Shown in pieces: positions 1 to 64,000 of a stretch of 64,000 nucleotides of DNA. Below the pieces are notes generated by a model. The model did no database searches. It saw nothing but the letters and a program-made list of their open reading frames with translations, and was not told the DNA's origin. The position numbers were made by a program, and so were the translations under genes. Position 1 is the stretch's first letter; every line of letters starts with the position of its first letter. This DNA comes from Lentzea sp. NEAU-D7 (GTDB lineage: Bacteria; Actinomycetota; Actinomycetes; Mycobacteriales; Pseudonocardiaceae), in NCBI RefSeq assembly GCF_026242055.1, contig NZ_JAPJDL010000001.1, forward strand, positions 186,001 to 250,000, in the 5' to 3' direction.

Positions 1-1
1 C

Positions 2-1180
2 GCCGGGGTCTTCGCCGCCTTCGGCCCCGCCGCGCGGGCCGCCGGCACCGGGCTGCTGATCGGCCTGGTGATCGCGTCCGTCATCGCCTACTGCAACGCC
101 ACCGCCTCCGCGCAGCTCGCCGCGACCTACCCGACGTCCGGCGGCACCTACGTCTACGGCCGCGAGCAGCTCGGCCACTGGTGGGGGTTCACCGCGGGCT
201 GGGGCTTCGTCGTCGGCAAGACCGCGTCCTGCGCCGCGATGGCGCTCACGTTCGCCACCTACGCCGTCCCCGGTCCCTGGTGGGCGCAACGGCTCGTCGC
301 GGTCGCGGGCGTGATCGGTCTCGCGGCGCTCAACTACCGCGGTGTCACCAGGACCGCCGCCCTCACCCGTGTCCTCGTGACCGCCACGCTGATCGCCCTC
401 GCGACCATCCTGGCCGGCATCGCGACCGGAGGCGCGGCGACCACCGACAACCTCGGGGGCTGGGGCGCGCTCGGCACCGGCGGGATCTACGGGACGCTGC
501 AGGCCGCCGGACTGCTCTTCTTCGCCTTCGCGGGGTTCGCCCGCATCGCGACCATGGGCGAGGAGGTCCGCGACCCGCAGCGCACCATCCCCCGTGCCAT
601 CCCGATCGCCCTGGGCATCACCGTGGTCGTCTACGTCCTCGTCGGCGGCGCCGCCCTGCTGGCCGCGGGCCCCGACCGGCTCGCCGCCGCCGCGGCGCCT
701 CTGACCGAGGCCGTCACGGCCGCCGGTTCACCCGGCCTGGCCCCGGTCGTGCGCATCGGCGGGGCGCTGGCCAGCCTCGGCGCGCTCCTCGCGCTCATCG
801 CGGGCGTCGGCCGGACCACCCTCGCGATGGCCCGCAACCACGACCTGCCCCACTGGCTGGCCGCCGTCCACCCCCGGTACCAGGTGCCCCACCACGCCGA
901 GATCGCGCTCGCCGTCGTCGTCAGCGTCCTCGTGTTCACCACCGACCTGCGATCCGTGATCGGCTTCTCGTCGTTCGGCGTGCTGGTCTACTACCTCATC
1001 GCGAACCTCTCCGCCGCGAGCCAGCCGGACGACCAACGGCGCTGGCCCCGCGCACTCAACGCGCTCGGCGCCACGGGCTGCGTCACGCTCGTCGCGACCC
1101 TGCCCCTGCCCTCCGTGATCGCCGGACTGGTGATGTTCGCCGTGGGCCTTCTCGGGCGTCTGGTCGTGCGGCGCCGCTGA
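2..1180 (+). CDS. APC-family amino acid permease, 5' partial
   Basis: The reading frame is open from the left edge, so the gene begins outside the window. The visible 392 residues are almost wholly hydrophobic, with about ten membrane segments, and end in a short basic tail. The loop GEEVRDPQRTIPRAI is the conserved cytoplasmic loop of the amino acid-polyamine-organocation superfamily, and the early stretch with SGGTYVYGRE matches the conserved second helix region. The likely role is proton-coupled import or exchange of an amino acid or amine across the cytoplasmic membrane; the substrate cannot be read. It converges on the ccdA-like gene, ending one base before it. Confidence 0.85.
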   Translation, partial: AGVFAAFGPAARAAGTGLLIGLVIASVIAYCNATASAQLAATYPTSGGTYVYGREQLGHWWGFTAGWGFVVGKTASCAAMALTFATYAVPGPWWAQRLVAVAGVIGLAALNYRGVTRTAALTRVLVTATLIALATILAGIATGGAATTDNLGGWGALGTGGIYGTLQAAGLLFFAFAGFARIATMGEEVRDPQRTIPRAIPIALGITVVVYVLVGGAALLAAGPDRLAAAAAPLTEAVTAAGSPGLAPVVRIGGALASLGALLALIAGVGRTTLAMARNHDLPHWLAAVHPRYQVPHHAEIALAVVVSVLVFTTDLRSVIGFSSFGVLVYYLIANLSAASQPDDQRRWPRALNALGATGCVTLVATLPLPSVIAGLVMFAVGLLGRLVVRRR

Positions 1181-1181
1181 C

Positions 1182-2024
1182 TCACCTGGTCCGGCTGCGC
1201 CGCCGGACCAGCACCACGCTGCCCGCCACCAGCACCGCGAGCACGACGACGAACGGCACCGGCCCGATCGTGGTGAACCAGTCGACGAACAAACCCTGCA
1301 GCCGTCCGGCGGCGTCGACCACCGGATCGGCCGCGTCGCCGTCCCCGAAGAACAACCGCAGCTCGTACACGCCGTAGTACGCCACGTACGCCCCGACGAG
1401 CACCAGCAGCACGCCACCCAGCCGGGACACGTGCGGCAGCAGCGAGCGGGCCCGCCGCGTCACCACGTCGCTGGCCAGAGCGGTGGCGATCGCGAGCACG
1501 GTCACCACCAGGCCCATGCCCGCCGCGTAGGCGAGGAACGCAGTGACGCCGTCCAGCACCTCGCCGCTGCGCAGCGTCGATCCCGCGACGGCGAGGAACG
1601 GGCCGATGGTGCACGACAGCGACGCGATCGCGTACGCCACGCCGTAGCCGAACATCGACCCGACGTGCCGGTTCGGCGCTCCCCTCGCCGGCTTGGGCAC
1701 CAGCACCGTGATCTCCCGGCCCAGCACCAGCAGCACACCCAGGACGACGAGCGCGAGTCCGATCAGGACGGTCACGAACGGCAGGTAGCGCTGCACCGAC
1801 GACGCGACCACCGAGAAGGCCAGGCCGAAGAGGCCGAAGACGGTGACGAACCCGAGCGTCATCATCGCGCTGGACACGACGGCCCTGGTCAGCAACCGCG
1901 CACGGGACTGCTCGCTCGCGCCGGTCACGACCAGCGCGAGGTAGGCGGGCAGCATCGCGAACCCGCACGGGTTGACCGTCGCGACCATGCCGGCCACCAA
2001 GGCCACCAGCAGCGTCTGCGTCAT
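1182..2024 (-). CDS. ccdA: CcdA-like thiol:disulfide transmembrane protein
   Basis: A 280-residue membrane protein of the CcdA/DsbD transmembrane family, which carries electrons from cytoplasmic thioredoxin to extracytoplasmic thiol proteins. Both signature cysteines are visible: Cys20 in NPCGFAMLP and Cys138 in SLSCTIGPFL, each at the start of a three-helix half of the six-helix fold. The ATG overlaps the stop of the upstream TlpA-like gene as ATGA, so the two are translationally coupled. The pair probably reduces exported apocytochrome or other thiol proteins. A longer open frame runs upstream, but it is a shadow of the TlpA gene. Confidence 0.9.
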   Translation of the reverse strand: MTQTLLVALVAGMVATVNPCGFAMLPAYLALVVTGASEQSRARLLTRAVVSSAMMTLGFVTVFGLFGLAFSVVASSVQRYLPFVTVLIGLALVVLGVLLVLGREITVLVPKPARGAPNRHVGSMFGYGVAYAIASLSCTIGPFLAVAGSTLRSGEVLDGVTAFLAYAAGMGLVVTVLAIATALASDVVTRRARSLLPHVSRLGGVLLVLVGAYVAYYGVYELRLFFGDGDAADPVVDAAGRLQGLFVDWFTTIGPVPFVVVLAVLVAGSVVLVRRRSRTR

Positions 2025-2584
2025 GCCAGCGCGCTCAGCCGCTGCTTCAGGTCCTGCTCGGAAAGCTGGCTCGTCACGACCTCCACCTGGCCGCCGGGGC
2101 TGACGAACGCGTACGCGGGCTGGGCGGTCACGCCGAAGCGCTTCCACACCGCGCTGTCCACGTCGGCGACGTGCTGGAACGACTGGAGCCCGTACCGCTG
2201 CACGAACTGCTGCATCGCCGGCACCTGGTCCAGCGCGGCGACTCCCAGGAACGTGACCTTCTCGCCGTGCTCTTTCGCGGCCGCGGCCATGCCCGGCGCC
2301 TCTCGCTGGCACTTGGGGCACCACGGCGCCCAGAACCACAGCACGACCGGCTTGCCGGCGAGGTCCGCCCCGGAGAAGTCCTTGCCGTCGACGGTCTTGG
2401 CGGTGAACTTGAGCTGGTCCGGCACGGCCGCCGCCGCGGAGGTGCCGCCGGCCGGCGGCGCGGTGCTCACCGGGGACGTGGCCGGTGGGGCCGGCGCGGG
2501 ACCGGGCGAGCTCGCCGGGCTTCCGCACGCGGCCAGGACGGCGAGCAGGGCTAATGAGACGGCCGTGACACGAGTTCCGGGCAT
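2021..2584 (-). CDS. TlpA/ResA-like thioredoxin-fold lipoprotein
   Basis: A 187-residue exported redox protein. Residues 1-20 form a lipoprotein signal with lipobox LAAC (Cys20), followed by a Pro/Ala/Ser-rich linker to about residue 55 and a thioredoxin fold. The active site is WCPKC (Cys89, Cys92) in FWAPWCPKCQREAP, typical of TlpA/ResA proteins. It should be anchored outside the membrane and re-reduced by the CcdA-like partner encoded immediately downstream. I chose the ATG at 2584 because it begins a compact signal peptide; a TTG at 2602 would add six residues. Confidence 0.88.
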   Translation of the reverse strand: MPGTRVTAVSLALLAVLAACGSPASSPGPAPAPPATSPVSTAPPAGGTSAAAAVPDQLKFTAKTVDGKDFSGADLAGKPVVLWFWAPWCPKCQREAPGMAAAAKEHGEKVTFLGVAALDQVPAMQQFVQRYGLQSFQHVADVDSAVWKRFGVTAQPAYAFVSPGGQVEVVTSQLSEQDLKQRLSALA

Positions 2585-2612
2585 GCGGTGATCGTGCCGC
2601 AACCCAGGCCTG

Positions 2613-3482
2613 TCAGTTATTACGAATCGCGGAAACCGAACGACTCGTCTCGGCGAGGGCGGCCGTGGTGTGGGCGACGATCTCGTCCTGGGCTTCGTCC
2701 CTGGAGACGGTCGGCACGCCGTCGCCCGGCTGGTCGCCGTAGTCGCCGAAGAACGCGTGCACGGCCCCCGGAACCTGTTCGAACCGCGTGTCCGCCGGCA
2801 GCAGGCTCCGCGAGTCGGCGATGTCCCGCGGTGTCGTGAAGCCGTCCTGCTCGCCGTGGATGGACCACGCCTCGAGCCCGTCGCGGCCCGACAGGTCGTC
2901 GACCGGGTAGGACGCCCACAGCACCAGGCCCCGCACCGACGGGTCCGCGAGGACGTCCCGGGCCGCGGCCACGCCTCCGAGGGAGTGCCCGCCGACCGCC
3001 CAGACCGGCACCTCGGGGTGTTCGGCGCGCAGCGCCGCCGTGTCGCCGCTCAGCAGTGCGATGTTCAGCGGTTCCTTCACCACGACCACCAGGTATCCCT
3101 GCTCGGCCACGCGGCGCAGCAGTGGGAGGTAGGCGCGGTGGTCCACCCTGGCACCGGGGTGGAAGACCAGTCCGGCGCGCGCCGGGCCGTCCGGCCGCAG
3201 CACCGTCGCGCCGTCCCCGGGCTGGGTCGCCCGGAACGGCTGCAGGTACAGCAGCGGCGCGAGCAGGACGACCGCGAACACCACGACCAGCCACGACGGC
3301 GTTCGCCGCCACAGGGCGAGCGCGACGCCACCGACGGCGGCCACGCCCAGCAGCACCAGGTGAGCGGGGTGCCCCGCGGTCAACGGGCCCCACCCGGCGA
3401 CCAGGAGGACGAGCGGAACGCCGACGCAGGCCGCGGCCGCCAGGCGACGTGGCCAGGTCAGATCGTTCAGCACGCTGATCAT
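2613..3482 (-). CDS. membrane-anchored alpha/beta hydrolase
   Basis: The first 90 or so residues hold three hydrophobic segments; the rest is an alpha/beta-hydrolase domain. The nucleophile elbow is GGHSLGG, with Ser about 167 residues from the chosen ATG. An acid in HGEQDGFT and a histidine in GAVHAFFGDYG can complete the triad. Family members are esterases or lipases acting at the outer membrane face; no substrate can be assigned. A TTG at 3509 gives nine extra residues. It is transcribed toward the TlpA/CcdA pair and ends 29 nt before it. Confidence 0.8.
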   Translation of the reverse strand: MISVLNDLTWPRRLAAAACVGVPLVLLVAGWGPLTAGHPAHLVLLGVAAVGGVALALWRRTPSWLVVVFAVVLLAPLLYLQPFRATQPGDGATVLRPDGPARAGLVFHPGARVDHRAYLPLLRRVAEQGYLVVVVKEPLNIALLSGDTAALRAEHPEVPVWAVGGHSLGGVAAARDVLADPSVRGLVLWASYPVDDLSGRDGLEAWSIHGEQDGFTTPRDIADSRSLLPADTRFEQVPGAVHAFFGDYGDQPGDGVPTVSRDEAQDEIVAHTTAALAETSRSVSAIRNN

Positions 3483-3577
3483 TATGCAGATGGTCAGCGC
3501 GCTGAACAAACGGCCGGCGGACGTGTGTCCGCGCCGTTCATCATGCAGGGTCCGGTGGCCGGTGTTTGGCTGGAAAG

Positions 3578-4021
3578 GTGCCCCAGAGAAGCGTCTCCGC
3601 CACCAGGACCGTGCACGCGACCGCCGACCGGATCTTCGACCTGCTGGCCGACCCCTCGAAGCACCCGCTGATCGACGGGTCCGGCTCCGTCCGCGCGCCG
3701 CGGCCGGGTGCGCCCGGGAGGCTGGCGCTCGGGTCCGCGTTCGGCATGGACATGAAGATCGGCCTGGCCTACCGGATCGAGAACACCGTGGTCGAGTTCG
3801 AGGAGGACCGGCTGATCGCGTGGCGCCACTTCAACGGTCACCGCTGGCGCTGGCGGCTCACCCCGCTCGACGACGGCACCACGGAGGTGACGGAGACGTT
3901 CGACTGGTCGACCGCCCGCTTTCCGCTGTTCTTCGACCTCTCCCCCGTCCCCCGGCGCAACCTCGCGTCGATGGAACGGTCCCTGGAGCGGTTGCACGCG
4001 CTCTTCGGCTCGAACGCGTGA
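3578..4021 (+). CDS. SRPBCC-family (polyketide cyclase/START-like) protein
   Basis: About 147 residues. The opening SATRTVHATADRIFDLLADPSKHPLIDGSG is the first strand and helix of the SRPBCC helix-grip fold, a soluble hydrophobic-ligand pocket. The middle part with RIENTVVEFEEDRLIAWRH and the C-terminal long helix ending FGSNA fit the family length of about 150. The ligand is unknown. The start is uncertain: GTG at 3578 or TTG at 3566, neither with a well-spaced ribosome site. Confidence 0.78.
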   Translation: MPQRSVSATRTVHATADRIFDLLADPSKHPLIDGSGSVRAPRPGAPGRLALGSAFGMDMKIGLAYRIENTVVEFEEDRLIAWRHFNGHRWRWRLTPLDDGTTEVTETFDWSTARFPLFFDLSPVPRRNLASMERSLERLHALFGSNA

Positions 4022-4044
4022 TGCCATGAGCCCGCACCCCTGTC

Positions 4045-5346
4045 TCATCCGCGCTCCAGCACGGTCAGCAGCCGTGCGGCGCCCCGGTCAGGACCGGCGG
4101 CTCGCACGGAGTCCCGCAACGCCGCGAACGGTTCTGGCTCCTCCAGCAACGAGCGCAGTGCCGTCGTCACGTCCTCCGGTGCGGTGGTGTTGGGATCGAG
4201 GCAGAGGCCCGCTCCCGTCCGCTCGGCGTCGTGCGCGATGCAGAACTGGTCGCTGGAGAACGGCAGGACCACCGCGGGAACCCCCGCCTGGAGGCATTCC
4301 GTGAAGGAGTTGTTGCCGCCGTGGTGCACCATCGCGGCGACGTGCGGCAGCAGCGCGCGCTGCGGAACGACGGACTCCAGGACCACGCGCGGATCCGTGG
4401 CCAGATCAGCCAGTTCGGCCACACGGCCTCCTGCTGCGACCACCACGGTCACGTCAGGGATTCGCAACGCTCCGCGGACGACCGTGCGCAGGACATCGTG
4501 CCGTGCGGACAGGAACGTGCCGAGCGCGACGAGGACCACCTGGCGTCCGCGCACGCGATCGAGCCACGCGTCGTCGAGTGGTTCGGGAGCCGTGCAGTGG
4601 CCCAGGAAGATCTGCTCCTGCTGTGCCGGCAACGGCGGCAGCCACGGCAGTTCCGGGTAGTTCACCACCGCGGCGCGGGAGGAGGTCAGGGCGAACGCGC
4701 GGGGCGGCACCGGCCGCGCCGGGGCGAAGTCGCGCAGGAACTTCGTGAACGCGGCGGTGAGAGCGCGATCGGTGCGCCGCACCTCCGTCGCCAGTTCCGC
4801 CAGCTCCTCCGGTGCCGGGTGCACCGCGGACGGCCACGCCTGCGGCAGTCCGAAGAACTGGTCGTCCCGTGTGACCAGGTACGTCGGGTGCCCGGTGACG
4901 TAGGACACGAACGGCAGGCCGAGTGCGTGCAGGGCAAGGGTTGTGGCGTAGTCGATCTGGTCCACGACGTACCAGTCCGGCCTCACCCCGTCGTGCAGCG
5001 CGCGGAGAGAACGCAGCACCTGGTCCGGCGCGGCCAGCGGATCGGCTCTGCGCCGCCGGGTCTGCGCCAGCAGTGCCGCCGCCGCACCTCCTTTCGTGGC
5101 TTCGAGGAAGTCGGTGACGTCACGGGCCGAGCGCGCGTCCTGCGCGGTCCGCTCGGCGATGCCGCTGTTCGAGTCGCGCGTCGTTCTCATGTCCGCGAAA
5201 GGAACATCGGGCGCGAGATCGGCGAACTCCGCGCCACAGGCGAACGTCACGTCCTGGGCACCCGCCTTGCTCAGGGCCGTGGCGAACACCGACATGGGCT
5301 GGGCGTGCGAACGGAAGGGCGGACTGACTACGACGAATCCCGGCAC
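4045..5346 (-). CDS. UDP-glycosyltransferase (GT1, MGT-like)
   Basis: A 433-residue GT-B glycosyltransferase of the macrolide-glycosyltransferase kind. The N-terminus VVVSPPFRSHAQPM is the acceptor-domain start of GT1 enzymes. The C-terminal donor site is visible as VPQRALLPHVAAMVHHGGNNSFTECLQAGVPAVVLPFSSDQ, with the HHGGNNS loop expected to bind the nucleotide-sugar phosphate. The GTG start at 5346 follows AAGGAGGAG with good spacing. It transfers a sugar to a small lipophilic acceptor, possibly a natural product or lipid. It is divergent from a second glycosyltransferase, so the two may act together. Confidence 0.86.
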   Translation of the reverse strand: MPGFVVVSPPFRSHAQPMSVFATALSKAGAQDVTFACGAEFADLAPDVPFADMRTTRDSNSGIAERTAQDARSARDVTDFLEATKGGAAAALLAQTRRRRADPLAAPDQVLRSLRALHDGVRPDWYVVDQIDYATTLALHALGLPFVSYVTGHPTYLVTRDDQFFGLPQAWPSAVHPAPEELAELATEVRRTDRALTAAFTKFLRDFAPARPVPPRAFALTSSRAAVVNYPELPWLPPLPAQQEQIFLGHCTAPEPLDDAWLDRVRGRQVVLVALGTFLSARHDVLRTVVRGALRIPDVTVVVAAGGRVAELADLATDPRVVLESVVPQRALLPHVAAMVHHGGNNSFTECLQAGVPAVVLPFSSDQFCIAHDAERTGAGLCLDPNTTAPEDVTTALRSLLEEPEPFAALRDSVRAAGPDRGAARLLTVLERG

Positions 5347-5417
5347 CGGGCTCCTCCTTGTTGCTGCTGCTGGAAATTCGTTCGATCCGACCGGCCCGTT
5401 CGGTTCGAACACCAGAG

Positions 5418-7172
5418 GTGCGGACACATCACGAGGTACAGCGAGCACTGGAATCCCGACGGGCCGAGACCGCGGTTCCGAGCCCTCACGTGCTGGTCGA
5501 GGCCCTTCTGCGCGATCGGCGTCCGGCCACCTTCTCCCTTGTCTGCGAACAGATCCCCGCGACCGTGCGGGCGCACGGCGCCGACGCGACGACCGCCGAG
5601 CTCCGCCGGGCGATCACGTCCACAGAGGACGCCGAGGTCACCGAGTGGCTGCTCGACGCGTCCACACTGCACCGGCTCACACCGCTGAGCCCCGGCGAGG
5701 CACGCGCGATCGCCACGGGTCCGGTGCTGTGGCGCTACCTCGACTCACTCGGCGAGCCCGTCGACGCCGATCCCCGCTCCCCCTATGAGAAACTAATGCT
5801 CGACGTTCTGCACGACGACATCTCGCTGCCGGTGGCCGCGCCCGCGAGCGGGCCGACGGTCGCGCAGTCGATGCTCATCGGCGGAACGGCCCGGCCGGGG
5901 GAGGGCGCGAGCGGCGGGCTCACCGTGTTCCTCGCCTCCCTGGCCGACGCGCTGGTGCGGCGCCAGGACATCGGCAGGGTGGTCACCGTGGTGCTCGCAC
6001 CCGAGCCGACCACCGTGACCGTGCGGAAGGACGCCGAGCTCGACCACTGGACGGTGCACGTACCCGTCGACTCCCCGGTCGCGCCCGCCCAGCCGGACAT
6101 GGCGCGTCATCGGGCGGGAATCACGTGGTGGCTCACCAGACTCCTGCGGCAGTGCGGTCTGTCACCGGACGTCGTGCACGTCCGGTACTCCGACGACGGG
6201 TCCCTCGCGGTGGCCGATGCCGCCCGGCTGCTCGGCGCCGAGCTCGTGTTCACCGTCACCCCGGACCCGCACCGGCACCTGGCCGAGCGCCATCCGGAGG
6301 GCACCGCGGACCTCGCGGCCATGCGGTTCGACCTGCACCGCGTGCGCGTGGCCGACCACCTGGTCGAGCGCGCGGACCAGGTGATCACCATCGGCGGCCG
6401 GCAGGACGAGGTGCTGGCGCACTTCCCCCAGCTCGACCCGGCGGCGTTGTGCGCGCTCGAAGAAGGCATCGCCCCGCCACCGGCCCCCACCGGACGGCCT
6501 CTGGCGCGGGAGCTGTTCGCCCCGGCGGCACTCCCCCGCCTCGACGCCTCCGCCGCGGGCCTTCCCGTCCTGCTCAACGTGGGGCGGCTGCACCCCATGA
6601 AGCAGCAGCCATTGCTGGTGCGCGCCTGGCTGGAGGCGGGGCTGCACCGCTCGACCGCGCTGGTGATCATCGGTGGCTCCTCCACCGCCAGAACGCCGGA
6701 CGAGCAGGCGGTGCTCGACGAAGTGCTGGAACTGTCCCGTTCCGAGCCCTCGGCACGCGGCCGGCTCGCGGTCCTGTCCGCCTGGTCGAACCACGACATC
6801 AGACGGCTGCAACACGAACTGGCGGCCACCCCACCGTCCTCCGGCGCCCCGCACGTCTACGCCTGCGCCAGTGCCAAGGAGGAGTTCGGCATCGCGGTGC
6901 TGGAGGCGATGGAGGCCGGACTGCTCGCGGTCGGCCCGCGGCGCGGTGGCCTGCGTTGCTACATCGACCACGGGCACAACGGGTTCCTGGTCGACACCTC
7001 GACCGCACGATCACTGGGCGAGGGGCTGGCCCAGGCCGTCGGCCTCGGCGCGGGGACCGCACCGGTCGCGGCGGCCGGACAGCGGACCGTGCGCGAGCGG
7101 TTCCACATCGACGCCGTCGCGGACCCGTTCGCGGCGCTCTACCGCCGGCTGTCAGGCACACGCCGGTCCTGA
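5418..7172 (+). CDS. GT4-family glycosyltransferase with extra N-terminal region
   Basis: A GT-B glycosyltransferase of about 584 residues. The first 150 residues match nothing I recognise. Then GEGASGGLTVFLASLADAL resembles the donor-side glycine-rich loop of GT4 enzymes, LLNVGRLHPMKQQPLLVRA is the hinge start of the second domain, and EEFGIAVLEAMEAG is the EX7E donor-binding motif. Substrates are unknown. The start is ambiguous: GTG at 5418 is used here; TTG at 5358 overlaps the opposite gene's ribosome site, and GTG near 5491 would shorten the protein. It is divergent from the GT1 gene across about 70 nt. Confidence 0.8.
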   Translation: MRTHHEVQRALESRRAETAVPSPHVLVEALLRDRRPATFSLVCEQIPATVRAHGADATTAELRRAITSTEDAEVTEWLLDASTLHRLTPLSPGEARAIATGPVLWRYLDSLGEPVDADPRSPYEKLMLDVLHDDISLPVAAPASGPTVAQSMLIGGTARPGEGASGGLTVFLASLADALVRRQDIGRVVTVVLAPEPTTVTVRKDAELDHWTVHVPVDSPVAPAQPDMARHRAGITWWLTRLLRQCGLSPDVVHVRYSDDGSLAVADAARLLGAELVFTVTPDPHRHLAERHPEGTADLAAMRFDLHRVRVADHLVERADQVITIGGRQDEVLAHFPQLDPAALCALEEGIAPPPAPTGRPLARELFAPAALPRLDASAAGLPVLLNVGRLHPMKQQPLLVRAWLEAGLHRSTALVIIGGSSTARTPDEQAVLDEVLELSRSEPSARGRLAVLSAWSNHDIRRLQHELAATPPSSGAPHVYACASAKEEFGIAVLEAMEAGLLAVGPRRGGLRCYIDHGHNGFLVDTSTARSLGEGLAQAVGLGAGTAPVAAAGQRTVRERFHIDAVADPFAALYRRLSGTRRS

Positions 7173-7292
7173 AGCTCTCTCGACACCACTGCTCGGCGGC
7201 ACCGAGAAATTCTCCCGCAGGTGCATCCGCGGAGGCGGTGCCGGTCGTACCTCTCGTGAACTGTTCCGCACGACGAATGAGGAGTGCTTTCG

Positions 7293-7835
7293 ATGCGCAA
7301 CCGCATGATCGCTGCCGCAGTCGCCTTCGGCATCGCCCTCGCCGGTGGTGCGGCGGTGGCCGCACCCGCCAGCGCCGCCCCGGTCTCCGCAGCGACCTCG
7401 AACGGCAAGGCGTGGGGCAACTTCTTCAAGGGGCGCACCGACCTGACGCTCGACCCCGCCGCGGCGGCGGCGCTGACCTCGCTCGGCGTCAAGGTGAAGC
7501 CCGTCTTCGCGGGCAAGACGGGATCGGCGATCAGCTTCGCCATCGTCGGCGACCCGTCCGACGGCACGATCGAGCACGTCGGCGGGCTCGTGCTGCAGGC
7601 GGGACACACCCGGCTGTACCTGACCAACTACACGATCGACCTCAACCGCGGCGTGCTGTCCGGCCTGGTGAACTTCCGGCAGCGCGCCGACCTGTTCACG
7701 ATCGGCGCCGCGACGCCGCAGGGCGTCACGCTCGCGCTCACGCCCGGTGCCGCGTCCGTGCTGAACAGCACGTTCGGCGTGACGGCGTTCTCCGCGGGAC
7801 TCGTCATCGGGTACGGCAACCCGGTTCTGCGCTGA
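7293..7835 (+). CDS. secreted protein of unknown function
   Basis: A 180-residue exported protein. Residues 1-28 form a classical signal peptide (MRNRMIAAAVAFGIALAGG then PASA-APV). The mature part has an actinobacterial pattern: LDPAAAAALTSLGVKVKPV, a strand region with GGL, and LYLTNYTIDLNRGVLSGLV. I know similar sequences as secreted beta-rich proteins without an assigned function. There is no cysteine in the mature chain and no anchor. The ATG at 7293 follows GAGGAG by 8 nt. A strong terminator hairpin lies just downstream, so it is probably monocistronic. Confidence 0.75.
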   Translation: MRNRMIAAAVAFGIALAGGAAVAAPASAAPVSAATSNGKAWGNFFKGRTDLTLDPAAAAALTSLGVKVKPVFAGKTGSAISFAIVGDPSDGTIEHVGGLVLQAGHTRLYLTNYTIDLNRGVLSGLVNFRQRADLFTIGAATPQGVTLALTPGAASVLNSTFGVTAFSAGLVIGYGNPVLR

Positions 7836-7848
7836 GGCCCCCTGTCCG

Positions 7849-7876
7849 GGCCCGCCCGCGGCGTTGCGGGCGGGCC
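7849..7876 (+). terminator. intrinsic terminator-like hairpin
   Basis: A perfect 11-bp stem GGCCCGCCCGC/GCGGGCGGGCC with a 6-nt loop, 14 nt after the stop of the secreted-protein gene. There is no U tract, as is common in high-GC actinomycetes. Confidence 0.65.
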
Positions 7877-7957
7877 TGCCCCGGCCGTTGGGCGAACCTC
7901 GTCCGCGGCCCCTAGATTCGGTCAGGTGGTGCGATTTTGCCCGCGGTGGTCACCGTG

Positions 7958-8521
7958 ATGACCGGCGCCAGCGACACCGTCGACGAGACGACCAAGTCCT
8001 TCGTCGCCGGTGACGAAGGCGCGCTTCGCGCGGTCTACGAGCGCTACGCCGCCGCCGTGCTGCGGGTGGCCTCGTCCAGCCTGCCGTCGCGCGCGGACGC
8101 CGAGGACGTGGTGCAGACGACGTTCGTGACGGCTTGGCGCAGCAGGGAGAGCTTCGACCCCGCCAAGGGCAGCCTGCTCGTCTGGCTGCTCACCATCGCC
8201 CGCCGCCGGGCGATCGACCTGCTGCGCGCGCACACCCGCGACGAGCAGGTCGTCCGGGTGCTGCACGACACCGGCGGCGGCTCACCGTCCGACGAACCCG
8301 TGCGGCCCGAACGGATCGTCGACCGGATGGTGGTGCTGGAGGCCATCGGCGAGCTACCGCCTCAGCAACGGCAGGTGCTGCTGCTGGCCTTCTACGATGA
8401 CCTCACGCACGAACAGATCGCCGCGACCACGGGACTTCCCCTGGGCACGGTGAAGAGCCACCTGCGGCGAGGGATGACCAGGCTCAGGCAGCGTTGGGAG
8501 GTGGACGGTGGCGCACGCTGA
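7958..8521 (+). CDS. ECF RNA polymerase sigma factor
   Basis: About 187 residues with sigma region 2 at roughly 25-90 (AEDVVQTTFVTAWRSRESFD, then LLVWLLTIARRRAIDLLR) and region 4 at roughly 130-180 (LPPQQRQVLLLAFYDDLTHEQIAATTGLPLGTVKSHLRRG). This is a group 4 sigma factor directing polymerase to a small regulon. Its gene overlaps the next one, a RskA-type anti-sigma factor, by 14 nt, so it is expected to be held inactive at the membrane until a signal releases it. The ATG at 7958 is preferred; a TTG at 7937 is also open. Confidence 0.92.
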   Translation: MTGASDTVDETTKSFVAGDEGALRAVYERYAAAVLRVASSSLPSRADAEDVVQTTFVTAWRSRESFDPAKGSLLVWLLTIARRRAIDLLRAHTRDEQVVRVLHDTGGGSPSDEPVRPERIVDRMVVLEAIGELPPQQRQVLLLAFYDDLTHEQIAATTGLPLGTVKSHLRRGMTRLRQRWEVDGGAR

Positions 8522-9191
8522 CCCCGACCTGCTCACGTTGCTGGCCCTCGGCGAACCGGTGCCGGACGTGTCCGTTGAGGACCATCTGCGCGTCTGCGCG
8601 ACCTGTCGCTCCGAACTGGCGGCGCTCCGCGAGGTCGCCACCGTCGGCCGCGAGACCCGCGCGGAACGAGACCTGCCCATGCCCTCCGAGGACCTCTGGA
8701 CCCGCATCGCCGCCGAGACCGGGCAGGACACCTCGTCCGTCGTCCCGTTGCGGCGCCGGCCCCGTCGATGGCGTGCGTTCCTCGCCGTCGCGGCCGCCGC
8801 GGCCGTCATCGGCGCGGCGGGTGCGGTCGCGGTCGACCGGATCACGACCGCTCCGGCGGCCTCCGAGCAGGTGCTGGCACAGGGTGACCTGGCCAGGCTC
8901 GCGTCGGCACCCGACTCCGCTCGCGGCAGCGCACGGGTCGTTCGCACCGCGGACCGCACCGTGCTGCGCGTCTCCGTCGACGGCATGCCCGCACCGGACG
9001 GGCTGTACCAGGTGTGGCTCTTCGACGGCGCCGCCACGATGATCCCGCTGGGCGTGCTCACGAACGGCCAGGCCGACATGCCGTTGCCGGAGACGGTCGA
9101 CTTGAACACCTACCGCGTGGTGGACGTGTCCGCACAGCGGTGGGGCCAGCAGGAGCACGGAACCAGCATGCTGCAGGGACGGCTGGGCTGA
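8508..9191 (+). CDS. RskA-like transmembrane anti-sigma factor
   Basis: A 227-residue protein. The N-terminal anti-sigma domain has the zinc-binding HxxxCxxC (His26, Cys30, Cys33, in DHLRVCATCRSEL). One membrane segment lies at about residues 89-109 after an Arg-rich stretch. The extracytoplasmic C-terminal domain, with PDGLYQVWLFDGAATMIPLG, is the anti-sigma-K (RskA) type domain. It should bind the upstream sigma factor and release it on regulated proteolysis. The start lies inside the sigma gene, giving coupled expression. Confidence 0.9.
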   Translation: MAHADPDLLTLLALGEPVPDVSVEDHLRVCATCRSELAALREVATVGRETRAERDLPMPSEDLWTRIAAETGQDTSSVVPLRRRPRRWRAFLAVAAAAAVIGAAGAVAVDRITTAPAASEQVLAQGDLARLASAPDSARGSARVVRTADRTVLRVSVDGMPAPDGLYQVWLFDGAATMIPLGVLTNGQADMPLPETVDLNTYRVVDVSAQRWGQQEHGTSMLQGRLG

Positions 9192-9263
9192 GCACCGCCC
9201 GCGCGTTAGCGGTGCGCAAGCGCGGGTAACCGGAGACGTCAGGAGCCGAGTTGGAGGAGAACG

Positions 9264-9473
9264 ATGAGCGACACGACGACAGTCGACCGGCTGCGCACCG
9301 CGCTGGCTGACGTGGCCTACCCCGCGGACAAGGGGCAGCTGGTCGACCACGCGTCACGCAACAACGCCGACGAGGACACCGTGCACGCGCTGCACTCCGT
9401 CCCGGACGGCCTGTACGAGTCGTTCGACGAGGTGCTCGGCGTGATCGCCGTCGACCAGGACCGCGAAGCCTGA
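9264..9473 (+). CDS. DUF2795 protein
   Basis: A 69-residue acidic protein. DVAYPADKGQLVDHASRNNADEDTVHALHSVPDGLYESFDEVLGVI fits the DUF2795 pattern, a small helical domain common in actinobacteria with no assigned function. The ATG follows GGAGGA at good spacing (TTGGAGGAGAACG). Confidence 0.8.
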   Translation: MSDTTTVDRLRTALADVAYPADKGQLVDHASRNNADEDTVHALHSVPDGLYESFDEVLGVIAVDQDREA

Positions 9474-9592
9474 GCTTCCGGCCACTTCCGTCGTCCGCGG
9501 CACCGGAGCGATCCGGTGCCGCTCGTCGCTGCGGTGAAGAACTTCCCCTGGCCTCCACACGTCCGACGGCCGAAAGCCGGAATGGGAACCTG

Positions 9593-11110
9593 ATGAAGGA
9601 TCGCAAGGCGGTGCGGATCCCCGCACCCGCGGGACGCCCTCGTCTCACCGGCGACGCGCCGGTCGTCGCGGTGGTGGGCGGTGGCATCGCGGGTCTCGCC
9701 GCGTCCACTTTGCTCGCTGAGCGCGGCGCGCGCGTCGTGCTGTACGAACGTGAGCCCTACCTGGGCGGGCGGGTCGGCGGCTGGCGCACGCGGCTGGCGG
9801 ACGGCAGCGACGTCACGATGACCCGCGGGTTCCACGCGTTCTTCCGGCAGTACTACAACTTGCGCGCGTTGCTCAGGCGCGTCGATCCGGACGGCCGCGC
9901 GCTGACGCCGATGGCCGACTACCCGCTGTGGCACGCGCGGGGTGACCGCGACTCCTTCGCTGGCATGCCCACGACGGCGCCGTGGAACGTGCTGGCGTTC
10001 CTGCGGCGCAGCCCGACGTTCCGCTGGCGCGACCTGCCGGACATGAACCCCGAGGCGGCCCTGAAGCTGCTGGACGTGTCCGTGCCGGGCGTCTACGACG
10101 AGCTCGACGGCATCGACGCCGCCGAGTACCTGCGACGAGTGCGATTCCCGGAAGCCGCGCACGCGCTCGCGTTCGAAGTGTTCTCCCGCAGCTTCTTCGC
10201 GCATCCGCGGGACATGTCAGCCGCCGAGCTCGCCGTGATGTTCCACATCTACTTCCTCGGTTCGAACGAGGGACTGCTCTTCGACGTCGCGGCCGACCCG
10301 TTCCCGCACGGCCTGTGGGACCCGCTCGGTCAGCGCCTCGTCGATCTGGGCGCCGACGTGTGCACGGGCGTCGACGTGGAATCGGTGGAACGGGGCGGGG
10401 CAAGGCGTTTCACCGTCACCACCGGGGACGGCGTGGTCGACGCCGACGCCGTGGTGCTCGCCGCCGACGTGAAGGGCCTGCGCGGGATCGTGCAGGCGTC
10501 CCCGGATCTGGGAGACGCCGACTGGCGTGCTCGGGTGACGGGTCTGCGGACCGCCCCGCCGTTCCTGGTCTCGCGGTACTGGCTGGACCGGCCCGTAGAC
10601 CGGCCGGGTTTCATCGGCACCAGCGGGTACGACCTGCTCGACAACGTGAGCGTGCTCGACGCCTACGAACACGAGGCGAGGGCGTGGGCGGCGCGCACAG
10701 GTGGCTCGGTGGTGGAGCTGCACGGCTACGCCGTTCCGTCCGATGTGGACGAGGGCGAGGCGAGGCTGCGGCTCTGGGAGCAGCTGACCGAGGTCTACCC
10801 GGAGACCAAGGGCGCCACCGTGGTCGACGAACGGCACGAGTGGCGCTCCGACTGCCCGTTGTTCCCCGCGGGTGGCTACGAGGACAGGCCGCGGGTGAGC
10901 ACGCCGGACGACTTCCTCGTGCTGGCGGGAGATCTCGTGCGCATCGACCTGCCGGTGGCGCTGATGGAACGCGCGGCGACGACCGGTTTCGCCGCCGCCA
11001 ACCAGCTGCTCGGCCGATGGGGTGTGAGCGGGACCGATCTCTGGACCGTCCCGGTCGAGGGCCGCGTCCCGCTGCTCCGCGCGGCCGCTCGCCGGCGGAG
11101 GTCCGCGTGA
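9593..11110 (+). CDS. FAD-dependent carotenoid oxidoreductase, CrtU-like
   Basis: A 505-residue flavoprotein. The dinucleotide-binding motif VVGGGIAGLAASTLLAERGA is near residue 25 and is followed by GGRVGGW. The stretch GFHAFFRQYYNLRALLRRVDP is what I recall from isorenieratene synthase (CrtU) desaturase/methylases, which turn a beta ring into an aromatic ring. A more general carotenoid desaturase role is possible. It heads an operon of four overlapping genes, followed by CruF-, CruG- and CrtD/CrtI-like genes, which supports a carotenoid end-group role. It ends with the coupling overlap GTGA. Confidence 0.72.
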   Translation: MKDRKAVRIPAPAGRPRLTGDAPVVAVVGGGIAGLAASTLLAERGARVVLYEREPYLGGRVGGWRTRLADGSDVTMTRGFHAFFRQYYNLRALLRRVDPDGRALTPMADYPLWHARGDRDSFAGMPTTAPWNVLAFLRRSPTFRWRDLPDMNPEAALKLLDVSVPGVYDELDGIDAAEYLRRVRFPEAAHALAFEVFSRSFFAHPRDMSAAELAVMFHIYFLGSNEGLLFDVAADPFPHGLWDPLGQRLVDLGADVCTGVDVESVERGGARRFTVTTGDGVVDADAVVLAADVKGLRGIVQASPDLGDADWRARVTGLRTAPPFLVSRYWLDRPVDRPGFIGTSGYDLLDNVSVLDAYEHEARAWAARTGGSVVELHGYAVPSDVDEGEARLRLWEQLTEVYPETKGATVVDERHEWRSDCPLFPAGGYEDRPRVSTPDDFLVLAGDLVRIDLPVALMERAATTGFAAANQLLGRWGVSGTDLWTVPVEGRVPLLRAAARRRRSA

Positions 11111-11943
11111 ACGTCGGCGTGGACCGCGGTGCCACGGGTGTCGCGGTGCGCAGGTCGCTCGGTGCGGTGCGGGCTGTGGCGTGGATCTGCGGTGCGCTCG
11201 TCGTGCTGGCGCAGATCGTCTACTCCATGACCGAGCCGGAGGCCAGGCTCTTCACGACCGTGGCGTCGGTGATCGCGTTCGCGGTGGCGTCGGTGTGCGA
11301 CGCCTTCGCCCGCTTCGGGCCGCGCGCGGCGGCCCTGCTGGTGCTGATCGCCGGAGGCGGCGGTCTGCTGGCCGAGACCATCGGTGTGCACACGGGCTTT
11401 CCGTTCGGGGACTACCGCTACACGGGCACCCTCGGCGTGGAGTTCGCCGGAGTGCCCGTGGTCGTGGCCCTGGCGTGGGTGATGATGAGCTGGCCGGCGT
11501 TGCTCGTCGGCCGGGCGCTCGCGGCCTGGCTGCGGGTGGACCGCCCGGTGTGGCTGGTCGTCGTGGCCGGCGCGTGGGCTCTCGCGTCGTGGGACGTGTT
11601 CCTCGATCCGCAGATGATCGACGCCGGGCACTGGGAGTGGGCCGATCCCAGCCCGGCACTGCCCGGTGTGGACGGTGTCCCCCTGACCAACTACGCCGGC
11701 TGGCTTCTGGTCGCGGCGCTGATGATCACCGCGCTGCACCGGAGCGTCGGCCGGCCGCGCGTCGCCAGGGAGCTCGACCTGAGGGCGGGACCGGCCCCGG
11801 TGCTGTACCTGTGGACCTACGGTTCCTCGGTGTGGGCGCACGCGGCGTTCTTCGACCGGCCCGCGGTGTCCCTGGTCGCCGGTGTGCTCATGGGAGTGGC
11901 GGCCGTGCCGTTCGCGTTCACGTTGTGGCGGGCACATCGGTGA
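11107..11943 (+). CDS. carotenoid biosynthesis membrane protein, CruF-like
   Basis: A 278-residue protein with seven or so membrane segments. Motifs of the CruF (carotenoid 1',2'-hydratase) family are visible: ETIGVHTGFPFGDYRYTG, WDVFLDPQMIDAGHWEW, and GVPLTNYAGWLL, with acidic residues that could act in hydration. The reaction adds water to the psi-end of a carotene to give a tertiary alcohol. The GTG start overlaps the CrtU-like stop as GTGA and its own stop overlaps the next GTG the same way, so the operon is strictly coupled. Confidence 0.82.
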   Translation: MNVGVDRGATGVAVRRSLGAVRAVAWICGALVVLAQIVYSMTEPEARLFTTVASVIAFAVASVCDAFARFGPRAAALLVLIAGGGGLLAETIGVHTGFPFGDYRYTGTLGVEFAGVPVVVALAWVMMSWPALLVGRALAAWLRVDRPVWLVVVAGAWALASWDVFLDPQMIDAGHWEWADPSPALPGVDGVPLTNYAGWLLVAALMITALHRSVGRPRVARELDLRAGPAPVLYLWTYGSSVWAHAAFFDRPAVSLVAGVLMGVAAVPFAFTLWRAHR

Positions 11944-13058
11944 GGAGATTCCTCGGCGCCGCGGTGCGCTCTGCCGCCGTCGGCTCTCTGGTGGCCGCCG
12001 CGCACGCCCTGGTGAACGCGCGGCTGATGCGGGTCCCGGACGCCGATCCGCCCCTGTGCCAGGAGAAGGTGTCGGTGCTGGTGCCCGCGCGGGACGAGGC
12101 GCACCGGATAGCGCCGACCATCAGGTCGCTGCGGGCTCAGCGCGGTGTGCCCGAGCTGGAGATCATCGTGCTCGACGACGGCTCGGCCGACGGCACCGCC
12201 GACGAGGTGCGCCGGGTCGCGGACGACGACCCGCGGCTGCGTGTCGTCACCGGTGACGCGCCACCGGCCGGGCTGCCCGGCAAGCCCCACGCCTGCGCCC
12301 AGCTGGCCGAGCTGGCAGAGGGCCACGTGCTGGTCTTCGTCGACGCGGACGTCGTGCTCGCGCCCCATGCGATCGCCGCGGCTGTCGCGCTGTTGCGCGA
12401 GAACGACCTCGACGTGGTGTCGCCGTTCCCGCGTCAGCTCGCCGACGGCATCGGGGCCCGTCTCGTCCAGCCACTGCTGCAGTGGTCGTGGCTGGTGTTC
12501 CTGCCGTTGCGACTGGCCGAACGCTCCCCCAGGCCGTCGTTGTCCGCGGCGAACGGGCAGTTCCTCGTGGTGGACGCCGCCGCCTACCAGCGCAGCGGAG
12601 GTTTCGCGGGGATCGCCACGGCGGTGCTCGACGACATCGCGCTGATGCGGGCGGTCAAGCGCACTGGCGGCCGCGGCGTGGTCGTCGACGGCAGCACCGT
12701 GGCGGTCTGCCGGATGTACGAGGACTGGGCCGGGGTCCGGGACGGGTACGAGAAGTCGCTGTGGTCCGCCACCGGCAGCCCGGTGGCCGCGGCGGCGCTG
12801 TCGGTCGTGCTCGCGTGGCTGTACGTACTACCGCCGATCGCCGCGCTCGCGGGGTCGCGCGCCGGCGCCGCCGGTTACGCGGCGGGGGTGCTCACCAGGG
12901 TTGTGACGGCACGGCACACCGGTGGACGGGTGTGGCCCGACGCGCTCGCGCACCCCGTGTCGGTGGTGGTGCTGGTGAGTCTCGTCGCGCGGTCGTGGCG
13001 AGCCCGGCGGGCAGGACGGTTGCACTGGAAGGGCCGATCGTTGCGGGGGAGCAGCTGA
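11940..13058 (+). CDS. GT2 glycosyltransferase, CruG-like
   Basis: A 372-residue membrane-associated GT-A enzyme. VSVLVPARDEAHRIAPTIRSL opens the fold, EIIVLDDGSADGT is the nucleotide-binding strand, and VFVDADVVL holds the DxD metal site; ED-type residues follow in TAVLDDIALMRAVK. Two or three C-terminal hydrophobic segments anchor it. In CruF-CruG pairs this enzyme glycosylates the hydroxylated psi-end of the carotenoid. GTGA overlap with the CruF-like gene. Confidence 0.8.
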   Translation: MRRFLGAAVRSAAVGSLVAAAHALVNARLMRVPDADPPLCQEKVSVLVPARDEAHRIAPTIRSLRAQRGVPELEIIVLDDGSADGTADEVRRVADDDPRLRVVTGDAPPAGLPGKPHACAQLAELAEGHVLVFVDADVVLAPHAIAAAVALLRENDLDVVSPFPRQLADGIGARLVQPLLQWSWLVFLPLRLAERSPRPSLSAANGQFLVVDAAAYQRSGGFAGIATAVLDDIALMRAVKRTGGRGVVVDGSTVAVCRMYEDWAGVRDGYEKSLWSATGSPVAAAALSVVLAWLYVLPPIAALAGSRAGAAGYAAGVLTRVVTARHTGGRVWPDALAHPVSVVVLVSLVARSWRARRAGRLHWKGRSLRGSS

Positions 13059-13059
13059 C

Positions 13060-14532
13060 GTGGCACGGGTAGCGGTGATCGGCGCGGGCATGGGAGGACT
13101 GGCCGCGGCCGCGCGGCTGGCCGGGTCCGGCCACGAGGTGACCGTGTACGAGCAGGCCGCCGGTCACGGCGGCAAGCTCGGCACGCTGCGACGCGACGGG
13201 TTCACGTTCGACACCGGGCCGTCGTTGCTGACGCTCCCCCACGTCTACCGCGACCTCTTCGCGGCGACGGGCGCACCGCTCGACGACCTCGTGGAGATCG
13301 TGCCGGTGGAGCCGACCTGCCGCTACCGCTTCCCGGACGGCTCCGAGCTCGACATGCCGCACGCCGAGCAGGACGTGGAGGCCGCGCTGAGCGACGCGTT
13401 CGGGTCCGAGGCGGCACGGCAGTGGCGGGCGCTGCTCACCGACGCGGAACGGCTGTGGGACCTCGTCGGCGAACCGGTGCTGCAGAACCCCCTGAACGGC
13501 GTGCGAGATCTGCTGCGCCGGTCGGCGAGCGTCCGCGACCTGATGGCGATCGCGCCGTGGCGCACGCTGCGCGGGGTGGGTCAGCGGCGGCTGACCGATC
13601 CGCGGCTGCGCATGCTCCTCGACCGCTACGCCACCTACAGCGGCTCGGACCCGCGCCGCACGCCCGCGTTGATGACGGTGATCCCGTTCATCGAGCAGCG
13701 GTTCGGCGGCTGGTACGTGCGCGGCGGGCTGCGCGGGCTCGGTGACGCCCTGTACGGCCGCTGCGACGACCTCGGCGTGCGCTTCCGCTTCTCCACGACG
13801 GTCACCGCCGTGGAGTCCGGCAGCGGCGGGGTGACCGGCGTGCGCCTGCGGGACGGCGAGCGGCAGCCCGCCGACGTCGTCGTGTCCGATGTGGACGCCG
13901 AACACCTCTACGGCGACCTGCTCGCCGACCGGCGCTCGCACCGTCCACACCGGATGCTGCGCAAGACCCAGCCGTCGCTGTCGGGGTTCGTGCTGCTGCT
14001 CGCGCTGCAGGGGAAGACCCCGGACCCCGTGCACCACCGCGTGCTGTTCCCCGCCGACTACGACGCCGAGTTCGACTCCATCTTCGGCCGCCACCCCCGA
14101 CCCGTACCGGACCCGACGGTCTACGTGTGCGCACCGGACGACCCCGCCGTCGCACCCGAAGGAGACGAGGCGTGGTTCGTGCTGGTCAACGCGCCGCGGC
14201 ACGGGGACGTCGACTGGACGGCGCCCGGTCTCGCCGACTCCTACGCCGACCGGGTCCTGGGGGTGATGGCCGAGCGCGGGCTGGACGTCCGGCACCGGGT
14301 GCGCTGGCGCGTGATCCGCACACCGGCCGACTGGGCGCGCGACACGGGAGCCGTCGGCGGGTCGATCTACGGCTCGTCGTCCAACGGACCGCGGGCAGCG
14401 CTGCTCCGGCCGGCCAACCGCGCTCCCGTTCCCGGGCTGTTCCTCGTCGGCGGTTCGGCGCACCCCGGCGGCGGGCTGCCGCTCGTGGCGATGTCAGCGG
14501 GCATCGTCGCCCGCATGATCGGCCCGGCCTGA
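13060..14532 (+). CDS. carotenoid desaturase, CrtD/CrtI family
   Basis: A 490-residue flavoprotein. The N-terminus VAVIGAGMGGLAAAARLAGSGH is the FAD dinucleotide motif, and GKLGTLRRDGFTFDTGPSLL follows as in phytoene desaturases. The C-terminus reads GLFLVGGSAHPGGGLPLVAMSA. I associate the GGSxHPGGGLPLV form more with CrtD (1-hydroxycarotenoid 3,4-desaturase) than with CrtI, which suits its position after a CruF-like hydratase. It has GGGGGA-type ribosome site before the GTG, one base after the previous stop. Its end overlaps the convergent phosphatidyltransferase by 39 nt. Confidence 0.82.
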   Translation: MARVAVIGAGMGGLAAAARLAGSGHEVTVYEQAAGHGGKLGTLRRDGFTFDTGPSLLTLPHVYRDLFAATGAPLDDLVEIVPVEPTCRYRFPDGSELDMPHAEQDVEAALSDAFGSEAARQWRALLTDAERLWDLVGEPVLQNPLNGVRDLLRRSASVRDLMAIAPWRTLRGVGQRRLTDPRLRMLLDRYATYSGSDPRRTPALMTVIPFIEQRFGGWYVRGGLRGLGDALYGRCDDLGVRFRFSTTVTAVESGSGGVTGVRLRDGERQPADVVVSDVDAEHLYGDLLADRRSHRPHRMLRKTQPSLSGFVLLLALQGKTPDPVHHRVLFPADYDAEFDSIFGRHPRPVPDPTVYVCAPDDPAVAPEGDEAWFVLVNAPRHGDVDWTAPGLADSYADRVLGVMAERGLDVRHRVRWRVIRTPADWARDTGAVGGSIYGSSSNGPRAALLRPANRAPVPGLFLVGGSAHPGGGLPLVAMSAGIVARMIGPA

Positions 14533-15216
14533 CGCGAACGGCCCCGTCCAGGGCCGGCCCGAGAGCTCCCGCCGGACTCCGGCGACGAGCTGCCCGAACC
14601 CGACCACGGCGCACGCCGCCCACACCAGAGCCGACACGACGGCCCAGCTCCACCCGGTGACCGGGGTGCCGCCGGGCGCCAGACCCGTTCCCGCGCAGGC
14701 GATCGCGACCACGATGATCCTGATCGGACGCTCGGCCACCGTGATCGCGCCCGCCGAGGCCATCCCGACGGCCTGCGCCTTCGCCCGCGCGTACTCGTGC
14801 AGCAGCACGGTCACCCCGATGGCGGCGCACCACCACGCCTCGGCCCCGAGCACCAGCAGGACCAGCACCAGCGACAGGTCCGCCAGCCGGTCGGCCACCG
14901 CGTCCACCACGGCGCCCAGCGGCCGCGCCCGGCCGGTGCGCAGGGCGACCGCGCCGTCCAGGCCGTCGAGCACCCCGGTCGCGACGACCAGCACCAGCGC
15001 CAGCAGGGGCCACCGTCCGCCCGCACCGGCGACGGCGACCGCGCCTCCCGCGGCCACCACACCGGCCAGCGACAACAGGTCGGGCGGAACGCGGTCCAGA
15101 GGGCGGGCCAGCGCGTGCACGAACCGCAGCCAGCCGACGACGAGCCTGCTGGCGGACACGTCCTCGCCGTGCAGCCGGGACCACCCGTCGACTGCGCTCG
15201 CGTCGTCACCGGTCAC
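14494..15216 (-). CDS. CDP-alcohol phosphatidyltransferase family protein
   Basis: A 240-residue membrane enzyme. DGLDGAVALRTGRARPLG and AVVDAVAD give the CDP-alcohol phosphatidyltransferase signature DxxDGxxA-x-x8-G-x3-D-x3-D with all four metal-binding aspartates in register, but Leu replaces the usual Arg of the AR pair. Five to six helices follow. It should transfer a phosphatidyl group from CDP-diacylglycerol to an alcohol, or make a related polyprenyl or inositol product; the acceptor is not readable. It is divergent from the YihY-like gene. Confidence 0.82.
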   Translation of the reverse strand: MTGDDASAVDGWSRLHGEDVSASRLVVGWLRFVHALARPLDRVPPDLLSLAGVVAAGGAVAVAGAGGRWPLLALVLVVATGVLDGLDGAVALRTGRARPLGAVVDAVADRLADLSLVLVLLVLGAEAWWCAAIGVTVLLHEYARAKAQAVGMASAGAITVAERPIRIIVVAIACAGTGLAPGGTPVTGWSWAVVSALVWAACAVVGFGQLVAGVRRELSGRPWTGPFASGRADHAGDDAR

Positions 15217-15271
15217 GCCACCACGGTAGGCGGGTGGATGACTTCACGCAGGTTCGGGTACCTCCCCGATC

Positions 15272-16081
15272 ATGCATGTACTCCGCGCCGTGGCAGCGGC
15301 TACGTCGAGCGCGCTGCGCGGCCGGGACCTCCTGCTGTGGGCCGCCGGGCTGACGTTCTTCTCCGCACTCGGCCTGGTGCCGTTGCTCCTGATCGCGCTG
15401 CGGGGCGTGGCGTTGTTCTTCGGCCCGGAACTGGTGATCGACGGGGCACGCGCGGTCGGGGGGTCGCTGCCGCGGGCCCACGACCCCACCGCCGCGCTGG
15501 TCCAGCTGGCCGAGGCGGCGACTACCACCTCGTGGCCGTTGCTCGCCGCCGCGCTGTTCCCCGCGTCGCTCTACGGCGAAGGACTCCGCCGCAGCCTCGT
15601 GCAGGCCGCCGGCGAACGGCCGACCAAGTGGACGGGCTGGGCCGGGCGGATCGCGTTCCTGCCGGTGCTCCTGCTCGCACCCCTGCTGGTCGCGCTACCG
15701 CTGGCGTTCGCCTCGGAGGTCGGACCGCTCTACGAGGCCGGGGGCTGGTCCACCGTGCTCGGAGTCGTGCTGTCGTTCCACCTCGACATGGTCCCGATCT
15801 GCGTGACCGTCGGCCTGGTGTTCGCCTTCGTCGGACCGGTCGCGCTACCGGTGCGGACGGTCCTCGCCGCCGGGGTCGCCGTGGGAGCGGTGCTCACGGG
15901 CTTCCTGCACGGGTTCGTGGTGTTCCTGCTGATCCCCGTGGACTGGGCGATTCCCTACGGTGGCCTCGCGATCCCCGGCGCGGTGGCGGCTCTCGGGCTG
16001 TGGCTGTTCCTGCTGCACGCCCTGCTGTTGTTCGGTTACCGCGCCACGCTCAGCACGCACGACGTGCTCCGCAGGGGGTGA
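15272..16081 (+). CDS. YihY/BrkB-like membrane protein
   Basis: A 269-residue integral membrane protein with about six segments. LRGRDLLLWAAGLTFFSALGLVPLLLIAL near the start is the conserved first helix of the YihY/UPF0761 family (historically misnamed ribonuclease BN). The function is unknown. GGGTAC, 9 nt before the ATG, could be a -10 element of a sigma-B-like promoter giving a very short leader. Confidence 0.75.
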   Translation: MHVLRAVAAATSSALRGRDLLLWAAGLTFFSALGLVPLLLIALRGVALFFGPELVIDGARAVGGSLPRAHDPTAALVQLAEAATTTSWPLLAAALFPASLYGEGLRRSLVQAAGERPTKWTGWAGRIAFLPVLLLAPLLVALPLAFASEVGPLYEAGGWSTVLGVVLSFHLDMVPICVTVGLVFAFVGPVALPVRTVLAAGVAVGAVLTGFLHGFVVFLLIPVDWAIPYGGLAIPGAVAALGLWLFLLHALLLFGYRATLSTHDVLRRG

Positions 16082-16212
16082 CGCCGGGTGGATCTCCCGG
16101 ACTTGCGCGACGGTGGCGCGGCGCACACTCGCCGCCGCTCGTTGTGCAGCCCGCGCCGGGTGTCTGCACCCTGGACTGACAAGCATGTCGCGATGGGCGG
16201 AGGGAACGGTCG

Positions 16213-19200
16213 GTGGGGCGATCTGACGACATCGGACACGACCGTTCCGTGCTCACCGACGTGTTCGCCGAGGACCCCGAGATCGGGCGCGACCTCGCCG
16301 CGGTGGACTGGGCCGCCACTCCGCTCGGCCCGCCGGAGGGCTGGCCGCAGAGCCTGCAGACCGCCGTCAGCGTCCTGTTGTCGTCCAGGTTCTCGATGTG
16401 GCTGGCGTGGGGACCGGAGCTGACCTTCTTCTGCAACAACGCTTATCGGCACAACACGCTGGGACGGAAGTACCCGTGGGCGCTGGGCCGACCGGCCGCG
16501 GAGGTGTGGGCCGAGATCTGGGAGGACGTCGAGCCCAGGGTGGACAACGTGCTCAGCAGCGGACGGGCGACCTGGGACGAGGCCCTGCTGTTGTTCCTGG
16601 AGCGCTCGGGGTACTCGGAGGAGACCTACCACACGTTCTCCTACAGCCCCCTGCGCGACGAACGTGGTGCGGTGGCAGGGATGTTGTGCGTGGTCAGCGA
16701 GGAGACCGAGCGCGTCATCGGCGAGCGGCGGATGGCGACGCTGCGCGATCTCGGCTCGGACCCCACCGTCGCGCGTGAGGAGCGGGAGGTGCTGGCGTTC
16801 GACTGCACGCAGCTCGAACGCAACCGCCGGGACCTGCCGTTCACCCTGATCTACCTCGTCGACCACGGCCGGGCCCGGCTGGCGGGGGCGACGGGGATCG
16901 CGCCGGGGCATCCTGTCGCCCCGGAGGCCATCGCTCACGAGGACGAGGCACCGGTGTGGCCGGTGGCGGCGGTGATGGACGGCGACTCCGTCGTGGTCGA
17001 GCTCGACGGGGAACGGTTCGCCGATCTGCCCCGCGGCGACTGGAACAGACCTCCCGCCCAGGCCCTGGTGGTGCCGCTGCAGCGGCCGGGCGGCGCACCG
17101 CACGGGTTCCTGGTCGCCGGCCTGAACAGGCACCGCCCGCTCGACGACGGCTACCGCGGGTTCGTCGACCTGGTCGCGGGCCACATCGCCTCGGGCGTCG
17201 CGGGAGCCCACGACTTCCAGGCCCAGCAACGACGTGCCGAGGAGCTCACCGAGCTCGACCGCGCCAAGACCGCGTTCTTCTCCAACATCAGCCACGAGTT
17301 CCGCACCCCGCTCACCCTCATCATGGGCCCGGTGCAGGACCTGCGGGACCGGCTGGCCCAGGCGGACCCGCAGGCGGGTCACGAGCTGGAGGTCATCCAC
17401 CGCAACGGACTGCGGCTCGGCAAGCTGGTCAACACCCTGCTGGACTTCTCCCGGCTGGAAGCGGGCCGCATGCAGGCCCACTTCCAGCCCGTCGAGCTCG
17501 CGACGATCACCGCGGAGCTGGCCGGCGTCTTCCGGTCGGCCGTGGAGAGGGCGGGACTGAGCTTCGAGATCGACTGCTCTCCCCTGCCCGAACCGGTGCA
17601 CGTCGACCTCGGCCTGTGGGAGAAGGTCGTGCTGAACCTGCTGAGCAACGCTCTCAAGTTCACCGTCGAGGGCTCGGTCGGCATCACCGTGCGCGGCGGC
17701 GCGGGCAAGGCCGTCGTGACCGTCAGCGACACCGGGGTCGGTGTGCCGCGGCACGAGATCCCCAGGTTGTTCGAACGCTTCCACCGCATCGAGAACAGCT
17801 GGTCCCGGTCACGGGAGGGCAGCGGGATCGGGCTCGCGCTCGTGCAGGAGCTCGTCCACCTGCACGGCGGCACCATCCGGGCCGACAGCGCCGAGGGAGA
17901 GGGCACCCGCTTCACCGTCGAGCTGCCGTTCGGCACGGACCACCTGCCCGCCGAGGCGCTGTCGCGGCAGGCCGGGCCGCCGACGGTGTCGGACATCGCC
18001 GCCCCCTACGTGCAGGAGGCGCTGCGCTGGCTGCCGGATCCCGGCCCCGCCGCCGAGGACCTGCTGCCCACTGCGGCCGCCGGCACCGCACCGCAGGCGC
18101 CCGCCACCGTGCTCGTCGCCGACGACAACTCGGACATGCGGGAGTACCTCACCCGGCTGCTGCTCAGGGCGGGCTACGAGGTCCGCGCCGTGAACGACGG
18201 CCTGGCGGCGCTGGAGACCGCCCGCGCCCAACCGCCGGACCTCGTGGTCAGCGACGTGATGATGCCGCGCATGGACGGTCTCTCCCTGGTCGCCGCGCTG
18301 CGCGCCGACCCGCGCACGATGGCCGTGCCGGTGCTGCTGCTGTCGGCCCGTGCCGGGCAGGAGGCGTCCGGTGAGGGACTGCGGGCCGGTGCGGACGACT
18401 ACCTCGTCAAACCGTTCGCCGCCGCGGACCTCCTCGCGCGGGTGCGGGCGAACGTCGACCTCTCCCGGCTGCGCGGCCGGCACGCCCGCTGGCGCGACGC
18501 GCTGATCGACTCACTGCAGGAGGCGTTCTTCGTCTGCGACGACGACGGCACCGTCGTCGAGGTCAACGCCGCGTTCACCGACATCCTCGGGTACGGGCCG
18601 GAAGACCTGCCCTATGCCGTGCCGCACCCGTGGTGGCCGGACGAGCGCACCGATGCCGAGGCGCACCGCGAGTTCGCCGACGCGTTCGCGGCCCGGTCCG
18701 GGCGCGACCAGCACAGCCGCACCGTCCCGGTCACCCACCGCGACGGCAGGAGGCTGTGGGTCAGCGCCCTCATGAACCCCGCCCGCGACCCGGACAGCGG
18801 CCGGACGGTGACGGTCGGCACGTTCCGCGACGTCACCGCCGATCACCACGCCCGCAGGCGTGAGGCCGCGCTCGCGGAGCTCAGCGTGCGGTTGTCCCGG
18901 GCCACCAGCGCCTCCGAGGCGCTGTCCGGCGCGCTGGAGCACCTGGAGACGCTGTGGCGGGCCGAGCAGGTGCTGGCCGTCGTCTTCGGCCGCCACGAGA
19001 CGCCGTGGGTCAGCACCGTCACCGAGCGCCTCGCCTGGGAGGACCTTCCGGCGCACCGGCGCTCGACGCTCGCCGCGCTGAAGGACCACAGCGCGCTGAC
19101 CCCCGTCGCCCTGGAGGACGGCAGCACCGCCGTCACCGTCGAGCACCCCGACGGACCGATGGTGCTGTGGCTGCACCTCCACTCGCACAGCCACTTCACC

Positions 19201-20430
19201 GAGCAGGACGAGCTGCTGCTGTCGTTGCTGGCCGGTCATCTCACTCAGGGCCTGTCCCGGGCGCGTCAGATCGACCAGCAGCGGGAGACGGCGCTGGCGC
19301 TGCAACGCGCCATCCTGGGCCCGTCGCACCTGCCCGGTGGCTTCGCCGTGCGCTACGAACCGGCGGCCCGTCCGCTGGAGGTCGGCGGCGACTGGTACGA
19401 CACGTTCCCGTTGCCCGACAAGCGCATCGGCATCGTCGTCGGGGACTGCGTCGGCCGCGGGCTCAGCGCCGCGGCGGTGATGGGTCAGCTGCGCAGCGCC
19501 TGCCGTGCGTTGCTGCTGCAGGAGACCGGGCCCGCCCGCGCCCTCATGGCGCTCGACCACTTCGCCGACGGCGTCCCCGGCGCCTTGTGCACCACGGTGT
19601 TCTGCGGAGTCCTCGACCCCGCCACCGGCCACCTCGTCTACTCGAGCGCCGGACACCCGCCCGCGATCCTGGCGCTCCCCGACGGCACCACCCAGCTGCT
19701 CGAAGGCGGACGGTCCATCCCGCTCGCGGTCAAGCTGGGCGTGCGGCGCACGGAGGCCGAGTGCCACCTGCCTCCCCGCTCCACGCTGCTCACCTACACC
19801 GACGGGCTCGTCGAACGCCGCCGCAGCTCGCTGACCGAGGGCATCGACAAGGCCGCGCACGCGGTCCAGCAGGGTCGTGAGAGCGGGCTGGAAGACCTGG
19901 CCGGTCAGGTCATGACGGCTCTCGCTCCGGAAGGTGGCTACGACGACGACGTGGCCCTGCTCCTGTACCGGCACCCGGCACCGCTCGACATGACCTTCCC
20001 CGCGGAGCCCGGCCGGCTCGGGGAAGCCCGGCACGCGTTGCGCACCTGGCTGCGGGAGTGCGGACTGTCCGCGAAACGCGCCCAGAGCGTTCTGCTGGCA
20101 GTCGGGGAGGCGTGCATCAACTCGATCGAGCACGCCTACCGGGACGCCCCGCGCGAGGCCGTCCGGGTCCGGGTCGAGACGGCGGGTGGCGCCGGGTTGC
20201 TCGCGACCGTGGCCGACACCGGCACCTGGAAGCCCCCGGCCACCGACCCCGCGACGACCCGCGGCCGGGGCACCGCGATCATGCAGACGATGATGGACGA
20301 AGTCACCATCCGCCCCGATCCATCCGGCACCACCGTGACGATGCACGTGAGGATTCTCGATGACGACGCCGCTGAAGCTGACCAAGACCGTCGACCCTCA
20401 GGGCAGGTCCGTCATCAGGGCGGCGGGTGA
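16213..20430 (+). CDS. hybrid PAS-histidine kinase-receiver-PAS-GAF-PP2C-ATPase signalling protein
   Basis: A 1405-residue cytoplasmic sensor with no membrane segment. In order: PAS-like sensor (about 20-165); GAF-like (170-330); HisKA with phosphoacceptor His361 in [13 protein letters not shown]; ATPase with N box NLLSNALKF near 475; receiver with Asp681 in [15 protein letters not shown] (770-885); GAF-like (895-1025); SpoIIE/RsbU-type PP2C phosphatase from about 1035 (VGGDWYDTF, Asp1060; later TYTDGLVE); and a C-terminal RsbW-like ATPase (about 1270-1395). It joins a two-component phosphorelay to a partner-switch phosphatase and anti-sigma kinase. The STAS gene starting 71 nt before its stop is the likely substrate. 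Confidence 0.9.
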
Positions 20431-20653
20431 GATCGACCTGAGCAACGCCGAGACGTTCGCGGCCGCGTTCGCGGGCACCACCGGACCGCTGGTCGTCGAC
20501 CTCACCGAGGTGCACTACATCGACAGCGCCGGGATGAGCGTGCTGTTCACGCACGCCGAGCGGACCGAGCTGATCGCGACCTCGCTGCTCTCGCCGATCC
20601 TCGAGATGTCCGGACTCACCTCGATGACCACCGTCCGGGAAGCGGAGGGGTGA
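20360..20653 (+). CDS. STAS-domain anti-sigma factor antagonist
   Basis: A 97-residue single-domain protein. The signature is HYIDSAGMSVLF, with Ser56 the predicted phosphorylation site of SpoIIAA/RsbV-like anti-anti-sigma factors. Dephosphorylated protein would bind an RsbW-type kinase and free a sigma factor. The ATG lies inside the kinase gene in another frame with a 71-nt overlap. The upstream product carries both a PP2C phosphatase and an RsbW-like ATPase, so this is probably its own switch partner. Confidence 0.9.
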   Translation: MTTPLKLTKTVDPQGRSVIRAAGEIDLSNAETFAAAFAGTTGPLVVDLTEVHYIDSAGMSVLFTHAERTELIATSLLSPILEMSGLTSMTTVREAEG

Positions 20654-20890
20654 CAGCTCAGGCGATCCTGTCCGCACAGCGCATCAGGACCGCCGGGGAG
20701 ATCTTTCCCCGCGTGCGCCGCAGATGCGCCTCGCCCCACACCCTCACCCCTTCGACGGGCAGAGCCGTTGTCCCGACTTCGACTGGGAGAGCGGCGACTG
20801 GCGCACCACAACGCCGTGCGCTCCTCCCCCACCCGGCAACGCCGCGTCGCGGCCTGTCCGGTGGAAGAGGAGCGCGTCAGCCGGCAGGGC

Positions 20891-21589
20891 TCACCTCACC
20901 GTGATGTTGGAGTTGCCACTGCTCTGGTAGCCCTCGGTCGCGAGGATCATGTAGTAGCTGAAGTTGCCGAGCCGCATGTTGGCGCGGTTCCACGCGTCGA
21001 AGTGGTTGCCGGTGGTGATCGACCCGCCCGTCCGCCTCTGCTGCCGGACGCTCCAGAACTGCGGGAAGGTCTTGTTGTTGCCTTCCACGGAGGGCGCGTT
21101 GTAGCGCATCGTCTGGTAGATGTCGTACGTGCCACCGTCGGTGGTCACCGTGCCCTTGTACGTGCCGGTGGGCCGGTAGTTGCCCCAGTTGTCGACGACG
21201 TAGTACTCGACGAGCGGGTTCGAGGTCCACCCGTACAGGGTCAGGTACGCGTTGCCGGACGGGTTGAAGCTGCCGGAGTAGTTCACGGTCCGGCGTGAGC
21301 CGTTGCTCCAGCCCTTGCCGCCGACGAAGTTGCCGACGTTGCTCCACGACGTGCTGTAGTTGCCGCCGGATCCGAACTCCATGCAGACCCTGCCGCCACC
21401 GTCGGTCCAGAACGAGTAGTAGTAACCGCCGTTGTTGCCCGTCTGGCTCGAACACGTGGCGGCGATGCCCACATCGGCACTGGCCACGACCGGCGTCATC
21501 GCCATGACGAGCGCGGTGCAGGCGCCGCTGACGAGCAATGCCATTCGGCCGCGTTTGCGGCTCGACGGTCGAAAATGGGCTTCAGCCAT
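20891..21589 (-). CDS. secreted GH11 endo-1,4-beta-xylanase
   Basis: A 232-residue exported enzyme. A signal peptide of about 38 residues ends near VVASADV. The mature part is one GH11 beta-jelly roll: [24 protein letters not shown] and the catalytic nucleophile Glu in [21 protein letters not shown] follows, and the acid/base Glu lies in [18 protein letters not shown]. It hydrolyses internal xylan bonds outside the cell. It has no carbohydrate-binding module, unlike many Streptomyces GH11 enzymes. A GH62 arabinofuranosidase lies upstream on the same strand, and an operator-like repeat lies in its promoter. Confidence 0.95.
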
Positions 21590-21628
21590 ATGCGGTACTC
21601 CTCAGCATTGAGGTTGGCACGGCAGCGG

Positions 21629-21716
21629 TCGAAACTTTATCGACACTAGCAGCGCCACACGGGCTCCATAAGACCGCCGAGAAGTTTCGATAATTTTTCG
21701 AAACTTCTCGGCGGTC
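21629..21716. promoter_or_regulatory. operator/terminator region before the xylanase gene
   Basis: Positions 21672-21690 and 21698-21716 form a perfect 19-bp inverted repeat (arm GACCGCCGAGAAGTTTCGA) around a 7-nt AT loop. The hairpin can terminate the GH62 transcript. The core AAGTTTCGA of both arms recurs a third time inside 21629-21643 (TCGAAACTTTATCGA), 40 nt before the xylanase start, where an operator is expected. GAAA/TTTC-type palindromes are known from actinomycete xylanase promoters, so I infer a dual terminator and repressor-binding region. Confidence 0.6.
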
Positions 21717-21768
21717 GTCGGTGAAGCCCTTTGTGATCATTTCAATTCGCGCACCGGAGTGCGCGCGA

Positions 21769-23292
21769 TCAGCGTTGCAGCGTCAGCAGACCCGGCCGGT
21801 ACGGCAGCCGGCCGTAGTCGCCGCCGGAGTTCGGATCGCGCCCTTGGTAGAGCAGCTGCAGGTTGCAGGGGTCGATGGTCTTGGTCTGGTCGGGGTTGGT
21901 GCGGATCAGGTCGCCGTGGCTGATGTCGTTGGTCCAGGTGGCACCGCTGTTGGCCTTGCCGGCGAACGGGTTGCTCTCGGTGGCGGCCTGCGGCGTCCAC
22001 GAGCCGCTCAGGCTGCTGGACGTGAACGAGCGGAAGTAGCGCCCGCCGGACCCCATCGCCTCGACGATCATGAGGTACTGGTTGCGGCCCTGGACCTTGT
22101 AGACCTCGACACCCTCGAACAGGTTCGCCTTCGTGTCGCTCATGATCTGGGTCCAGGACGAGCCGAAGCTGCCGGGGAAGTTCCCGATGGGCATGCTGGC
22201 GCGGTAGATCTTGCCGTTGTCACCGGCGAAGAACAGGTACATGTGCGTGTCGTCGGCGATGAGCGTCTGGTCGATCGGGCCCGTGTCGGAGCCGGGGATG
22301 CTCCCGGTGAACAGCGTCTGCGGCGACGACCAGCCGTTCGCGTTGGTCGGGTCGTTCGACGTCCGGTAGCTGAACGCGGTCGGCCCCCACTGGTAGGCGA
22401 GCACCCAGATGTTCTTCGGCGCGAAGTAGAACAGCGTGGAGGCGACGGCGCCGGTGCTCATCCCGTTCTGGCTGGCCGAGCCCATGTCGGACCAGTTCGT
22501 GAAGGTCCCGAAGTTCATCGAGCCCCACGTCGTGCCCGTGTCGTGCGTCGTCGCGTAGACCAGGTGCTTGCCGTTGTAGAGGACGTGGGTGAAGTCCTTG
22601 AGCGACACCCAGCCCTGCTTCGGCTGCGCCAGCGGGCCCGTGGAGGACCAGCGGTAGGTCGACGGGAGCGAGCACCCGCCGGGCGGGTTGCTCGTCGTGG
22701 TGGTGGGGTTGGTCCCGCCGCCGACGCGGACGAGCTGCCACTGCTGGTTGGCACCGCCCCAGTCGCTGTACTGGACCACGTTGCCGCCGTCGGCGGTGGA
22801 GCCGCCCTGGACCTCGACGGCCTTGTTGCTGTTGCGGTTGACCAGCCGCACGTGGCCACCGTCGGAGTCGGCGAGGCGGAACTGCTGGTTCGTGCCGTTG
22901 GAGTCGGCCCACTGCACGATGGCGCCGCCGTCGGCGGTGGAGAAGTTGTGGACGTCGAGGACCTTGCCCGACAACCGCGACTTCAGCCGGTAGTAGCCGC
23001 CGCCGGAGTCGACGAACTGCCACTGCTGCTGGTTGCCGTCGTTGCGCGTCCACTGGGTGATCCGCGCGCCGTCGTTCGTGGCGAGGTTGTAGACGTCCAG
23101 GGCCTTGCCGCTGTTGCGGTTGACCAGGACGTACCAGGCGGTGGTGTCGACGGTCGCCGCCGACACGGGTGCCGCGCTGAAGGCCGCCACCAGACCGCCG
23201 ATCAGGACGGCCACGGCGGCGGTGATGCCGGCCGCGCGTCGTCTGCGGGCGCGGGGGGCGGAGGCGGGCGGGTGGTGGCCAGATCCGGCCAT
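21769..23292 (-). CDS. secreted GH62 alpha-L-arabinofuranosidase with ricin-type CBM13
   Basis: A 507-residue exported enzyme. A twin-basic signal region (RARRRR) and hydrophobic helix end near PVSAATVD. Residues of about 50-180 form a ricin-type beta-trefoil with three repeats of the NGxxxxQW/QQF type, a xylan- or galactose-binding module. A Thr-rich linker leads to the GH62 five-bladed propeller. Candidate catalytic residues are Asp in [10 protein letters not shown], Asp in [11 protein letters not shown] and Glu in [10 protein letters not shown]. It removes arabinose side chains from arabinoxylan, so it works with the xylanase. The ATG at 23292 follows AGAGGAG; an ATG at 23310 is also in frame. 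Confidence 0.93.
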
Positions 23293-23341
23293 GAACGTGC
23301 TCCTCTTCATCGAGGTGAGGATCGCGAGATGCAATGGTCGG

Positions 23342-23489
23342 CGGACCGCTTGCGCCGAGCGGTCCGTCGCGCCCTTTTCAGGGCGAACGGCAATTGCGTC
23401 ACAGAGATGTCTGTGCGGCGGATACGGCCGCCTCCACCAACTCTGAGGGATGATCTCCGCGCGGTCAAGAACTGTCGAATGCGTTCGAC
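23342..23489. promoter_or_regulatory. cluster of inverted repeats before the GH62 gene
   Basis: Four separate perfect inverted repeats occur in 150 nt. They are CGGACCGCT/AGCGGTCCG (23342-23366), CGCCC/GGGCG (23370-23385), CACAGA/TCTGTG with a 4-nt spacer (23400-23415), and GTCGAA/TTCGAC with a 4-nt spacer (23474-23489). The first two lie close to the GH62 start and could fold in the leader. The last two have the 16-bp layout of dimeric repressor sites. Confidence 0.5.
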
Positions 23490-23598
23490 TGGAGACGCGC
23501 ACAGCAGGTCCGGCGCATTGTTCCGTGCTAAAAAAGTCGAATTCTTTGAGCGCATTCGAGCCGTACCGCCGCGGGCGCGGCCCGGTAGGGTCGCCGGT

Positions 23599-24543
23599 GT
23601 GGATCTCGAGGACACCGCCGCCCGGCTCGGCGTCACCGCCGAGGAGGTCGGCCGCGTGCACCGGCTCGCCGGCGACCGGCCGTCCGCCCCGCTGCCCGCC
23701 AAGGCGCACGCGCCCGCGATCCTCGACCGCCTCGCCGTGCGCCCGGACGACGCGGCCGAGGTCGTGGCGGGCTGGCCCGACGCCGGCTCTCCACTGTGGA
23801 CGCCGGAGCTGCGCTGGCTGCTGGACCGCTCGATCGCCCTGGTCCGGGCCGATCTCGGTGGCCACCAGTGGCTGCCACCCGGCCCGGCGCTGCCGCGCGA
23901 CCGCGGCCCCGCCTGGCGGCACCTCTACGTCTACGCGTACCTGGCCCTGGTCGACGTCGTCACGCACCACCACCGCGAGCGCGGCATTCCCGACGCCGTG
24001 ACGTGGACGACCCTCGCCGACCTGGGCCGCAACCTCGCGATCGACAGGCGGATGAACCGCGAGGGCTGGCCGGTCATGCAGAGCTGGCTGACGCTGCACA
24101 CCCGCGGAGCCGTGTACGAACTCGGCCGGCTGCAACACCACCGCGGCGACGGCGCACTCTCGCTGCACATCCCCGACTCGGGTCCGCTGACTCCGCAGGC
24201 GGTCGCGGCGTCACTCGACGAAGCCCGCGCCTTCTTCCCGCGCCACTTCCCCGGCGAGCACTACACGGCGTTCTCCTGCGGCTCGTGGCTGCTCGACCCG
24301 CAGCTGCGGGAGTACCTGCCGGGGGACTCCAACATCATCCGGTTCCAGGAGATGTTCGAGCTGGAACCCCACGAGGAGCAGGAAGGGCTGGACGCCGACG
24401 TGGAGGTGCGGCGGTTCGTGTTCCGCACGCTGTCCACCCCGCTCGACCGGCTGCCGCGCGACACGGTGCTCCAGCGCGCGGTCGTCGACCACCTGCGGGC
24501 AGGCCGCCACTGGCACTGGCGTCGAGGCCGGTTCCCGATCTAG
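23599..24543 (+). CDS. acyltransferase-domain (GNAT-like) protein
   Basis: A 314-residue soluble protein. It matches, as I recall it, the actinobacterial two-domain family annotated as acyltransferase-domain protein: an N-terminal helical part ([24 protein letters not shown]), a middle part with [24 protein letters not shown], and a C-terminal GNAT-like part containing [20 protein letters not shown]. The substrate is unknown. The GTG at 23599 lies 7 nt after TAGGGT, a good -10 element, so the mRNA is probably leaderless. The open frame extends far upstream, but GC3 falls there. Confidence 0.72.
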
Positions 24544-24608
24544 CGGTTTCGCTGTGCCTACCCCGGTGAATGCTCGATTTTGGTCAACACTGAAGTTATA
24601 GAGAGTAT

Positions 24609-25439
24609 TTACCGCGCCTTCAGCCCGACCCGGTAGCGGTGGTGGTAGTGCCTGCCGGTGAGCCACAGCTCCCCGGCCGTGTCCGGCACCGCCGCGATGC
24701 CCCCGATCACCTGGTCGCGGCCCGTCGGCAGTTCGGCGACGGTGACGGCGGTGAGGTCGGCGTCCGCGGTGACGGCACCGGAGGCGAGGTCCACGCGGAT
24801 CATCCAGTCCGTGCCCGTGACGGCCGCCCACACCTGCGGGTGGCTGTCGACGGAGACGCAGTGGAGCTCGCCGAGTCGTGCGGTGGACCATTCACGGGCG
24901 CCGAGCCGCAGCTCGCGGACCAGCGCGCCGGTGTCGCGGTCGCGCAGCAGCAGCCTGGCCGTGCCGTCGGACTGCACGAGGTGCGTGCCGTCGTAGCACA
25001 GTCCCCAGCTCTCGCCGATGATCGCGGTGCGGCGCCGTTCCGCCAGCGACCGCGGATCGAGCACCACGGCGGCCTCGGTCCCGGTGTGCCACAGCCCGGC
25101 CGGTGTCAGCGCGGTCCCGCTGCCCGGCGACACGGGCCGCTGGACCCGGATCTCACCGGTGGCGGGTGCGACCACGCGGATCATCGGGCCCGTGTTCTCC
25201 ACGAGGAGGTCACCTACCAGTTCCAGACCGCGTGCGTCGGCCCGGTCGGTGGGGACGCGCGCGAGCACCTGGGCGCGGAAGTGCCGCGACGGGGCGCGCA
25301 GGGCAGCCGGCGCGGGACTGGCCGTCGTGGCCGGTGCCGGGCTGTCCTGAGCGGTCCGGTCGGGAGCCGAACAGGCGGCGAGGGTCAGCAGTGCTGCCGA
25401 CAGCGGATGGAGAAATCTGTTGACGCGCAACGGTTTCAC
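24609..25439 (-). CDS. glutaminyl-peptide cyclotransferase-like lipoprotein
   Basis: A 276-residue protein. A lipoprotein signal with LAAC is followed by a Pro/Ala/Thr linker. The body has the beta-propeller pattern of the glutamine cyclotransferase family: ARGLELVGDLLVENTG, ESWGLCYDGTHLVQSDGTARL, and ELPTGRDQVIGGIAAVPDTAGELWLTGRHYHHRYRV at the end. The family cyclises N-terminal glutamine to pyroglutamate in exported peptides. The GTG at 25439 is the assumed start. It lies 67 nt from the 19-nt palindrome at 25506, shared with the divergent lipid-kinase gene. Confidence 0.78.
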   Translation of the reverse strand: MKPLRVNRFLHPLSAALLTLAACSAPDRTAQDSPAPATTASPAPAALRAPSRHFRAQVLARVPTDRADARGLELVGDLLVENTGPMIRVVAPATGEIRVQRPVSPGSGTALTPAGLWHTGTEAAVVLDPRSLAERRRTAIIGESWGLCYDGTHLVQSDGTARLLLRDRDTGALVRELRLGAREWSTARLGELHCVSVDSHPQVWAAVTGTDWMIRVDLASGAVTADADLTAVTVAELPTGRDQVIGGIAAVPDTAGELWLTGRHYHHRYRVGLKAR

Positions 25440-25505
25440 CCCACGGATCGTCACGCCTTCCGGTCTGGCGCGCTTCCACCCCCGAAGGTGAGCCCGCCCG
25501 GGGTG

Positions 25506-25524
25506 TTCATCCGCCCGGGGTGAG
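25506..25524. promoter_or_regulatory. 19-nt island palindrome, copy a
   Basis: TTCATCCGCCCGGGGTGAG fits the island motif. It lies between the divergent cyclotransferase (66 nt to its start) and lipid-kinase-like gene (56 nt to its start). It is one of the less symmetrical copies. Confidence 0.55.
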
Positions 25525-25580
25525 GCCGCACGCGGAGGGTGCGGGCCAGGCTGGACGGACATTCCACATTGGAGGATGCC

Positions 25581-26876
25581 GTGACCCTTGTGACAGTGCC
25601 GCCGGAGCGACGACGACTGGCCAGACTCACCTTCCTGGCGGCGGGAGCGGCCGTGGCGGTAGTGCTGGTGGCGGCCGGAGTGCGTGCCGGCGCCGGGCTG
25701 GTGCTGATCGGCGCGGCGGGGACGGCGGTCGCACTGGTGGGTGCCTGGTGGTTCCTCGCACACCGCGGCCTCCTGCGGTGGCTCGCCGGAACGCTGGTGC
25801 TGCTCGCGCCGCTGGCCGTGGCCGTCCTGTACGTGCAGGCACGCCTGGCGTGGGTGGTCGTGGTGTGCGCCCTGCTGTGGGCGGTCGCCCTGGCCTGCGG
25901 ACGGCGCGCACTGGCCGCGGGTGCGCGCCGTCCGGCCGAGTCCGAGGTCCCCCCACCGCGGCGGCCGTACCTGATCATGAACCCGAGGTCCGGCGGCGGG
26001 AAGACCGGCCGCTTCGGCCTCCCGGAACTGGCCCGCGGGCTCGGCGCCGAGGTCTGCGTGCTCGACGGGTCGCAGAACGCCGCCGAACTCGCCCGGCAGG
26101 CCGTCGACGACGGCGCCGACCTGCTCGGCGTGGCCGGAGGTGACGGCACCCAGGCGATCGTCGCCGGCGTCGCGGCGGAATGCGGCGTACCGTTCATGGT
26201 CATCTCGGCGGGCACCCGCAACCACTTCGCCCTCGACCTGGGCCTGGACCGCGACGACCCCCGCCGCTGCCTCGACGCGCTCACCGACGGCGTCGAGGTG
26301 CGCGTGGACCTCTGCACGGCCGGAGACCGAGTCTTCGTCAACAACGCCTCGTTCGGCGCGTACGCCGAGGTCGTGCAGAGCCCCGCCTACCGCGACGGCA
26401 AGACGCGAACGGCGCTGAACCTGCTGCCCGGTCTCCTGGTCGGGCCACGGGCGGCGACGCTGTGCATGCGGGCGGGCGGGGACTGGCTGGCCGGCGCACA
26501 GGCGGTGCTGGTCAGCAACAACCCGTACGGCTCAAGCGACCTGGCGGGCCTGGGACGCAGGCCGCGGCTGGACAGCGGCGCCCTGGGCGTGCTCGCCGTG
26601 ACGGTGCGCAACGCGGCGGACGCCGCCGGCCTGCTGCGAGGCAGGCAGCGCTCCGACGCGGTGTACCTGCGGACCGCCACGGAGGTCGTCATCACGTCGG
26701 ACACGCTGTCGTTGCCCGTCGGTGTCGACGGTGAGGCGGTCACGATGCCGACCCCCGTGCGGTGCGAGGTGAGGCCGGGGGCGCTGCGGGTGCGGGTGCC
26801 GCGCCACCGGCCCGGTGTGCGGCCGCCCCGGCCGGAACTGAGCTGGAGGCGGTTGCGTGAGTTGGCCTTGTCCTAG
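25581..26876 (+). CDS. diacylglycerol kinase-family lipid kinase with N-terminal membrane domain
   Basis: A 431-residue protein. Residues 1-110 hold four hydrophobic segments. The catalytic domain follows: YLIMNPRSGGGKTGRF is the nucleotide-binding entry, VAGGDGTQAIVAGVA contains the GGDGT signature of DAGK/sphingosine-kinase/YegS enzymes, and GTRNHFALDLGL is the next conserved block. It phosphorylates a lipid, which one being unknown. The GTG at 25581 follows GGAGG by 5 nt. The last nine residues (RRLRELALS) are the first unit of the adjoining 24-bp repeat array, and the frame stays open for 966 nt after the TAG. Confidence 0.88.
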   Translation: MTLVTVPPERRRLARLTFLAAGAAVAVVLVAAGVRAGAGLVLIGAAGTAVALVGAWWFLAHRGLLRWLAGTLVLLAPLAVAVLYVQARLAWVVVVCALLWAVALACGRRALAAGARRPAESEVPPPRRPYLIMNPRSGGGKTGRFGLPELARGLGAEVCVLDGSQNAAELARQAVDDGADLLGVAGGDGTQAIVAGVAAECGVPFMVISAGTRNHFALDLGLDRDDPRRCLDALTDGVEVRVDLCTAGDRVFVNNASFGAYAEVVQSPAYRDGKTRTALNLLPGLLVGPRAATLCMRAGGDWLAGAQAVLVSNNPYGSSDLAGLGRRPRLDSGALGVLAVTVRNAADAAGLLRGRQRSDAVYLRTATEVVITSDTLSLPVGVDGEAVTMPTPVRCEVRPGALRVRVPRHRPGVRPPRPELSWRRLRELALS

Positions 26877-27860
26877 CGAGGCGAGTCGGCGCTGTCGCAG
26901 CGGCGCGAACCGGCCCTGGCTCAACGACGTGAGTCGGTTCAGTCGCAGCGACCCGGGCTGGACCCGTCCGAGCGGAGCGAGTCGGTGCAGTCCCAGCGGC
27001 ACGAACCGGCCCTGGCCCAACGACGTGAGTCGGCACAATCCCAGCGGCACGAGCTGACCCCGTCTGAGCGGCGCGAGTCGGTGCAGTCCCAGCGGCACCA
27101 ACCGGCCCTGGCCCAACGATGTGAGTCGGCTCAGTCCCAGCGACATGAGCTGACCCCGTCTGAGCGGCGCGAGCTGGCTCCATCTCTGCGGTGGGAGCCG
27201 GCTCTGTCTTGGCGACGCGGGCTGGGCCCGTTCCAACGACGCAGCGGCCAAGCCCCAAGGACACGAGTCGGCACTGTCCGAACGACCCGAGGCTGCCCTG
27301 TCCCCAATGACACGAGCTGCTCCCGTCCCAGCGGGGCAAACCCGCCCTGTCCCCACGACACGAACTCGCCCCGCCCCAACGGCACAAGTTGGTCCCATCC
27401 CAACAACGCGCGCCCACCCGTTCCAGCAACGCGAGCCGACCCCGTCCCAAAGGCACGAGCCGAACCCGGTCCCACGACACGAGCCCGCTCGTCCAACCAC
27501 ACGCGCGAAGCCCCTCCACGACACAAGCCGGCCCGGCCTGACAGCGCGGGCCGGCCCTGCGACCCGGAGCCCCGCCCGCCCCAACGGCGCAAGCTGACCA
27601 ACCCCCACGGTGCGAGCCCGGCCCAGCCCAGCAACGCGAGCCGACCCCTCCCAACAACGCGAGCCCGACCTACCCCACGACACCCGCCGGACCCGCCCAA
27701 CAACGCGAGCCCGGCCCGCCCCAACGACACGAGCCGGCCCGCCCCAACAACGCGAGCCCCGCCCGCCCCAACAACGCGAGCCGGCCCGCCCTCACGGCAC
27801 GGGCCAAGCCCATGCCGCCAAGGCGAGCCGGCCCTCTCCTAACGGTGCCGGGCCACTCGC
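26851..27860 (+). repeat. array of about forty 23-24-bp tandem repeats
   Basis: Units follow the loose consensus AGCGRCRCGAGYCGGCCCNGTCCC. The first dozen are regular 24-mers; examples start at 26875, 26899, 26923, 26947 and 26971. Later units become C-rich, vary by a base, and decay in the middle (about 27240-27600) before becoming regular again to 27800. The first unit is the 3' end of the lipid-kinase gene. In that same frame the array encodes octapeptides such as QRREPALA and QRRESVQS as far as 27842. The opposite strand is also largely open. No protein function can be assigned. Confidence 0.85.
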
Positions 27861-27904
27861 CGGGCTACCCGGCGTGACCTGAACATCCCCGGAGCCGAAG
27901 TCGT

Positions 27905-27935
27905 CCGCCGCACCGTGCGTCGTGCGGTGCGGCGG
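27905..27935 (-). terminator. terminator-like hairpin after the DUF6325 gene
   Basis: An 11-bp perfect stem CCGCCGCACCG/CGGTGCGGCGG with a 9-nt loop, 34 nt beyond the stop of the minus-strand DUF6325 gene and between it and the repeat array. Two copies of a 17-nt direct repeat (GGCGTGAYCYGAACATC) flank it at 27871 and 27943. Confidence 0.55.
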
Positions 27936-27968
27936 GCCACGCGGCGTGATCCGAACATCTCTGCCTCC

Positions 27969-28517
27969 TCATGGCGTCGAGCCTGCTGTCTCCAGGTCGT
28001 GCAGTGCCTGGGCCTCTTCCGCGTTCACCAGGCCGAGCGCGACCAGGTCCAGGGGGCTGATAAAGCCGTCGGAGACGCGGTAGCCCTTGGCGCGGGCGAC
28101 GGCGTCTCGTAGCGGCACGGCCCAGTGGTGCTCGATGAGCAGCAGGGCCGCCGCGCTGTCGTTGGGGATCTCGGCCAGCACGTCCCACGCGTCCGCGTCG
28201 CTGAACGGGTGGACGCCTCCCTTCTCCGCCGCCGACTCGGCTCCCCGGACCGCGCCTGCCAGCGCGCCCTCCTCCCCCGCGGCGCCGAGGCCGATCAGCG
28301 CGCCGATCTTGCTGCCCAGCTCGACCGCCTCTCCGGGCGTCAGGTTGCTCAGGTGTTCCACGGCGACGGCGCCCTGCGGGTCCTTGTGGACGGCGAGAGC
28401 GTCGATCACGCGGACGGTGTCCGTCTTGCGCAGCTTCTCCAGTTCGGCGACCACCTCACCGCGGAAGTCCGGGTGGGTGAAGCCGAGCACGATCAGTTGA
28501 ATCGGCCCGATGGCCAT
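27969..28517 (-). CDS. DUF6325/DUF1269-like stress protein
   Basis: A 182-residue soluble protein beginning MAIGPIQLIVLGFTHPDFRGEV, with a central Gly/Ala-rich segment (SKIGALIGLGAAGEEGALAGAV) and a later conserved patch IPNDSAAALLLIEHHWAVPLRDAV. This is the layout of DUF1269/DUF6325 proteins, often next to universal stress proteins and of unknown function. AAGGAGGGG precedes the ATG. A 19-nt palindrome lies 60 nt upstream. Confidence 0.72.
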   Translation of the reverse strand: MAIGPIQLIVLGFTHPDFRGEVVAELEKLRKTDTVRVIDALAVHKDPQGAVAVEHLSNLTPGEAVELGSKIGALIGLGAAGEEGALAGAVRGAESAAEKGGVHPFSDADAWDVLAEIPNDSAAALLLIEHHWAVPLRDAVARAKGYRVSDGFISPLDLVALGLVNAEEAQALHDLETAGSTP

Positions 28518-28576
28518 ACGACCCCTCCTTGTCTCGATCAGTCGTCCCATCGTCACGGCGCGCGGATCCCGGTCAC

Positions 28577-28595
28577 CTCATCCGGCGCGGGTGGA
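28577..28595. promoter_or_regulatory. 19-nt island palindrome, copy b
   Basis: CTCATCCGGCGCGGGTGGA, read on the minus strand as TCCACCCGCGCCGGATGAG. It lies 60 nt before the DUF6325 start and overlaps the stop codon of the gene upstream, so it can drive DUF6325 separately from the MFS operon. Confidence 0.55.
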
Positions 28596-29918
28596 ACGCC
28601 AGGCGAGGGCGGTCACCAGCAGCTCGTAGACCACGAGCAGCACCACGATCGCCAGCAGGGCGGTCCAGGACGAGATGAGCAGCGCGAGCAGGACCGCCAC
28701 GGCGACGCCGCCCACGCGCACGGCGTCGAGGTGGCGTGCGGTCCAGCTCGGGCCGTGCTCGGCGAGTGCCCGCCCGCCCGTCACGGCAGCGCGGCGGATC
28801 GCACGCCAGGCCGCGACGGTCCGGGCGCGCAGCCACGTCGGTCCTCGGCCGGGCCCGAGCAGGTACATCAGCAGGGCCAGCAGCGCGCCGGTCCAGATCA
28901 TCTGCCAGCCGCGTGTGCGCAGCTGGCTGAAGACCGCCGTCACGACGTCCGCGGCGCCGTCGCGGTAAAGCCCTTCCGGCACGTTCTGGAGGATCTGCTG
29001 CCGGACCGCGCGCAGCGCCACCGTGATCGCCACTGCGGCCACGACCAGCCACAGGCCGAGCTGCAGCAGCGTGCGGCGGCGGCCTGGCGAGACGAGCAGT
29101 GCGACCCCGAGCAGCACAAGGGTGCCGAGCACGAACAGGACGAGACCTCGCTTGGCCGTCACCACGGCCTGCTGAGCCGCCCACAGCTGCCCGGAGTCGT
29201 AGACGGTGAACTGCGCGAAGTTCTCCGGCAGCGTGACGCCGAGCGAGTCCTGCACCCGGACGCGCAGATCCGCGGGGATCTCGCCGCTGCTGAGGTCCGG
29301 CAGCGAGAGCTGCTTGCCGAACAGGGTGGGCAGCTGCGCGCTGAGCGTCCGGAGCACCTCGTTGACCAACGGAAGCAGGTCGACCTCGACGCGGTCGGAC
29401 TGGACGGCGACGACGTCGCTGTCTCCCTCGACGATGGCGAGTGCGCGGACGTGGGCACGGCGGTTGAGCTCGGTCCAGACGCGCTGGAACTGGTCGCTGC
29501 CCAGCACTTTCGCGGCCGTCGCGCGCACCGGGGCGTGCAGCTGGTTCGCCAGTGGGCCGGCGACGAACGCGGCCTGTTCGGGCAGCACGGCGCGCAGCCG
29601 CTGTTCGACGTCGACGGCCTCGAAGAGCTTGACCGTCGCGAAGTCCGCCACCGCCGCGGCGACCTCCGGGTCCTTGGGCAGGGGCGCGACCGTGGCGACC
29701 CATCGGTCGGTGTCGAGCGCGGTGCGCGCGCTCCAGATGCCCACGACGCTCATCACGAGCGCGAACGCCGTGACCGCGGTCAGGACGGCGGCACCGGTCC
29801 TGCGCAACGTCATCACCGTCGCCGCGCGCCGCTGCCGCCGGTCGAGCCGCGCCTGCAGCGCCTGCACCTCGGCCCGCAGGCGGGGCAGTTCGCCGAGGTC
29901 GTTCGTCATCCCGGTCAT
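28578..29918 (-). CDS. integral membrane protein of unknown function
   Basis: A 446-residue protein. A short N-terminal helix (LPRLRAEVQALQARLDRRQRR) precedes a membrane segment at about 40-60. A large extracytoplasmic domain of about 200 residues follows, then three or four C-terminal segments (GLVLFVLGTLVLLGVALLV and others). The extracytoplasmic part has a regular helical pattern and no cysteine pair. I know similar proteins in actinomycetes only as hypothetical. Its ATG overlaps the MFS stop as ATGA, so it is probably a partner or accessory of that exporter. Confidence 0.7.
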   Translation of the reverse strand: MTGMTNDLGELPRLRAEVQALQARLDRRQRRAATVMTLRRTGAAVLTAVTAFALVMSVVGIWSARTALDTDRWVATVAPLPKDPEVAAAVADFATVKLFEAVDVEQRLRAVLPEQAAFVAGPLANQLHAPVRATAAKVLGSDQFQRVWTELNRRAHVRALAIVEGDSDVVAVQSDRVEVDLLPLVNEVLRTLSAQLPTLFGKQLSLPDLSSGEIPADLRVRVQDSLGVTLPENFAQFTVYDSGQLWAAQQAVVTAKRGLVLFVLGTLVLLGVALLVSPGRRRTLLQLGLWLVVAAVAITVALRAVRQQILQNVPEGLYRDGAADVVTAVFSQLRTRGWQMIWTGALLALLMYLLGPGRGPTWLRARTVAAWRAIRRAAVTGGRALAEHGPSWTARHLDAVRVGGVAVAVLLALLISSWTALLAIVVLLVVYELLVTALAWRSTRAG

Positions 29919-31294
29919 CGCGCCGCGCTCGCCGTCGTCCGCGGCAGGAAGAACGCCACCGCCATCCCGCCGAGCGCGATCAGCGCCAGCACGACCATTG
30001 CCAACGCGTACGCGCGTTCGGGTGTCCGGGTGATGCCGGCGACGAGGATGGTGCCCGCGATCGCGGCGCCGAGCGAGGACCCGAGGTTGGACACGCTGCG
30101 GGACAGGCCGGAGATCTCCCCCTGCAACGCGTCGGGGAAGCTCGACTGCACGACGTTCACCGAAGGGGTCAGCATGGCGCCGATGCCGAGCCCGATCAGG
30201 AAGAGGCCGGGCAGGAAGGTCCACACCTGCGGTGAGAGCGCGAGCAACGCCAGGAAGAGCGCGATGCCCGTGACGGTGACGGCGAAGCCGGTCAGCACGA
30301 GGCTGCGCTGGGCGTGCCGCCGCGCGAGGCGCTCGGCCGACAGCGACGCGAGCAGCACGCCCGCCGTCGCCGCTGTGAGGATCAGGCCCGTCTCGATCGC
30401 GTTGTAGCCGCGCACGACCTGCAGGTACGCCGAGACCACGAACGAGATGCCCATGAGCACGAGCCACTGCAGGTTCTGCGTGACCAGGCCGAGGTTCGAG
30501 GTGCGGCTGCGGAACAGCGCGGTCGACAGCAACGGTTCGACGCCCGCGCGTTCCTTGGCGCGCACCGAGTGGAAGAACCACACGAGCGTCAGGACCCCGG
30601 CGGCGAGGAGCCCCACCATCAGCCAGAGGTTGTTGTCCGCGGCGAGCACGCCCGACACGATCAGGACGAGTCCCGCCGACGACAGCACCGCGCCGCGGAC
30701 GTCGAACGGGCGGGCAGGGTCCGGGGGCCGCGGATCCCGGACGTACTTGCGGCTCAGCACGAGGATCACCACGACCACCAGCGCCTGGAACAGGAAGGCC
30801 ACCCTCCAGCTGAGCGCCGTCGTGATGAACCCGCCGATCAGCGGCCCGGTGGCGGCACCGATGCCCGCCATGCCGTTGATGGCGCCGAACGCGCGGGCCC
30901 GCGCGGTGACACCGGCGAACAGCATCGTCGCGAGGATGTAGACGGGCGGGATCAGCAGCGCCGTCCCGACTCCCTCGAGGATCGAGTTGCCCAGGATGAG
31001 AACGGGCAGGTTCGGCGAGAACGCGCTCAGCACGGCACCGACGCCGTAGACGGCGAGACCGGCGCTGAGACATCTCTTGCGGCCGTAGCGGTCGGTCAGC
31101 TTGCCGCCGGGGATCATCAGCGCCGCCATGACGAGCAGGAAGATCGTGATCGCGAGCTGGACGCCCTGGACGGTGGTGCCCAGGTCCTGACCTATGTCGT
31201 TGATCATCACGTTCATGTTGGAGCCGGCGAAGCTGCAGATGAACTGGGCGAGGGCAAGGGGGACGAGCACTCTGCGCAAGGCGTTGGAGTCCAC
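29915..31294 (-). CDS. MFS transporter, DHA2-like
   Basis: About 459 residues with 12-14 membrane segments. GGKLTDRYGRKRC is the MFS loop 2-3 motif, and GMAGIGAATGPLIGGFI is motif C, characteristic of antiporters of the drug:proton DHA2 group. It probably exports a small toxic or signalling compound. I place the start at the GTG at 31294, which follows GGAGTC. A GTG at 31438 would add 48 Pro/Ala/Arg-rich residues and leave no room for a promoter. Two 19-nt palindromes lie between it and the divergent DUF2252 gene. Confidence 0.85.
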   Translation of the reverse strand: MDSNALRRVLVPLALAQFICSFAGSNMNVMINDIGQDLGTTVQGVQLAITIFLLVMAALMIPGGKLTDRYGRKRCLSAGLAVYGVGAVLSAFSPNLPVLILGNSILEGVGTALLIPPVYILATMLFAGVTARARAFGAINGMAGIGAATGPLIGGFITTALSWRVAFLFQALVVVVILVLSRKYVRDPRPPDPARPFDVRGAVLSSAGLVLIVSGVLAADNNLWLMVGLLAAGVLTLVWFFHSVRAKERAGVEPLLSTALFRSRTSNLGLVTQNLQWLVLMGISFVVSAYLQVVRGYNAIETGLILTAATAGVLLASLSAERLARRHAQRSLVLTGFAVTVTGIALFLALLALSPQVWTFLPGLFLIGLGIGAMLTPSVNVVQSSFPDALQGEISGLSRSVSNLGSSLGAAIAGTILVAGITRTPERAYALAMVVLALIALGGMAVAFFLPRTTASAAR

Positions 31295-31327
31295 CCACGC
31301 AGACTCCAGCGGCCGCGTCCGGGCCGC

Positions 31328-31379
31328 TTCACGCGCCGGGGATGAGGCACCGCGCCGGTACTCGCCCGCGCCGGGTGGT
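31328..31379. promoter_or_regulatory. two 19-nt island palindromes, copies c1 and c2
   Basis: TTCACGCGCCGGGGATGAG (31328-31346) and CTCGCCCGCGCCGGGTGGT (31361-31379). The second is 66 nt from the proposed MFS start and 73 nt from the DUF2252 start, matching the spacing seen elsewhere in the island. Confidence 0.55.
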
Positions 31380-31452
31380 GCGGGGGCCACCACGGCGGTG
31401 TTGCGTCGCAAGTGGACCGGAGCCACCGGTTCCGTCACCGGGGAGGTGCGCG

Positions 31453-32850
31453 ATGACCGGTCCAGTGGCCGCGAGGACCGCCAAGGGTCTCACCGCCCGC
31501 AAGGACGTGCCGCTCGAAGCGCACGGGCAGCCACCGCAGGACGGCGACCGGTTCGACCCGGTGAAGGTGCTGGCCGCGCAGGACGACGCGCGGGTGCCGG
31601 AGCTGGTGCCCATCCGGTACGGCCGGATGCTGGCCTCGCCGTTCGCGTTCTTCCGCGGCGCGGCGGCGGTGATGGCGGGCGACCTCGCCTCGACTCCGTG
31701 CTCCGGCCTGACCTGCCAGCTCAGCGGGGACGCGCACATCGGCAACTTCGGGGTCTTCGCCTCCCCGGAGCGGCGGCTCGTGTTCGACCTCAACGACTTC
31801 GACGAGACGCTGCCCGGTCCGTGGGAGTGGGACGTCAAGCGCCTCGCGGCCAGCCTGGCCGTCGCCGGACGCCAGAACGGGTTGGGGCGCAAGGCGAGGA
31901 TGAACGTCGTGCGCGCCGCCGCCGGTCGGTACCGCACGGCGATGGCCCGCTTCGCGGAGCAGGGCGATCTCGCGGTGTGGTACACCCACGCCAGCGCGGA
32001 GGACGTGAAGAGCCTCCTCAAAGCGCACGCGGACAAGGCCAGGCAACAGCGTTTCGCGCGCGAGCAGGCGAAGGCACGTGCACGGGACAGCCTGCAGGCC
32101 TACCGCAAGCTGACCTCCGTCATCGGCGGGCGCCGCCGCATCAACGCCGACCCGCCTCTGCTCGTGCCGGTCGGTCACCTGATGCCCGACACGGAACGCG
32201 AGGACCTGGAGTTCCTCGTGCAGGACCTGCTCGCGGGCTACGCCGCCAGCCTGTCCCCCGACCGGCGCCACCTGCTGAGCGGGTTCCGGTTCGTCGACAT
32301 GGCGCGCAAGGTCGTCGGCGTCGGCAGCGTCGGGACCCGGTGCTGGATCGTGCTGCTGCACGGACGCGACGAGGACGATCCGTTGCTGCTGCAGGTGAAG
32401 GAGGCGTCGCGGTCGGTCCTCGCGGACCACCTGCCCGGCCGGCCGCGCGCACGCCACGGCAGCGAGGGCGAGCGCGTCGTGACCGGGCAGCGGCTCATGC
32501 AGGCCGCCGGAGACATCTTCCTCGGCTGGGAGACCGCGGAGGGCATCGACGGGCTCACCCGGGACTTCTACGTCCGGCAGCTGCGCGACTGGAAGGGCTC
32601 TGCCTCGATCGAGACCATGGACGAGGCAGGCCTGCGGCTGTACGGCGCGCTGTGCGGGTGGACGCTGGCCCGAGCGCACGCGCGCACCGGTGACCGGATC
32701 GCGATGGCCGCGTACCTCTCCGACGGCAAGGCCTTCGACGTCGCGCTCGCCGAGTTCGCCGAGAGCTACGCGGACCGCAACGAACAGGACTACCGGCTCC
32801 TGGCCGAGGCGGCGCGGACCGGCCGCGTTCCCGTCCAGAGTGGACTGTGA
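31453..32850 (+). CDS. DUF2252 protein
   Basis: A 465-residue soluble protein. VPIRYGRMLASPFAFFRGAAAVMAGDLA, CQLSGDAHIGNFGVF and LVFDLNDFDETLPGPWEWDVKRLAAS are the hallmarks of DUF2252. The last two resemble the catalytic HxDxxxxN and metal-binding D regions of aminoglycoside-phosphotransferase-like kinases (SGDAHIGN, DLNDFDE). A kinase-like activity on an unknown substrate is plausible but unproven. GGGAGG precedes the ATG by 6 nt. The next gene, a glutamine amidotransferase, starts 22 nt later and is probably co-transcribed. Confidence 0.88.
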   Translation: MTGPVAARTAKGLTARKDVPLEAHGQPPQDGDRFDPVKVLAAQDDARVPELVPIRYGRMLASPFAFFRGAAAVMAGDLASTPCSGLTCQLSGDAHIGNFGVFASPERRLVFDLNDFDETLPGPWEWDVKRLAASLAVAGRQNGLGRKARMNVVRAAAGRYRTAMARFAEQGDLAVWYTHASAEDVKSLLKAHADKARQQRFAREQAKARARDSLQAYRKLTSVIGGRRRINADPPLLVPVGHLMPDTEREDLEFLVQDLLAGYAASLSPDRRHLLSGFRFVDMARKVVGVGSVGTRCWIVLLHGRDEDDPLLLQVKEASRSVLADHLPGRPRARHGSEGERVVTGQRLMQAAGDIFLGWETAEGIDGLTRDFYVRQLRDWKGSASIETMDEAGLRLYGALCGWTLARAHARTGDRIAMAAYLSDGKAFDVALAEFAESYADRNEQDYRLLAEAARTGRVPVQSGL

Positions 32851-32872
32851 CGATTCCCCGAGGAGACCAAGA

Positions 32873-33700
32873 ATGTGCCGATGGCTCGCGTACTCCGGCT
32901 CCCCCGTCCTGCTGGAGGAGCTCCTCTACGTCCCGGTGAACTCGCTCGTCACCCAGAGCAGGCACTCCCGGCTGGGGGTGGAGACCACCAACGGCGACGG
33001 CTTCGGCGTCGGCTGGTACGCGAACTCCCCGACACCGGGCCTGTTCCTCAGCACGGAACCCGCCTGGAACGACCGCAACCTGCGCGAGCTGGCGGCGCAG
33101 ACCGTGGCCGGTGCCGTCTTCGCCCACGTCCGCGCGTCGACCGGCACGGCGGTCCAGCAGACCAACTGCCATCCCTTCCGGCACGGTCGCCGGCTGTGGA
33201 TGCACAACGGGCTGATCGCCGCGTTCCCGGTGCTGCACCGGGAGCTCGCGCTGGCGGTGGATCCGTCGCTCTACGCCGACATCGAGGGATCGACCGACTC
33301 GGAGATCCTCTTCTTCCTCGCGCTCACCTTCGGCCTGAAGCAGGACCCGCCCGCCGCCGTCGCCCGCACCGTCGGCCTCGTCGAGACGATCGGCAGGAAG
33401 CACGGCGTGGCGCACCCGGTCCAGATGACGGTCGCCACGACCGACGGCGACACCCTCTGGGCCTTCCGCTACTCCAGCGAGGGCCGCTCGCGGAGCCTGT
33501 TCCACAGCACCGACATCACCACGTTGCGCCGGCAGTACCCGGACAACCCGACGCTGCACTCGCTGTCCCCCGACACCCGGCTCGTGGTGTCGGAACCGCT
33601 GGGCGACCTGCGCGGCGCCTGGCGGGAGGTGCCCGAGTCGACCTGTCTCGTCGCGCGCGGCGGCGTCGAGGAGCTCCGCCCGTTCCAGCCTCTCCACTGA
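32873..33700 (+). CDS. class II glutamine amidotransferase
   Basis: A 275-residue N-terminal-nucleophile hydrolase. MCRWLAYSGSPV gives Cys2 as the catalytic residue after Met removal. NGDGFGVGWYA, FAHVRASTGTAVQQTNCHPF and MHNGLI are the glutamine-binding motifs. The closest functional analogue I recognise is the YafJ/EgtC group. EgtC acts on gamma-glutamyl compounds, but no other ergothioneine gene is visible, so the substrate is open. AGGAG lies 7 nt before the ATG. Confidence 0.88.
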   Translation: MCRWLAYSGSPVLLEELLYVPVNSLVTQSRHSRLGVETTNGDGFGVGWYANSPTPGLFLSTEPAWNDRNLRELAAQTVAGAVFAHVRASTGTAVQQTNCHPFRHGRRLWMHNGLIAAFPVLHRELALAVDPSLYADIEGSTDSEILFFLALTFGLKQDPPAAVARTVGLVETIGRKHGVAHPVQMTVATTDGDTLWAFRYSSEGRSRSLFHSTDITTLRRQYPDNPTLHSLSPDTRLVVSEPLGDLRGAWREVPESTCLVARGGVEELRPFQPLH

Positions 33701-33710
33701 TCGCACCGGC

Positions 33711-33729
33711 TTCGCCCGCCACGGGTGAT
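33711..33729. promoter_or_regulatory. 19-nt island palindrome, copy d
   Basis: TTCGCCCGCCACGGGTGAT, 64 nt before the universal stress protein start. The central CCCG...CGGG arms are intact. Confidence 0.6.
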
Positions 33730-33793
33730 GCGGCGGGGACAGCCCGCCCGGAGGGTTGTGCCGCACGTCCCAGGACGAAGGAGAGGAACCACG

Positions 33794-34687
33794 ATGATGG
33801 AACCCGCACCCGTGGTGGCCGGCGTCGACGGCTCGTCGTCAGCGCTCGCCGCGGTCATGTGGGCCGCCGACGAGTGCGCCCGGCGCGACGCCCCGCTGCG
33901 GCTGGTGCACGCGTTCTCGCTGCCCGCCGGAGGACACCTCCCGTCCGCCGGCACGGGTGACGACGTCCGGCGTGCGGGCGAGGCGTGCCTGACCGAGGCC
34001 ACCGTGGCCGCCCGCGCCGCAGGGCCGGAGGTGGAGATCTCGGCGGAACCGCTCAGCGGTGGCGCGACGAGCCTGCTGATCGAGGAGTCCCGGCACGCGC
34101 GGCTGCTGGTGCTCGGGGCGCACGGCATGGGCAACGTCCGCGGCCTGCTGGTCGGGTCGACGGCGGCCGCACTCGCCTCGCACGGGCAGTGCCCGCTGGT
34201 GGTCGTGCGCGGTCTCGCGGCGATCGACGGCCCGATCGTGGTGGGCCACGACGGCTCCCCGACGAGCGAGGCCGCGCTGGCGTACGCCTTCGAAGCGGCG
34301 TCGCTGCGCGGCGCCCGGCTCACCGTCGTCCTGTGCCAGCCGGGTTTCACCGTGGAAAGCGCCTACCGCACGGCGCGGTTCGCCGCGGCCAGGGACGCGG
34401 CCGACGGAGACGACCGCGAGGTGGTCGCCCGGTGGCAGGCCCGGTACCCGGAGGTGCGGGTGGAGCGGGCCCTGCCGCAGGACCGTCCGGTGCGGGCGCT
34501 CATGAGGTACGGCGCCGAGGCGCAGCTCCTGGTGGTGGGCAGTCATGGGCGCGGCGGGTTCGACGGCATGTTGCTCGGCTCGACGAGCCAGGCACTCGTC
34601 TCGCACGCGCCGTGCCCGTTGGTGATCGTGACGTCGGAGAGCCGGCGCGGGCCCGTCCGGGTCTGCCGGGAACGCGTCACGGGGTGA
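33794..34687 (+). CDS. tandem universal stress protein
   Basis: A 297-residue protein with two UspA domains (about 1-140 and 145-290). Each has the ATP-binding signature Gx2Gx9G(S/T): GAHGMGNVRGLLVGST in the first and GSHGRGGFDGMLLGST in the second, with VGHDGSP opening domain two. Such proteins bind ATP and support survival under starvation or low oxygen, as with the DosR-regulated USPs of mycobacteria. It overlaps the convergent patatin gene by 11 nt. Confidence 0.95.
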   Translation: MMEPAPVVAGVDGSSSALAAVMWAADECARRDAPLRLVHAFSLPAGGHLPSAGTGDDVRRAGEACLTEATVAARAAGPEVEISAEPLSGGATSLLIEESRHARLLVLGAHGMGNVRGLLVGSTAAALASHGQCPLVVVRGLAAIDGPIVVGHDGSPTSEAALAYAFEAASLRGARLTVVLCQPGFTVESAYRTARFAAARDAADGDDREVVARWQARYPEVRVERALPQDRPVRALMRYGAEAQLLVVGSHGRGGFDGMLLGSTSQALVSHAPCPLVIVTSESRRGPVRVCRERVTG

Positions 34688-35516
34688 CCGGGTGAACCAG
34701 ACCGGGCCCGCCCGTCCCGCCGGCCGCGAGCCACGTCGTGGTGCTCTTGTGAGCGTCGTCGATCAGCTCGCGGGACCGGCTGAAGTCCGCGGGTGAGACG
34801 GTCAGCGGGCACAACGGCGGCACCACGCGGAGGTCGACGGTGTCCCGGTAGCGTTCGACGTCCAGCGCGAGCCGGTGGTTCACCAGCAACGTCAACGCGT
34901 GCAGCGCCATCGCCAGGGCGCTGCGCGGTGGCCGTTCGAGGTCGCACGCGTAGCCGGTAGGCAGCACCCACACCCGGTCGGCGCCGAGCGCCACCGCGTG
35001 CGACACGGGGTTGTTGTTCACCGCGCCGCCGTCCATCAGGTACCTGCCCCCGAGCGAGACCGGCGGGAACACCGCCGGAATCGCGGTGCTCGCCATCAGC
35101 GCGTCCACCGCGTCGCCTTGGGAGAGCAGCACCTCCTCTCCGGACAACACGTCCGTCGCGCCGACGTGCGCGGGCACCGGCGTGTTCTCGAGCGTGGTGC
35201 CGGAGAGGTGGGCCCGCAGCAGGCGGCGCAGCGCCGTGCTGGGCACGAGGTGGTCGCTCAGCCCGAGCACACCGAGGAGGCCGCGCACCGGCCGGACCGG
35301 GAAGACGTCGTTGCGGGACAACGACGTCCACAGGTCCGTGAGGGCGCGAACCCCCTCGGGTCCCGGGTGGGTCGCGTACCAGACCCCGTTCACGGCACCG
35401 ACCGAGGTGCCGACCACCAGGTCGGGCTCGATGCCCTCGTCCGCGAGCGCCGAGAGCATGCCCACCTCGACCGCGCCGAGACTGCCGCCGCCGGCCAACA
35501 CGAACGCGGTCTTCAC
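34677..35516 (-). CDS. patatin-like phospholipase
   Basis: A 279-residue protein with the full patatin Ser-Asp dyad. VLAGGGSLGAVEVGML is the oxyanion loop, VVGTSVGAVNG is the GxSxG nucleophile elbow, and MDGGAVNNNPV holds the catalytic Asp in DGG. It should hydrolyse acyl esters of phospholipids or stored triacylglycerol. The GTG at 35516 begins directly with the first strand. The 19-nt palindrome shared with the divergent GH63-like gene is 68 nt away. Confidence 0.92.
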   Translation of the reverse strand: MKTAFVLAGGGSLGAVEVGMLSALADEGIEPDLVVGTSVGAVNGVWYATHPGPEGVRALTDLWTSLSRNDVFPVRPVRGLLGVLGLSDHLVPSTALRRLLRAHLSGTTLENTPVPAHVGATDVLSGEEVLLSQGDAVDALMASTAIPAVFPPVSLGGRYLMDGGAVNNNPVSHAVALGADRVWVLPTGYACDLERPPRSALAMALHALTLLVNHRLALDVERYRDTVDLRVVPPLCPLTVSPADFSRSRELIDDAHKSTTTWLAAGGTGGPGLVHPVTP

Positions 35517-35584
35517 CGCCCCATTCTGCCGCCGGCCGCTCCGGCTCACGAGGGGCCAGTTCCCCGGACGTCGTCCGCGGCCGA

Positions 35585-35603
35585 ACCACCCGCGCCGGGT
35601 GAC
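35585..35603. promoter_or_regulatory. 19-nt island palindrome, copy e
   Basis: ACCACCCGCGCCGGGTGAC, one of the best copies. It is almost equidistant from the divergent patatin (68 nt) and GH63-like (65 nt) starts. Confidence 0.65.
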
Positions 35604-35668
35604 CCGCCGGGCGGCTCCCGCCACCAGCCTGGTGATCACCTGGTGTGCCGAGCGAAAGGCGGAACGAC

Positions 35669-38274
<2,606 letters not shown>

Positions 38275-38278
<4 letters not shown>

Positions 38279-39723
38279 GCGGATGGCCGGACAAGCCCGT
38301 CATCTACGAGGTCAACACAGCGGTGTGGCTGGGCGAGCTCTCCCGGGCCGCCGGACGGCCCGTCACGCTCGCCGACGTGCCCGCCGCGGCCTGGCAGGCC
38401 GTGACACCGGCCGGCGTCGACGCGGTGTGGCTCATGGGCGTCTGGGAGCGCAGCGTGACGGGGCTGGCGCTCGCCAACGCGCGGACCGGGTTGCGGGCCT
38501 CGTTCCACGCCGCGCTCCCGGACCTGCGGCCGCAGGACGTGAGCGGGTCGCCCTACTGCGTGCGGCGCTACGTCGTGGCCGAGGAGTTCGGCGGCGACGA
38601 GGCGCTCGCGAAGGCACGGGCGGAGCTCGCGTCGCGCGGGGTGCGGCTGGTGCTCGACCACGTGCCGAACCACGTGGCACCGGACCACCCGTGGGTGACC
38701 GGCCACCCGGAGCTCTTCGTCCGCGGCGAGGTGGACGACTACGCGGAGAACCCCGAGCACTGGCTCGCGATCGGCGAGCACATCTTCGCGCGCGGCAGGG
38801 ACCCGTACTTCCCGCCGTGGCCGGACGTCGTGCAGCTCGACGCCTTCTCCCCCGCGCTGCGCAGCGCGACGGTGAAGACGCTCGCCGGCATCGCGGCCCG
38901 CTGCGACGGCATCCGGTGCGACATGGCGATGCTGATGACCAACGACGTCTTCGCGCGCACCTGGGGCCGCGAGGCGCCGGAGCGCGAGTTCTGGCCCGAG
39001 GTCATCGGCGCCCTGCGCGAGCGGCACGCGGACACCGTGCTCATCGCCGAGGCATACTGGGACATGGAGTGGACGTTGCAGCAGCAGGGTTTCGCCTTCT
39101 GCTACGACAAACGCCTCTACGACCGGCTCGTCTCGCGCGACGTGGAAGCGGTGCGCGCGCACCTGCGCGCGGATCCCGACTACCAGGCGGGACTGGTGCG
39201 GTTCCTGGAGAACCAGGACGAGCCGCGGCTCGCCGCCACGCTCCCACCGGACGCCGCCAAGGCGGCCGCCGTCGTCGTCGCCACGCTGCCGGGCGCGACG
39301 CTGTGGCACGAGGGCCAGTTCGAGGGCAGGACGGTCCGGCCGCCGGTGTTCCTCGCCCGCCGCCCGCACGAATATCCCGACCACGACCTCGCCGTCTGGT
39401 ACCGGCACCTGCTCGCGGCGGTGCGCGACCACGGGCTCCGGCTCGGCGAGTGGTTCCTGCTCGACACCGAGGGCTGGCCGGACAACCAGTCGCACCGCTC
39501 GCTTCTCGCGTGGGAATGGGTCGAGGTCGGCGGGTGCCGGCACGTCGTCGTGGTCAACTTCTCCGACGCCCCCGCACAGGGCCGGGTCCCGCTCGACTGG
39601 GAGCCGCGGTGCTGGCGGTTCACCGACCTGCTCGGCGGCGAGGTCTTCGACCGCGACCTCACCGCCGAGGGGCTCTTCGTGTCACTGCCCGCGTGGGGTT
39701 TCCACGTGTTGTCGGCGATGTGA
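38275..39723 (+). CDS. GH13 alpha-amylase-family enzyme
   Basis: A 482-residue TIM-barrel enzyme. The four conserved regions are readable: I, LVLDHVPNHV; II, GIRCDMAMLM with the nucleophile Asp; III, LIAEAYWD with the acid/base Glu; and IV, ENQDEPR, where the usual NHD is replaced by NQD. There is no signal peptide, so it acts on cytoplasmic alpha-glucan, a disaccharide, or a sugar phosphate. The gene overlaps the GH63-like stop as ATGA and converges on the AI-2E-family gene with a 42-nt overlap. Confidence 0.88.
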
Positions 39724-40692
39724 CCGGGTCCGCGCGCGGAGCAGGGCGGCAGCCCAGCCCGCGCGCGGGTCCGCGTCGACCAGCAGCACCTTCACCAGCA
39801 CGGTCAGCGGCACCGCCAGCAGCGCGCCCAGCGGTCCGAGCACCCACGCCCAGAACGCCAGCGACAGGAACGTCGTGGTCGTCGACAGCCCGGCGGCGTC
39901 GCCGGTGTAGCGGGGTTGCACCAGTGACTGCACCACGAAGTTCAGCAGCCCGTACACGGCCAGCACCGCGAGTGCCTGGCGCGGCCCCTGCTGCAGCAGC
40001 GCGAGCGCGGCGGGCGGCAGCACCCCGAGCAGGAACCCGACGTTGGGGACGTAGTTGGTGACGAAGGACAACACGCCCCACAGCAGGGCGAGCGGAACGC
40101 CGATCACCGTGAGCGCCACCGTGTCGAGCACCGCCACCACCGCACCGAACACCGTCGTCACCAGCAGGTAGCGCCGGGTGCGGCGGGCGAACTCCCGCAA
40201 CGCCGCGGTCATGTGCGGCCGCTGCGCCGCGATCTCCGCCAGCCTGCTGTCGGTCCAGTGCACCTCGACGCCGAGGAAGAGCAGCAGCGCCAGCAGGAAC
40301 ACCAGGCTCGTGGTGAGCCCGGTGAGGTCGGTGAGCAGTCCCGCGAGCGAGGCGAGCACCTTGCCCCGGTCCAGTCCGGCGATCACGTGCTCCGCCTGCC
40401 GCACCAAGGGGTGGTCCGCGTACTCGGGCAACATGGCGGCGAGTCGCACGGCCGACACCACCACCGTCACCGCGATCACCGCCAGCACCGCGTACACGAG
40501 CACCACGACGGCCGTGGTCGCGAGCCACGACGGCGCGCCGCGGCCGCGCAGCCACCGGTGCGCGGGGCTGATCGCGATCACGATCAGCCCCGCCAGCACG
40601 GTGGGCGCCACCAGCCACGCGACCGCCTTCACACCGGCGACCACGACCACCGCCGACGCGGCGCCGACCAGAATCGTCAACGCACGGGGCAT
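39682..40692 (-). CDS. AI-2E family transporter
   Basis: A 336-residue membrane protein with about eight segments. LLWGVLSFVTNYVPNVGFLLGVLPPAALALL and the C-terminal AFWAWVLGPLGALLAVPLTVLVKVLLVD are the conserved blocks of the AI-2E/UPF0118 (YdiK/PerM) family. Members export signalling molecules or act as sodium/proton antiporters; the substrate here is unknown. It starts in a TGATG overlap with the upstream DUF7144 gene, so they form one operon. Confidence 0.88.
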   Translation of the reverse strand: MPRALTILVGAASAVVVVAGVKAVAWLVAPTVLAGLIVIAISPAHRWLRGRGAPSWLATTAVVVLVYAVLAVIAVTVVVSAVRLAAMLPEYADHPLVRQAEHVIAGLDRGKVLASLAGLLTDLTGLTTSLVFLLALLLFLGVEVHWTDSRLAEIAAQRPHMTAALREFARRTRRYLLVTTVFGAVVAVLDTVALTVIGVPLALLWGVLSFVTNYVPNVGFLLGVLPPAALALLQQGPRQALAVLAVYGLLNFVVQSLVQPRYTGDAAGLSTTTTFLSLAFWAWVLGPLGALLAVPLTVLVKVLLVDADPRAGWAAALLRARTRSHRRQHVETPRGQ

Positions 40693-41096
40693 CAACGGTG
40701 TGACGACTCGAGCGTTGCCGCCGCCTCGTTGCCGTGCACCACGACGGCCCAGATCACCACCACGCACAGGGTGATGACGATCGTGGACCACAGCGGGTGC
40801 ACGGAGACGAATGCCAGTTGTGCCACCGCGTTCACCACGGCGAGAACCACCGTGACCACCCTGGCCCACGCCGCTCCGGAGAGCAGAGCGGCACCTGCGA
40901 GCGCCACCAGCACGCCGAGCAGCAGGGTGATCCAGCCCCAGGTGGTGAGGTCGAAGACGATCACCTGCTCGCCGTTGGCGACGTAGTACTCGCCGCGGAA
41001 CAACCCGACGAGTCCCTCGATGGCGTTGAACGCCCCCATGACGATCATCATGATGCCCGCGAACCAGATCCAGCCCAGCCAGCCTGTGTCCTGCAT
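40692..41096 (-). CDS. DUF7144-family small membrane protein
   Basis: A 134-residue protein with four membrane segments. It opens MQDTGWLGWIWFAGIMMIVMGAFNAIEGLVGLF and contains VIVFDLTTWGWITLLLGVL, the typical pattern of the actinobacterial DUF7144 family, of unknown function and often near universal stress genes. GGAGG lies 5 nt before the ATG. A 19-nt palindrome lies 65 nt upstream, shared with the divergent GH15 gene. Confidence 0.8.
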   Translation of the reverse strand: MQDTGWLGWIWFAGIMMIVMGAFNAIEGLVGLFRGEYYVANGEQVIVFDLTTWGWITLLLGVLVALAGAALLSGAAWARVVTVVLAVVNAVAQLAFVSVHPLWSTIVITLCVVVIWAVVVHGNEAAATLESSHR

Positions 41097-41161
41097 CGTG
41101 CCTCCGTTGTCTCGCGAAGCGTTGGTCGGGCCCACCGTGCCCCGGAGCCGGCGCGTGGATC

Positions 41162-41180
41162 TTCACCCGCCGCGTGTGAG
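41162..41180. promoter_or_regulatory. 19-nt island palindrome, copy f
   Basis: TTCACCCGCCGCGTGTGAG, 66 nt from the GH15 start on one side and 65 nt from the DUF7144 start on the other, which argues for one shared operator. Confidence 0.65.
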
Positions 41181-41246
41181 TACCTGGGCACGTGTCCGCT
41201 CAAGCGGGTGAAGACCAGGGCCGTTCGCGAGCCGAGTCTCGTCACC

Positions 41247-43070
41247 ATGACCACTCCCCCGTACGCGCCGATCGCCGACCACGGACTGATCGGCGACCTC
41301 CAGACCACCGCGCTGGTGTCCACCGACGGCACCGTGGACTGGTTCTGCTGCCCCCGCTTCGACTCGCCCTCGCTGTTCGCCTCGCTGCTGGACCGCAAGC
41401 GCGGCGGGTTCTGCCGCATCCGCCCCGCCGGGTTCACCGGCGGGGGCAAGCAGCTGTACTTCCCGGACACCGCGGTGCTGATCACCCGGTTCATGACCGA
41501 GGAGGGCACCGGTGAGGTCGTCGACTTCATGCCGCCGCTGCCGGACGAGGGCCCGTCCGAACGGCACCGGCTCGTGCGACTGGTGCGCTGCGTCCGCGGG
41601 CGGATCACGTTCGAGCTCGACGTCGCCCCGCGGTTCGACTACGGCCGCCGGGCACACCGCGCGCACCTCACCGACGACGGCGTGGTCTTCGCGTGCGGCC
41701 AGTTCGGCGTGGTGCTGCACGCCGTGCGCGAACCGGGAGACGCCCGGCTGGTGTCCGGGCAGATCACCGACACCGGTGACCTGCGCGCGACGATCAGCCT
41801 GGAGGAGGGCCAGACCCGCGGCATCGTGCTGGAGTCCGGTGTGGACGGTCCGCCGCGCGCGGTCCCCTCGGCCGAGGCGCAGGCGCTGTTCGAGAGCACC
41901 GTGCGGTTCTGGCACGACTGGCTCGCCCGCGGCACCTACCGGGGACGGTGGCGCGAGGCGGTCGACCGCTCGGCCATCACCCTGAAGCTGCTCACCTACG
42001 CGCCGACCGGGGCGATCGTCGCCGCCCCGACCGCGGGACTGCCCGAACAGCTCGGGGGTGAGCGCAACTGGGACTACCGCTACACCTGGATCAGGGACGC
42101 CTCGTTCGCCGTCGGCTCGTTGCTGCGGCTCGGTTTCACCGACGAGGCGGCGGCGTTCGGCGGCTGGCTCGCCGAACGGTTCGTGGAGGGTGAGCCGCTG
42201 CGGGTGATGTACGCGGTCGACGGGTCGGCCGACCTCACCGAACACGTGCTCGACCACTGGGAGGGCCATCGGGCGTCGTCGCCCGTGCGGGTGGGCAACG
42301 ACGCGGCCGGGCAGCTGCAGCTCGACATCTACGGCGAGCTGCTGGACAGCGTGTACGCCGCCCACCTGCGCGGCGTGCGCATCGGGCACCGCGGCTGGCA
42401 CGCGGTGGTCGAGCTGCTGGACTGGCTCGCGGAGAACTGGAACCAGCCGGAGGAGGGGATCTGGGAGACGCGGGCCGGGCGGGCGGACTTCACCTACGGG
42501 CGGGTGATGAGCTGGGTCGCGTTCGACCGGGCGATCCGCATCGCCGAGAGCGAGGGAAAACCCGCGCCGCTGGGGCGGTGGCGCTCCCAGCGCGACCGGA
42601 TCTACGGCCAGGTGTGGGAGCAGGGCTGGGATCACCGCACCGGCGCGTTCGTGCAGCGGTACGGCTCGCAGGTCCTCGACGCGTCGTTGCTGCGGCTGGC
42701 GCAGGTGGGGTTCGTCGCGCCGCGCGACCCGGTCTGGCTGGACGCGCTCGACGCGATGGAGTCGCTGGTCAGCGACAGTCTCGTGCGGCGTTACGACACC
42801 GACGCGGCACCCGACGGGCTGCGCGGCTCCGAGGGCTCGTTCTCCTTGTGCACCTTCAACTACGTGACCGCGCTGACGTTGTCCGGTCAGGCCGGCAGGG
42901 CGCGGCTGGTGTTCGAGAAGATGCTGACCTACGGCAACCACGTCGGGCTCTACGCCGAGGAGATCGCGGTGACCGGGGAACAGCTGGGCAACTTCCCGCA
43001 GGCGTTCACCCACCTGGCCCTCATCGAGGCCGCGGTCACCCTCGACGAGCAGCTCACTCGCGACGGGTGA
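41247..43070 (+). CDS. GH15 glucoamylase/trehalase-like enzyme
   Basis: A 607-residue cytoplasmic enzyme. An N-terminal beta domain starts IADHGLIGDLQTTALVSTDGTVDWFCCPRFDSP. The (alpha/alpha)6 barrel follows with GERNWDYRYTWIRDASFAV. The likely acid Glu is in QPEEGIWETR and the base Glu in GLYAEEIAV. Mycobacterial and streptomycete relatives include the GH15 trehalases, so trehalose or a short alpha-glucan is a reasonable substrate. With the GH63 and GH13 genes it makes three alpha-glycosidases under the same island motif. Confidence 0.9.
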   Translation: MTTPPYAPIADHGLIGDLQTTALVSTDGTVDWFCCPRFDSPSLFASLLDRKRGGFCRIRPAGFTGGGKQLYFPDTAVLITRFMTEEGTGEVVDFMPPLPDEGPSERHRLVRLVRCVRGRITFELDVAPRFDYGRRAHRAHLTDDGVVFACGQFGVVLHAVREPGDARLVSGQITDTGDLRATISLEEGQTRGIVLESGVDGPPRAVPSAEAQALFESTVRFWHDWLARGTYRGRWREAVDRSAITLKLLTYAPTGAIVAAPTAGLPEQLGGERNWDYRYTWIRDASFAVGSLLRLGFTDEAAAFGGWLAERFVEGEPLRVMYAVDGSADLTEHVLDHWEGHRASSPVRVGNDAAGQLQLDIYGELLDSVYAAHLRGVRIGHRGWHAVVELLDWLAENWNQPEEGIWETRAGRADFTYGRVMSWVAFDRAIRIAESEGKPAPLGRWRSQRDRIYGQVWEQGWDHRTGAFVQRYGSQVLDASLLRLAQVGFVAPRDPVWLDALDAMESLVSDSLVRRYDTDAAPDGLRGSEGSFSLCTFNYVTALTLSGQAGRARLVFEKMLTYGNHVGLYAEEIAVTGEQLGNFPQAFTHLALIEAAVTLDEQLTRDG

Positions 43071-43071
43071 G
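43053..43071. promoter_or_regulatory. 19-nt island palindrome, copy h
   Basis: CTCACTCGCGACGGGTGAG has good symmetry and overlaps the last codons of the GH15 gene. It is only 34 nt before the DUF1269 start, about 30 nt less than the usual spacing, as expected if that mRNA has no leader. Confidence 0.45.
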
Positions 43072-43105
43072 GACGCGGCGGCCCGTGTCTTCCAGAGTGA
43101 TCGGC

Positions 43106-43591
43106 ATGGCGACTTTGACCGTGTGGAAGTTCGACACGACCGACGGGGCGCACAGCGCGCTGCAGGAGTTGACGAGGCTGCAGGACCAGCAGCTGATCGT
43201 CGTTCGCGACGCGGCCTACGTGTACTGGGAGCCGGACGCGAAACGGCCGAAGACCAAGGAGCTCGGCAAGCTCACCGGTGCGGGAGCGCTCGGTGGTGGC
43301 TTCTGGGGGCTGCTGTTCGGGCTGATCTTCTTCGTGCCCCTGCTGGGCGCGGCGATCGGAGCCGGTGTCGGCGCGCTGGCGGGATCGATGTCCCGCGCGG
43401 GCATCGACGACGACTTCATCGAGGAGGTCCGGTCCACCGTCACACCCGGCACGTCCGCGTTGTTCGTGATGTCCGATCACGCCGTCGTCGACCGGGTGGT
43501 GGACAGGTTCAAGCAGACCGGCGCCACCCTGCTGACCACCAACCTCACGACCGAACAGGAGGACCTGCTGCGGGAGACGTTCGCGTCCTGA
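43106..43591 (+). CDS. DUF1269 protein
   Basis: A 161-residue protein opening MATLTVWKFDTTDGAHSALQEL. It has a long glycine-rich hydrophobic stretch (GALGGGFWGLLFGLIFFVPLLGAAIGAGVGALAG) and a C-terminal half with the typical TPGTSALFVMSD. This is the DUF1269 family, probably membrane-associated and of unknown function. No clear ribosome site is seen before the ATG, which fits a leaderless transcript. Confidence 0.82.
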   Translation: MATLTVWKFDTTDGAHSALQELTRLQDQQLIVVRDAAYVYWEPDAKRPKTKELGKLTGAGALGGGFWGLLFGLIFFVPLLGAAIGAGVGALAGSMSRAGIDDDFIEEVRSTVTPGTSALFVMSDHAVVDRVVDRFKQTGATLLTTNLTTEQEDLLRETFAS

Positions 43592-43671
43592 CCCGCACGA
43601 CGAACTCGGCGGTGGTCGGACCGGCAGCGACTGTCGGGGTGCCGAGGCCGGCCTGACCCCCGCCTGCCGAT

Positions 43672-43826
43672 GGACCGGCCGGGGCGCGGGAACCCCGCGG
43701 GCCGGGCGGGGGGTGCGGGCACCGCACCGGGTGGGGCCCCCGGGGCGGGGGGGGGGGGCCGCGCCCGCCCGCCCCCCCGCCCGCCGTGGCCCCGCCCGGC
43801 GCGCGCAACCCCCGCGCCCCGCCCGG
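43672..43826. other. intergenic tract of extreme G+C with G and C runs
   Basis: About 155 nt of almost pure G and C between two convergent genes. It includes a run of 12 G (43747-43758) and many G3-G6 and C3-C7 blocks that could form quadruplexes on either strand. No gene is supported. Such a tract is also a risk for assembly errors, and the neighbouring gene carries a one-base frameshift. Confidence 0.75.
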
Positions 43827-43835
43827 TTCTTGCTG

Positions 43836-44505
43836 TCACCGCACCGGATCGGCCACCCGGACCTGCGCGGCCGCCTCTCCCAGCAGGGAGTGCACGACCC
43901 GCAGCACGTCCGCGACGTGGTCGCGGTGCTCGGTGATCACATGGGCCCGCCGGGTCGCCTCCCGCACCAGGCTCTCGGCCCGCCGGCGTGCGGTCTCCTC
44001 CATCAGCCGCACGTCCTCGCAGGTCTTCTTGCGCCGCAACGCCAGTGCCAGCTCGAAGTCCTCGGTGAGCTCGGCCCGCCTCCCCCTCCCGCAGGATCCG
44101 CGCCATCCGCGCACGGGTCCCCGCGAGCAGCTCCCGGTGCTCGGCGTGCGTGCGGCGGGCGGACTCCCACGCGTGGTCCTCGATCGCGGTGGCCCGGTCG
44201 GTGATCTCAGCCGCCTGGGCGAGCGTGCTCTCCACCAGGTGCCGCAGCCGTTCACCGACCGCGTACGGGGACAGCGGCACGGCGCACAGCCGATCGAGCC
44301 GCTCCCGCAGCTCGCGGTTGTCCTCCCGTTCGTGCTCCAGGTGCCGGGCGAGCGCCTCCGCCCTGGCCTCCGCCGCGTCGCGGTCCGTGGTGAGAGCCTC
44401 GATGTCGCGCTCCGCCTCGTGCACGTAGTGCCACACCTGGTCGCGCCGGAAGCCCAGCCACGCCACGTCGAACCCGGTGCGCAACGGCACCAGCTCCGCG
44501 GTCAC
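43836..44505 (-). pseudogene. DivIVA-like coiled-coil protein with a +1 frameshift
   Basis: From the GTG at 44505 one frame reads GFDVAWLGFRRDQVWHYV, then a long charged coiled coil to about MARILREGE. After 44076-44090 the protein continues in another frame as AELTEDFELALALRRKKTCEDV and ends at 43836. The whole span is 670 nt, one more than a multiple of three, so a single extra base restores a protein of about 222 residues. The opening resembles DivIVA/Scy-type polar-growth proteins. It is coupled by GTGA to the baeRF gene. True mutation or sequencing error at the C5 run 44082-44086. Confidence 0.75.
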
Positions 44506-45518
44506 GGCCGCACCAGGGTCAGCGGCACGCGGCACAGCGCGCCGATGCCGTCCTCGGGAGCCTGGCGGGTGCCCGCGCTGACCACGTGCACCCGCGTGCC
44601 GCTCAGCAACGCCGCGCGCACCGCCACGTCCGCGAGCAGCCCGCAGCGGTGGCGGGCCCCCGAGGACCGGGCGGGGGCCACGTCGGTCGGCGCGAGGCCG
44701 TACCACGCGGTCGCGGTGACGTCCTCCGGCTGGCCGACGAACAACTCGTCCACCCGGCCGTCCGCCAGGGCGCGGAGGGTGTCGTCCACTCCCTCCACCC
44801 CCAGCCGGCGGACCCTGCCGCGGTCGTGGAAGTCCTCCAGCACGCACGAGGTCCACGTGCGGGCCGCCGCGCGCACCTCGTCCTCGACCCGGCTCGGGCT
44901 CAGGTCGGTGCCGGCCCAGCGCACCGTGGTGTTGCGCCGCACGGGAGCCGGCAGCGATGCCCACAGCGCGGCCACCACCTCGTCCTCCCCCGCCACGACC
45001 AGCACCCTGACGTCCTCGCGAACCAGCGTCTCCGCCACCGCCGCGGCCGCGGACCGCACCCCTTCGCGCCAGTCCTCGGCGCGGTAGTGCAGCGACATCC
45101 GGCCTGCACCGGCCGTGCTCACCTCGGCGGCGTCACGTCCGACGGCGACGACCACGCACGGCGGCCGTTCCTGCACCCACGCGAGGAGCGGGAGCACGTG
45201 CGCCGGCGAGCTGAACCACGCCAGGTCCAGATGGCGCAGTCCCGGCGCGTGGAAGACGCGTGGAGGAACCTCGGAGCCTGCGAACGCCACGAGCGTTCCC
45301 GCAGACGGGTCAGCGGTGTGCGCCCGGTGCAGCGCGGCACCGATCGGACCGACCACCTCGTCGCCCGCTCCGTCACTGCGCAACTGGTCGGCGAGGCGGA
45401 CCCAGCGGGAGCGCCACGGACGCGACGGACTCGATCCCATGTAGACGGACGCGACCGGCCGTGCGGGCCGGACGACGTCGATCAGATCCCGCAGCGCGGG
45501 TCGGCAGGTCTTGGGCAC
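44502..45518 (-). CDS. baeRF-type (eRF1-like, Rv2629-like) protein
   Basis: A 338-residue soluble protein. The N-terminus DLIDVVRPARPVASVYMGSSPS and the middle RVLVVAGEDEVVAALWASLP with the following GTDLSPSRVEDEV fit the bacterial eRF1-like (baeRF) family that includes mycobacterial Rv2629, a DosR-regulated gene. It has been linked to ribosome-related roles in dormancy, but that is family inference. AGAGGAG precedes the GTG. The island palindrome lies 63 nt upstream. Confidence 0.78.
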   Translation of the reverse strand: MPKTCRPALRDLIDVVRPARPVASVYMGSSPSRPWRSRWVRLADQLRSDGAGDEVVGPIGAALHRAHTADPSAGTLVAFAGSEVPPRVFHAPGLRHLDLAWFSSPAHVLPLLAWVQERPPCVVVAVGRDAAEVSTAGAGRMSLHYRAEDWREGVRSAAAAVAETLVREDVRVLVVAGEDEVVAALWASLPAPVRRNTTVRWAGTDLSPSRVEDEVRAAARTWTSCVLEDFHDRGRVRRLGVEGVDDTLRALADGRVDELFVGQPEDVTATAWYGLAPTDVAPARSSGARHRCGLLADVAVRAALLSGTRVHVVSAGTRQAPEDGIGALCRVPLTLVRP

Positions 45519-45581
45519 AGCAGTGACTCCTCTTCCCGTCGTGGACTCGCCACAGATTCCGGGGAGGCGGTGTTCCGCTTC

Positions 45582-45600
45582 TTCACCCGGCGCGGATGAA
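45582..45600. promoter_or_regulatory. 19-nt island palindrome, copy g
   Basis: TTCACCCGGCGCGGATGAA, the copy with the best outer arms (TTCA/TGAA). It lies 63 nt before the baeRF start and about 97 nt before the small plus-strand gene at 45698. Confidence 0.65.
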
Positions 45601-45697
45601 CGCGCCGTGCGGCACCGGCTCGTTACCGCCCCGTGAGGGGGAGGTCCGGGGCGCGTGCCGCGAGCAGCGTCGGACCTCTAAGGAGGTGCGGACTCCC

Positions 45698-45937
45698 ATG
45701 AGCCGTCAACCTGACCGTTCCCGGTCCCGTCGCATCGTGCTGGCCGTCGTGCTGTTCGCGTTCATCGTCTCCGCTCCCGACGACGAAGACCCGTGCGAGA
45801 AGTCGTCCTCGCTCGAGGTCACCGGTGTGCTCGCGGCCGCGGGACTGCTGCCCCGGCTGATCGGGACAGCGGGACGAGCACTCGTGTTGATCTCGCAACC
45901 GGGTAGGGCCGTCCGGCCCCCCTGCACGGCCAAGTGA
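45698..45937 (+). CDS. small hypothetical protein, possibly membrane-associated
   Basis: A 79-residue ORF. AAGGAGG lies 11 nt before the ATG, slightly far. A basic start (SRQPDRSRSRR) precedes a hydrophobic stretch IVLAVVLFAFIVSAP. A central acidic part has one cysteine, and the C-terminal region is weakly hydrophobic. I recognise no family. It ends 54 nt before the LAL regulator. Confidence 0.45.
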   Translation: MSRQPDRSRSRRIVLAVVLFAFIVSAPDDEDPCEKSSSLEVTGVLAAAGLLPRLIGTAGRALVLISQPGRAVRPPCTAK

Positions 45938-45991
45938 TGCGGTTCGATCACATGATCATTCACGGCAATTCCATCGGGGAGAGTCATCGTA

Positions 45992-48610
45992 ATGTCCGAC
46001 AGTTCGGAGTGCGAGCGACAAGCGCAGGACACCAGCCAGCCGAGGTTCCGGGTTCCGGTCTCGGCGGTTCCTCTCGTACCGCGGGACCGGCTTCTGTCCA
46101 TAGTGGACGATCACATCGCGGCCGCGCCGGTCGTCCTCGTCACCGGGCCCGCTGGGTGCGGCAAGACCACGTTGCTCGCCGAGTGGGCGCGACGCCGCGC
46201 CCACCGGGTCGCGTGGTTGTCGCTGGACGAGCACGACAGCGTGCCCGCGCGGTTGCGCGTCGCCATGCGGGACGCGCTCGCCGGCATCCTGCCGGACCAG
46301 GGCCGTCTCGACTCGATCCCGTTGTCCGAGCCGGGTTTCTCCTCCGCGATCGTGGCCGCGTTCGATCAAGTGCCCGTGTCCGCGTGCCTGGTGCTGGACA
46401 ACGTGCACGAGCTGCGCGACCCGGACGCTCTGGCCACCCTGGACCTGCTGACAAGGCAGCCACCGGACCGGCTGAGGCTGGTGCTGCTCAGCAGGTTCCC
46501 GCCACCGCTGCACCTGGCCCGGCTGCACCTGGAGGGGCGGCTGCGCGAGATGCTGCCCGGTGAGCTCGCGTTCGACCGCGCCGAGACCGAGGCGCTGCTC
46601 GCCGCCTACGACGTCGTCGTCCCACCGGAGGAGATCACCTCGCTGCTCAGCCGCACCGAGGGCTGGGCGGGCGGGCTGAAGTTCGCCGCGATGCGGATGA
46701 GCACGACGGGGTCGCGGCCGGCGGACCTGCTCATGTTCGCGGGCCAGGACGAGATCGTGAACCGGTACCTCACCGAAGAGGTGCTCGCGCCCCACGCACC
46801 GAGCACGCACGACCTGCTCGTCGCGAGCAGCGTCTGCGACACCGTGAACACGAGCCTCGCGAGCGCGCTGGCACCCCGGCACCCGAATCCCGGCGTCGCG
46901 CTCGACCAGCTCGACCGCGCCAACGCGTTCGTGAACAGACTCAGCCGCACGCCGGAGTGGTACCGCTGCCATCCGATGCTGCGGGCGCGGCTGCTCGCCG
47001 AGCTCCGCCGCACCCGTCCGGACGACGAGAGAACGCTCCACCGCTCCGCCGCCCACTGGCACCACGAGCACGACTTACCCGTGAAGGCCTTGCGGCACGC
47101 GATCGCGGCCGGCGAGGACCAGCTCACCGCGGGGATCATCGAGAACTCGATGCTGCGCGAGACCCTCCACGCCGGCAGCCTGAACGTGCACGCCGTGCTG
47201 GGCGCGGTGCCCGGCCACGTGCTGGCCCGGCCCGCGGTCGGGGTGGTCGCCGCGCTCGTCGCGCTCGACGCGGGTGACGTCGCCGCCGCCGACAGGGTTC
47301 TCGCCGGGATCGGCGGCACGTCACCCGCGCTGCGGCCGGAACGCGTGCGGGTGCTGCACAGCACCGCGCTGTTGCGGCGCAGCCGGTCCGACGCGCACGT
47401 CGGCGAGGCGCTCAAGATCATGGCCAGGACACCCGCGGGGCTCAGCGGCGTACCGGACGCGGACGTCGCCGCCCTGCTCGACCGCGGCGTCGCGGCGTTG
47501 TCGCGCGGCGAGCACCACGACGCGGAGACCGACCTGGTCCGCGCGGTGGCGCTCGCCAGGAAGGAGGGGTTCGACCACGCGGAACTGGACTGCCGGGTGC
47601 ACCTCGCGGCCCTGGCGAGCGCGATGGGCGACATCGCGGAGGGAGCGCGGCAGGCGCGGGCGGCGGTCGAGTTCGCCGAACGGAAGGGATGGCAGACGCA
47701 CTTCTCCTGCGCACTGGCCTACTCACTGCTGGGGGTGCACGCCTACCTGCGCATGGAGGACGCGCGCGCGACCGACCTGGCCACCCGCGCGGCGGCGGCG
47801 CTGGGTGACAGGCCCGACCTCGTGGTCGGGATCGCGGTCCGCACGCTGGAGGCGGCGGTGTCGTTCACCACGACCGGCGATCCGCGCGCCGTCACGGGCC
47901 GGCTCCGCCGGCAGTGGCAGGACGCCGCCGGACGCGAGGTGACGCCACCGGTGGTCGCGCACGTGGCACCGGCGCTGCAACGCATCGCGCTGCGCAACGG
48001 CGACGAGCAGTGGGCCGCGGCGATGCCCGGCCAGGTCGAGGCGATGTTCGGCCCGTGCGGAGAGCAGGCGGTGCTCCAGGCGGTGCTGCACTCCCACCAC
48101 TCCCGCGTCAACCAGGCCCGCAAGCTGGTCGAGCCCCTGCTGTCCGGCGAGCTGACCTCGGTCGCCGCGCCCACCGTCGTGGACGCCTGGCTGCTGGAAG
48201 CCGTGCTGGTGGAGCGTTCCGGCGACCAGCGCCGCTCACACGAGGCACTCACCAGGGCGCTGGCGGCCGCGGAGCCCGTCGGCACGATCCGGCCGTTCGT
48301 CCACGCGGGCAAGCCCGTCCGCGAGCTCCTCGCCCGCGGTGCGGGCCGGTTCGGCAGGCTCGACCGGTTCGCCACGACGGCGATGACGGCTCTGCCCGCA
48401 CCGGCGGCGACCTCGACGACCGTGCTCACGACCCGCGAGCGCGACCTGCTGGTCGAACTGCCGTCCATGCGCACCACCGAGGAGATAGCGAACTCGCTGT
48501 TCGTCTCCGTCAACACGGTGAAGACGCACCTGCGCGGCATCTACCGCAAGCTCGGCGTGAACCAGCGGCGCGACGCCGTCCTGGCCGCCCGGCGGCTCGG
48601 CCTGATCTGA
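45992..48610 (+). CDS. LuxR-family transcriptional regulator, LAL/MalT-like
   Basis: An 872-residue regulator. The Walker A motif is VLVTGPAGCGKTTLLAEW near residue 50, with VSACLVLDNVHEL as Walker B. A long helical, TPR-like middle (about 370-790) follows. The C-terminal LuxR DNA-binding domain reads LTTRERDLLVELPSMRTTEEIANSLFVSVNTVKTHLRGIYRKLGV. LAL proteins act as ATP-dependent activators, often for sugar metabolism (MalT) or secondary metabolism. It is downstream of the stress island and is one candidate for its regulator, though the island motif is not found before it. Confidence 0.93.
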   Translation: MSDSSECERQAQDTSQPRFRVPVSAVPLVPRDRLLSIVDDHIAAAPVVLVTGPAGCGKTTLLAEWARRRAHRVAWLSLDEHDSVPARLRVAMRDALAGILPDQGRLDSIPLSEPGFSSAIVAAFDQVPVSACLVLDNVHELRDPDALATLDLLTRQPPDRLRLVLLSRFPPPLHLARLHLEGRLREMLPGELAFDRAETEALLAAYDVVVPPEEITSLLSRTEGWAGGLKFAAMRMSTTGSRPADLLMFAGQDEIVNRYLTEEVLAPHAPSTHDLLVASSVCDTVNTSLASALAPRHPNPGVALDQLDRANAFVNRLSRTPEWYRCHPMLRARLLAELRRTRPDDERTLHRSAAHWHHEHDLPVKALRHAIAAGEDQLTAGIIENSMLRETLHAGSLNVHAVLGAVPGHVLARPAVGVVAALVALDAGDVAAADRVLAGIGGTSPALRPERVRVLHSTALLRRSRSDAHVGEALKIMARTPAGLSGVPDADVAALLDRGVAALSRGEHHDAETDLVRAVALARKEGFDHAELDCRVHLAALASAMGDIAEGARQARAAVEFAERKGWQTHFSCALAYSLLGVHAYLRMEDARATDLATRAAAALGDRPDLVVGIAVRTLEAAVSFTTTGDPRAVTGRLRRQWQDAAGREVTPPVVAHVAPALQRIALRNGDEQWAAAMPGQVEAMFGPCGEQAVLQAVLHSHHSRVNQARKLVEPLLSGELTSVAAPTVVDAWLLEAVLVERSGDQRRSHEALTRALAAAEPVGTIRPFVHAGKPVRELLARGAGRFGRLDRFATTAMTALPAPAATSTTVLTTRERDLLVELPSMRTTEEIANSLFVSVNTVKTHLRGIYRKLGVNQRRDAVLAARRLGLI

Positions 48611-48926
48611 TCTCATTGGCCCCTTGGACCGCGGTCCCTGCACTCGCCACACTTGAACCGCACGGTCGCGCCACACCGCGGCCCCGCCCCGAGCCACCGA
48701 CGCGATCGCGTCCGGCTCTGTCATCGAACGCTCCAGCAGGCACCCCCGGCGGTGCTCAGTTCGGCCTGCGCACGGTCGGGCGCAGGGCCCGGTCGTGAGT
48801 GGTTTCCGTTCCCGATGTCGCCCTTCGGTTCAGCGGAGGCCACTCATGGCCGGCCCGCGCCTTTGAGACCGAGCGGCGGAACGAGGCCTCCGAGAGCCAA
48901 CGGCCGCTGGGGCGCAACCACAGTGT
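48611..48926. other. intergenic region without a supported gene
   Basis: 316 nt between convergent genes. Short frames here have poor codon use. The 12-bp perfect palindrome GGACCGCGGTCC at 48626-48637, 16 nt after the LAL stop, may be part of a terminator. I see nothing else. Confidence 0.6.
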
Positions 48927-49550
48927 CTACTCGCACGCCGCCAACACGAGGCAGAGCAGGCCGCCGTCGTCGTCGGTGATCTCGTAGCCGGTGAGGTACT
49001 CCGCGTCGTGCACGGGGAAGACGAACGCGTTGGCGCCGGTCTCCCCGTCCAGCACCACGTTCGTCCAGTTGTCCCGCCGGTGCCGCGGGCCCCTGGCCCG
49101 GATCTCCGCCGGCGCGTCGCGGACGAAGGCGGGGGTGCCGTCCTCGTCGTGCGGGAGCGACGCGCGCATCGCCTCTTCGCCCCACAGCACGGCGTAGTCC
49201 TCGATCAGGTGGACGTCGTGGTAGCCGGGGACGTCCCAGTTCGCCGCGGCGATCCAGGAGGGCTCGGCCAGCGGGATCACGACCAGGGTGACGGTGCCCC
49301 AGGGCGCGCCGGGGTCCTCGCCGTCCGGGACGTGCGCGACGGAGCCCACGTGCACGGGGTGGCTGCCCGCCGGCAGGTCGTGGCTGAACCCGCCCTCGGT
49401 GAGCCAAGGGGTCTCCCAGGTGATCGGGCCGTTCAGCACGACCAGGTCACCGGCGTGGTCGAACCAGGTGGGCCTGGTCGCGACCGAGCGGGCGGGCGGG
49501 GCGGGCGCGTACCTGTCGGTCAAGCGCCACAGCAGTTCTTCCGTTTCCAC
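48927..49550 (-). CDS. DUF4241-like protein
   Basis: A 207-residue soluble protein. GDLVVLNGPITWETPWLTEGGFSHDLPAGSHPV, WGTVTLVVIPLAEPSWIAAANWDVPGYHDVHLIEDYAVLWGEEA and the C-terminal GANAFVFPVHDAEYLTGYEITDDDG resemble the DUF4241 pattern, a beta-rich domain of unknown function sometimes found with polymorphic toxin or immunity loci. The start GTG at 49550 is judged from GGAAGGG upstream. It is divergent from the hydrolase at 49719. Confidence 0.6.
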   Translation of the reverse strand: METEELLWRLTDRYAPAPPARSVATRPTWFDHAGDLVVLNGPITWETPWLTEGGFSHDLPAGSHPVHVGSVAHVPDGEDPGAPWGTVTLVVIPLAEPSWIAAANWDVPGYHDVHLIEDYAVLWGEEAMRASLPHDEDGTPAFVRDAPAEIRARGPRHRRDNWTNVVLDGETGANAFVFPVHDAEYLTGYEITDDDGGLLCLVLAACE

Positions 49551-49652
49551 GCGGTGGTGTCCCTTCCACGGCTTCGGCGCCGTCGTGATGACCTTCGACG
49601 CGGCCACGCGCTCTCGATCATCCCAGGCTCGCCCCGGCCGGGTGCCGCGCCG

Positions 49653-49701
49653 TTGACACCGACTGGCTAATAGGCTTAGCTTGTAGCTAATGACGTTAGC
49701 T
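49653..49701 (+). promoter_or_regulatory. promoter with two tandem GCTAA-N5-TTAGC operators
   Basis: TTGACA at 49653-49658 is a consensus -35 box. TAGCTT at 49677-49682 is an 18-nt-spaced -10 candidate. Two inverted repeats, GCTAA-N5-TTAGC, lie at 49666-49680 and 49686-49700, centred exactly 20 bp apart on the same helix face. The first overlaps the promoter spacer and the second the transcription start, the expected layout for tight repression of the hydrolase gene. Confidence 0.75.
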
Positions 49702-49718
49702 TTGCTTCGGAGGACGGC

Positions 49719-50555
49719 ATGACCGAGTACTTGACCATCGACGGCGGCACCATCGCCTACGACGTGACCGGGCAGGGGCCCCTCGTCGTGCTGGCGCACG
49801 GCATCGGTGACAGCCGCCACTCCTACCGCTTCCTCGCCCCCGCATTGGCCGCGCAGGGGTACCGGGTCGCGAACGTCGACCTCCGCGGTTGCGGTGACTC
49901 GAGCCTGGACTGGAACGGCTACAGCCGCACCGACATCGCGGGCGACCTGGTCGCCGTCGTCCGCCACCTCGGCGGCCCCGCGGTGATCATCGGCCAGTCG
50001 ATCAGCGGCGGTGCCGCGACCATCGCGGCCGCCACCGCGCCCGACGTGGTCACCGGCGTCGTCGAGCTCGCGCCGTTCACGCGCGTGCAGTCCTTCGACC
50101 TCGCGGGCCTGTTGCGCGTCAAGCAGTTCCGTGCGGGCTTCACGCAGCTCGCGAAGATGATGGTCACCGGAAGCGTCGAGAGCTGGAAGCGCTACCTCGA
50201 CCTGGCGACGCCGGCCAAGCCCGCCGACTGGGACGCCGAGCTCGCCCGCGTCGACTCCAAGATGCGCGAGCCCGGCAGGATGAAGGTCCTGCAGGCCATG
50301 GGGAAGAGCAGCCCGGCCGACGCCGGCGCGCAACTGGCCAACGTCACCTGCCCGGTCCTGGTCGTCATGGGCACCGCCGATCCCGACTGGGCCGACCCGC
50401 GCGCCGAAGGCGAGAAGGTCGTCGCCGACCTGCCTCGCGGCCTCGGCGAACTGGCGGTCATCGAGGGAGCCGGGCACTACCCGCACGTGCAGACTCCCGA
50501 CGAGGTCCTCGCGCTCGCCCTGCCGTTCCTGGCCAAGACCCTCACGCGCGCATGA
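49719..50555 (+). CDS. alpha/beta hydrolase
   Basis: A 278-residue cytoplasmic hydrolase. LVVLAHGIGDSRHSYRFLAPAL carries the HG oxyanion motif, VIIGQSISGGAATIAA the GxSxG nucleophile elbow, the acid is in VVMGTADPDWADP, and the His in IEGAGHYPHVQTP. It is typical of single-domain esterases, epoxide-hydrolase-like or haloperoxidase-like enzymes. GGAGG lies 5 nt before the ATG. Two operators in the promoter point to an effector-responsive repressor, whose gene is not adjacent. Confidence 0.9.
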   Translation: MTEYLTIDGGTIAYDVTGQGPLVVLAHGIGDSRHSYRFLAPALAAQGYRVANVDLRGCGDSSLDWNGYSRTDIAGDLVAVVRHLGGPAVIIGQSISGGAATIAAATAPDVVTGVVELAPFTRVQSFDLAGLLRVKQFRAGFTQLAKMMVTGSVESWKRYLDLATPAKPADWDAELARVDSKMREPGRMKVLQAMGKSSPADAGAQLANVTCPVLVVMGTADPDWADPRAEGEKVVADLPRGLGELAVIEGAGHYPHVQTPDEVLALALPFLAKTLTRA

Positions 50556-50604
50556 GCATCGTTGCGGCGGCGGGTCGTCCACGCGATGGACACCCGCGGT
50601 CAGG

Positions 50605-50790
50605 GTTGGTGATCTCCGCAGGGATCCCGCGCACAGCGACCAGTGGGGCTGCCTGGTGGCCGGCGACGACCCCGAGGTCGGCGGCGACCTGACCCTGGAG
50701 CAGTTCGCGACCGTGCCGTGGGCGGTCCAGTGCTGTCGTTCCACCTGCTGCCCATGCTCGTCGCCGGCACCGGACGCGTCACAGCAGGTC
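50605..50790 (+). pseudogene. remnant of a LysR-type regulator (effector domain)
   Basis: One frame reads SDQWGCLVAGDDPEVGG followed by DLTLEQFATVPWAVQ to 50730. Directly after, the next frame reads LSFHLLPMLVAGTGRV. Both pieces match adjacent parts of a LysR effector-binding domain, where about 25-30 residues normally separate them. I infer an internal deletion with frameshift. No LysR DNA-binding domain remains upstream. The rest of the 50556-51024 gap shows nothing I can support. Confidence 0.55.
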
Positions 50791-51140
50791 AGGCTGCGAA
50801 CGGCGCGGGCTGGTCGCTCACCAGCGCGCGGAACCCGAGGAACGAGCGGTCACCCAGACCGCCTGAAACGTGAGACAGTGGACGTACACGCCCGCCCCCG
50901 CGGTCAGCACCCGGCGGCGCGCTTTCACCCCGGAGCGGACGCCGCCTCATCCAGGCGCGTTTCACCGCTCCCGGTCAGCTCGCCACCACTCCACGCCCAC
51001 GACCGGGTACAGGAACAACCCCACGAGGGAGATCTCCCATCACCGCTTTCGCGCTCGCACCGATCCTGGCCCCCCGCACGCTCACCGACATCTACGGCCC
51101 CGACATCGCTCTGTGCGCGCGCCCCGCCCAGGAACCGGCC

Positions 51141-52235
51141 GTGCCGTCGAGCAGGCACCGCAACACCCGCGACGTCCTGTCCGCCCGCCCCCTGGCCGTC
51201 GCCGCCGACACCCCCGTCATCTGCAGCGCGGGTGGCACCGAACCCAACCTGCTCGCCGCCCTGCGCGACGGCGGCCTGCCCGTCGGCACCGACCCGCGCG
51301 AGTTCCGCACCGAGGCCGAGTTCGCCGCCCGCGTGACCGAAGCGCTCAGCGACGGCCTGCTCATGTCCATGGAATATCCACAGCCCACCAGCCTGTACCC
51401 GGACGAGCGCTCCGTGAAGAGCGCCGAACTCGTCGGCTACCTCAACAACAAGGCGAGCATCAGCACCTTCGTCGACCCGCGCTTCCAGGCCCGCCGCCAG
51501 ATCGTCACCACCGGCGACCTCGCCGACGCCACCCCGGCCGAGAAGTCCTGGGTCCTCAAGGCCGCCACCAACGCGGCCCACGGCGCCAGCCTCGACGTCT
51601 ACCTGCACCGAGCCGGCGACCAGGTGGACCTGCCCGCGTTCACCGACATCCTCAGCGAGGTGGTCGTCGAGGAGTACCTGGACATCCACCGCAACTGGGG
51701 CGTCCAGCTCTACGTCGCCGCCGACGGCCGGGCCCGCCTGCTCGCCGTGACCGACCAGCGCATCGACGCCGACGGCGTCTACACCGGCGGCCGCTTCGGG
51801 CTGGTCGTCCCGCTGCCCGCCGACCTGCTCACCGAGTGCCTGGCGATCGCCCAGCGCGCCGCCGACGTCGGCTACCGCGGCATGTGCAGCCTCGACTGCG
51901 CCCAGACCTGGGACGGCAGGCTCGTCATGCTCGACCTGAACTTCCGCATCACCGGCGGCTCCATCCCGCTGCTGGCGCTGCACAGCGTCCGCCCCGACGC
52001 CCTGGACCGGCCGTCGGAGTCCACGAAGATCACCACCTCCGCACCCGTCGCCGCGCTGCTGGCCGCGCTGAGGCCCGCACTGCTGCGCGGAGGGCTCCTC
52101 GTCACCGGCGGCCACGACACCCGCCGCACCGACAACCCGATCAACCAGACCACGCTGCACCTGCTCGTCTTCGGCGACGACCCGGACGACGTCACCACCC
52201 GGCGTGCGGCGCTGGAACGCATGTACGACCACTGA
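51141..52235 (+). CDS. ATP-grasp-like protein, true start probably upstream
   Basis: At least 364 residues. VVVEEYLDIHRNWGVQLYVAADGRARLLAVTDQRI and MLDLNFRITGGSIPLLAL look like the central and metal-binding strands of an ATP-grasp domain (DLNFR in place of ExN). A role as a carboxylate-amine or peptide ligase is possible; I think of the pheganomycin PGM1-like group, at low confidence. The GTG at 51141 is the first ordinary start codon, but coding-like sequence continues back to about 51039, where an ATC follows GAGGGAG by 7 nt. Confidence 0.6.
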   Translation: MPSSRHRNTRDVLSARPLAVAADTPVICSAGGTEPNLLAALRDGGLPVGTDPREFRTEAEFAARVTEALSDGLLMSMEYPQPTSLYPDERSVKSAELVGYLNNKASISTFVDPRFQARRQIVTTGDLADATPAEKSWVLKAATNAAHGASLDVYLHRAGDQVDLPAFTDILSEVVVEEYLDIHRNWGVQLYVAADGRARLLAVTDQRIDADGVYTGGRFGLVVPLPADLLTECLAIAQRAADVGYRGMCSLDCAQTWDGRLVMLDLNFRITGGSIPLLALHSVRPDALDRPSESTKITTSAPVAALLAALRPALLRGGLLVTGGHDTRRTDNPINQTTLHLLVFGDDPDDVTTRRAALERMYDH

Positions 52236-52238
52236 CCG

Positions 52239-53837
52239 TCAGGGAAGCGTGCCGTTGCGGCGCAGCAAGTCTCGCGCGTGCTCGATGGCCTCGGGGGTGC
52301 TCGCGAACGTGCGCACCCCGTGGGTCTCCAGCTGGCGGCGGTGTTCCTCGCGCACGCCGGAGAGCAGCACGGTGACGCCCCTGTGCTCCAGCCTCTCGAC
52401 GGCGTCGCGCAGGACCAGCACCCCGGTGCCGTCCATCGTGGACACGCGGGACATGCGCAGGATCACCACGGAGACCGCCGCGATCTCGGTGAGCTCCAGC
52501 AGGAAGCGGTGTGCCGCGGCGAAGAACAGCGGTCCGTCGAGGCGGTAGGCGACGATGTGCTGGGCGAGCAGCTCGTGCTCCTCCAGGGTGTGGTCGCCCG
52601 GCTCCAGCGGTTCCTCGTCGATCCGCGCGGACCTGGCGACGGCGCGCAGTGCCAGCGCTCCCGCCACGACGAGGCCGACGATCACGGCCGTGACGAGGTC
52701 GAGTGCCAGCGTGGCGACCGCGGTGAGGGTGAGCACCACCGCGTCGGAACGGTTCGCGCGCATCAGGACGCGGACCGAGCCGACCTCGACCATCCGCACC
52801 GCGGTGGCGAGGAGGACTCCGGCCAGCACGGCCAGCGGGACGCGCCCGACCACCGGGGCCGCGGCCAGCATGATGACGGCGAGCGTCACGGCGTGCACCA
52901 GGGCCGCCAGCCGCGAGGTCGCACCGGATCGGACGTTGACCGCCGTCCTCGCGATCGCCGCGGTCGCGGGCACGCCGCCGAACAGGGGCGTGATGACGTT
53001 CGCGATGCCCTGGCCGAAGAGCTCCCGGTCCGGGTCGTGCCGCTGGTTCACGCTCATGCCGTCGGCGACCGTCGCGGACAGCAGGCTCTCCAGGGCGGCG
53101 AGGGCGGCCACGGCCACGGCGGGCGGCAGCAGCGACCACAGCGCGTCCAGGTCCAGGAAGGACAGTGACGGCGCGGGCAGCAGCGCGGGCAACGCGCCGA
53201 TCCGGGGCACGGGAAGGGACCAGATCTCCGCTACCGCCGTGCCCGCGGCGACGGCCAGCAGCGAGAACGGGATCGCCGGTTTCCAGCGCGCGCCGGCGAG
53301 CATGACCACGACGACTCCGCCCGCGAGGGCGACGGCGGGCAGGGCGGGCCCGGACCCGAACGCGCGGACGGCGTTCACCACGACGTTGTGCCCGTCCGGA
53401 GTGGGCACGCCGAGTGCCGCGGGGATCTGTTGCAGCGCGATGACCGCGGCGATCCCGAGGGTGAAGCCCTCGACCACCGGAGCGGGCACGTACCGCATGT
53501 AGCGCCCGGCCCTGGCCACCGCCAGCGCGAGGAGCAGCACGCCCGCGAGCAGGCCGACGGTCAGCACGCCGCCCGGCCCGAACGCCGCGACGATCGGCAC
53601 CAGCACCACGGTCATCGCGCCGGTGGGCCCGGACACCTGCAGGCTGGAGCCGCCGAAGACCGCGGCCAGGGTGCCGGCCACGATCGCGGTCGCCAGTCCC
53701 GCGGCGGCACCGAGGCCCGACGCCACCCCGAATCCCAGTGCCAGCGGCAGCGCCACGACCGCGACGGTGAGGCCCGCGACGACGTCCCTCGGCGTCGCGG
53801 CCGACCAGTCCGCCTTCGCCGGCAGGAACGCTCTCAC
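52239..53837 (-). CDS. SulP-family anion transporter with STAS domain
   Basis: A 532-residue membrane protein. It has 10-12 segments with VSGPTGAMTVVLVPIVAAFG, ESLLSATVADGMSVNQRHDPDRELFGQGIANVITPLFGGVPATAAIARTAVNVRSGA, typical of SulP/SLC26 transporters. A C-terminal STAS domain starts near LDGPLFFAAAHRF. Substrates are sulfate or bicarbonate; bicarbonate uptake is common for actinobacterial members of this type. Its GTG overlaps the ArsR stop as GTGA. Confidence 0.92.
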   Translation of the reverse strand: MRAFLPAKADWSAATPRDVVAGLTVAVVALPLALGFGVASGLGAAAGLATAIVAGTLAAVFGGSSLQVSGPTGAMTVVLVPIVAAFGPGGVLTVGLLAGVLLLALAVARAGRYMRYVPAPVVEGFTLGIAAVIALQQIPAALGVPTPDGHNVVVNAVRAFGSGPALPAVALAGGVVVVMLAGARWKPAIPFSLLAVAAGTAVAEIWSLPVPRIGALPALLPAPSLSFLDLDALWSLLPPAVAVAALAALESLLSATVADGMSVNQRHDPDRELFGQGIANVITPLFGGVPATAAIARTAVNVRSGATSRLAALVHAVTLAVIMLAAAPVVGRVPLAVLAGVLLATAVRMVEVGSVRVLMRANRSDAVVLTLTAVATLALDLVTAVIVGLVVAGALALRAVARSARIDEEPLEPGDHTLEEHELLAQHIVAYRLDGPLFFAAAHRFLLELTEIAAVSVVILRMSRVSTMDGTGVLVLRDAVERLEHRGVTVLLSGVREEHRRQLETHGVRTFASTPEAIEHARDLLRRNGTLP

Positions 53838-54166
53838 GCGGAGTCCTCGCGCAGCTGCGCGAGCAACTCGTTCTGCCCGACCAGCAACTCGGTGAGGATC
53901 CTCCTCGCCGCCTTCATCAGATCGGCCACGTCCGCGCCCGCCAGCGCGTACACCACGGTCGACCCCTCACGGGTCGCCGTCACGATGCCGGACCTGCGCA
54001 GCACGGCCAGCTGCGCGGAGAGGTTGGAAGCCTCGACCTCGATCTCGGCCAGCAGGTCGCGCACCGCCTTCGGGCCGTCCTGCAACAGCTCCAGCACCCG
54101 GATGCGCACGGGGTGGCCGAGCATCCGGAAGAACTCGGCCTTCGCCTGGTACAGCGGAACCGGCAC
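53834..54166 (-). CDS. ArsR/SmtB-type repressor
   Basis: A 110-residue winged-helix protein. FFRMLGHPVRIRVLELLQDGPKAVRDLL is the N-terminal ArsR pattern, and EVEASNLSAQLAVLRRSGIVTATREGSTVVYAL the recognition helix and wing. It contains no cysteine, so a thiol-based metal site is absent; the signal could be redox, pH or an anion. It is sandwiched between a 58-residue protein and the SulP transporter and probably autoregulates through the 32-bp palindrome at 54358. Confidence 0.9.
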   Translation of the reverse strand: MPVPLYQAKAEFFRMLGHPVRIRVLELLQDGPKAVRDLLAEIEVEASNLSAQLAVLRRSGIVTATREGSTVVYALAGADVADLMKAARRILTELLVGQNELLAQLREDSA

Positions 54167-54169
54167 CGC

Positions 54170-54346
54170 TCAGTCCTCTCCGGGCGCGTCGACCGACACC
54201 CCGTGCTCCGCCGCCAGGCGCCGCAGGTTGGCGAGGTCGGCGCCGTGCACCTCGGCGCCGTACTCGTCCTGCTCCTCCAACGCCTGCCGCACTGCCTGTT
54301 CCGCCTGCCCCACGCGGATGAGCAAGCTGTCCTCGAACTCGTTCAC
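54170..54346 (-). CDS. small acidic protein heading the ArsR-SulP operon
   Basis: About 58 residues from a GTG at 54346: NEFEDSLLIRVGQAEQAVRQ and a following acidic helical tail ending VDAPGED. It has no membrane segment or cysteine and no family I recognise. The longer open frame to 54427 reads through the operator palindrome and is unlikely to be coding. It ends 3 nt before the ArsR start. Confidence 0.55.
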   Translation of the reverse strand: MNEFEDSLLIRVGQAEQAVRQALEEQDEYGAEVHGADLANLRRLAAEHGVSVDAPGED

Positions 54347-54357
54347 GGGACCACGAC

Positions 54358-54389
54358 CTGTCGAATTGAAGAATTCTTCAATTCGACAG
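54358..54389. promoter_or_regulatory. 32-bp perfect palindrome, probable ArsR operator
   Basis: The half-site is CTGTCGAATTGAAGAA and the second half is its exact complement with no spacer (centre GAATTC at 54371-54376). It lies 12 nt before the start of the first operon gene, over the likely -10 and start of transcription. TTGAA/TTCAA arms are common in ArsR-family sites. Confidence 0.8.
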
Positions 54390-54656
54390 TCTACAACTAC
54401 CGCCGACCCTGATGCGACGTCTGCCACCGGCGCGGCGATCGGTTCGCCCGAACGGCGGTTGTCGTTGCGGCACCGGCGTTCGCGCCAGATCCCAAGGGTC
54501 CGGTCAACGGAGTCGGAAGTCCCTGTTGCCGCGAAACACCTTTGAGGACGCTGGAGAGCGGCGGCGGCGCACGGCGCAGATTGTCACGATCGACCCACCG
54601 CGCCGCCGCTCTTCCCGTGCCGTTCCCCCTTCAGGGGACCACAGACGGATCTTCGT

Positions 54657-54682
54657 GTTTACCTCCGCCCGCAGACGGGTAT
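54657..54682 (+). promoter_or_regulatory. sigma-B-like promoter of the PP2C phosphatase gene
   Basis: GTTT at 54657-54660, 16 nt, then GGGTAT at 54677-54682. This is the GNNTN14-16GGGTAY type recognised by stress sigma factors of the SigB/SigF group. It is 75 nt before the ATG. The remainder of the gap 54428-54656 shows no gene. Confidence 0.6.
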
Positions 54683-54756
54683 CAAAGTCGCCACAAGTAC
54701 TGCCGTGCAAAGGAGTTGGAGTCACACCTGTGTGGTGACAGGAGGAACCAGCAGTC

Positions 54757-56388
54757 ATGTGGTCCGTGGACGGGAAAGACGCGGAGATTCTCGACGCCGC
54801 GCAGGCAGGCAGCATCCACATCGCGCGCGGCATCGCCGGTTCGGGCGGATCGCTGCTGGACATCGCGGCGGTGTTCGAACGGGCGCCCGTCGGTTTCGCC
54901 GTGGTGGACGGGCAGATGCGGTTCCTCTACGTCAACCCGGCGTTCCTGTCGGTGCACGGTGGACCGGTGACCGGCGACCACGTCGGGAACTTGATGCACG
55001 AAGTGGTTCCGGCCGACTTCACGGCCACCGTGGACCCTCTCGTCGCCGAGGTGCTGACCACCGGCGTCGTGCACCGCGACATCGAGACGCGCGTCGAGGC
55101 GGGCAGCGCCATCAAGCAGCTGCTGCTCAACCTGTTCCCGTTGTGCGACAGCGACGACAACGTGATCGCGGCCGTGATCGCGGTGCAGGACGTCACCCGC
55201 TCCCACGAGGTCGCCGAGCTCGAAGGGCTGCGCCTGCACGCGGAGTGGACCGACCGGCTGGACCGGGCACACCGCGCCGGCGGCACCGGTTCCTGGGAGG
55301 TCGACTTGCGCAACGGCAGGGTCGCGTGGTCGGCCAACCTCTGCCGCATCGCCGGTGTCAACCAGTCCCCGAACAGTCTCGAGGACGTTCTCGCGCTCGT
55401 GCACCCGGACGACGTCGACGTGGCCCGGGCGTCCTTCACCGGCCTCACCGCGCACACCTCGACACCGGACGTCGAGTACCGGCTGTGCACGCCCGACGGA
55501 CGGGTCGTCGTGCTCTCGTCGATCGCGGAGCCCGTCACGGACACCACCGGCACGATCGTGTCGCTGCGCGGCATGTGCGTGGACCGCACCCTCCGAAGAA
55601 CCGCGGAGGCCGACACGCGCGCGGCCGTGGTCCGCGCGGACCGGATGACGGCAGAACTGGAGGACGAGCGGCAGATCGTGCTGCAGCTGCAACGAGCCCT
55701 GCTTCCCCCCAGCATCCCCGTGGTCGAGGGCACCGACCTGGCCGCGACCTACCTGCCCGCCAACAGCTCGGCCGGGGTGGGCGGTGACTTCTTCGACGCG
55801 TTCCCCCTGCCCGACGGCAGGCTCGCGATCGCGGTCGGCGACGTGATCGGCCACGACGTCGAGGCCGCCGTCACGATGGGCAGGGTCCGCAGCGCCATTC
55901 GCGCGTACGCGATGCAGAACCCGCTCCCCGACCGCGTGCTGAGCGAGCTGAACCGGCTCGTCTGCGCCTCCGGCGACATGACGATGACCACCGTGTTCTA
56001 CGGCGTCTACACCCCGCGGGACGGCGGCCTCTGCTACGCCAACGCCGGACACCCCCACCCGCTGGTCGTCCGGGACGGCGTCGCCACGCCGATGGCACAC
56101 CGCCACGGGCTGATCACGGGCGCGGTGAAGCACGCCGGCTACCTCCAGTTCGAGACGTCGCTGCGACCGGGTGACGCGCTGGTCGTCTACACGGACGGCC
56201 TGGTGGAACATCGCGGCGAGGACATCGACTCCGGAACTCAGGCGCTCTGCGCCGCCATCACGGCGCCACACCTGCCGCAACGCCTGGACGACCTCGTGCC
56301 GGCGGTGATCAAGGCGGTCGCGCCCGAGCAGGGCCGCGACGACATCTGCGTGCTCGCGCTGCGCCGCGGGCCGGTCCGGCCGGAGTGA
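54757..56388 (+). CDS. PAS-PAS-PP2C (RsbU/SpoIIE-type) phosphatase
   Basis: A 543-residue cytoplasmic protein. The first PAS domain is at about 38-150 (AAVFERAPVGFAVVDGQMRFLYVNPAF), the second PAS domain at about 165-285 (GTGSWEVDLRNGRVAWS), and a coiled linker (ELEDERQIVLQLQRALLP) leads to the PP2C domain from about 320. Metal-binding residues are in VGGDFFDAFPLPDGRLAIAVGDVIGHD and VVYTDGLVEHRG. It would dephosphorylate a STAS anti-anti-sigma factor in response to a signal sensed by PAS. AGGAGG is 11 nt before the ATG. Confidence 0.92.
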   Translation: MWSVDGKDAEILDAAQAGSIHIARGIAGSGGSLLDIAAVFERAPVGFAVVDGQMRFLYVNPAFLSVHGGPVTGDHVGNLMHEVVPADFTATVDPLVAEVLTTGVVHRDIETRVEAGSAIKQLLLNLFPLCDSDDNVIAAVIAVQDVTRSHEVAELEGLRLHAEWTDRLDRAHRAGGTGSWEVDLRNGRVAWSANLCRIAGVNQSPNSLEDVLALVHPDDVDVARASFTGLTAHTSTPDVEYRLCTPDGRVVVLSSIAEPVTDTTGTIVSLRGMCVDRTLRRTAEADTRAAVVRADRMTAELEDERQIVLQLQRALLPPSIPVVEGTDLAATYLPANSSAGVGGDFFDAFPLPDGRLAIAVGDVIGHDVEAAVTMGRVRSAIRAYAMQNPLPDRVLSELNRLVCASGDMTMTTVFYGVYTPRDGGLCYANAGHPHPLVVRDGVATPMAHRHGLITGAVKHAGYLQFETSLRPGDALVVYTDGLVEHRGEDIDSGTQALCAAITAPHLPQRLDDLVPAVIKAVAPEQGRDDICVLALRRGPVRPE

Positions 56389-56434
56389 CTGCTAGCCTCC
56401 ACGTCACTTTTTCCCCGACCTGGCGGGACTGGAC

Positions 56435-58105
56435 ATGTTCGACGCTGACGACCTGCCCGCCTTCGAGCCGCCGGAGTTCGACGACCAGGACGAGAGCGAC
56501 GGGGACGACACCGAACGGCCTCCGTTGCGTGGCAGCACGACACCACCCGCCGGTCTGCACGACGTGGACTGGGCGTCCCTGGACGACGCGTACGGCACGG
56601 CCGACGAGACGCCGTTGTTCATCGAGGCACTCACGAGCGATGACGCCGGTGACCGGAACTTCGGTGTGTACGGCCTGTATTCGGCCACCACGCACCAGGG
56701 TTCGGTCTACTCGGCGTCCGAGGCCGCGATCCCGTTCCTGGCCGAACTGGTCCGGCACGACAACGCGCCCGCACTGGTGTTCCTGGCCAGGATCGCCGTC
56801 GGCGAGACGCATTTCGTGACACGGCCGGACGACGTGGGCAAGGCCACGAGCGAGTACGCGGACGTGGTCGCGGAGTTCGCCGGCGACATCGAGGCGATGT
56901 GGGCCCGCACCGGCGACGACGAGGCGTTGCGGCTGCTGGTGCTGCTGGGCCGGGAGCCGAAGGAGCTGCCCGCCCTCACACCGGACGCGACCGCGGGCCT
57001 GTGCCTGGCCCACGCCTTCCTCGCCGCGCGGGACAACGGCGTCACCCCGGGCGCCGCGCAGCGCGCCGCCGCGAGGACGGACCACGTTGCGGCGGCACGG
57101 GATCTGATGGCGACCAGCCCGTCGCTGCACGTGCGGGGTGCGGCCGCGGCGTGCGTGGTCTACTCCGGATTCGCCGACGAGGACGCGCTGGCGCTGCTCC
57201 ACCACCTCGCGCAGGGCGAGTACCCGGTGCACGACGCGTGGACGACGGACCTCGCGGAACTCGCCGCCTCGGCGTGGACGTTCGGCACCGACGACGAAGG
57301 GCTTCTGACGGCTCCCGGGAGCGGCCGCCCGAACCTGCACTCGCGGCTGCTCGAACGGATGGCGCGGCAGTTCCGCCCCAGCGGCGAGGTCTACCGCCCG
57401 CTGGCACCTCAGGAGCTGACGGCCGCCCAGCGCACGACCCTGGAGACCGCGCTGCGCAGCTCGCCGGAGACGATCACCGGTGCGGACGTGGGCTACCTGT
57501 GGATCGACGTGCCGGGAACGGTGGCCGCGGCGCGGCGGTTGCTCGGCACCGCGACCGGCGAACTGAGCCGGCGCACGTCGCGGGGTCTGCTCTGGTTCGT
57601 GCTGGAGGACGGCCTGCTCGCCCGGGACGACCGGGAGTCCGCACTCGCCGCCCTGGCCGAGGTGGACGCGTGGGCCGCGCTCGGCGAGGTGTTCGAGGCC
57701 CGGCAACCCGGCGGGACCGCCGAGTCGATCAGTCTGACCGCACGCCACTTCCACGGCGACGACCGCGAGACCGCCGTGACACTCGCACTGTGCTCGACCT
57801 TCGCCGACGCGCTCGCCGGCTACCGCCCGCAGGCGGAGGCGTTCCTCGACGAGTGGCTGCCGAGGGTGTCCGAAGTGGACGGTTACGACCTGGCGTTCGC
57901 GGTTCCGGCCCAGCGCGTCGGCACGGCGCTGGCGGCGCTGGCCCGCTCGGGCGGGCTGCCGGCGCGCTTCCACCAGATGGTCAAGCCGTACCACCGCTAC
58001 CCGGAGTACTCCAAGGTGCCGCTGCCGCTGCTGCGCGAGCTGGCGGAGGTGCTGCCGGACGACGCCCGCGCCGCACGTCTCGCCGAATGGCGGGAAGCGG
58101 AGTGA
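56435..58105 (+). CDS. HEAT-like repeat protein of unknown function
   Basis: A 556-residue soluble protein. After an acidic N-terminus (DDQDESDGDDTE) comes a helical-repeat body of roughly 35-residue units rich in Ala and Leu. Recurrent phrases include AAIPFLAELVRHDNAPALVFLARIAVGE and LHVRGAAAACVVYSGFADEDALALL. I recognise the architecture, common next to type VII secretion loci in actinomycetes, but no function. It is followed 63 nt later by the T7SS substrate operon. Confidence 0.65.
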   Translation: MFDADDLPAFEPPEFDDQDESDGDDTERPPLRGSTTPPAGLHDVDWASLDDAYGTADETPLFIEALTSDDAGDRNFGVYGLYSATTHQGSVYSASEAAIPFLAELVRHDNAPALVFLARIAVGETHFVTRPDDVGKATSEYADVVAEFAGDIEAMWARTGDDEALRLLVLLGREPKELPALTPDATAGLCLAHAFLAARDNGVTPGAAQRAAARTDHVAAARDLMATSPSLHVRGAAAACVVYSGFADEDALALLHHLAQGEYPVHDAWTTDLAELAASAWTFGTDDEGLLTAPGSGRPNLHSRLLERMARQFRPSGEVYRPLAPQELTAAQRTTLETALRSSPETITGADVGYLWIDVPGTVAAARRLLGTATGELSRRTSRGLLWFVLEDGLLARDDRESALAALAEVDAWAALGEVFEARQPGGTAESISLTARHFHGDDRETAVTLALCSTFADALAGYRPQAEAFLDEWLPRVSEVDGYDLAFAVPAQRVGTALAALARSGGLPARFHQMVKPYHRYPEYSKVPLPLLRELAEVLPDDARAARLAEWREAE

Positions 58106-58168
58106 GGGCCCGATTCGAGTTGCCTATGGGTCCGAATGCCGTGGAACCTCCCCTCGGGGTCAGGCGTC

Positions 58169-58534
58169 ATGACCGCCATGGGAGAGAAGTTCCACGTCGA
58201 GCCGGATGAGCTGCGCGGATGCAGCGGGCTGCTCGAACGTCAGGCAGAGCACTTCCTGACGATCCGGGAGCACGCGATCCTCAAGGGTGGGGACACGTCC
58301 GGGTTCACCGGGCTGTTGTCGCTGCTCGACCCCGTGGTGACCGGGGTCGCGCAGCTCTACGGCGAGACGCTTGACGCCGCCGGCAAGAAGATGGCCATGG
58401 ACGCCGTGGCGCTGGTGAAGTCGGCCGACGCCTACGAGAAGGCGGACGAGATCGGTGTCTGCCTGATCGACACGGCGGGCGGCCGGATGGAGCCCCCGTC
58501 GTGGCTGGAGCGCTTCCTGGGGGTGGGCGAATGA
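58169..58534 (+). CDS. EspC-like type VII secretion target
   Basis: A 121-residue helical-hairpin protein. MGEKFHVEPDELRGCSGLLERQAEHF is the typical start of ESX/EspC-like targets. YEKAD at about residue 98 of the chosen start matches the T7SS export motif YxxxD/E. It should pair with the next product as a secreted heterodimer. ATGs at 58136 and 58178 are alternative starts. ATGA overlap with the next gene. Confidence 0.75.
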   Translation: MTAMGEKFHVEPDELRGCSGLLERQAEHFLTIREHAILKGGDTSGFTGLLSLLDPVVTGVAQLYGETLDAAGKKMAMDAVALVKSADAYEKADEIGVCLIDTAGGRMEPPSWLERFLGVGE

Positions 58535-59418
58535 CCGGCGGGGTCTGCAACGGGTACCAGGACGTCGAGGACCCGGCTGTCGCGCTGCGCGCCGCGCCCG
58601 ACGACCGGCCCGGCCGGCAGACCGTCAAGGAGCTGATCGAGGCGGCCGGGTGGAAGATCCAGGGCGTCAACTGGATCTACCAGCAGGTCACCGGCGACGA
58701 CCTGGTGCGAGACCTGGTCATGCCGCTGGCGGGCGACTTCGAGAAGATCGACGCGAACGCCGCCGCGTGGGACCGGATCGCCAAGTCGCTGGACAACGTG
58801 CGGCACAACGTGAACAACGGCGTCGAGGAGCTCTCGCCGCACTGGGACGGCGGCGCCGCGCAGAGCTTCGAGAACCGCATGCGCCGCACGTGGACGACGG
58901 CGATCGAGTGGGACTCGCAGGTCGCGAAGTTCATCGGCGACCGGTTCAAGAACATGGCGAGCTCCTGCCGGACGGCCGCGAAGCTCGCGCTGACCCTGCT
59001 CGACAAGATCTGCGACAAGCTGATGAAGGCCGCGATGACCGCGTGGATCCCGCTCGTCGGCTGGGGCCGTGCCGTGTGGATGGTCTACGACGTGGTCAAC
59101 ATCGTCGACCAGGTGCGCAAGCTCATCCAGTCCATGCAGACGCTCATCGAGGGCGTCCAGGGCATGATCAACGGCATCAAGCTGATGGGCACCGCGCTCG
59201 CCAGGATCCCGGACGTGAGGGACGTCAACGACTTCTTCGACGTGGTCGACACGTGGCAGGACGGCGCGGAGAAGTTCGGCGACGGCACGGCCGCCGTGGG
59301 CAGCGGCGCCTGGGGCATGGCCAAGGGCGGGTACAAGGCGCGCGGCAAGTACAACGACGCGCTGAAGGAAGAGCGCTGGGCGGAGAGCGGTTCCTCGAGC
59401 TCGGGCGGTGGGGAATGA
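58531..59418 (+). CDS. WXG100-like T7SS substrate
   Basis: A 295-residue protein. A long N-terminal helical region carries HWDGGAAQSFENRM, the W-x-G turn, at about residue 110. A hydrophobic helix (AAMTAWIPLVGWGRAVWMVYDVVNIV) and a Gly/Ser-rich tail (GSSSSGGGE) follow. The size is between WXG100 proteins and LXG-type effectors, with no recognisable toxin domain. It probably is secreted with the EspC-like partner. Overlaps both neighbours by four bases. Confidence 0.75.
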   Translation: MTGGVCNGYQDVEDPAVALRAAPDDRPGRQTVKELIEAAGWKIQGVNWIYQQVTGDDLVRDLVMPLAGDFEKIDANAAAWDRIAKSLDNVRHNVNNGVEELSPHWDGGAAQSFENRMRRTWTTAIEWDSQVAKFIGDRFKNMASSCRTAAKLALTLLDKICDKLMKAAMTAWIPLVGWGRAVWMVYDVVNIVDQVRKLIQSMQTLIEGVQGMINGIKLMGTALARIPDVRDVNDFFDVVDTWQDGAEKFGDGTAAVGSGAWGMAKGGYKARGKYNDALKEERWAESGSSSSGGGE

Positions 59419-59858
59419 CGTTCCCGTACGACAACGCCCGCAAGCAGTTGCAGGCGTGGCAACAGGATCTCGACGCCAGGGGTGCGCGGCTGGAGAAGGT
59501 CGCTCTCGAAGCGTCCAAGGTGCAGACCCGCGGTGCCGATCTGTCCCCCGCGGACATCGCCGCGATCGAGAAGTTCGCACGGTCCAAGGACGCGCCGAAC
59601 GCGCTGAAGGACCTGCAGCGCAAGGTCGACTCGGGCGAGCTGTCCTGGCGGGACATCGCGTCCGGCAGGGCCGTCGGCGATCCCGACGTGCAGCGTGCGA
59701 TGCAGACCAGCATGCCGGCGCTGAAGCGGGCGTACACGGCGATCAAGGAGGGCCAGAACCTCGACGAGATCGTCGCGGCGGGTCAGCAGCGCGCCAGGCC
59801 GTCGCGCGGCGACTACGACGACGACATGCCGAGCGACTTCACCGAGGACGCTTTCTAG
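59415..59858 (+). CDS. small helical protein of the T7SS operon
   Basis: A 147-residue, highly charged, cysteine-free protein, mostly helical (MTFPYDNARKQLQAWQQDL; LSPADIAAIEKFARSKDAP; ending acidic DYDDDMPSDFTEDAF). It could be an immunity protein, chaperone or third secreted component. No family is recognised. It is coupled to the preceding gene by ATGA. Confidence 0.7.
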   Translation: MTFPYDNARKQLQAWQQDLDARGARLEKVALEASKVQTRGADLSPADIAAIEKFARSKDAPNALKDLQRKVDSGELSWRDIASGRAVGDPDVQRAMQTSMPALKRAYTAIKEGQNLDEIVAAGQQRARPSRGDYDDDMPSDFTEDAF

Positions 59859-59870
59859 GCCGTCCACGTT

Positions 59871-59908
59871 CACGTGCGCCAGCCCGCCGGGACGGGATGG
59901 CGCACGTG
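59871..59908 (+). terminator. hairpin between the T7SS operon and SDR gene
   Basis: 11-bp perfect stem CACGTGCGCCA/TGGCGCACGTG with a 16-nt loop, just after the operon and before the end of the convergent SDR gene. It can serve both strands. Confidence 0.6.
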
Positions 59909-59924
59909 CGAACGTCCGCGAGCG

Positions 59925-60674
59925 TCAGATCTGGTTCTCGCCGCCGTCGACGTACAGGTTGGCGCCGAGCATGAAGCTGCTGTCCGGGGAGGCGAGGAAG
60001 GCCACCGCGGCGGCCACCTCGTCGACGTGGCCCATCCGCCCGATGGCGATCCGGGCGGCCTCCCCCGACTTGAAGGCGGTGACGTTCTCCTCGCCCACGA
60101 GCTCGGTGATCCCGGAGGTGTCGATCGGCCCCGGCGAGATGGCGTTCACCCGGACACCGCGCCCCTTGAGCTCGTTCGCCCAGGTGCGCGTGAACGTCCG
60201 CAAGGCCGCCTTGGACGCGGCGTAGGCGCCGAACGACGCGGTGCCCCGGTCGGCCGCGGTGGAGGCGTTGATGATCACCGAGGCGCCCTCGTTGAGCAGC
60301 GGGAGCGCCTTCTGCAGCGTGAACAGGGTGCCCTTGACGTTGACGCCGAAGACCTGGTCGAAGTCCTGTTCGGTGATCGTCTCGATGGTCGCGAACGACG
60401 CCGTGGCCGAGTTGGCGAACAGCACGTCCAGCCCCTGACCGCGAGCGGCGACCACCTCGTAGAGCCGGTCCAGGTCGTCCATGTTCGTGATGTCGCCCGG
60501 CACCGCGGTCACGTTCTCGCCGATGACCTCCACCGCCTCGTCCAGCTCCGTCTTGCGGCGGCCGGTGATGAACACGTGCGCGCCCTCGGCCACCAGCCGC
60601 GCCGCGGCGGCCCTGCCGATGCCCCGCGTGCCGCCCCCGGTCACCACTGCGGTCTTGCCTTCCAGCCTGCGCAT
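59925..60674 (-). CDS. SDR-family oxidoreductase
   Basis: A 249-residue Rossmann dehydrogenase. The cofactor loop is TGGGTRGIG, one residue longer than the usual TGxxxGIG. FANSA takes the place of NNAG. The catalytic set is the Ser of INASTAA, YAASK, and an upstream Asn in VNVKGT. An Arg-rich ITGRRKTELDE after strand 2 suggests NADP(H). The substrate is unknown. It is divergent from a TetR gene with two shared operators, so it is probably the regulated target. Confidence 0.92.
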   Translation of the reverse strand: MRRLEGKTAVVTGGGTRGIGRAAAARLVAEGAHVFITGRRKTELDEAVEVIGENVTAVPGDITNMDDLDRLYEVVAARGQGLDVLFANSATASFATIETITEQDFDQVFGVNVKGTLFTLQKALPLLNEGASVIINASTAADRGTASFGAYAASKAALRTFTRTWANELKGRGVRVNAISPGPIDTSGITELVGEENVTAFKSGEAARIAIGRMGHVDEVAAAVAFLASPDSSFMLGANLYVDGGENQI

Positions 60675-60694
60675 TCCTGACCTCCACGCTTTTG

Positions 60695-60746
60695 TGCACC
60701 GATCGGTGCATAAGGCGACCGTAGCACTTCTGCACCGATCGGTGCA
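60695..60746. promoter_or_regulatory. two identical TetR operators
   Basis: TGCACCGATCGGTGCA, a perfect 16-bp palindrome, occurs at 60695-60710 and again at 60731-60746, 36 bp apart. The first lies over the SDR promoter and the second over the TetR promoter. TAGGAT at 60753-60758 is a -10 for a leaderless tetR transcript. Confidence 0.9.
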
Positions 60747-60764
60747 GAAGGGTAGGATGCGGTC

Positions 60765-61364
60765 GTGGAGAAGGCGCAGATCGGTCGGCCGCGGGAGTTC
60801 GACGCCGAGGAGGCGCTGCAGAAGGCGGTGGTGGTCTTCTGGGAGCGGGGTTACGAGGGCGCGAGCCTCTCCGACCTGACCGAGGCCATGGGCATCTCCC
60901 GCAAGAGCATGTACGCGGCCTTCGGCAACAAGGAGGAGCTCTTCCGCAAGGCGTTGCGGCGCTACTCGGAGGGCACGGTCTCCTACATCGTCGACGCGCT
61001 GGAGGCGCCCACCGCCCGTGAGGTGGCGGAGGCGTTCCTCACGGGCTCGGTCCGCGCCAACACCCGGCCCGGCTGCCCGTCCGGCTGCCTCGGCGTGCAG
61101 GGCGCACTGGCGGTCGGCGAGACGGGACGGGTCGCGCGCGACGTCCTGACCGAGTGGCGCGCCGGTGGCCAGGAGCACCTGCGCGTCCGGTTCCAGCGCG
61201 CCGTCGCGGAGGGCGACCTGCCCGCGGGCGCCGATCCGGACCTGATCGCCCGCTACCTCATGACGATCGCGAACGGCATGGCCGTGCAGGCGGCGGGCGG
61301 CGCGACGCGCGAGGAGCTCCTGCGCGTGGCCGATGCCGCCTTGCTGAACTGGCCGCCTGCCTGA
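60765..61364 (+). CDS. TetR-family repressor
   Basis: A 199-residue regulator. GRPREFDAEEALQKAVVVFWERGYEGASLSDLTEAMGISRKSMYAAFGNKEELFRKAL is the TetR DNA-binding domain. The C-terminal domain has GCPSGCLGVQGALAVGE, where the two cysteines could sense a reactive ligand. It should repress itself and the divergent SDR gene. The GTG start is 6 nt after TAGGAT, so the mRNA is leaderless. Confidence 0.93.
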   Translation: MEKAQIGRPREFDAEEALQKAVVVFWERGYEGASLSDLTEAMGISRKSMYAAFGNKEELFRKALRRYSEGTVSYIVDALEAPTAREVAEAFLTGSVRANTRPGCPSGCLGVQGALAVGETGRVARDVLTEWRAGGQEHLRVRFQRAVAEGDLPAGADPDLIARYLMTIANGMAVQAAGGATREELLRVADAALLNWPPA

Positions 61365-61652
61365 TCAGCCCTGCTTCTCGCGCTCGCGCCAGGCGCGGAC
61401 CGCGAACGCGGCGAACACCCCGAGGACCACGCAGGCACCGAGTGCGACGACCACCGCGGAGGACGAGCTCACCCCGGCGATCACGACGAGCAGGCCGATC
61501 GCGTACAGCGACAGCATTCCGGCGAGCACCAAGGTCCGGCGCGGCATCCTCGGTGCCGGGCGGGTGAGCTTGGCGGCCAGTTTGGGGTCGTCCTCGGCGA
61601 GGCGGCGCTCGATCTCGTCCAGTTCCCGCTGCTCGTGGTCCGGCAGTTTCAC
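61365..61652 (-). CDS. DUF3040 protein
   Basis: A 95-residue protein. KLPDHEQRELDEIERRLAEDDPKLAAKL is the cytoplasmic N-terminal part of DUF3040 proteins, and two membrane segments follow (VLAGMLSLYAIGLLVVIAG and VVVALGACVVLGVFAAFAV). Function unknown, common near cell division genes elsewhere. GGGAGG precedes the GTG. Confidence 0.85.
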   Translation of the reverse strand: MKLPDHEQRELDEIERRLAEDDPKLAAKLTRPAPRMPRRTLVLAGMLSLYAIGLLVVIAGVSSSSAVVVALGACVVLGVFAAFAVRAWREREKQG

Positions 61653-61762
61653 GTCCGGTCCTCCCGCTGGGTCGCTCCGGGGCTTCACCAGAGTCAACGC
61701 ACGGGACCGGCCAAGGTTCCCGATCACACCCGGCCGGTTCCGGCTGTGACACCATCGCCCGT

Positions 61763-61891
61763 GTGCTGATCAAGCCGGGTGAGCTCGAACGGGCGGCGAT
61801 GGAGGTCCTCCGGGACAGCCGCTCCCCCGCGCTCGGGCGCGATTTCGCCCCCACCACCGTGATGGCCGTCCAGACCCGCGTTCCGCAGTAG
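61763..61891 (+). CDS. possible 42-residue small protein
   Basis: A GTG-started ORF, LIKPGELERAAMEVLRDS then RSPALGRDFAPTTVMAVQTR, ending TAG at 61889. Codon third positions are mostly G or C. It could be a complete small protein, or the beginning of a longer gene cut short. It lies 27 nt before two small membrane-protein genes. I find no family. Confidence 0.35.
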   Translation: MLIKPGELERAAMEVLRDSRSPALGRDFAPTTVMAVQTRVPQ

Positions 61892-61918
61892 ATCCCCCTT
61901 CGTCCTCGGAAGAGCCCC

Positions 61919-62299
61919 ATGATCGATGTTCTGCCCACGGTCCTGACCGTGCTCGCACTCGCCGGCGCCGCGTGGTCGGTCCTGCTGATCGCGCTCAACA
62001 CACCGCTGCTGCCGCTGAAGAAGCTGTCCTGGACCCTCGTGGGCGGGCTCGCGGTGCTCGAACTGGGCCTGCTGGTGCAGGCGGTCGTCGGCATCGTGTC
62101 GATGCTCGGCACCGACCGCGACATCGAGCGCTGGTCGTTCGTCGGCTACCTGCTGGGTCCGGTGGTGATCCTGCCCGTGGCGGCCCTCTGGGCGGCCGCC
62201 GAGCGCACCCGGTGGAGCGCCGGCGTGCTGGTGGTCGCGTTCCTCAGCGTGCCGGTGATGATCCTGCGTCTCGGCCAGGTCTGGGCAGGCCATGCCTGA
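61919..62299 (+). CDS. small four-helix membrane protein
   Basis: A 126-residue integral membrane protein with four segments. It starts MIDVLPTVLTVLALAGAAWSV; the loops hold LPLKKLSW, GTDRDIERWS, and AAERTRWSAG. No family name beyond actinobacterial hypothetical. It overlaps the next gene by 8 nt, and both resemble each other in size and topology, so they may form a complex. Confidence 0.72.
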   Translation: MIDVLPTVLTVLALAGAAWSVLLIALNTPLLPLKKLSWTLVGGLAVLELGLLVQAVVGIVSMLGTDRDIERWSFVGYLLGPVVILPVAALWAAAERTRWSAGVLVVAFLSVPVMILRLGQVWAGHA

Positions 62300-62666
62300 C
62301 ACCCGCCAGGGCCCCGGCCGGATGCTGATCACCGTCTACGGCGTCTTCGCCCTCGCCGCCACGTCCCGTTCGGCCGTGCAGATCGCCACCCGCTTCTCCG
62401 ACGCACCGGTCGCGTACGTGCTGTCGGCGTTCGCCGCCGTCGTCTACGTGCTGGCCACCATCGCCCTCGCGCGGGACAGCCGCCGGATCGCGTACGTCGC
62501 GTGCTCCGTCGAGCTCACCGGCGTGCTGCTGGTCGGTGCGGCGAGCCTCGTGCTGCCGCGGGCGTTCCCGGACGCGACCGTGTGGTCGTCCTTCGGCATC
62601 GGCTACGGGTTCGTGCCACTGGTGCTGCCGGTCCTCGGCCTGTGGTGGCTGCGCAAGACCGCGTGA
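62292..62666 (+). CDS. small four-helix membrane protein
   Basis: A 124-residue membrane protein, opening PDTRQGPGRMLITVYGVFALAATSRSAVQIATRF, with four segments ending GFVPLVLPVLGLWWLRKTA. The pattern is common in actinobacteria as a second subunit after a gene like the previous one. Function unknown. Confidence 0.72.
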   Translation: MPDTRQGPGRMLITVYGVFALAATSRSAVQIATRFSDAPVAYVLSAFAAVVYVLATIALARDSRRIAYVACSVELTGVLLVGAASLVLPRAFPDATVWSSFGIGYGFVPLVLPVLGLWWLRKTA

Positions 62667-62794
62667 GCCTGCTCGACGGCTTCAGCAGCGCGTTCGGCAC
62701 GACCTGACCGGCCGTGATCGGCAGGTCGCACGATCTGGGCGTTCTCTGTGAAAGCACCGGCGCCACCGCGGTCGGAGGCCGAATTCTCCGGGTT

Positions 62795-62811
62795 CTCACA
62801 GAAGCTCCCAG
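62795..62811 (+). promoter_or_regulatory. direct-repeat box before the ABC operon
   Basis: CTCACAG-AAG-CTCCCAG gives two 7-mers at a 10-bp period, the layout of OmpR-family response regulator sites. A reversed copy (CTCTGTGAAAG) lies about 50 nt upstream near 62744. It is 34 nt before the ABC ATPase start. No two-component genes are visible in the window. Confidence 0.4.
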
Positions 62812-62845
62812 GGATCGGTCAGACCGGGTCGCGAGGCTCGGTGCC

Positions 62846-63760
62846 ATGACGATGATCGATGTGCGGGGGCTGACCAAGCGGTACGGCCTCGACACCGTGG
62901 TGGACGACCTGTCGTTCACCGTCGAGGCCGGTCAGGTGACCGGGTTCCTCGGGCCGAACGGCGCGGGCAAGTCCACGACCATGAAGGTGATCCTCGGGCT
63001 GGCCTCGCCCACCGCGGGTTCGGTGACCATCGGCGGGCGCCGCTACCGCGACCTGCCCGTGCCGCTGGAGGAGGTCGGCGCGCTGCTCGACGCCGGAGCG
63101 GTGCACGGCGGGCGGAAGGCCCGCGACCACCTGCTGGCGCTCGCCGCCGGCAACGGGCTGCCGCGGCGCCGGGTGGACGAGGTGCTCGCCAGGACGGGGC
63201 TGGAAAGCGTGGCGCACAAGCGCGCGGGCGGGTTCTCGCTCGGCATGCGGCAGCGGCTCGGCATCGCGGCGGCGCTGCTCGGCGACCCGCGGGTGCTGAT
63301 CTTCGACGAACCGGTGAACGGGCTCGACCCCGAGGGCATCCGCTGGATCCGCGACTTCATGCGGTCCCTGGCGGCCGAGGGGCGCGCGGTGCTGGTCTCC
63401 AGCCACCTCATGAACGAGATGGCGCAGACCGCCGACCACCTGGTCGTGATCGGCCGCGGCCGGCTCATCGCCGACACGGGCGTGGCCGAGTTCCTGCGCG
63501 GCCGCGGTGAGGGCACGGTGCTCGTCCGCACGCCCGAGCCGGCCGAGTTCGCGCTGCGGCTGACGGCGACCGGCGCCGCGGTGCGGGAGGGGCCCGGCTC
63601 GGCGCTGGTGGTCTCCGGGCTGGCGAGCGAGGAGATCGGCAAGCTCGCCGCCTACCACGGCACCGTGCTCAGCGAGCTCACTCCGCAGCGGCCCTCGCTG
63701 GAGGACGCCTTCATGGAGCTGACCAAGGACAGCGTCGAGTATCAGGGGGTGACCGCATGA
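62846..63760 (+). CDS. ABC transporter ATP-binding protein
   Basis: A 304-residue ATPase. Walker A is FLGPNGAGKSTTMKV, the signature is FSLGMRQRL in place of LSGGQ, Walker B is RVLIFDEPVNGLDPEG, and the switch His is in VSSHLMNEM. The C-terminal extension from about 215 is of the kind seen in drug and bacitracin-type exporters (BcrA/NatA group). Coupled by ATGA to the following permease. Confidence 0.95.
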   Translation: MTMIDVRGLTKRYGLDTVVDDLSFTVEAGQVTGFLGPNGAGKSTTMKVILGLASPTAGSVTIGGRRYRDLPVPLEEVGALLDAGAVHGGRKARDHLLALAAGNGLPRRRVDEVLARTGLESVAHKRAGGFSLGMRQRLGIAAALLGDPRVLIFDEPVNGLDPEGIRWIRDFMRSLAAEGRAVLVSSHLMNEMAQTADHLVVIGRGRLIADTGVAEFLRGRGEGTVLVRTPEPAEFALRLTATGAAVREGPGSALVVSGLASEEIGKLAAYHGTVLSELTPQRPSLEDAFMELTKDSVEYQGVTA

Positions 63761-64000
63761 GTGCGCGGACGGTCTTCTTCGGCAACGCCCTGCACGCGGA
63801 ATGGGTGAAGCTGCGCAGCCTGCGGTCCACCTGGTACACGCTCGCCTGCCTGTTCGGCGTCGGCCTCGGCATCACGATCCTCGCGACGGGACGGGCGGGT
63901 GAGGTGTACGGGAGCGCGTCGGCCGCCGAACGGCTGGCGTGGGACCCGACCGAGCGCAGCCTGACCGCGTACCTGGTGGCGCAGCTCGTCATCGGCGTGC
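63757..64000 (+). CDS. ABC transporter permease, 3' partial
   Basis: Only the first 81 residues are inside the window. NALHAEWVKLRSLRSTWYTL is the cytoplasmic start typical of ABC-2 permeases, followed by a membrane helix (LACLFGVGLGITILA) and an external loop. It should form the channel for the preceding ATPase. Confidence 0.88.
   Translation, partial: MSARTVFFGNALHAEWVKLRSLRSTWYTLACLFGVGLGITILATGRAGEVYGSASAAERLAWDPTERSLTAYLVAQLVIGV

What the first reader, a model, noticed from the sequence alone, without database searches (positions are those of the whole stretch)
25506..45600. A 19-nt palindrome repeated about nine times marks a probable stress/dormancy regulon
Copies at 25506, 28577, 31328, 31361, 33711, 35585, 41162, 43053 and 45582 align without gaps to NTCACCCGCGCCGGGTGAN. 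Most lie 56-75 nt from a start codon, and several sit midway between divergent genes (35585: 65 and 68 nt; 41162: 66 and 65 nt). The controlled genes are a universal stress protein, DUF6325, DUF7144, DUF2252, baeRF, an AI-2E family transporter, patatin, and GH63/GH13 and GH15 enzymes. This recalls DosR/DevR or OsdR dormancy regulons, but the motif is not the mycobacterial DosR box (GGGACT core). I do not know it as a described operator.
Basis: partly seen in the sequence, partly recalled or inferred. Interest (0 to 1): 0.88.

Follow-up and report, generated by a model that had tools for sequence, protein, structure and literature searches.

The report
STAND-activator operator of a stress island
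In the soil bacterium Lentzea and its relatives, a short repeated palindrome marks the promoters of a stress-gene island that is most likely switched on by a sensor-activator protein encoded at the island's edge.

Summary
The repeated palindrome is real and is a promoter element. TCAYCCG-NNN-CGGRTGA sits at nine places in window 25506-45600. In the 9.3 Mb Lentzea genome, the palindrome (at most 1 mismatch) followed 21-22 nt later by a -10-like NANNNT hexamer occurs seven times, all in this 20 kb island. The same spacing holds in distant Lentzea (29 of 38 hand-listed site-gene pairs) and around homologous regulators elsewhere (21 of 29; 20 of 26 without one Lentzea locus). It puts the palindrome centre near -44, a class-II-like activator position.

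The likeliest binder is the MalT-like LuxR/STAND (LAL) protein at 46103-48610. Its loci in 12 genomes of other genera, found by protein alone, hold 30 sites against 0.51 expected. It is the only protein family in all 14 loci compared.

DosR/OsdR is not supported: the published box differs. "Stress/dormancy" rests on gene content: USP, DUF1269, DUF7144 and a Balon/Rv2629-like ribosome-hibernation fold. Binding, expression and signal are untested. The paper searches I ran showed no description of this operator.

The parts
25506..25524 (.). Operator between the glutamine-cyclotransferase-like gene (-) and DAGK (+)
   Evidence: hexamer CAGGCT at 25547-25552 (+) toward DAGK
25474..25492 (-). Degenerate second site toward the cyclotransferase-like gene; likely hexamer GACGAT at 25447-25452 (-), likely leaderless GTG at 25439
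   Evidence: read by eye; two scoring sites 32 nt apart at this promoter in G001 and G016
28577..28595 (.). Operator of the DUF6325-like gene (-); overlaps the stop codon of the next gene
   Evidence: hexamer GACGAT 28549-28554 (-)
31328..31346 (.). Proximal operator of the MFS gene (-)
   Evidence: hexamer GAGTCT 31301-31306 (-); 33 nt from the next site
31361..31379 (.). Distal operator of MFS (-) and candidate operator of DUF2252 (+)
   Evidence: no NANNNT hexamer at 21-22 nt toward DUF2252
33711..33729 (.). Operator of the universal stress protein gene (+)
   Evidence: hexamer GAGGGT 33751-33756 (+); no scoring site before USP in G001 and G016
35585..35603 (.). Operator between patatin (-) and GH63 (+)
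   Evidence: hexamer CAGCCT 35625-35630 (+); no hexamer at 21-22 nt toward patatin
41162..41180 (.). Operator between DUF7144 (-) and GH15 (+)
   Evidence: hexamer CACGGT 41134-41139 (-)
41193..41211 (+). Half-preserved second site before GH15, with hexamer GAGTCT 41234-41239 and start ATG 41247
   Evidence: a full palindrome in register in G019
43053..43071 (.). Operator of DUF1269 (+), overlapping the GH15 stop codon
   Evidence: hexamer CAGAGT 43093-43098 (+), ATG 43106; kept in G015 and G018 where GH15 is not there
45582..45600 (.). Operator of the Balon/Rv2629-like gene (-)
   Evidence: hexamer GAATCT 45554-45559 (-); exact composite element
24609..25439 (-). Glutamine-cyclotransferase-like gene
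   Evidence: Pfam Glu_cyclase_2; start chosen by eye
25581..26876 (+). Diacylglycerol-kinase-like gene
   Evidence: Pfam DAGK_cat; start chosen by eye
27969..28517 (-). DUF6325-like gene
   Evidence: gene call; no Pfam hit
28578..29918 (-). Membrane protein gene, no family
29915..31294 (-). MFS transporter gene
   Evidence: Pfam MFS_1
31453..32850 (+). DUF2252 gene
   Evidence: Pfam
32873..33700 (+). EgtC-like glutamine amidotransferase gene
   Evidence: below the NCBIfam cut-off
33794..34687 (+). Universal stress protein gene
   Evidence: Pfam Usp
34677..35516 (-). Patatin-like gene
   Evidence: Pfam
35669..38278 (+). GH63-type gene
   Evidence: Pfam
38275..39723 (+). GH13-type alpha-amylase-like gene
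   Evidence: Pfam Alpha-amylase
39682..40692 (-). AI-2E family transporter gene
   Evidence: Pfam
40692..41096 (-). DUF7144 gene
   Evidence: Pfam PF23636
41247..43070 (+). GH15 gene
   Evidence: Pfam
43106..43591 (+). DUF1269 gene, apparently leaderless
   Evidence: Pfam
44502..45518 (-). Balon/Rv2629-like (baeRF) gene
   Evidence: NCBIfam 82.8 bits, cut-off 320; fold search
46103..48610 (+). LAL: MalT-like STAND ATPase with C-terminal GerE HTH; proposed activator

Best explanation
The palindrome (7-bp half-sites TCAYCCG/CGGRTGA around a 3-bp centre) is the operator of a local stress regulon. It is bound by the LuxR/GerE domains of the MalT-like STAND protein (LAL) encoded at 46103-48610. The palindrome centre lies near -44, with a weak -10 (mostly SANNNT) 21-22 nt beyond it, so bound LAL would recruit RNA polymerase as a class-II-type activator. 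One palindrome between divergent genes can drive both. A second site 31-33 nt away (three helical turns) at several promoters suggests cooperative binding of LAL multimers. An unknown inducer would be sensed through the helical-repeat region. Shown by computation: the element, its spacing, its conservation, and its linkage to this protein family. Inferred: binding, activation, start sites, inducer, and the role in stress or dormancy.
For: Spacing: NANNNT at 21-22 nt in 8 of 13 own pairs, 29 of 38 hand-listed pairs of the more distant Lentzea, 21 of 29 pairs around homologous regulators (20 of 26 without L105); other offsets average 0.6 hits in the last set, P 8.5e-23. Specificity: the composite element occurs 7 times in the own genome, all in the island; 0 of 16 other sites have it. 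In 24 Lentzea genomes the exact composite occurs 12 times with control 0: 10 in LAL islands, 1 before a relocated cyclotransferase homologue in G017. Regulator: LAL loci of 12 genomes from other genera, fetched by protein, hold 30 sites against 0.51 expected. Only LAL is in all 14 loci. LAL and the Balon-like gene are side by side in the same 13 of 24 Lentzea genomes. The HTH is invariant over residues 800-826 in 11 Lentzea LALs that are otherwise 58-86% identical to the window's. GH15 control: 10 of 10 island loci have a site, 20 of 20 other GH15 loci none (30 loci held out of 51 matches listed). Tandem sites 31-33 nt apart: 25 of 31 rows.
Against: No binding or expression data. DUF2252 and patatin have no hexamer at 21-22 nt; GH15 and the cyclotransferase fit only through a degenerate second site read by eye. 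USP has no scoring site in G001 and G016; G022 and G017 have none before DUF7144/GH15. Two of the 12 other-genus LAL loci (L112, L113) have no site with at most 1 mismatch. Within Lentzea the LAL, sites and genes come and go together, so co-occurrence there does not single out the LAL. LAL-less G002 has one exact composite, lying between two convergent gene ends. The LAL itself shows no hexamer at 21-22 nt from site 45582. Structure models are weak (pLDDT 63-64).
Confidence: 0.8

Rival explanations
1. A DosR/DevR/OsdR-type response regulator (NarL family) controls the island.
For: Gene content overlaps: USP and an Rv2629-like gene. DosR has a related GerE HTH (one search lists 1zlj and 1zlk).
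Against: The OsdR consensus AGGGCCGATCGGCCCT is different (PMC5069765, passages). No response regulator with a DNA-binding domain was seen among the ORFs I scanned in the island, and only the LAL is shared by all 14 loci.
Confidence: 0.05
2. Another DNA-binding protein encoded elsewhere in the genome binds the site, and the LAL is only a neighbour.
For: No protein has been shown to bind. In G017 a copy of the operator lies far from the LAL, so the binder acts in trans in any case.
Against: Sites cluster around the LAL in genomes of other genera although the other neighbours vary. The inverted 7-3-7 repeat suits a LuxR-type dimer (inference).
Confidence: 0.1
3. The palindrome is a repressor operator (TetR, MarR or GntR type).
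For: Such repressors use palindromes of this length (recalled).
Against: The site does not cover the -10 or the start but sits at a fixed distance upstream. No repressor gene is shared by the loci among the annotated clusters; not every cluster was annotated.
Confidence: 0.04
4. The copies are chance, a terminator hairpin or a mobile repeat.
For: TCA...TGA carries stop codons on both strands, and perfect copies do occur at convergent gene ends (C1:72799; G002).
Against: Shuffles and reversed controls, the fixed spacing to the hexamer, and a position upstream of the inferred start, so they would not be transcribed from that promoter.
Confidence: 0.01

Closest known systems
MalT and its maltose regulon (STAND/LAL activator)
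   Same: P-loop ATPase, helical repeats and C-terminal GerE HTH. MalT multimers bind their boxes cooperatively and recruit RNA polymerase (PMC4381067, passages). The weak model of the LAL has a STAND-TPR protein (6mfv) and a chain of the MalT-MalY entry (8bob) as its two best PDB matches.
   Different: MalT boxes are short GGA[TG]GA motifs (as quoted in PMC9628970), not a 7-3-7 palindrome. The protein is far below the MalT equivalog cut-off (230 against 537 bits). The targets are stress-type genes, although glucan enzymes are among them.
SCO6993 of Streptomyces coelicolor (LAL)
   Same: A LAL that binds palindromic sequences (PMC9628970, passages).
   Different: It represses antibiotic regulators, and no consensus could be derived for it; here one consensus serves many promoters.
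DosR/DevR and OsdR dormancy regulons
   Same: Local cluster of stress genes with USPs; Rv2629-like gene; palindromic operator of a GerE-type HTH.
   Different: Different operator, different regulator class.
Balon/Rv2629 ribosome hibernation factors
   Same: The predicted fold of 44502-45518 matches Msmeg1130, Rv2629 and Balon in the first five PDB hits. Balon genes often lie in stress operons (PMC10901736, passages).
   Different: Well below the NCBIfam cut-off (82.8 against 320 bits); no PDB hit by sequence at E up to 1.

Membership tests
DosR/OsdR dormancy regulon | Operator like AGGGCCGATCGGCCCT or the DevR box | tested here: not met
   Consensus here is TCAYCCG-NNN-CGGRTGA; OsdR box from PMC5069765
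DosR/OsdR dormancy regulon | NarL-type response regulator with cognate kinase tied to the sites | tested here: not met
   None among the island ORFs scanned; the shared regulator is a LAL. The rest of the genome was not searched for DosR
DosR/OsdR dormancy regulon | Induction by hypoxia | not testable with these tools
   no expression data
LAL / MalT-type STAND transcription factors | P-loop NTPase module | tested here: met
   Conserved Walker A and Walker B in A1; AAA families
LAL / MalT-type STAND transcription factors | C-terminal GerE HTH | tested here: met
   Pfam GerE 45.4 bits, cut-off 23.5
LAL / MalT-type STAND transcription factors | TPR-like sensor repeats | tested here: inconclusive
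   TPR_MalT 44.0 bits against cut-off 45; helical repeats in a weak model
LAL / MalT-type STAND transcription factors | Inducer- and ATP-dependent multimerisation | not testable with these tools
   only tandem site phasing points that way
Class-II-type activator promoter | Site at fixed distance just upstream of the -35 region | tested here: met
   hexamer 21-22 nt from the palindrome end; start sites themselves not mapped
Balon/Rv2629 family | Sequence above family cut-off | tested here: not met
   82.8 bits against 320
Balon/Rv2629 family | Fold of Balon | tested here: met
   Top five Foldseek hits are Balon proteins, from a model of pLDDT 63

The most novel reading that the evidence does not exclude
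A STAND sensor-activator found across Pseudonocardiales and some neighbours runs its own dormancy-type regulon (ribosome-hibernation-like factor, stress proteins, glucan enzymes) through a distinct promoter class: one or two phased palindromes plus a weak -10, often with leaderless mRNA. It would be a counterpart to DosR that senses a molecule through an ATPase switch instead of a phosphorelay.
Probability: 0.45. Interest if true: 0.75.

Novelty: new member of a known kind. Interest (0 to 1): 0.62.

Why it matters
LAL/STAND regulators are numerous in actinomycetes, but few (to my knowledge) have a defined operator. Here the operator, its promoter geometry, the probable regulator and a target set come together with conservation across genera, so one EMSA and one knockout can test it. 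If right, it adds a regulator class to actinobacterial stress and dormancy control, links a Balon-like hibernation factor to a STAND switch, and gives a promoter signature for annotating such islands.

Tried and rejected
DosR/OsdR box: rejected after reading passages with the OsdR consensus.

Genome-wide dispersed regulon in the own genome: not supported. Of 16 sites with at most 1 mismatch outside the island, 11 are inside called genes and none has the hexamer at 21-22 nt. The perfect copies at C1:72799 and C18:117936 are inside or at the end of called genes.

Operator of the LAL itself: the sequence from site 45582 toward the LAL shows no hexamer at the right offset in the own genome, so I do not claim autoregulation.

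A test with orphaned GH15 orthologues in LAL-less Lentzea was not possible, because close orthologues were found only in island genomes. More distant GH15 loci served as negative control: 20 scanned, none with a site. That scan covers the 30 loci held out of 51 matches listed.

PDB sequence search with the Balon-like protein found nothing; the fold search did.

Papers: searches were searches, and the listings showed no description of this motif or of a LAL stress regulon. Searches returned no paper. One search listed 15 of 310 papers, 12 of 26, 8 of 2,708. I saw passages only of PMC5069765, PMC9628970, PMC10901736, PMC10427625 and PMC4381067. Subscription journals are mostly not in the library.

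Limits. Gene starts come from a small codon-usage caller of my own, with some starts re-chosen by eye. The matrix was trained on the nine window sites, so window scores are circular; the tests in other genomes are not. The Lentzea pairs were listed by hand from the sites. Left out were G023 and second sites such as G001 9427, G016 9506, G019 17174 and G004 21923, and promoters without a scoring site could not enter. G001 and G016 are close relatives of G000. L105 is the same locus as part of G023. In one search a P of 2.8e-23 used 18 background hits where 19 is right; one search gives 8.5e-23. Tandem rows count a pair twice when both sites are strong, and G023 and L105 repeat one pair.
Full report
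WHAT WAS CLAIMED AND WHAT IS THERE. The nine 19-mers are at the stated places. A 17-mer search with up to 3 mismatches gives 11 matches in the window against 1.58 expected from shuffles (maximum 4 in 100), covering 8 of the 9 sites. The window is contig C1:186001-250000 of a 9.3 Mb genome, G000. Same-genus genomes correspond to named Lentzea records, so the organism is a Lentzea (Pseudonocardiales). TCAYCCGNNNCGGRTGA with at most 1 mismatch occurs 23 times in the genome (reversed control 3); 7 of the 23 lie in the 20 kb island.

GENES. Pfam and NCBIfam on selected ORFs give, left to right: a glutamine-cyclotransferase-like gene, DAGK, a DUF6325-like gene (no Pfam hit), a membrane protein, MFS, DUF2252, an EgtC-like gene, USP, patatin, GH63, a GH13-type gene, AI-2E, DUF7144, GH15, DUF1269, a DivIVA-like gene, a baeRF/Rv2629-like gene, and a MalT-like LuxR regulator (LAL). 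A codon-usage gene caller puts the site centre 69-83 nt from a called start in eight site-gene pairs; sites 35585 and 41162 are midway between divergent starts to within 2 nt.

THE KEY REGULARITY. When the DNA from each palindrome toward its gene is lined up, a hexamer NANNNT (such as GACGAT, CACGGT, CACAGT, GAACCT, CAGCCT) recurs 21-22 nt after the 19-mer. Counts: own window 8 of 13 site-gene pairs; Lentzea other than G000, G001 and G016, 29 of 38 hand-listed pairs; loci around homologous regulators 21 of 29 (23 distinct sites), or 20 of 26 without the Lentzea locus L105. In the 29-pair set the other 30 offsets tested have 19 hits in all (P 8.5e-23). In several genes (DUF1269, GH15, MFS, and the Balon-like gene of distant Lentzea) the start codon follows 6-7 nt after the hexamer, as in leaderless transcripts. 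That places the predicted start and sets the palindrome centre near -44, where class-II activators sit. The hexamer begins with G or C in 54 of 58 cases, and by eye I saw no constant -35, as expected of an activator-dependent promoter. Exceptions in the window are DUF2252 and patatin. GH15 and the cyclotransferase fit only through degenerate second sites.

SPECIFICITY. None of the 16 other own sites with at most 1 mismatch has the hexamer at 21-22 nt. Palindrome (at most 1 mismatch) plus intact hexamer occurs seven times in the genome, all in the island (read from the lists: 231554, 211507, 214549, 227134; 219712, 221586, 229054). Across 24 Lentzea genomes the exact composite occurs 12 times with control 0. 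Ten are in LAL islands. One, in G017 (contig C33), lies upstream of a relocated cyclotransferase homologue (67% identical), with two sites 31 nt apart and hexamers on both sides. One, in LAL-less G002, lies between two convergent gene ends.

CONSERVATION. In the Lentzea islands, sites recur at orthologous promoters of proteins about 67-96% identical. Where GH15 is missing from its place (G015), its former neighbours DUF7144 and DUF1269 each keep a site. Where DUF1269 and DUF7144 lie back to back (G018), they share one palindrome with hexamers on both sides. Not all fit: USP lacks a scoring site in G001 and G016, G022 and G017 lack one before DUF7144/GH15, and the nine more distant regions lack the left half of the island. 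Sites scoring 13.5 or more lie outside gene interiors in 9 of 9 (own region), 18 of 18 (G001, G016), 25 of 26 (other Lentzea) and 35 of 39 (other genera); the reversed matrix gave 1 hit in all. Strong sites often have a partner 31-33 nt away (25 of 31 rows).

THE REGULATOR. The Balon-like gene and the LAL are neighbours in the same 13 of 24 Lentzea genomes (in G012 the LAL is in two pieces). Of the 11 others, G021 has a 178-residue C-terminal remnant. A profile scan of named genomes for the LAL alone gave 25 loci. For the 12 from other genera I compared sites in the locus with the total in that genome: 30 against 0.51 expected, 10 of 12 loci having at least one. In Speluncibacter 10 of 20 sites lie within 39 kb around the LAL, in Saccharothrix 5 of 21 within 9 kb. 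Clustering the genes of these 12 loci, L105 and the window shows only the LAL in all 14, then DUF7144 in 10 loci, DUF1269 in 9, AI-2E in 8, GH15 in 7. Of 19 genes next to sites in those loci that I scanned, 18 match the families DUF1269 (3), DUF7144 (3), GH15 (2), STAS (2), AI-2E, MFS, DUF6325, SulP, DUF202, DUF6069, an amino-acid permease and ANTAR (1 each), and one is SfLAP. GH15 as control: 10 of 10 island loci carry a site, 20 of 20 other GH15 loci carry none. The LAL HTH is invariant over residues 800-826 in 11 Lentzea proteins, which are 58-86% identical to the window's overall.

HOW IT PROBABLY WORKS. MalT is a STAND ATPase whose multimerisation allows cooperative binding to its boxes and recruitment of RNA polymerase (PMC4381067, passages; PMC10427625, passages). 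By analogy, an inducer bound by the helical-repeat region would open the LAL's ATPase; LAL multimers would then bind one or two palindromes and recruit polymerase to weak -10 elements. Binding, activation, start sites and inducer are inferred. The role is likely a stress or resting state: USP and DUF1269 are present, and the product of 44502-45518 has Balon proteins as its five best PDB fold matches (model pLDDT 63), though it is far below the sequence cut-off of the Rv2629 family. Rv2629 and Msmeg1130 inhibit translation in vitro and are activated in hypoxia (PMC10901736, passages).

The OsdR box is AGGGCCGATCGGCCCT (PMC5069765, passages). Ours differs, and I saw no DNA-binding response regulator among the island ORFs scanned. 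I did not search the rest of the genome for a DosR orthologue. The resemblance to DosR is in gene content.

NOVELTY. The paper searches listed no description of this motif or of a LAL stress regulon, within an open-access library and capped listings. LAL regulators, and palindromic sites of LuxR proteins, are known (SCO6993, PMC9628970, passages). I therefore call this a new regulon of a known kind, with an unusually clear operator and promoter grammar.

Noticed in passing
window about 43836-44500 (-): A DivIVA-like gene behind the Balon-like gene changes reading frame in the window (GC frame plot; 92-aa call), while G001 and G016 have a 235-aa open frame there: a frameshift or a sequencing error.
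   Followed up: partly
window 26877-27968: About 1.1 kb between DAGK and the DUF6325-like gene has no coding signal; the gap is about 0.35 kb in G001 and 0.11 kb in G016. Not examined for RNA.
   Followed up: no
L105 12498-13253, L107 3852-4604, L108 12502-13263, L110 13960-14697: A protein family recurs near the LAL in four loci; its member L107 3852-4604 has an ANTAR domain and an operator 72 nt upstream. It could be an RNA-binding partner of the regulon.
   Followed up: no
L114 10001-10525 (G021, Lentzea atacamensis): Only the C-terminal part of the LAL remains (79% identical), with changed residues in the otherwise invariant HTH; only two weak sites in the fetched stretch.
   Followed up: partly
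window 16249-20430 and 54757-56388: Two SpoIIE-phosphatase sensor proteins, one a very large GAF/HisKA/receiver/PAS/SpoIIE hybrid, flank the region; any link to the island is untested.
   Followed up: no
G000:C1:72799 and L169 4173 (G002): Perfect palindromes at the ends of convergent genes: TCA...TGA gives stop codons on both strands, a source of false operators.
   Followed up: yes
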